From a virus, in the IMG/VR virus record IMGVR_UViG_3300017917_002291, positions 1 to 20,012 of that record: a stretch of 20,012 bases of DNA; one strand, written 5' to 3'. Below are positions 1-20,012 of this stretch, piece after piece. A program made the position numbers and the translations under genes. Position 1 is the stretch's first letter. The number at the start of each line of letters is the position of its first letter. The notes under the pieces were generated by a model. That model searched no databases and had not been told where the DNA came from. It saw only the letters and a program-made list of their open reading frames with translations.

Positions 1-366
1 CTGTTTCTGCATTTCTTTATATACTTTAGCCTGCTCAACAGGATTAACAAAACGCATACGTGAATCACCTTCAGCCAATTCGACAACACCGGGATTTAGG
101 CCAGCCAATAATTGATTTAATTTTGTAGTGTAAAAATCAACTTGATACATCATGCCGTAAATAGCTTGTGCTTTTGGTTCAAGCACAGGAAGAATTTGGC
201 CACTTACAATTTCGTAACAATCAGAAGTTAATGTGCTTAATTTACCGACATAAGACGGCTGCATTAAACGCGTTTGAATATATGAAGATGGTTGGTCGGA
301 AGGTGAGCCAATATCATACCATATTGCATTTGCTAAATTAACGATGTAGGATGGGCAAGAAGACAT
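1..366 (-). CDS. Unrecognised phage protein, 3' part beyond window
   Basis: The minus-strand frame starts at the ATG at 364-366 and stays open to base 1, giving 122 residues of a longer protein (MSSCPSYIVNLANAIWYDIG at the N-terminus, then mixed helical sequence). The stop codon of the preceding Ig-like gene (368-370) lies one base before this ATG, so the two are almost certainly co-transcribed and perhaps translationally coupled. No Shine-Dalgarno site is visible (AATTTTATCATA precedes the start). I do not recognise the family. Its position downstream of the capsid genes and next to a baseplate-like Ig domain suggests a virion or assembly protein, but this is inference from position only. 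Confidence 0.75.
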   Translation of the reverse strand, partial: MSSCPSYIVNLANAIWYDIGSPSDQPSSYIQTRLMQPSYVGKLSTLTSDCYEIVSGQILPVLEPKAQAIYGMMYQVDFYTTKLNQLLAGLNPGVVELAEGDSRMRFVNPVEQAKVYKEMQKQ

Positions 367-367
367 A

Positions 368-703
368 TTATGATAAAATTAAAGGTGCCGCAATAATGCG
401 TAAACCGTCCGTGCCGTAGGTTTGAATTTGATTATTGCCAGAATATGTTACCGCAGCAGTATAATCGCCCGGACACTGGTTGGTATCTTGTGAAGACAAA
501 GGAATAGTTATACTTCCATTAACGTTATTTGCGTCACCTGTGACACCAATGTTAAAAATTGCTGAACCAGTTTCACCGTAAGTTTTCAGCGCAGTATAAT
601 ATATTTGGCATCCTGATAGATTCAAAGGATTGCCATTTTCGTCCGTAAACGATAAGTTAAAATTTATCGTATTTCCCTGATAGACCTGAACCAATGTTGA
701 CAT
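368..703 (-). CDS. BppU-type Ig-like domain protein (putative virion protein)
   Basis: A 111-residue protein with no signal peptide or membrane segment. The pattern near the N-terminus (VYQGNTINFNLSFTDENGNP), followed by LNLSGCQIYYTA, an SITIPLSSQDT strand and PGDYTAAVTY, matches what I know of the N-terminal Ig-like domain of phage baseplate upper proteins (BppU family): a gap-free beta sandwich built around FTD.NG.P..L.G and a PG.Y strand. It is too short to carry the C-terminal receptor-binding part of BppU, so it may be a stand-alone adaptor or head/neck decoration. The start lies 8 bases after a TTTTTAGTGTATT element and has no Shine-Dalgarno site. It is followed after one base by the next gene. 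Family call moderate; role inferred. Confidence 0.7.
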   Translation of the reverse strand: MSTLVQVYQGNTINFNLSFTDENGNPLNLSGCQIYYTALKTYGETGSAIFNIGVTGDANNVNGSITIPLSSQDTNQCPGDYTAAVTYSGNNQIQTYGTDGLRIIAAPLILS

Positions 704-710
704 GATAATT

Positions 711-723
711 AATACACTAAAAA
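711..723 (-). promoter_or_regulatory. Recurrent late-promoter-like element, site 1 (variant)
   Basis: On the minus strand this reads TTTTTAGTGTATT, one base different from the TTTTTGGTGTAT found at other gene starts. It begins in the T-tract of the terminator hairpin 723-750 and ends 8 bases before the ATG at 703. Function is inferred from recurrence and position. Confidence 0.45.
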
Positions 724-750
724 GCCCCTTTGAATTTTTTCTCCGGGGCT
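716..750 (-). terminator. Intrinsic terminator after the small membrane protein gene
   Basis: Read on the minus strand, AGCCCC (750-745) pairs with GGGGCT (728-723) around a 16-base loop and is followed at once by TTTTTAG. The stop codon of the 70-residue membrane protein gene lies 14 bases upstream. On the plus strand the same stem is followed by ATTTCAAT and then a long T run, so it might work in both directions, but no plus-strand gene needs it. Confidence 0.65.
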
Positions 751-763
751 ATTTCAATTTTTT

Positions 764-976
764 TTAATTATGTAGCCAGAACAAAAATCTTGTTAACGCT
801 GGACGTAAATATTGTTTTACTTTTGCGTATACAAAATTTGCAACTGTATGAGGTAATACTAAAATATGGAATAAAATCTTTTTCCAAGTTTTTACGTAAT
901 ACGTATCAACACCATTTTCTACCCCAATAACCAATGCTACAGAAAACCAAAGAAATAAAAGAAAAATATTTAACAT
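764..976 (-). CDS. Small membrane protein, unrecognised
   Basis: This is a 70-residue protein with one clear hydrophobic segment at residues 3-20 (NIFLLFLWFSVALVIGV) and a weaker hydrophobic stretch near 32-48, followed by a basic, aromatic C-terminal half. It starts 3 bases after the stop of the 128-residue gene, and a good Shine-Dalgarno site (GGGAGAA) sits about 9 bases before the ATG, overlapping the end of that gene. A terminator follows. It could be a holin-like or other inner-membrane protein, or could have no role in lysis; no endolysin is visible nearby. A shorter plus-strand frame across the same bases lacks a ribosome binding site and context. Function unknown. Confidence 0.6.
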   Translation of the reverse strand: MLNIFLLFLWFSVALVIGVENGVDTYYVKTWKKILFHILVLPHTVANFVYAKVKQYLRPALTRFLFWLHN

Positions 977-979
977 AAA

Positions 980-1366
980 TTACAATTCTCCCGCTTGAAA
1001 CTTCTTCATAAAGTTTGCCATTTCAGGGTCACTATCAGCACGTGTCGGTAATTTTAAAGCACGATTTGGTAACTGACGCATTTTTGCTTCCAAAAACTTT
1101 TTTTCTAAAGAAGTAATTAGTTTATCACGAGCATCTAACGGAACAATACCAACACGATGCGAATGCTCATGTAGGTCTGTTACAGTCATTGCCTGTAGCT
1201 TTGCACGATACTGGTCAATATTATCGACGTTATCGTAACCGTCATTAATACCAAACAATTTAATCATGTTTACGGATGGTCGCGATTCGAGAGCGCCATG
1301 AACTTGTTTTTGTGTGGCGTCTAAAACTTTTGTTTTAGCAGCCTTGTCTTTTTTTGCCTTTGCCAT
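980..1366 (-). CDS. Unrecognised 128-residue basic phage protein
   Basis: The N-terminus is very lysine- and alanine-rich (MAKAKKDKAAKTKV, residues 1-14), suggesting a flexible nucleic-acid- or protein-binding tail. The remainder looks helical and contains an LHEHSHRVGIVPLDARDKL segment near residues 64-82. The start has a clear Shine-Dalgarno region (AAAGGAAAAGG) about 7-16 bases upstream. A TTTTTGGTGTATA element lies 38 bases before the ATG, itself just after the terminator that ends the head operon. In many phages the gene after the capsid gene encodes a head-completion or neck protein; the HEHSHRVGI..LDARDKL pattern is reminiscent of small phage proteins of this kind, but I cannot name a family. 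Confidence 0.75.
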   Translation of the reverse strand: MAKAKKDKAAKTKVLDATQKQVHGALESRPSVNMIKLFGINDGYDNVDNIDQYRAKLQAMTVTDLHEHSHRVGIVPLDARDKLITSLEKKFLEAKMRQLPNRALKLPTRADSDPEMANFMKKFQAGEL

Positions 1367-1403
1367 AAAAATCCTTTTCCTTTAAGTAGATTTAGTGATA
1401 CTG

Positions 1404-1416
1404 TATACACCAAAAA
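1404..1416 (-). promoter_or_regulatory. Recurrent late-promoter-like element, site 2
   Basis: Minus strand TTTTTGGTGTATA, preceded 10 bases upstream by TAAAATA. It lies between the capsid terminator (1452-1482) and the start of the 128-residue gene (ATG at 1366), where a new promoter would be expected. It is a full match to the consensus built from the six sites in this window. Function is inferred. Confidence 0.55.
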
Positions 1417-1451
1417 GTATGTATTTTAGAAAAAAAAGATTTATATACTAA

Positions 1452-1482
1452 ATAAAAAACCCGAGTTTTTAGCTCGGGTTTT
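1452..1482 (-). terminator. Strong intrinsic terminator after the major capsid protein gene
   Basis: On the minus strand AAAACCCGAG (1482-1473) and CTCGGGTTTT (1465-1456) form a perfect 10-base-pair stem with a 7-base loop, followed by further T residues (TTTTTTAT across the 3' arm and beyond). It begins 21 bases after the capsid stop codon at 1504. This is the best terminator in the window and marks the end of the head operon. Confidence 0.9.
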
Positions 1483-1503
1483 GAAGATTTTAATCTAGTT
1501 AGA

Positions 1504-2673
1504 TTACCAAATGATACCTAACTTACCACGGTTGTCAACAGAGACATAACCGCTAGACTGGCTACCATACCAACCAACCAAGTCCGAACGAACAGGGTAT
1601 TGGTCATCAGCAGCAAGGCTCCACTCAGCACCACCGAGGTCGGTTTGGGTGAGAGAGATGAGGTCGAACCAGTCAAGGTTCAGACCAACAACAACCTGCT
1701 CTGTGCCAGCATTGAATACTGCGGAACCAGAACCACCGTATCCAGCATAAGATGCCGTAGCATAATTTGCGAACACGTTGTTATAAATCTGGCCGACGCC
1801 AAGTTCATTATATTCGTGAAGGTCTACATCAAACAGCGTAGGAAGACCTGCGCTATTGAAGATACGATTACGAACTTCGTCCGTTGCTGCCAAGGAGGTA
1901 GCACCAGTGCTTGCGGTAGCACCAGAACGAGTGTTAACAGGCTGGTAGGCGATAGAACGAATCTGGCCCATCCACTCAGGAGAACCGAACAAGTCGGTAA
2001 TCTTGCTGTTTACACCAACCGGAGTGCCGCCCGTCCACGAAGAGACGATACGACGATACTTGGTCATGATGGTGTTGAAGTCATCCATCTGGAACACACC
2101 TTGAGAAGCCGTGCGGAAAATCTGGTAGTTCGAAGCAGCGGTATTAGCGGTATTACCGTCAATGAAGGAGTTTGCAAGAGCGCCCATCAACACGTTTGTA
2201 GCGTGAAGATTTTGCTTGACAAGAATTTCTTGTGCAAGGCGTTGCAGAGCATCGCTGATGACGTTAAGACGAGGACGCTGAGTGCGGAGATACTTCTTGT
2301 TTAAGGAAGCTGCACCGCTCAGGTTGTGAACCTGAACAACCATTTCGTCAGCACCGTTGAATTGGTTGGTGTTTAAGCCACCAGCTTGCGAGGTCGAGAA
2401 GACCAGCATATAGCCCGGAGACTTGGTGTCAAACAATGGAGTCAACGGAATCGTTGGAGCTTCGTCTGGACCATAGGTCTGACGAGCGAACTGATTCGAG
2501 AAGACGGGAGCCTGTTGAATAACCTTCAATAAAGGTTGGGAAACAACGGCAGCGATAGCTTCAGCAGCAGCAAGGGATTCCGTCTTGTTACGGGAACCAA
2601 GCTTCTGAGCAAGGGCGACCTGTTCAGGAGTGTGCTGGATATCAATCTTGAGGAAGTTATTTTTGTTACGCAT
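1504..2673 (-). CDS. Major capsid protein (probable HK97-type fold)
   Basis: At 389 residues this has the usual length for a phage major capsid protein. An N-terminal charged, helical arm (about 1-60) precedes an alpha/beta core with many small and polar residues and a Gly/Ser-rich C-terminal part. Position supports the role: portal, protease/scaffold, small head protein and then this gene, with a strong terminator right after it. Codon use is visibly richer in G and C than in neighbouring genes (many AAC, ACC, GGC, CGT codons), as expected for the most abundant virion protein. A good Shine-Dalgarno (AAGGA, about 9 bases before ATG) supports the start. Because a prohead protease is encoded upstream, the N-terminal arm may be cleaved during maturation (inference). 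I do not recognise a specific close relative, so the fold is inferred from context and composition. Confidence 0.85.
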   Translation of the reverse strand: MRNKNNFLKIDIQHTPEQVALAQKLGSRNKTESLAAAEAIAAVVSQPLLKVIQQAPVFSNQFARQTYGPDEAPTIPLTPLFDTKSPGYMLVFSTSQAGGLNTNQFNGADEMVVQVHNLSGAASLNKKYLRTQRPRLNVISDALQRLAQEILVKQNLHATNVLMGALANSFIDGNTANTAASNYQIFRTASQGVFQMDDFNTIMTKYRRIVSSWTGGTPVGVNSKITDLFGSPEWMGQIRSIAYQPVNTRSGATASTGATSLAATDEVRNRIFNSAGLPTLFDVDLHEYNELGVGQIYNNVFANYATASYAGYGGSGSAVFNAGTEQVVVGLNLDWFDLISLTQTDLGGAEWSLAADDQYPVRSDLVGWYGSQSSGYVSVDNRGKLGIIW

Positions 2674-2709
2674 GTTAAAAGTCCTTATTTAAATTTATAT
2701 TTTCTAATA

Positions 2710-3324
2710 TTAGACAGCGATTTCGATTTGGGCAAAGCCACCGAGAACGCCTGCGCCATTGTAGGTGCCGGTATCAGAGATACAACGACCGACAACTTGG
2801 TTCATGACACCAGTGGTGACGAACGAAGGAGCAACGCAAGCAAAACCACCGTTAGAGCCGGAAGCAACAAGCGGCCAACCTGCAACTGGCTTGGTGCCAT
2901 TGAATTGCGAAAGGGCGACTGTTAACTGACCACGCTTCAGAATCGGAACAGCTTGACCGGTTTGAACGAAACCACGAGCCTCAGTGTGTGAGTATGGCAT
3001 GTTCAATAGACGGTTACCGTTTTCATCGAACATAGCGGTAGTAGCAAGTGTGATACCTGCAACTTCCCACTTCGAATCACCGACCGTAGCCGGGCGAACG
3101 CGACGGCTGACGCTGAAGAGAGGGCTATAAATGTTGGTATAAGAAGCACCGACTTGCTGGGTGCCATAAGCCTCAGAAGAAACAGGGTCTTGAGAGCCAG
3201 TGATGAAAGTCACAAGCTGACCACCGAGACCGGTTTGATTCAAGGCGAAGAAGTTCAAAACTTCGTGCTGGTCGAAATCACGATTAGGCAGAAGATTTGT
3301 AGAGGAGATGAATACGTTAGGCAT
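2710..3324 (-). CDS. Small head protein, putative capsid decoration/stabilising protein
   Basis: A 204-residue protein rich in Gly, Thr, Val and Ser and predicted by eye to be mostly beta, with repeated short strand-like segments (GLGGQLVTFITGSQDPV, VAGWPLVASGS) and a C-terminal VLGGFAQIEIAV strand. It lacks charged coiled-coil character and signal peptide. It sits between the protease/scaffold and the capsid genes, the usual place for decoration proteins such as lambda D, and it shares the G/C-rich codon use of the capsid gene, suggesting similarly high expression. Similarity to DUF2190-like or capsid-cement proteins is possible but not established. The start at 3324 has no Shine-Dalgarno; a TTTTTGTGTAT element lies 27 bases upstream. 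The 36-base gap to the capsid gene has no such element. Confidence 0.65.
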   Translation of the reverse strand: MPNVFISSTNLLPNRDFDQHEVLNFFALNQTGLGGQLVTFITGSQDPVSSEAYGTQQVGASYTNIYSPLFSVSRRVRPATVGDSKWEVAGITLATTAMFDENGNRLLNMPYSHTEARGFVQTGQAVPILKRGQLTVALSQFNGTKPVAGWPLVASGSNGGFACVAPSFVTTGVMNQVVGRCISDTGTYNGAGVLGGFAQIEIAV

Positions 3325-3351
3325 AATATTTAGTTAACGAGTTGATTGTTG

Positions 3352-3374
3352 ATACACAAAAATTTACAATTTTT
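3352..3374 (-). promoter_or_regulatory. Recurrent late-promoter-like element, site 3 (variant)
   Basis: Minus strand TTTTTGTGTAT at 3362-3352, one G shorter than the consensus TTTTTGGTGTAT, 27 bases before the ATG at 3324. It overlaps the 3' arm of a small AT hairpin (AAAAATT, GTA, AATTTTT at 3374-3358). The whole 76-base gap downstream of the protease/scaffold gene is otherwise plain AT-rich sequence. Weaker than the other sites. Confidence 0.4.
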
Positions 3375-3400
3375 TATAATAGAAATGATTTTTTTTAAAA

Positions 3401-5050
3401 TTATTCTAATTTTTGACCGGCAAAGGAAGTGCCAGCTAAAGCTTTCTTAGCAAGAGTCTTTAAGTCAGAAGATTCTGGCTTAATGATACTACCAGCAGGA
3501 GCGGAGGTTTGATTTTCCAGAGCGGAAGCAATAACTTCCTCAATATCTAAACCAGCGTCAGTAACTTTTGCCTTAACACCCTTTTCAGTTAATTTTGCAA
3601 GAAGCGCGTCTTGAGCAGCCTTGGCTTCGTCAGCCATCTTTTTCTTGTGCTCCTTGGTTTTTTCCTTCATCAGCTTCTTGGATTTATCCATCCATTTAGC
3701 AAATGCTTCGTCATTTAGATTACGAATATCATTGACGATTTCAGATTTTTCTTCATCAGAAAATTCGAAAGTAGCATCAATAGCAGTCATACGCTCGTTG
3801 AAAGCTTGTTCAGCAGCAGCAGCAGCTTGTGCCTGTTTAATAGTTTCTAACTCTGCCTTAACAACAGCGAGGTCTTCAGTTAATTTCTGAGCAGCAGCTT
3901 GTGCTTGCTGTTTGGCCTCTTCAATTTTGGCAGTGTGTGCTTCGGTTTCTTTGCGAAGTTGTTCTTGTCGTTCGCTTTCTGCAACAATAGCGTCAATAAT
4001 AACGGTTGCACTAGCAACGACTTCGTTTAATTCTTCGATTTTAGTTGCCTGTGCGGCACGCTCTTTAAGAGCTTTAATATCTTCGGATTTCATATCAGAT
4101 AAAGTAGATGATGTAAAAGACGATACACATTTTTTTTGTGTTTTTATTGTTTTATTTAATTTTTCTTCTGAACTAATAACAAAAGCACAAATTCTGCTAC
4201 GAGCTTCTTCAAATATAGAATCAATCTGTTTTTGTTCTTCTAGCTGTTCTTGCTCAGGAGTTTCTATTTCATTCTCTTCTTCAGTTTCAGATTTAGATTC
4301 TGTAATAACAGTTAAACCTTTGACTGCCGCAGCGGGAACAGTAACAACACCGCCGCCTAATGGTATAACGCCTTCATCAATAATACGATAAACGCGTAAA
4401 TCTTTGTTATCCGGGTGTAAGCCTGAACCATTATAACTTCTCAATGAGGCATTTATACGTCCGAAATCACTGTCAGATTCTTTGTAAACATAGGTAGCCT
4501 TATCAATTTCTTTTTCGTCACGGGGCAACGCTACAATACGGTAATCATCAAAACCCATTTCAAATGACAAAGAAAGAGAATCAAAATCAGGATGTGCGGG
4601 AGAAGAAGCTTGTAATATATAATCACATAAATCTTTATTAACAACTCTCCATAAAGCAATGACTACTGCAATATTAAACGGCTTAGCAGATTCTCTAGCT
4701 TCTTGCTCTGTAATTACGCGGTCTGTTCCAAATTCGGTCAAGCCAACATCTACAATATAACCTACAACTGACTTACGGTCGTGTTCAAAATTAATTTGTT
4801 GACGTTTAAACTTTTTATAAACTGCTAAACTAGTTTCTCTATCAATACCGTCGTCATTTAGATTAACTAATCCCGCGACAGCTAAATTTCCTGCTACAAA
4901 TAATATAGCTGGCTCGTCTTCTGGATTAATATTTGCTGGTAACAAATCTCTTAATTGGACAAGAGATGCACGAACCTCGTTCTGAGCTTCCTCAGTTGGG
5001 TCTATCGCCTTAATGCGGCCAGCAAAAACTACATTATATTTAGTATCCAT
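3401..5050 (-). CDS. Prohead serine protease fused to coiled-coil scaffold
   Basis: 549 residues in two parts. Residues about 1-230 resemble the herpes/HK97-type prohead protease fold: an N-terminal AGRIKAID strand, the histidine motif INFEHDRKSVVGYI (His90) and the serine motif DSLSLSFEMGFDDY (probable Ser162 or Ser160), matching the H...S.E pattern of phage maturation proteases. Residues about 255-300 are a Glu/Gln-rich linker, and about 320-500 is a long Ala/Glu/Lys/Gln coiled coil typical of scaffolding proteins. In the cell it would fill the prohead, template capsid assembly and then cleave head proteins and itself. It lies between portal and capsid genes, as expected. No obvious internal start with a ribosome binding site for a separate scaffold was found. 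An 8-A run at 4130-4137 sits between the two parts. No Shine-Dalgarno precedes the start; a GGTGTAT element does. Confidence 0.8.
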   Translation of the reverse strand: MDTKYNVVFAGRIKAIDPTEEAQNEVRASLVQLRDLLPANINPEDEPAILFVAGNLAVAGLVNLNDDGIDRETSLAVYKKFKRQQINFEHDRKSVVGYIVDVGLTEFGTDRVITEQEARESAKPFNIAVVIALWRVVNKDLCDYILQASSPAHPDFDSLSLSFEMGFDDYRIVALPRDEKEIDKATYVYKESDSDFGRINASLRSYNGSGLHPDNKDLRVYRIIDEGVIPLGGGVVTVPAAAVKGLTVITESKSETEEENEIETPEQEQLEEQKQIDSIFEEARSRICAFVISSEEKLNKTIKTQKKCVSSFTSSTLSDMKSEDIKALKERAAQATKIEELNEVVASATVIIDAIVAESERQEQLRKETEAHTAKIEEAKQQAQAAAQKLTEDLAVVKAELETIKQAQAAAAAEQAFNERMTAIDATFEFSDEEKSEIVNDIRNLNDEAFAKWMDKSKKLMKEKTKEHKKKMADEAKAAQDALLAKLTEKGVKAKVTDAGLDIEEVIASALENQTSAPAGSIIKPESSDLKTLAKKALAGTSFAGQKLE

Positions 5051-5066
5051 ACTACTGGATAACCAG

Positions 5067-5078
5067 ATACACCAATTT
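5067..5078 (-). promoter_or_regulatory. Recurrent late-promoter-like element, site 4
   Basis: Minus strand AAATTGGTGTAT, 16 bases before the ATG at 5050 and preceded by TAAAATACTATA. It fills most of the 36-base gap between the portal stop and the protease/scaffold start. A tiny CTGG-TTAT-CCAG stem lies between the element and the ATG. Function is inferred. Confidence 0.5.
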
Positions 5079-5086
5079 ATAGTATT

Positions 5087-7027
5087 TTATTCAGTTGCTT
5101 TTAAAATTGCAACTGCTTTCCAACCATCAACTTGGAATTCTGAGGCAATTTCGGCAATTTTTAAATTAATTTCCTGAGGAATATTTTTAGCCTCAGTAAA
5201 ATATGTTTTAATAGATTCGTGCCATTTATCTTGAGGCTCATTTACAACAATAGCTTTAACAGCCGCAGTTACAAATGTTTCTTGTGCGCTATTTAAATCC
5301 TTAAGCTTGTATTGTTTTTTATAAGCTTTCTTAAAACTTTCTTCTAAATCGGTAATAGCAAATACAGCGTCAGACAATTTTTGAGGGTCAATACTTGCAC
5401 GAGTGCCAATCTTTCCAGTCTTTTTAGCAGGGCTCTTTGTGCCACCGCTACCAGCTGGGCGACCTTGTTCATCTGCGCCTTGGGCTTCAGGAGCCAAAGG
5501 AGTATAAAGACCGTCATCACGTTCTTTTTTGTAAGCTTTTTGATTTTCAAGAGAAGCTTCTTTGTCTGGTAGCATACCGGTCTTAAGAGCTTGATTCAAT
5601 TCAGCATCAGTCAATAAACCGAGTTGTGCCATTTGCAAGAATACGCGTTGCAATGCGGTTTGGTCTTCAACATTGATTTCTTCAAATTCAATAGTAGGAA
5701 CATTCTTAAAACCTAAAGCCTGACAAATTTTCTTAATTTCTGGACGTAAGAAATTGTCCAAGAATACTCTACGACCTTCACGCAAACCTTCAATAAATAA
5801 TTTTGCCTTAATAGAAGCATTAGCAAATTTGTCTTCTCCGAAAAATTGATAGCCAAGACCATCACGAATATCTTTGTCTACCTGTTCATATTTACCTTTG
5901 CCAAGCAATTCTTTTAAGTCTGGAATTTTCCATTCTGCTTTGGTATTATGGTCGGTGACAAGGACACGACCAATTGTTTGAGTCTGGAACATTTGTTGCA
6001 AACGTTCCAAAGCCTTTGGATTTGTGCCGGGATTATATTGGTCACGCTGACTACCCGAAGAAACATGAAGAAACACCTGCTCCATTGTTTGCACAAGGCT
6101 CATATCCATCTTTTCCAACATCAATTTATATTCTAAACGATTAATTAACGGGAAAATCATTGGAACGGCCAACGGTTCGTAGTCCTGCTTGCGATAGAAA
6201 CAATAATAGAGACGAGAAGTATCTAAAGGTGCGTAAATCCAAGGAGTTGCAGAATATTGCTTGATTTGTTTTTGAATATCTGGCGGAAAGTCCTTTAGCA
6301 TTTGTCGGTCTTCCGGAGTCTGAGGATTACGCAAACGTTCAATTTCAAAAGTGGACAACATACGAACATATGTTTGATTATAAGTTGGGCCAACTTGTAA
6401 ATAAACTTGTTTAGGGTCTAAAATAATATAACGAATTGGTAATTCCGGAGATTTTGCCGCAGCAAATGCAGTTTTCATCTTCGCAAATTTTTCAGGCTCA
6501 ATCTTGCCATTAAATTTGTAAATAAAGATATTACCGGAACGATAATACTCTAAAAACCATTGGGCCATTAGGTCACTTAAATTAATTGCTTCAAACCAAC
6601 GAGTAAAGAATGCTTTGACCGTCTTATTTGATGTGCGAACATGTAGTGGCGAAATAGAAAAATCTTGAAGAAGATTAATTGTATTACGAACTAACGGAAT
6701 ATTAAAATAAGCCAATGTAGCTAAATTAATAGGAACCGACATGGTATAATAACCACCTTCGGCAGAAAATGGCATAATACCAGCACTTAAATTTGGATAA
6801 AGATTGTTATTAACAATAACATCGCTCCAACTATTACGCATTACAGTGCCGCTACCAACACCGCCGCAAGCGGCTACAACGGTTTTTTCTCCTGCCCAAT
6901 CCATAACATTGGCATCAAGTTGCTGCGCCGAATTAACGACCTGAACTAATGGCTCAGAAAAAGAATTATTTCCGGCGTTTTTGCGATTTTCCCAATAAGG
7001 AGACTGTTTGTTGTATTTACGAGCCAT
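5087..7027 (-). CDS. Portal protein
   Basis: 646 residues. The central region (about 100-490) has portal-like features: a stretch beginning TINLLQDFSISPLHVRTSNK, a helical segment AFFTRWFEAINLSDLMAQW, YYRSGNIFIYK, a long helix-rich part with ..LDNFLRPEIKKICQALGF.., and EFEEINVEDQTALQRVFLQM followed by a turn and a QMAQLGLLTDAELNQAL helix, the pattern commonly seen in the stem/wing/crown of phage portals. It would form the dodecameric DNA entry ring to which the terminase docks. It is longer than T4 gp20 or lambda B: a Gly/Pro/Lys linker (about 505-545) leads to an extra helical C-terminal domain of about 100 residues. It follows the terminase gene directly and precedes protease/scaffold. The start has no Shine-Dalgarno and lies 10 bases after a TTTTGGTGTAT element. 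Confidence 0.85.
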   Translation of the reverse strand: MARKYNKQSPYWENRKNAGNNSFSEPLVQVVNSAQQLDANVMDWAGEKTVVAACGGVGSGTVMRNSWSDVIVNNNLYPNLSAGIMPFSAEGGYYTMSVPINLATLAYFNIPLVRNTINLLQDFSISPLHVRTSNKTVKAFFTRWFEAINLSDLMAQWFLEYYRSGNIFIYKFNGKIEPEKFAKMKTAFAAAKSPELPIRYIILDPKQVYLQVGPTYNQTYVRMLSTFEIERLRNPQTPEDRQMLKDFPPDIQKQIKQYSATPWIYAPLDTSRLYYCFYRKQDYEPLAVPMIFPLINRLEYKLMLEKMDMSLVQTMEQVFLHVSSGSQRDQYNPGTNPKALERLQQMFQTQTIGRVLVTDHNTKAEWKIPDLKELLGKGKYEQVDKDIRDGLGYQFFGEDKFANASIKAKLFIEGLREGRRVFLDNFLRPEIKKICQALGFKNVPTIEFEEINVEDQTALQRVFLQMAQLGLLTDAELNQALKTGMLPDKEASLENQKAYKKERDDGLYTPLAPEAQGADEQGRPAGSGGTKSPAKKTGKIGTRASIDPQKLSDAVFAITDLEESFKKAYKKQYKLKDLNSAQETFVTAAVKAIVVNEPQDKWHESIKTYFTEAKNIPQEINLKIAEIASEFQVDGWKAVAILKATE

Positions 7028-7036
7028 GACACATGG

Positions 7037-7048
7037 AATACACCAAAA
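7037..7048 (-). promoter_or_regulatory. Recurrent late-promoter-like element, site 5
   Basis: Minus strand TTTTGGTGTATT, ending 9-10 bases before the portal ATG at 7027. The TTTT is at the same time the 3' end of the hairpin stem 7045-7078, so the terminator-like structure and the element are fused. Function is inferred. Confidence 0.55.
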
Positions 7049-7078
7049 GTGACTTTATTTTACTTTAAAGTCACTTTT
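7045..7078 (-). terminator. Perfect 13-base-pair hairpin between terminase and portal genes
   Basis: AAAAGTGACTTTA (7045-7057) and TAAAGTCACTTTT (7066-7078) are exact inverse complements with an 8-base loop. Read on the minus strand, the stem starts inside the terminase stop codon (7077-7079) and ends in TTTT, followed by GGTGTAT. The T-tract is short and is part of the stem, so termination may be partial. The structure could equally be an RNA-processing or mRNA-stability element separating the terminase and head operons. Confidence 0.6.
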
Positions 7079-9095
7079 ATTTTCTCTGTAATGCCCATCC
7101 AGCATAGCTACCAGCATCTTCTTCTTGAGGTCTTTCTTGAGACTCAAGATAAAGTTTTAAGGCCCAATTTCCCAAAAATAATGCGGAATAAGAGTCGCGA
7201 CGAATACGCATTTTACTCTTACTTTGTTTTTTCATGTGACTAGGCAGGTCGAAGGTTGTAGTGCCCAACGAGCTAACCTTGACCTCAATTAAGGCGCATT
7301 CTTTTTTAACTAAGTCTAACAGAACGTCTTGTTGACCAATAAAATCATCAATATCACCTGCAATCCCATTTTCGGCAAAATCCGGATGGTTTTCCAGTAT
7401 ATATCTAACACTATCACTCTGATTACGCATCTTAGTCATAGCACTTTCACTTGGTAAACCTTTTGCGGCAAAGAGCAACATACGACGATTAAAACAGGTT
7501 TGCATATATTCGTTGGCAGCTTTTTGAAATGTTGAATGAAAATATTGCTTTTGAACAATAGCCCCATCAGTCTTATTATAACCTCTTTGTATATCTGATA
7601 CCAAATCATCAAAGTTTTCTTTACCAAAGTCCGCAAATTCTATAGCTTTTAAATTACGTTTAGCCTGTTTAAATTGTAAAGACTCATTACAAAAGTTAAT
7701 AAAATCCATGTTTGAACCTTGAGAAGTATCCACTGCAACATAGACGACATTAAAATTATTTAAAATGTATAAGAAATATGCAATATGATGTTCAGGTTTA
7801 GCACCAGCATTGGCATATTGGTGAACAACAAGCCCAACTTTTCTTACCGAATCATCAGAAAACTTTTTATTTACAATCTTAATGACGCACATAGCAAAAT
7901 GGTCATTTGTTTCTGAACCACCCAAGTTAGGGTCAATAGATACAATATATTCAGCACCCTTTTCCCCAACAATTTCAACTGTTGGGTCACTTGGGCCTTT
8001 TAATGTGCATTCTTCCATGACTTTGGCGCGAAAATATCCGTCAGAGTCTTGAACAAATTGCGCTTCATATTCACGTTTAATAACGGTTTCTGAATACATT
8101 CCTGATTCAATTTCTTCGCGCACGGCGGCATCAACACGGTCAGGAGGAGCAACCTTGTAAGATAATTGGTGAATCAAATAAGATGAAGGAATGTCGTCGC
8201 CTTCGATGACTTCCGCCTTAGCCTCTTTATCTTTATCTAAAAACGCCTTGTCTTTTTCATCTAATTTATTAATCATCTTATCATCTTGCGAATAGATGAT
8301 TTTTAAATACTTTTTATAGATTGAGAATAAGTCTTGCCAAGTATAGGAAGCGGACGAAATAATAATCATCTTAACATCAGATGCAAATTTAGTGCGTTCG
8401 CTTTCTTTCATTTTTCCGCGACGAATTAAACGACTTTCTCTTTCGCGAATAGTTTGACGACGAGTAGTTTCTTCTTCCGAAGGAGTGACTAAGAACGGCT
8501 TTAAAACGGTGTCGATAATGGTTTGAGAGACAAGCAATCCTTCGTCAATACCTAGAACAGAGCAACGATAACCACGAAGTTTTTCAGCATCACCTAACGG
8601 TAATGCGATAATAGATGCTCCGTTTTTAAAGTTAATTTCATAAAGGTCGGGTTTTTTACCAACAACTGCTCCGCTGCCAGTTTTCTTAATGCATTGTTTT
8701 AACAAAAAGCCACGTTTAGAGTTGGCCCATTTCTCAATATTTTCAATGATTTTACGACTCGAACGAAATGTTGGAGCAATCATAACAATACGTTTACCGG
8801 GATTAAATAAACAATATATGTAACAAAAATGAGAAAACAACCAAGATTTAGAATAACCACGACCAGCAACCGTCAAAGTAAAATTTTTGTTTAGCCAACC
8901 TTTAATTAGTAAACGCTGGTCAGGATATAACTTTAATCCAGTAAGCCAGAAAACTAGCATACCAACATTATACATAACAAAACGTCCAAACGTTTTGCGG
9001 GCAGTTTCTTCCGGCAGTTCACCTTTTAGTAGCTCTAATTCTGCATTAACGTCTACCTGCGGTTTAATGTTTTTGTTACCTTCTACCCAAGCCAT
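7077..9095 (-). CDS. Terminase large subunit (packaging ATPase/nuclease)
   Basis: 672 residues with the two expected domains. ATPase: Walker A-like AGRGYSKS (77-84, with Ser at the position where Gly is usual, a variant common among phage terminases), Walker B VLGIDE (180-185, Asp184 and Glu185), and a coupling motif SSAS (247-250). Nuclease, RNase H-like: YIVSIDPN (Asp388), VAVDTSQG (Asp456) and a C-terminal acidic cluster GDIDDF (580-585). It would dock on the portal, pump DNA into the prohead and cut the concatemer. The start overlaps the stop of the nuclease gene as TAATG and has a strong Shine-Dalgarno (AAAGGAG, 7 bases away). An inserted charged region at about 205-300 separates ATPase motifs from the linker. 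Identification is from motifs and gene order. Confidence 0.92.
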   Translation of the reverse strand: MAWVEGNKNIKPQVDVNAELELLKGELPEETARKTFGRFVMYNVGMLVFWLTGLKLYPDQRLLIKGWLNKNFTLTVAGRGYSKSWLFSHFCYIYCLFNPGKRIVMIAPTFRSSRKIIENIEKWANSKRGFLLKQCIKKTGSGAVVGKKPDLYEINFKNGASIIALPLGDAEKLRGYRCSVLGIDEGLLVSQTIIDTVLKPFLVTPSEEETTRRQTIRERESRLIRRGKMKESERTKFASDVKMIIISSASYTWQDLFSIYKKYLKIIYSQDDKMINKLDEKDKAFLDKDKEAKAEVIEGDDIPSSYLIHQLSYKVAPPDRVDAAVREEIESGMYSETVIKREYEAQFVQDSDGYFRAKVMEECTLKGPSDPTVEIVGEKGAEYIVSIDPNLGGSETNDHFAMCVIKIVNKKFSDDSVRKVGLVVHQYANAGAKPEHHIAYFLYILNNFNVVYVAVDTSQGSNMDFINFCNESLQFKQAKRNLKAIEFADFGKENFDDLVSDIQRGYNKTDGAIVQKQYFHSTFQKAANEYMQTCFNRRMLLFAAKGLPSESAMTKMRNQSDSVRYILENHPDFAENGIAGDIDDFIGQQDVLLDLVKKECALIEVKVSSLGTTTFDLPSHMKKQSKSKMRIRRDSYSALFLGNWALKLYLESQERPQEEDAGSYAGWALQRK

Positions 9096-10045
9096 TATAA
9101 TGCTCCTTTCTCAGTAGCATACTCTAGGTCAATTCTTTTAACCTGTTCACCCATTTGAAATATACGTAATAATTTACGACTAGCGTCGGCGCGACCGTTG
9201 GCAAATACAATTTGAAAGTTAAGTGGATATTTAACAAGTAAATCACGCATATTCTTAAAAATATGCGAAGGAGAAGCCTTACCATGTCGCATCCAAGGTA
9301 ATTCATTAAAACTTAAAGCATCATCAATAGATGATTCAACAATCATAATTATGTAACTATTAGACTCGACGGCACGAGCTAATTCTCTGTCAATACGTTC
9401 ATAAGAACTATCTTCGCTTTTCTTTTTTCTTTCAATTTTACGTGATGATAAGGAGCCGACAAAATCATTCAAAGATTTGCGTTCAATATAAATATTCTGA
9501 TTAAATGGTTCAGCTAATCCATAATCACCAACATCTAATTTTTTAATTTCAGTATTAAGTGAAAATTTTAAAGGAGTTTGTTCACGTGTGTCCTGAATCA
9601 AAGTAGCCTTTTCTAAATCACGTGTAAATACAGGCTGCTCATCATAAAAACGAGCTTCAAATCCAAGGTCACTGGTAATATTGTAATATCCACCCATTCT
9701 GTCAAAATAAGACATAGATGGACAGCACAAGGAACGTAATTCGGCTTGGGTCGGAGCGAAACGTAAGTTTTTGGAAACTTTACGTTCTTTAAGCCAATTA
9801 ATAGCCCACTTTAAACCTTCTTCCTTATTCTTTAGAACCCATTTTCTCATGTTTTCTTTGTTGACAAAATCAGTGGAAAGATATTGTTCGGCAGTTTTAA
9901 ATGGGATATCTTCACCAGTTAGCAAATCTTTGCGACGAAGATAGGTCAAATAATAAGTCTCACGCTTCATATGACTTTTAATATAGTCATGCAAAGCGTC
10001 TAAATTTTCATGCTCAGTATTGTCTATATGGCAAATTACACTCAT
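9095..10045 (-). CDS. ERCC4/XPF-family nuclease domain protein
   Basis: 316 residues. The C-terminal part (about 145-290) carries the complete ERCC4 nuclease signature: LIQDTREQTPL (Asp152), DVGDYGL (Asp174) and IYIERKSLNDFVGSL (Glu188, Arg189, Lys190, Asp194), equivalent to the GD...ERK...D metal site. This family cuts branched DNA or flaps. The N-terminal part (about 1-110: ICHID...LHDYIKSHM, YYLTYLRRKDLLTGEDIPF, STDFVNKENMRKWV) resembles a domain I associate with phage nucleases that often begin with a C..C...H zinc finger, here apparently degenerate with metal ligands missing. ATGA overlap with the gene before and TAATG overlap with terminase tie its expression to packaging. A role in trimming branches from replicating DNA before packaging is plausible but inferred; recombination or repair is the alternative. 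Confidence 0.85.
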   Translation of the reverse strand: MSVICHIDNTEHENLDALHDYIKSHMKRETYYLTYLRRKDLLTGEDIPFKTAEQYLSTDFVNKENMRKWVLKNKEEGLKWAINWLKERKVSKNLRFAPTQAELRSLCCPSMSYFDRMGGYYNITSDLGFEARFYDEQPVFTRDLEKATLIQDTREQTPLKFSLNTEIKKLDVGDYGLAEPFNQNIYIERKSLNDFVGSLSSRKIERKKKSEDSSYERIDRELARAVESNSYIIMIVESSIDDALSFNELPWMRHGKASPSHIFKNMRDLLVKYPLNFQIVFANGRADASRKLLRIFQMGEQVKRIDLEYATEKGAL

Positions 10046-11385
10046 TGTTGTCCCATCATTGCCTCGTTTTTGGTCATACCGGCGATTAACGCGTATGAAT
10101 CCTCAAGAGAAGAAATACGTTCCATTTCAGCCGCGTCTTCCATATGTTCCCTTTTAGCCAGCGCAATCAGCTCTCCACGAGTCTTTTCTTGAACCCACAA
10201 GTTGATTAAGTTAACCAGCGCGTCATTTTGATTAGCTTTATTATCTAATCTGTCCTTACGCGAACCGGCAACGCTTTCAATTAAGCCTTTTAAGCGACCT
10301 TTGCTCTTGTCCAACTTTTCGCGCAATGAATTAACAGATTCAACCAAAGACATAGACAATTTAGCCTTCTCATTATCTTCCGAATCAAGACATTCATCAA
10401 TTTTACGCTCCTGTTTTATTACAGAACGTTCAATTTGAGAAACGGAAACTGTTTCAGATGCGACAGAAATATACATATCTACTTCTTCTGGCGTTAAATC
10501 GCCAGCTTTGTCTTGCACCTGACGAACAAAAGTCGATTCAAATAAATCGCGGTCGGCTTTTTTGTCATATTGACTAGCTTGTAATATGAATTTAGTCGAT
10601 TGCATGTAGCTCAATAACGCTTTAATATTTTTTTCCTGCGAGGGACGCATATTGGCAGGGTCATATAAAGCTTTTGACGGTTCTACCGGGTTACTTACAT
10701 ACCGATTTACTAAACCAATTGCAGCAGCATAGTTTTTTGGAGCCTTGTAACGTTTATTATCTACCGGTTCGTCCCAAATATCTATCGCATCTTCATTTGA
10801 TTCCTTGATAAAACGCGCAATGGCCAAATATTCTTGAGCCAAAGGCATGAAAGTCATATCAGGGAAAAGAAGTTTAAAAATCTCTTTTGGCGGCGTAGGA
10901 TTTTCACTATTAATCATCGCCAAAATTGAATTTTTTTGGTGTTCGTTGAGCACATACGGTCCCTTTTTGACCTTATCAGCAGTTGTTTTTACTTTAACTG
11001 GCTCACCATTTTTAGAAAGACTGCTAATGAATAGTCTTACACTTTTACCTTCGGTATGATGACCATTCAAATCGGGATTATTGAATGTTTTTTGGGTCAA
11101 AGTCTTTAAATCCATTTTTTCAAAGTTATCTTTGACAAATTGTTTTTGTTCTTCGGTCAATTCGATAGTTTGATAATTAGCATTCGAATAATTTCCCTGT
11201 CTTTTTGTCTTTTCTTCTGGTTTATTATCTTTACCAGAAGCCGTGGCAATAAATTCTAAAGCTTCTTCTTTAGTTTCAAAAGATTGTTTGTCTTCAAACT
11301 CAGGATTTGAAGGAAAAATAATAGTAACAATCCATTTACCGTCTATTTCAGTTGGTTCAGAAAATTTTGCCCATTCTTGACTCAT
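10042..11385 (-). CDS. Unrecognised 447-residue protein in the terminase operon
   Basis: I do not recognise the family. The first about 60 residues look like a small alpha/beta unit (WIVTIIFPSNPEF, then ETKEEALEFIAT). A Lys/Asn-rich linker (54-70) follows, then several helical segments. One (about 74-125, TIELTEEQKQFVKDNFEKMD followed by KTLTQKTFNNPDL) looks like a helix-turn-helix-type fold. Residues about 325-395 form a charged coiled coil. The C-terminus is helical and Met-rich. It overlaps the sigma-like gene by ATGA and the nuclease gene by ATGA; its start has a GAAGAAGG ribosome site. No separate terminase small subunit is visible, and a DNA-binding-plus-coiled-coil protein just upstream of the large subunit could fill that role. 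This is a guess from position only. Confidence 0.8.
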   Translation of the reverse strand: MSQEWAKFSEPTEIDGKWIVTIIFPSNPEFEDKQSFETKEEALEFIATASGKDNKPEEKTKRQGNYSNANYQTIELTEEQKQFVKDNFEKMDLKTLTQKTFNNPDLNGHHTEGKSVRLFISSLSKNGEPVKVKTTADKVKKGPYVLNEHQKNSILAMINSENPTPPKEIFKLLFPDMTFMPLAQEYLAIARFIKESNEDAIDIWDEPVDNKRYKAPKNYAAAIGLVNRYVSNPVEPSKALYDPANMRPSQEKNIKALLSYMQSTKFILQASQYDKKADRDLFESTFVRQVQDKAGDLTPEEVDMYISVASETVSVSQIERSVIKQERKIDECLDSEDNEKAKLSMSLVESVNSLREKLDKSKGRLKGLIESVAGSRKDRLDNKANQNDALVNLINLWVQEKTRGELIALAKREHMEDAAEMERISSLEDSYALIAGMTKNEAMMGQQ

Positions 11386-12092
11386 ATTAAACCTTCTTCA
11401 GAAATAATTTCTTTTGCAATTTGTTTAAATTTAATTGTAGCGGCTCTAATTTGTAAATATCCGTGAACATCACTATTAGATTGTTTTTTATAACCCATAA
11501 TTTTGCCCACTTCTTCAGGATTTTTGTGCTCAATAAATAACAAACGATAAATTTTGGCCTCATCTTTAGACAAATGTTCCATAATTTTCTCGTCAATTAC
11601 GACCTTTGCTTTATCTATATCTAAAAAGTCAGATTGAATATTATGAGATTCGTCAATATGATTTTCAATGGAAAGAGGGGTAGAAATAGCAAATTTTGCC
11701 TGCTTTTTCTTTTCCCATTTTGCATAAAATTGACAAGAAGCGTCTTGCATTCCACTACCAGAGCCATTTTTTTCTGTCCAAGCGCATCGCCCACATCCTA
11801 AATTATAGGAACAAGGGGCTCCATAAGCATTAGCAGCATTACAAGGCTTTGCAACACGATAAAGATTATCGCGAAGAAGATTATGTATCGTATTTGTAAT
11901 TAATTTATTAACCCAACGGTCTAAAGGCTTAGAACTGTCGTATGAATCAAAATTAGCCCAAATACGTTCAATAATTGTAGCGGAAACGTCTTCCCATGCG
12001 ATTGTCGTAAGACGCCAAGTAGTTTTACGACGTTCAACTAGACGCTCTATTTCCTTGTAATTAGTCTTAAATAAGGCTTCTTTGTTGTCCAT
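11382..12092 (-). CDS. Phage RNA polymerase sigma-70-like factor with cysteine cluster
   Basis: 236 residues. Residues 31-80 resemble sigma region 2 (AWEDVSATIIERIWANFDSY, then KPLDRWVNKLITNTIHNLLR), including the acidic/aromatic helix that contacts polymerase and the helix that reads the -10 element. Residues 172-226 resemble region 4 (LSKDEAKIYRLLFIEHKNPE, EVGKIMGYKKQ..), a helix-turn-helix. Between them lies a segment with Cys84, Cys94, Cys100, Cys103 and Cys120 (AKPCN, GAPC, LGCGRCAW, DASCQFYAKWEKKK) that could bind zinc. I know a family of phage sigma-like proteins with such a Cys/WEKKK insert, which supports the call. It would redirect host RNA polymerase to phage promoters, probably late ones. 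It follows the zinc-ribbon gene by a TAATG overlap and is coupled by ATGA to the next gene. Confidence 0.8.
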   Translation of the reverse strand: MDNKEALFKTNYKEIERLVERRKTTWRLTTIAWEDVSATIIERIWANFDSYDSSKPLDRWVNKLITNTIHNLLRDNLYRVAKPCNAANAYGAPCSYNLGCGRCAWTEKNGSGSGMQDASCQFYAKWEKKKQAKFAISTPLSIENHIDESHNIQSDFLDIDKAKVVIDEKIMEHLSKDEAKIYRLLFIEHKNPEEVGKIMGYKKQSNSDVHGYLQIRAATIKFKQIAKEIISEEGLI

Positions 12093-12553
12093 TACTTGCG
12101 AGACTTACGTTTTTTTGGTGCAGCCTGACTAGCAGCAGCCTGTTGTTCAAGTATCGGGCGCAAAATAGAACCAAGTGATGTAGTTTTTTCAGGCTCTTCC
12201 ATCTGAATAATAAAATCCTGAGAACTAATAGAAGCAGCAAGTTCAGCAGCTTGTGCAGAAACTTCATTTAAATCTACATAATCACTTTCTTCTCCGTCAT
12301 TCTGTATTACAGGCTGGTGTGTAGGTGTTTTTGGTTGAAAACGAGCCGTAATATCGTTGCCACGAGCATCAATTATTCTACGAGTCGGAGGTGTAATAGT
12401 TTGAGGCGTGCTTGGTAATGGAGCAGTAATAGCTGAAGCGGCAGCTAATGTAAAAACTTTATCCATATCCTTCACGCATTTAGCGCATACCTTAGGTTTT
12501 TCCGTAGTCCACGTATTTTTAAAGCCGCAATGAGGGCAATACTTGTTATTCAT
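12092..12553 (-). CDS. Zinc-ribbon protein, putative transcription partner
   Basis: 153 residues. The N-terminus has a four-cysteine zinc ribbon, CPHC (Cys6, Cys9) and CAKC (Cys23, Cys26). The rest is low complexity: a Pro/Thr/Ala linker, an acidic stretch near residues 84-96, an Ala-rich helix, and a very basic end KKRKSRK. Such a layout suits a protein that bridges nucleic acid or polymerase with a partner. Its stop overlaps the start of the sigma-like gene (TAATG), so the two are made together; a joint role in transcription switching is inferred. The start has a Shine-Dalgarno (AAGGAACAAGG) and follows a near-consensus host-type promoter within 30 bases. No enzymatic motif is visible. Confidence 0.75.
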   Translation of the reverse strand: MNNKYCPHCGFKNTWTTEKPKVCAKCVKDMDKVFTLAAASAITAPLPSTPQTITPPTRRIIDARGNDITARFQPKTPTHQPVIQNDGEESDYVDLNEVSAQAAELAASISSQDFIIQMEEPEKTTSLGSILRPILEQQAAASQAAPKKRKSRK

Positions 12554-12571
12554 ATCCTTGTTCCTTATTTA

Positions 12572-12600
12572 ATAATAACATTAAACCTTGGTATTGTCAA
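12572..12600 (-). promoter_or_regulatory. Host-type sigma-70 promoter candidate for the regulator operon
   Basis: Minus strand TTGACA (12600-12595), exactly 17 bases, then TATTAT (12577-12572): a perfect -35 and a 5/6 match -10 at optimal spacing. It overlaps the last codons of the lipoprotein gene, and transcription would begin near 12565, about 12 bases before the zinc-ribbon ATG, just including the ribosome binding site. The exact fit argues for function; AT-rich DNA produces chance TATTAT often, but a perfect TTGACA at 17 bases directly before an operon is less likely by chance. Confidence 0.55.
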
Positions 12601-13675
12601 CTTTATCAGTTTCAGAAGTAGCTTTTGGATTAATTAAACCAGATTTAGCCAATTCTTCCATTTGAGCCTTACCCCAAAATGAATTACGGTCTCCTAAACG
12701 ATATTTTAAATGTTCGGAAGCCTTTTCCCAAGCGTCATTTTTAATAATTTCGGCTTCATCTCTAAGGTCTTGCCAAGCAGCCGTAACTTTAGTATGTAGT
12801 GTTTTAATTTTCCATGCTCTATAAAGTCCATAACCTATACAGACAAAAACAATTAATAAAACTCCTCCGGTTGCATAATAAAACCACGGTTGATGTGTTA
12901 GCCAATCCAAGAATATACTAACTAGGCCAATAATTACACCAGCTAATATTAAACCACCACCTTCAAGAACCATTTTAAGAACAGCTAATAAAAGTGCGCC
13001 AATAACAATTAAACTAATACCAGCGATACGGGCTCCATTGGTCCACCAAGACTTTTCCTTCTCTTCGTATTTTTGTATTAAGTCTTTAATTTCCTTGTCT
13101 TTTTGGTTAATTTTATTTTGCAAATTAATCTTAGCATTTTCCTGTTCTTTTTCAGATTCAATTTTAAGTTTAGCAATTTCAGCATCACGTTTTGTTATTT
13201 CTTCATCACGTTTTGCAATTATATCTTCTTTTTCTTTTATCTGTTTACGAACAAGGCTAATCTCATTTAAAACCTCACTATATTTTTGACGAGCCTCGTC
13301 TCTTTGTCCCGTTATAATCAGCATAACACGTTCTAAAGCGCGAACTGTTTCAGCCGGGTCATCGTTCGGTAATCTTTTTTGAGCTACTTCTCCTTCTGCC
13401 TGTATAGCTTCTTTTGGTAATGCGGGCTCAACATATTCATTGGCTTTTAAAATACCTTTAATTGACGACGCTGCTTTTGCCGCCTCTAATTGCTGTTGCT
13501 CATTCAGGTTTTTTAAATCTTTAACTTGATTATTAAGAGTTAAAATTTGATTGTCTTTTGAAGCTAGTAATTCAGTAGTTTTGTTTCCTTGAGGAGCAAC
13601 CAATGTATTTGCAGTTTCACAACCAGTTAAAAATAAAAAAGAAGATAAAAATAAAATTTTAAATATATTAAACAT
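12581..13675 (-). CDS. Lipoprotein with long coiled coil and three membrane segments
   Basis: 364 residues. N-terminal lipoprotein signal: basic start, hydrophobic core, lipobox LTGC with Cys19 as the lipid site and Glu20 after it (not Asp, so outer-membrane sorting is likely if the host is Gram-negative). Residues about 33-72 and 110-208 are charged heptad-like coiled coil. Three hydrophobic segments follow at about 216-236, 239-259 and 264-286, then a soluble tail of about 75 residues. One protein would thus be anchored in the outer membrane at its N-terminus and the inner membrane near its C-terminus, a topology like a unimolecular spanin but much larger and with several membrane passes. 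A superinfection-exclusion or envelope-anchoring role is an alternative. The start overlaps the tailspike gene by 8 bases and lacks a Shine-Dalgarno. Confidence 0.75.
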   Translation of the reverse strand: MFNIFKILFLSSFLFLTGCETANTLVAPQGNKTTELLASKDNQILTLNNQVKDLKNLNEQQQLEAAKAASSIKGILKANEYVEPALPKEAIQAEGEVAQKRLPNDDPAETVRALERVMLIITGQRDEARQKYSEVLNEISLVRKQIKEKEDIIAKRDEEITKRDAEIAKLKIESEKEQENAKINLQNKINQKDKEIKDLIQKYEEKEKSWWTNGARIAGISLIVIGALLLAVLKMVLEGGGLILAGVIIGLVSIFLDWLTHQPWFYYATGGVLLIVFVCIGYGLYRAWKIKTLHTKVTAAWQDLRDEAEIIKNDAWEKASEHLKYRLGDRNSFWGKAQMEELAKSGLINPKATSETDKVDNTKV

Positions 13676-16600
13676 TGTAATAAGGAATTTTAAAGTTAGA
13701 GCCAGTGATGTTTATGGTGATAAAGCCAACCGGATTTGCGGGTAGTGTTGCTCCACCAGCGACAGCGGTTGTTGCTGTAGAGATACCGGCCAAACCAACA
13801 GTTCCACTTACATGTAAATTATATGCAGGAGCCGCGACGTTGATACCTAGTCGATTATTAGCATTATCTACGGTAACAGATTCTTTCCATCCTGTTCCGT
13901 TATTAAAATCAATACCACCAATAGAAGTTTTTTGACCGGAAGCAGAGAAAATTTGTAAATTACCCGGATTAACACCCATGCCATAATAAATTTTGGAAGA
14001 AGGGTCATCGTAAACCAACACACCTTTGGTAACCAAATTAGATGTTCCTAATGAAATTGCTGCCGATGGGCTAGCGGTTCCAAAACCAAGACTACCTGTA
14101 ATAGAAACGACTCTTGAGTTAGTATCTATATTTACAAACTCTGATTGTCCTGTGCCGTTAGAACTACTAATGCAGCCAAAACTAAATCTTCCACCAGAAC
14201 CGGCGAACAATCTAAAGTTCGCATTAGCAATGCCCATACCATAGAAAGTATTAGTTGCTGCATCATCATATAAGCCTAATAATTTTGTTGTAGTCGTTTT
14301 TCCTAATGACAAAGAAAATGTAGGAGATGCATATTTTATGCCTAGATTTCCCCATAAGCTTAAATTAGAACCAGAACGACTAATATCATTGTAGATATAT
14401 TGAGTAGAATCAGATAAAAATAATTCACGTGGAATTGCGCGATAAGATGCGTCAGAAGGGGATTTAAATAAACATTGTAATCCATCGCCACCCACTGATT
14501 CATAATAACGAGCACGGAAAGTGTGATATCCCGAATTCAGGTAAATGGTATTTTGCGTGCCGCCCGGTCCAACACCTGTTCCATGTGCGCCATACCAATA
14601 AGCAGCCATTTTACCATCAACAAACATATCGCCACCGTTATCAGCGTTAACACCGAAGCTGTAAACTCCGTTGCCAGTGGCCCAAAAATATCCGTTGAAT
14701 TCCATTGCATAATTATCTTGCCCTAATGAATAACCATCTATGTTAGGTGTCCATCCACCACTTGTAAATGTAACTCCTGTTTTTAGAAAACTGTTTAAAT
14801 CATCCGTCGAATTAATTGACGGTGTTGTTCCAATGCTTGTATAGGCAGTAAAAGACAAACCGCTCTTAAGATACGATGATGTATCAACATTTTGATGGTC
14901 ATAAACAAACGGAGAATATAAAGCGCCCCAAAAATCAAATGTGCCAGAAGTCGGTGAATAAATACCAACGTTGCAGCTTGAGCCGACCGTAATACCATTA
15001 GAGAATTTATACGCTTTTTCAGCATTGGATGCAACTGCATTGTTTAAGTTTAAAATTGCATTATTTAAAGTATTAGTTGGTTCTGTATATGTAGCAAAAG
15101 GAGCTGATAACGCATTGGCTAAACTATATTTAAAATAAAATAATTGTCCAGAAGCACTTGATGCAATTGGTGAAATTTTTAACCAAATACTATTACGTGT
15201 TGTTTCTTCATTGGAAATTGTTTTTATAGTTTGAATATATGTTGGGGTAGCGACTGTAGCAGGGGGAGAAGCATAAAGAGTATGAGCACTAAAAAATCCA
15301 GTATAAGGATTCATTGTGGCCCAAAATTCATAACCATTATATTGATTATCGGCCTGATTAAAATAATTCGCTGCGTTAATTCTTACATTATTTTGTGTTC
15401 CTACCCCACCGCTCCAAACACATAACCAAATACCATTACCAGTAATACCACTATTAGGAATTGGCCAAGTAGTAGAACCATAATATGTAAAACCATTTAA
15501 TATGTCTGTGCTTTTATATGGCGATGTAGAATCAGAAGCGTCAATAATTGTATTGTATGCGGCTCCACCAGAGGGACCAAAATTATTTCTAAAAGTATAA
15601 TTAGAAGGAGTAAAACTGCCATAACAAAAATTGTCATAACCTCCCGAACAAGTGGTGTCGGTAAAATTATTTTCAATACAAAAATTTGTCAATTTATAAT
15701 TATTTACATCATTATACCAATAAATTGATTGGTCGGTTGTAACACCTTGAAATTTATTATTTGAAAAATGATAACCAGAACAGTTTTTTACAGTCATATC
15801 AATTTGAATATGATATGCTGTTCTATTTGTGCCTGTCGAAATAAATAAATTATCAGTCAAAGAAGTTTGGGAAGCTCCTTGATAAAATAAATTAACAAAA
15901 TTATCTTGAAATACGTTATTAGCAATAACTGTGTTATCAACAGATTGAACATTTATTCCATAATTTTCAGAACCTTTAATAATATTGTTACTAACAATAA
16001 TATTGTTATTTGTTGTATTAGAGATAGAAAAAGCGGAATTTGTAATACGGGTCATACTTTCACCACTATAACCATCACAAACGTTGCCGACAAATGAACA
16101 ATCTCTACAAGCAGTTGCGGCTTCAAAACCTAAATAATCAACACCTTTTACTAAATTCCCTATTACTGATGCATTTGTCTGATTATCTAATGATATACCC
16201 CATTGACTATTACTTACGGTATTTCCTACGACAATATTATTTCTACCTCTTGTCCAAAGTTCAATAGCAATTTGTGTTTTAGCGTTAATAGAATTATTAC
16301 TAATAATATGATTACTTGAAAAACCGGTAGATGATGGGTCAGCTTGTAATTTTATTGCTGCTGATTCCGCAAGAAAAGTGTTATAACTTGTTTCATTAAA
16401 TAAATTTGCATCAATTAAAAAATTATTGCTACTTTGATTAATAGAATTGTTTACATAACTATAAATAGCGCAAAAATATCCAGTAAAATAATTATTATTT
16501 ATGTTGACAAATTGAGTTCCGTCTCCCAAATATATAGAGCTATTTCGTGGATTATAAAATTTTGAATTTTGAATTGTAATATTACTTGCTCTAATTGTAT

Positions 16601-16955
16601 TAATAAATCCATTTTGATTAGAAACACCAGCGGCCATATTACCGTTGCTATCAAAAGTCAAATTATTAAAAGTAATATTTGAAGCTCCCGAAATGTTAAT
16701 TTTTTTATCATTTTCGGCTGTAGCGGCCAATAAAATGGAACCCTCTTCACCAAAAAAGTTTAAATTATTACCTGTAATATCTACTACACCCGACCAATAA
16801 TATGTTCCTTTTGGAAAAAATAAAGTATTATTGCGCTGAGAATATAAAGAGTTAATTGCGCTTTGTAGTGCAGTTTTATTATCTGTTACACCATCTGGCT
16901 TTAAACCTAAATTTACTGCCGAAATAGCCGTGCCATTAAGAGAAGAATATGACAT
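13668..16955 (-). CDS. Tailspike/tail fibre with pectate-lyase-like beta-helix and PA14-like domain
   Basis: 1095 residues. Residues about 10-480 have the signature of a right-handed parallel beta-helix: an N-terminal NLGLKPDGVTDNKTALQSAI motif, typical of pectate-lyase-fold tailspikes, then many N-rich coils (NITIQNSKFYN, NIIVSNNIIKGS, NTVIANNVFQDN). Residues about 690-850 look like a PA14-type sugar-binding domain (NGYFWATGNGVYSFGVNADN, GGDMFVDGK, LNSGYHTFRARYYESVGGDG). About 860-1030 holds two related copies of a roughly 75-residue module (LGLYDDAATNTFYGMGIAN and LVYDDPSSKIYYGMGVNPG). The protein ends in LHVSG and NPVGFITINITGSNFKIPYY, a terminal strand pattern seen in tail fibres. It probably binds or degrades a surface glycan; no catalytic residues can be assigned by eye. 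The start has AAGG sites upstream and follows a TTTTTGGTGTAT element. Confidence 0.8.
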   Translation of the reverse strand: MSYSSLNGTAISAVNLGLKPDGVTDNKTALQSAINSLYSQRNNTLFFPKGTYYWSGVVDITGNNLNFFGEEGSILLAATAENDKKINISGASNITFNNLTFDSNGNMAAGVSNQNGFINTIRASNITIQNSKFYNPRNSSIYLGDGTQFVNINNNYFTGYFCAIYSYVNNSINQSSNNFLIDANLFNETSYNTFLAESAAIKLQADPSSTGFSSNHIISNNSINAKTQIAIELWTRGRNNIVVGNTVSNSQWGISLDNQTNASVIGNLVKGVDYLGFEAATACRDCSFVGNVCDGYSGESMTRITNSAFSISNTTNNNIIVSNNIIKGSENYGINVQSVDNTVIANNVFQDNFVNLFYQGASQTSLTDNLFISTGTNRTAYHIQIDMTVKNCSGYHFSNNKFQGVTTDQSIYWYNDVNNYKLTNFCIENNFTDTTCSGGYDNFCYGSFTPSNYTFRNNFGPSGGAAYNTIIDASDSTSPYKSTDILNGFTYYGSTTWPIPNSGITGNGIWLCVWSGGVGTQNNVRINAANYFNQADNQYNGYEFWATMNPYTGFFSAHTLYASPPATVATPTYIQTIKTISNEETTRNSIWLKISPIASSASGQLFYFKYSLANALSAPFATYTEPTNTLNNAILNLNNAVASNAEKAYKFSNGITVGSSCNVGIYSPTSGTFDFWGALYSPFVYDHQNVDTSSYLKSGLSFTAYTSIGTTPSINSTDDLNSFLKTGVTFTSGGWTPNIDGYSLGQDNYAMEFNGYFWATGNGVYSFGVNADNGGDMFVDGKMAAYWYGAHGTGVGPGGTQNTIYLNSGYHTFRARYYESVGGDGLQCLFKSPSDASYRAIPRELFLSDSTQYIYNDISRSGSNLSLWGNLGIKYASPTFSLSLGKTTTTKLLGLYDDAATNTFYGMGIANANFRLFAGSGGRFSFGCISSSNGTGQSEFVNIDTNSRVVSITGSLGFGTASPSAAISLGTSNLVTKGVLVYDDPSSKIYYGMGVNPGNLQIFSASGQKTSIGGIDFNNGTGWKESVTVDNANNRLGINVAAPAYNLHVSGTVGLAGISTATTAVAGGATLPANPVGFITINITGSNFKIPYYNV
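13840..14345 (-). repeat. Two tandem C-terminal modules in the tailspike
   Basis: At protein level, LSLGKTTTTKLLGLYDDAAT.. through VDTNSR-like EFVNIDTNSRVVSITGSLGF and the following ISLGTSNLVTKGVLVYDDPS.. through ESVTVDNANNRLGIN align as two copies of about 75 residues with shared YDD, YGMG, F.SG, GTG and V.ID/VD.N.R positions. The DNA of the copies has diverged, so this is an old duplication. Confidence 0.6.
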
Positions 16956-16981
16956 ATTTTACCTTATACCTTATGCTAATA

Positions 16982-16993
16982 ATACACCAAAAA
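16982..16993 (-). promoter_or_regulatory. Recurrent late-promoter-like element, site 6
   Basis: Minus strand TTTTTGGTGTAT, beginning immediately after the TAA of the tail fibre gene (16994-16996) and ending 26 bases before the tailspike ATG at 16955. It is a full consensus match and is the only noticeable element in the 38-base gap. Function is inferred. Confidence 0.55.
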
Positions 16994-19900
16994 TTACCAT
17001 AAATACCAATTAGTTGCATTGTATCCGTGCAATTCTCGCGCCTGATATTGTCCAACCATGATATAACTATCTGACCCATCAAATTTTTGACCAAAAGTGC
17101 CCGTTAGCGTCACCATACCGGTATTTATTAACTTAATGCCAAGTTTCATACCACTTACAGAAGAAAGAGATGGTAAGGTTATGGTGATTGGATTAGAATT
17201 GTTGCAATAAATGCGGCTATCTGTTGAAAGTGCTGTATAATTTGATGTAATCGTTTTTTGCGTTTCATATTGACCGCTAACTACAGTTAAATTGCCTGAA
17301 ACAACCAAATTATCAGTAGTCCACTGTTCTTTTAATCTATGTTGATACCAATTTAAAGTTTCGTTGCCTCCGTTTGAAATAATACCGTGAATATCACGCG
17401 CTAATCCAGTATTAAGTGAGGACGCACCAACAAATATTCCATTTGATGTTGATGATAACCATACCTCATCATTGAATTGTAAAGCTGCTTCACCATTAGC
17501 AGGATTCCACAAGTTCCAACCTGTAATAATTGGATTATAACTACCATCTGTTAATGTGACGTTATTTAAACCTAAAGTATCAACGGTCCAAAAACCCGAC
17601 ATTTGTCTTTGGCCAAAATTAATAGTTGTTATACCGCCCGTAACTGTATAACCTTGTATGCCAGTAGTTCCTCCAGTAAGGAAAATACCTTTGCTTATAT
17701 TAAGAGAATTTAATTTATCATAATCGTATACAGAGTAAGGTAAGAAACTATTAATTTGAACTTGGTCAAAATCGCCAAAATTAACAGATGCTAATTGACC
17801 GAAACCAAAAGTTTGCCAAAAAGCCCCACCAGACATAATAGGATAATTATTATAATCGTTTAAAGACCCTTTCAACTTTAAATTATAATAGAATGTCTTA
17901 TCTGCAAAAATTGTTTGAGGCGTGGTAAGATTAACATATTGATTTGATACCCAGCCAGAATATCCTGTGACAAAACCTGATAGGGAATTAAGTTGAACGA
18001 GAGAGGCGAGCGAGCCGGTGCCTGCAAGTCCAGTAATAAAGCCGGACGGATTATTCGTTGAATAATAAAGCGAGGCAATATCAATACCGCTTCTAAAAAG
18101 ACCTCCGGAGGCGTTAATTCCACCAGAAACATCTAATTTAAAAAATGGTGATATTAGACCGATACCGACATTACCGCTTGGAGTAATACGCATTCTTTCT
18201 ACCAGAATAGAGTCATTATTATTTGGCGTAGTTTCAAAAACCAAATTCGCGCCCTGATAAGAAAGAGACGAATCGTTTAAGCGAGAACCAATACGCGCCC
18301 AATTACGATTAGTGCCACCTGCGTATGTTTGACCTTTAAAAATGATACCGATACCGAATCCGTTAAATGGAGGAGAGGATGGACCGTCATGATTGAGGAC
18401 GAGTAAATCTGCGTATATATTGCGGTCACTTGATTCTTTACGATAGATTTCAAGAATACCAGAAGGGTTTGCTTTATTAATACCGACATTATTCCAAAAA
18501 ATACCGCTATTCCATTGTTTTAAGCCGGTAATTGTTTGCGCTCCGGTCGTATAAACAATATCATTTAACGCTCCTGAAATTAAATAGCCAGAAGGATTAC
18601 TATTACGAGGATAGAAGATATCACCTAAATTAATTGCGCCCGAACGAAAACCAGCGTCAGAGCGCACAAAACCGCTAACATGAAGATTGTCTTGAGGGTT
18701 AACAATACTAAGACCAACATTGCCGTTATTATTAAGCAATATTCCAGTATTTGCGCCCGGAACAGATAGTCTAACAACTCCAGCCCCACCAAAAGATTGA
18801 ATTAAAAAATCTCCTAAATCAGTTGAGGAAGAGTATCCGACCAACCCCTGAGCACTACCACCAGCACGTAAAAATGTGATAGCGCCTGCTCCATTTGCGC
18901 TAGTAGCTCCTACAGTAATTTGACCGTTAGAGACGGTTCTTTGTCCCGCAAAATAAGCAAGTCCAGTAAAAGTTTTATCTCCACTAATTAATTCTTGTCC
19001 GGTTCTATGAACAAAAATTGAATCTGTCCAACCAGATAATGAATTTAATTGTATTAGTGTAGCTAAAGAGCCAGTTCCAGCAAGTCCGGTGATAAAACCG
19101 GAAGGATTATTTCTTGGATAAAAAATGTCAGCGATGTTTGTCGTGCCGGAAAAAATATTTCCGATATATTGGGTATTGCCCGAAATAAATACATTATAAC
19201 CTGATGGAACGTAATTAGCTCCGAATGAAACTCCACTGCCACTTACAACAAATGCATATGTGAGAAAATCACCAGCAGTGACTTTCCCATCCGAACTAAC
19301 TTCAAAAATTGGAGATTCGTATTCGTCAACAACTGCAAAAAGGGAACCCGTTGTATTACCCTCGATGTTTAGAACGCTGCCTCCACTACCATTAAAAGCA
19401 ACTGCACCATCGCTTAAAACATTTAGGAATATACCGCTACCGGATACACCCAAAAATTCAATACCTGTGAGGATGGGGCTAGAAACAAAAATTTTACGAC
19501 CACTAATTAATTCTTGTCCGGTTCTATGAACGAAATTTTGGTCTGTCCATCCAGAGAGAGAGTTTAGTTGAGCAAGAGATGCTAACGAACCTGTGCCAGC
19601 CAATCCAGTGATAAAACCGGAAGGATTTGAGCGCGGATAGAGAATATCGGCAAGATTTGTAGAGCCAGAACGAAAGCCACCGTCTGAACGAATAAAACCG
19701 CTAACGTGCAAGTTGTCGCTTGGCGAAACTCCTGACGCCAAATTCATACCTACATCACCATTAGGCGAAATTATCATTCTTTGCTGAGCCGGATTAGTTT
19801 GAACTCCGTCACGGGACTTTACATAAAAAGCCAAACCGCCGCCCCATGAAGCAGAACCATATGAATAAATACCGCCACGGTCTGTTTGCGAAACTCCGTT

Positions 19901-20012
19901 CCAAAATCCTAAAAACTGAATGCCATGAGCGGGTCTGATATTGTCATAGCCATTTGTGCCCATTTCGCTGTTATTGCCACCGCGAATAACAACTACCGGG
20001 CGAACAGGTAAA
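16994..20012 (-). CDS. Repeat-rich tail fibre protein, 5' end beyond window
   Basis: At least 1005 residues. An ATG exists at 19963, but the same frame is open upstream to the edge with plausible protein (RPVVVIRGGNNSE), so the gene almost surely starts outside the window. The protein is Gly/Ser/Asn/Thr-rich beta sequence made of repeated modules: YPRxNPSGFITGLAGTGSLA with NSLSGWTDxxFVHRTGQELI (two near copies and a third diverged one), DNLHVSGFxRSDxGFRSG (two copies), and several VGI..P...L.VSG steps (for example NVGIGLISPFFKLDVSG) as found in many phage fibres. The C-terminal about 90 residues (KTITSNYTALSTDSRIYCNN, ITITLPS, GTFGQKFDGSDSY, ELHGYNATNWYLW) look like a small terminal knob. It would form the fibre shaft and receptor-contacting tip. 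No peptidase S74 chaperone was seen. Confidence 0.8.
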   Translation of the reverse strand, partial: LPVRPVVVIRGGNNSEMGTNGYDNIRPAHGIQFLGFWNGVSQTDRGGIYSYGSASWGGGLAFYVKSRDGVQTNPAQQRMIISPNGDVGMNLASGVSPSDNLHVSGFIRSDGGFRSGSTNLADILYPRSNPSGFITGLAGTGSLASLAQLNSLSGWTDQNFVHRTGQELISGRKIFVSSPILTGIEFLGVSGSGIFLNVLSDGAVAFNGSGGSVLNIEGNTTGSLFAVVDEYESPIFEVSSDGKVTAGDFLTYAFVVSGSGVSFGANYVPSGYNVFISGNTQYIGNIFSGTTNIADIFYPRNNPSGFITGLAGTGSLATLIQLNSLSGWTDSIFVHRTGQELISGDKTFTGLAYFAGQRTVSNGQITVGATSANGAGAITFLRAGGSAQGLVGYSSSTDLGDFLIQSFGGAGVVRLSVPGANTGILLNNNGNVGLSIVNPQDNLHVSGFVRSDAGFRSGAINLGDIFYPRNSNPSGYLISGALNDIVYTTGAQTITGLKQWNSGIFWNNVGINKANPSGILEIYRKESSDRNIYADLLVLNHDGPSSPPFNGFGIGIIFKGQTYAGGTNRNWARIGSRLNDSSLSYQGANLVFETTPNNNDSILVERMRITPSGNVGIGLISPFFKLDVSGGINASGGLFRSGIDIASLYYSTNNPSGFITGLAGTGSLASLVQLNSLSGFVTGYSGWVSNQYVNLTTPQTIFADKTFYYNLKLKGSLNDYNNYPIMSGGAFWQTFGFGQLASVNFGDFDQVQINSFLPYSVYDYDKLNSLNISKGIFLTGGTTGIQGYTVTGGITTINFGQRQMSGFWTVDTLGLNNVTLTDGSYNPIITGWNLWNPANGEAALQFNDEVWLSSTSNGIFVGASSLNTGLARDIHGIISNGGNETLNWYQHRLKEQWTTDNLVVSGNLTVVSGQYETQKTITSNYTALSTDSRIYCNNSNPITITLPSLSSVSGMKLGIKLINTGMVTLTGTFGQKFDGSDSYIMVGQYQARELHGYNATNWYLW
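17900..18110 (-). repeat. Tail fibre repeat unit, diverged third copy
   Basis: Encodes YYSTNNPSGFITGLAGTGSL followed by ASLVQLNSLSGF, matching the two copies at higher coordinates, then departs into TGYSGWVSNQYVNLTTPQTI in place of the FVHRTGQELISG end. DNA identity is patchy. Confidence 0.65.
18981..19155 (-). repeat. Tail fibre repeat unit, second copy
   Basis: Encodes NIADIFYPRNNPSGFITG, GSLATLIQLNSLSGWTD and FVHRTGQELISG. Its 3' end (18981-19012) is identical over 32 bases to 19500-19531 of the first copy, while the middle is diverged at many third codon positions. Confidence 0.8.
19500..19675 (-). repeat. Tail fibre repeat unit, first copy
   Basis: Encodes NLADILYPRSNPSGFITG, GSLASLAQLNSLSGWTD and FVHRTGQELISG. 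The 32 bases at 19500-19531 are exactly those at 18981-19012. Confidence 0.8.

Follow-up and report, generated by a model that had tools for sequence, protein, structure and literature searches.

The element and its surroundings in the window

The analysed stretch of viral DNA, in the following called the window, comprises 20,012 nt (IMG/VR record IMGVR_UViG_3300017917_002291), and its non-coding share is 2.4%. A sigma-like protein, hereafter sigma-I, is encoded in one operon with an ERCC4-type nuclease and the terminase large subunit, and a portal gene, further structural genes and a recurring short element were found besides (Table 1). The sequence TTNGTGTAT occurs six times on the coding strand and not at all on the other, and all six copies are located in non-coding DNA (binomial p about 2e-10 for this confinement, a value that is post hoc for the window). 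Their ends are 8-38 b away from the ATG that follows. Of the seven gaps ahead of structural genes, six have such an element; the sole exception is the gap before the capsid-like gene 1504-2673, which is co-directional with gene 2710-3324. An earlier note on this DNA had described the same six sites, their strand, their spacing and the share of occupied gaps, and all of this was found in the sequence. Counted 10-45 b ahead of an ATG, GTGTAW occurs six times in the window, while permuted cores averaged 0.3 and never exceeded 1.

Table 1. Features of the window with their positions; the promoter function of the elements is predicted.
Feature	Position	Strand	GTGTAT core	Remarks
putative late promoter element TTTTTAGTGTAT	712..723	-	712-717	before gene 368-703; 14 b from ATG
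putative late promoter element TTTTTGGTGTAT	1405..1416	-	1405-1410	before gene 980-1366; 44 b from ATG; leader with AAAGGAAAAGGA
putative late promoter element TTTTTGTGTAT	3352..3362	-	3352-3357	before gene 2710-3324; 33 b from ATG
putative late promoter element AAATTGGTGTAT	5067..5078	-	5067-5072	before protease/scaffold-like gene 3401-5050; 22 b from ATG
portal protein	5087..7027	-		assigned by position; G002 orthologue weakly similar to Bacillus phage Slash portal
putative late promoter element TTTTGGTGTAT	7038..7048	-	7038-7043	before portal gene; G 16 b from ATG; T-run also tail of terminator-like hairpin behind terL
terminase large subunit	7077..9095	-		query for relatives
ERCC4-type nuclease	9095..10045	-		member of sigma-terL operon
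phage sigma-like protein (sigma-I)	11382..12092	-		Sigma70 region 2, four-cysteine insert, region-4-like C-terminus
classical sigma70-type promoter TTGACA-N17-TATTAT	12572..12600	-		before operon 12092-12553/sigma/10042/ERCC4/terL; then AAGGA leader
putative late promoter element TTTTTGGTGTAT	16982..16993	-	16982-16987	before tail-like gene 13668-16955; G 32 b from ATG; then AAGG leader

The absence of full matches from coding regions, also claimed in the earlier note, holds for exact copies of TTNGTGTAT, but one coding region contains TTTTGGGTGTAT (19444-19455) with a single mismatch. A further GTGTAT is located at 4128. TAAAATA was indeed present upstream of three window sites, but its enrichment in the clade is weak (8 vs 2.7 expected). 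At the element 712..723, the short distance to the ATG leaves no room for a Shine-Dalgarno (SD) sequence, and the T-run is fused to a terminator-like hairpin (GCCCC..GGGGC).

Recurrence and gene context in the clade

The clade sample consists of 86 loci related by TerL/portal, which were found with the terminase large subunit; the records of the relatives are all incomplete or of unknown completeness. Gene-start statistics were based on 856 non-redundant gene starts, with the core scored 10-60 b upstream. GTGTAW was present upstream of 53% of the genes after gaps of 15-29 b and of 27% where the gap was 30 b or longer, in comparison to 1-3% of the abutting, operon-internal genes. GTGTAAT, TAGTGTA and similar k-mers were more than 100-fold enriched in the coding-strand gaps of the 86 loci. 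In relatives of 174.5 kb and 136.5 kb, most sites on either strand have their first G 14-18 b ahead of the ATG, and in the long relatives the motif has the sense of the downstream gene, on whichever strand this is encoded. Across the clade, the motif recurs at the starts of genes. Although the p value of the window is post hoc, the core replicates in independent relatives.

Conserved across the family is GTGTA(A/T), whereas the T-run and the GG are local and the TTTTTGG part is restricted to the subclade of the window. The sixth core base is T at 11 of 11 sites in the window and its closest relative (G007, L115); elsewhere, 31 sites have T and 95 have A. This T-form of the core matches the divergence of the sigma-like protein, for which shared ancestry could be the cause.

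GTGTAW sites do not have a -35, and a search by offset-specific k-mers revealed no conserved -35 or other upstream partner (including TAAAATA) in the clade; a weak T-richness was left. The top hits of this search, TAGTCAAA at -22, were rejected, as they seem to stem from orthologues of a single site that had stayed in the sample. Neither the T4 late sequence TATAAATA (in gaps, 8 on the sense and 9 on the antisense strand) nor the TAnnTTTG motif of Bacteroidota was enriched on the sense strand.

The motif precedes genes for portal, tape measure, minor tail, virion-structural and tail-fibre-assembly-like proteins; some sites are located ahead of non-virion genes (PhoH-like, sulfotransferase, phosphoesterase). 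As a single element on the sense strand before late genes and without a -35, it has the form of a phage sigma-dependent late promoter. A second promoter class, TTGAC-N17-TAnnnT (31 occurrences at N17 vs 0-7 at other spacers), precedes genes of replication and metabolism, namely clamp-loader/RuvB-like, rIIA, dNMP kinase and UvdE genes, and both classes are largely segregated by gene set. The sigma-terL operon of G007 has the same sigma70-type promoter arrangement as that of the window.

The distance between motif and ATG varies from 12 to 45 b with a peak at 14-20 b, and the first G has a median distance of 18 b. At the sigma70-type sites with spacer 17, the first T of the -10 has a median distance of 15 b from the ATG, with 23 of 33 sites at 10-15 b, and placing T(3) of the motif at -12 would bring the two medians into one register. 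An SD sequence between motif and ATG was found at 2 of 45 sites at 17-20 b vs 19 of 40 sites at 25-45 b (p 6e-6). Since both promoter classes lie very close to the ATG, most mRNAs starting from either of them should be nearly leaderless.

Further databases were searched as well. An exact search of IMG/VR with the bipartite pattern yielded 62 stretches. Relatives of the core proteins of the window are encoded by just one of them, L033, which is identical to contig L005; the others look like chance, save for a marginal 35-aa tail match in L047. The scan of GTDB with an alignment query gave no match, and a query with one protein retrieved a single contig, binned to a Flavobacteriales MAG; this does not prove the host. 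Searches of the literature by motif string returned nothing relevant, and a search for psbA was negative.

Sigma-like proteins and the proposed late promoter

The sigma-I gene is present in 49 loci, in an operon adjoining the late genes. Pfam Sigma70_r2 matched 23 of 24 members (best E 1.6e-9), whereas the protein of the window alone matched weakly and below the cut-off (E 0.0077). Sigma70_r4_2 was detected in 3 of the 24 members, and the C-terminal domain is helical. Fold matches include ECF sigma factors, with E values of 2e-3 or weaker and low whole-chain TM. The two longest relatives (G001 and G002) encode three sigma-like proteins each: sigma-I, a primary-sigma-like sigma-II and a sigma-III of 202 aa. 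Sigma-II and sigma-III were not seen in the shorter records, which are fragments. A multisubunit RNA polymerase (PF00562) was absent from 8 long records of unknown completeness, with controls positive in 14 of 14 cases; a search for a single-subunit enzyme (PF00940), in records likewise of unknown completeness, gave no match there or in any control.

A clade-wide, strand-correct and gap-restricted motif linked to virion genes thus stands beside a separate sigma70-type class and a conserved sigma-like gene. From these features we infer promoter activity, the start site, leaderless mRNAs and the sigma factor that reads GTGTAW. Location at gene starts, the link to virion genes, near-absence inside operons and segregation from the sigma70-type promoters all support the promoter reading of the earlier note, and GTGTA(A/T) is very probably a late promoter of this uncultured clade of tailed phages. 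It would be recognized by the RNA polymerase of the host in complex with a sigma-like protein encoded by the phage; that a phage sigma is the reader appears quite probable. Transcription would start about 13 b downstream of the first G, so that most late mRNAs would begin at the ATG or a few bases before it. The sigma operon of the window would itself be read from the host-type promoter TTGACA-N17-TATTAT, which leads us to propose an early-to-late cascade. Taken as a whole, a likely scheme is that of a -10-like late promoter made up of one element, with a phage sigma, most likely sigma-I, as its reader.

The identity of the reader is deduced indirectly, because there are three sigma-like proteins in each of the two longest relatives, and sigma-I is assigned this role with moderate confidence; host factors may also have a share in the recognition. 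GTGTAW might instead be a late promoter read by sigma-II, sigma-III or host RNA polymerase with a phage activator, while sigma-I acts otherwise; GTGTATAAT standing before the TerL-linked sigma operon of G002 would fit this. We regard it as rather unlikely, since sigma-I is the one that recurs beside late genes, whereas the other two appear in the longest relatives and not in the shorter, fragmentary records. A variant of a host promoter, such as a sigma70 extended -10, is improbable: TGTAAT/TAWTWT does resemble a -10, with GTG roughly at the position of the extended -10 TG, but the missing -35 and the distinct gene class of the host-type promoters argue against it.

The earlier note had named a translation or RNA-processing signal as the alternative, and both are disfavoured by the variable spacing, the SD pattern and the lack of excess structure. 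For an initiation signal replacing the SD sequence, the tight peak of spacing and the missing SD sequences could be cited; however, the motif also occurs 25-45 b upstream, and SD sequences are found mainly where it lies at least about 25 b from the ATG. Moreover, operon-internal genes are nearly devoid of it, sigma70-type promoters of the same genomes are equally closely spaced, and the core has no known complementarity to the usual anti-SD tail of the 16S rRNA, so that such a signal is very improbable. We give even less credence to a processing or terminator element whose T-run is merely a terminator tail. Terminator-like hairpins adjoin the elements at 712 and 7037, where the T-run doubles as U-tract, and a few sites lie in hairpin loops, but fold z-scores are much alike around 137 sites (mean -0.38; share below -2, 0.08) and in control gaps (mean -0.17; share below -2, 0.07), GTGTA is conserved while the T-run is not, and the element is linked to the ATG that follows it.

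With slightly less than even confidence, the late promoter can be placed in a wider, nearly leaderless programme. Early genes would be transcribed by sigma70 from start sites around the ATG and late genes by the cysteine-insert sigma, which would read a GTG-extended -10 without a -35; up to three phage sigmas would divide the transcriptome, in a clade that would be undescribed and widespread.

Comparison with known phage promoters

No close cultured relative of this group was found in a collection of 50,697 phage records. GTGTAW may serve as a ready late-gene marker for more than 80 contigs, by which late genes could be called from sequence alone, and it comes paired with a testable sigma factor. 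Its spacing also points towards leaderless phage mRNAs as a rule.

Late promoters of T4 (TATAAATA) consist of a -10 only and are read by the phage sigma gp55. The proposed system resembles them in both respects and differs in sequence. The statement of the earlier note that the element is unlike any nameable phage promoter is correct for T4, but the TGTA core and the single-element form are shared with phiEco32 gp36 promoters.

Bacillus phage Slash is among the nearest cultured phages by TerL (identity about 23-26% over the aligned part). It has an annotated ECF sigma-24 (Slash_25), and in its 45 kb TGTATTAAT occurs five times on the sense strand (1.2 expected), once shortly before the portal gene; however, GTGTAW is not enriched, strong SD sites are present at the genes, and the sigma similarity is marginal.

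In Salmonella phage 7-11, the phage sigma gp47 directs host RNA polymerase to late promoters with the consensus GTAAtg-(16)-aCTA (PMC8948821). Sending the host enzyme to late genes by a phage sigma would be common to both systems, but the consensus of 7-11 is bipartite, whereas no second conserved element was obtained in the clade.

The middle and late promoters of phiEco32 have the consensus tAATGTAtA without a -35, start sites 6-8 b downstream, and are read by host core RNA polymerase with the small phage sigma gp36 (sigma-36) (PMC8948821, PMC4281155). The clade shares the single element, the TGTA core, a compatible spacing to the predicted start site and early genes transcribed from sigma70 promoters. 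On the other hand, its core is GTGTA(A/T) and not AATGTATA, with only TGTA in common, so that the tAATGTAtA consensus does not apply; its sigma is distinguished by a cysteine insert and an end resembling region 4, and the short distance of its promoters from the ATG leads us to expect leaderless mRNAs. Both sigmas carry Sigma70_r2, but the comparison of sigma-I with gp36 gave a probability of 0.2% over 14 columns (hhalign A3), and phiEco32 did not turn up among the portal and terminase matches. The system thus seems to work like the gp36 promoters without detectable homology, and GTGTAW would be an independent TGTA-core phage promoter to set beside phiEco32.

The GTGTAW element in the window and its relatives

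The six elements that the earlier note had reported upstream of structural genes are all present, and the observation is real and replicated. The window, a complete virus record of 20,012 b (37% G+C, minus-strand coding), carries six copies of TTNGTGTAT on its coding strand, all of them in the non-coding DNA (2.4% of the window), and none on the opposite strand. GTGTAW (GTGTAT or GTGTAA) was found six times 10-45 b upstream of an ATG, compared to an average of 0.3 and a maximum of 1 for permuted cores. The claim that coding regions hold no full match is true of the strict form only, since a near-match lies within one of them (Table).

Positions of features in the window and in related phage records
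Record	Feature	Position	Remark
Window	Terminator-like hairpins	712-760; 7037-7080	T-tract runs straight into putative late promoter element (terminator-promoter fusion)
Window	Probable portal gene	5087-7027 (-)	
Window	Terminase large subunit (TerL) gene	7077-9095 (-)	
Window	Sigma-like gene	11382-12092 (-)	236 aa
Window	TTGACA-N17-TATTAT	12600-12572	Operon with sigma-like gene; same in G007
Window	Large tail-like protein	13668-16955	Beta-helix repeats, PA14 domain
Window	Near-match to element	19444-19455	Inside coding region
G001	TTGAC-N17-TAnnnT	10 kb	Upstream of dNMP kinase gene
G001 (L165-L167)	Clustered TTGAC-N17-TAnnnT	98,000-123,000	-10 at 10-15 b from ATG
G004, G005	Clustered TTGAC-N17-TAnnnT	Ends of records	-10 at 10-15 b from ATG
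Bacillus phage Slash (L181)	TGTATTAAT	10221; 15428; 27240; 42486; 44231	Sense strand only

Among 50,697 phage records, the portal and the sigma-like protein of the window had no match, and TerL matches showed about 23-33% identity over part of the protein. IMG/VR yielded one TerL relative at 43%; the portal then gave 6 relatives and TerL at least 461, 80 of which were kept. Over 86 loci, the shorter contigs spanning only part of the order, a conserved operon comprises, in this order, a small zinc-ribbon-like gene, the sigma-like gene, a gene for 360-450 aa, an ERCC4 nuclease, TerL, portal, a protease/scaffold-like gene, a 200-aa gene and a capsid-like gene. One relative, at 72% by TerL, is part of a 77-kb contig (L180, NZWA01000041.1) binned into a Flavobacteriales MAG; this binning may be wrong, because the TTGAC/TATAAT promoters of these phages do not look Bacteroidota-like.

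When coding-strand gaps were compared with coding DNA, without the window's motif as bait, the top k-mers were GTGTAAT, TAGTGTA, TGTGTAA and TTAGTGT. At 856 non-redundant gene starts, the core occurred in 53% of gaps of 15-29 b, in 27% of those spanning 30 b or more, and at 1-3% of abutting or overlapping genes; beyond it, only a weak A/T preference at -5/-4 and -1 was detected. The TTTTTGGTGTAT of the earlier note is therefore the local dialect of this wider element: all 11 sites in the window and in G007, the record most closely related to it, read GTGTAT, and the final base in the remaining records is A at 95 sites and T at 31.

Two putative promoter classes and their position

TTGAC-N17-TAnnnT represents a second class in the same phages (spacers 15-19: sense 26, antisense 5, shuffled 1.7), with 31 pairs at spacer 17 and 0-7 at each other spacer between 8 and 27. 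In G001 its cluster lies upstream of clamp-loader/RuvB-like, rIIA, UvdE-like endonuclease and endolysin-like genes. The genes that have GTGTAW in front of them are those for tape measure, minor tail, virion-structural, tail-fibre-assembly-like and portal proteins. This late/early split is incomplete: GTGTAW also occurs at PhoH-like, sulfotransferase and phosphoesterase genes, and a sigma70-type promoter at an endolysin-like gene. The sigma-like-gene operon of the relative G002 carries GTGTATAAT in place of TTGACA-N17-TATTAT.

The textbook start site, +1, is twelve bases past the first T of the -10. As this T lies 10-15 b upstream of the ATG in 23 of 33 spacer-17 sites, a start there would leave most sigma70-type mRNAs with no leader or one of a few bases; the clusters in G001, G004 and G005 likewise predict leaderless early mRNAs. 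The median distances to the ATG (GTGTAW 18, sigma70-type 15) reveal the same register shifted by 3, as expected if T(3) of GTGTAW corresponds to -12 and GTG to -15 to -13, which we infer.

SD-like 4-mers between GTGTAW and the ATG were present at 2 of 45 sites at 17-20 b and at 19 of 40 at 25-45 b (p 6e-6), and an SD is often present where the leader has room for it. This distribution fits a promoter from which transcription would start about 13 b downstream of the G, and does not fit an element acting in translation. The RNA folds no more strongly around these sites than in control gaps. Several kinds of sequence evidence, independent of one another, support the earlier note's interpretation of GTGTAW as a putative promoter.

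The sigma-like protein as probable reader

The family of the sigma-like protein is present in 49 loci. Pfam Sigma70_r2 matches 23 of 24 members (best 1.6e-9), region 4 matches 3 of 24, and PHROG 1740 'RNA polymerase sigma factor' matches 23. Four invariant cysteines between the region-2 and region-4 parts possibly form a zinc site. In the AlphaFold model (mean pLDDT 78.5) the linker is of low confidence, and ECF sigma factors are among its best fold matches, with modest E-values and low whole-chain TM. An RNA polymerase beta subunit was not found in eight long records.

This protein is the probable reader of GTGTAW, and probable is as far as the assignment goes because the two longest relatives, G001 and G002 (136.5 and 174.5 kb; L161-L167 and L152-L160), each encode three sigma-like proteins: a TerL-linked counterpart of this one (226-241 aa), one primary-sigma-like (273-277 aa) and one of 202 aa. 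The 202-aa protein of G001 adjoins a dNMP kinase gene, and gp36 is likewise near one in phiEco32.

Comparison with known systems

Slash, one of the cultured phages closest by TerL, has an annotated ECF sigma (Slash_25). GTGTAW is not enriched there; TGTATTAAT lies mostly shortly upstream of genes, including portal. In Slash-like phages, which have a gene for an ECF sigma, it may serve as a late promoter, and the two together may be a distant echo. The consensus of phage 7-11 is bipartite, unlike GTGTAW. The closest functional analogue is phiEco32, whose gp36 promoters read tAATGTAtA, lack a -35 and start 6-8 b downstream (PMC8948821, PMC4281155); the TGTA core is common to both. Since both the consensus and sigma homology argue against placing it in the gp36 system, GTGTAW appears to work like the gp36 promoters as an analogue.
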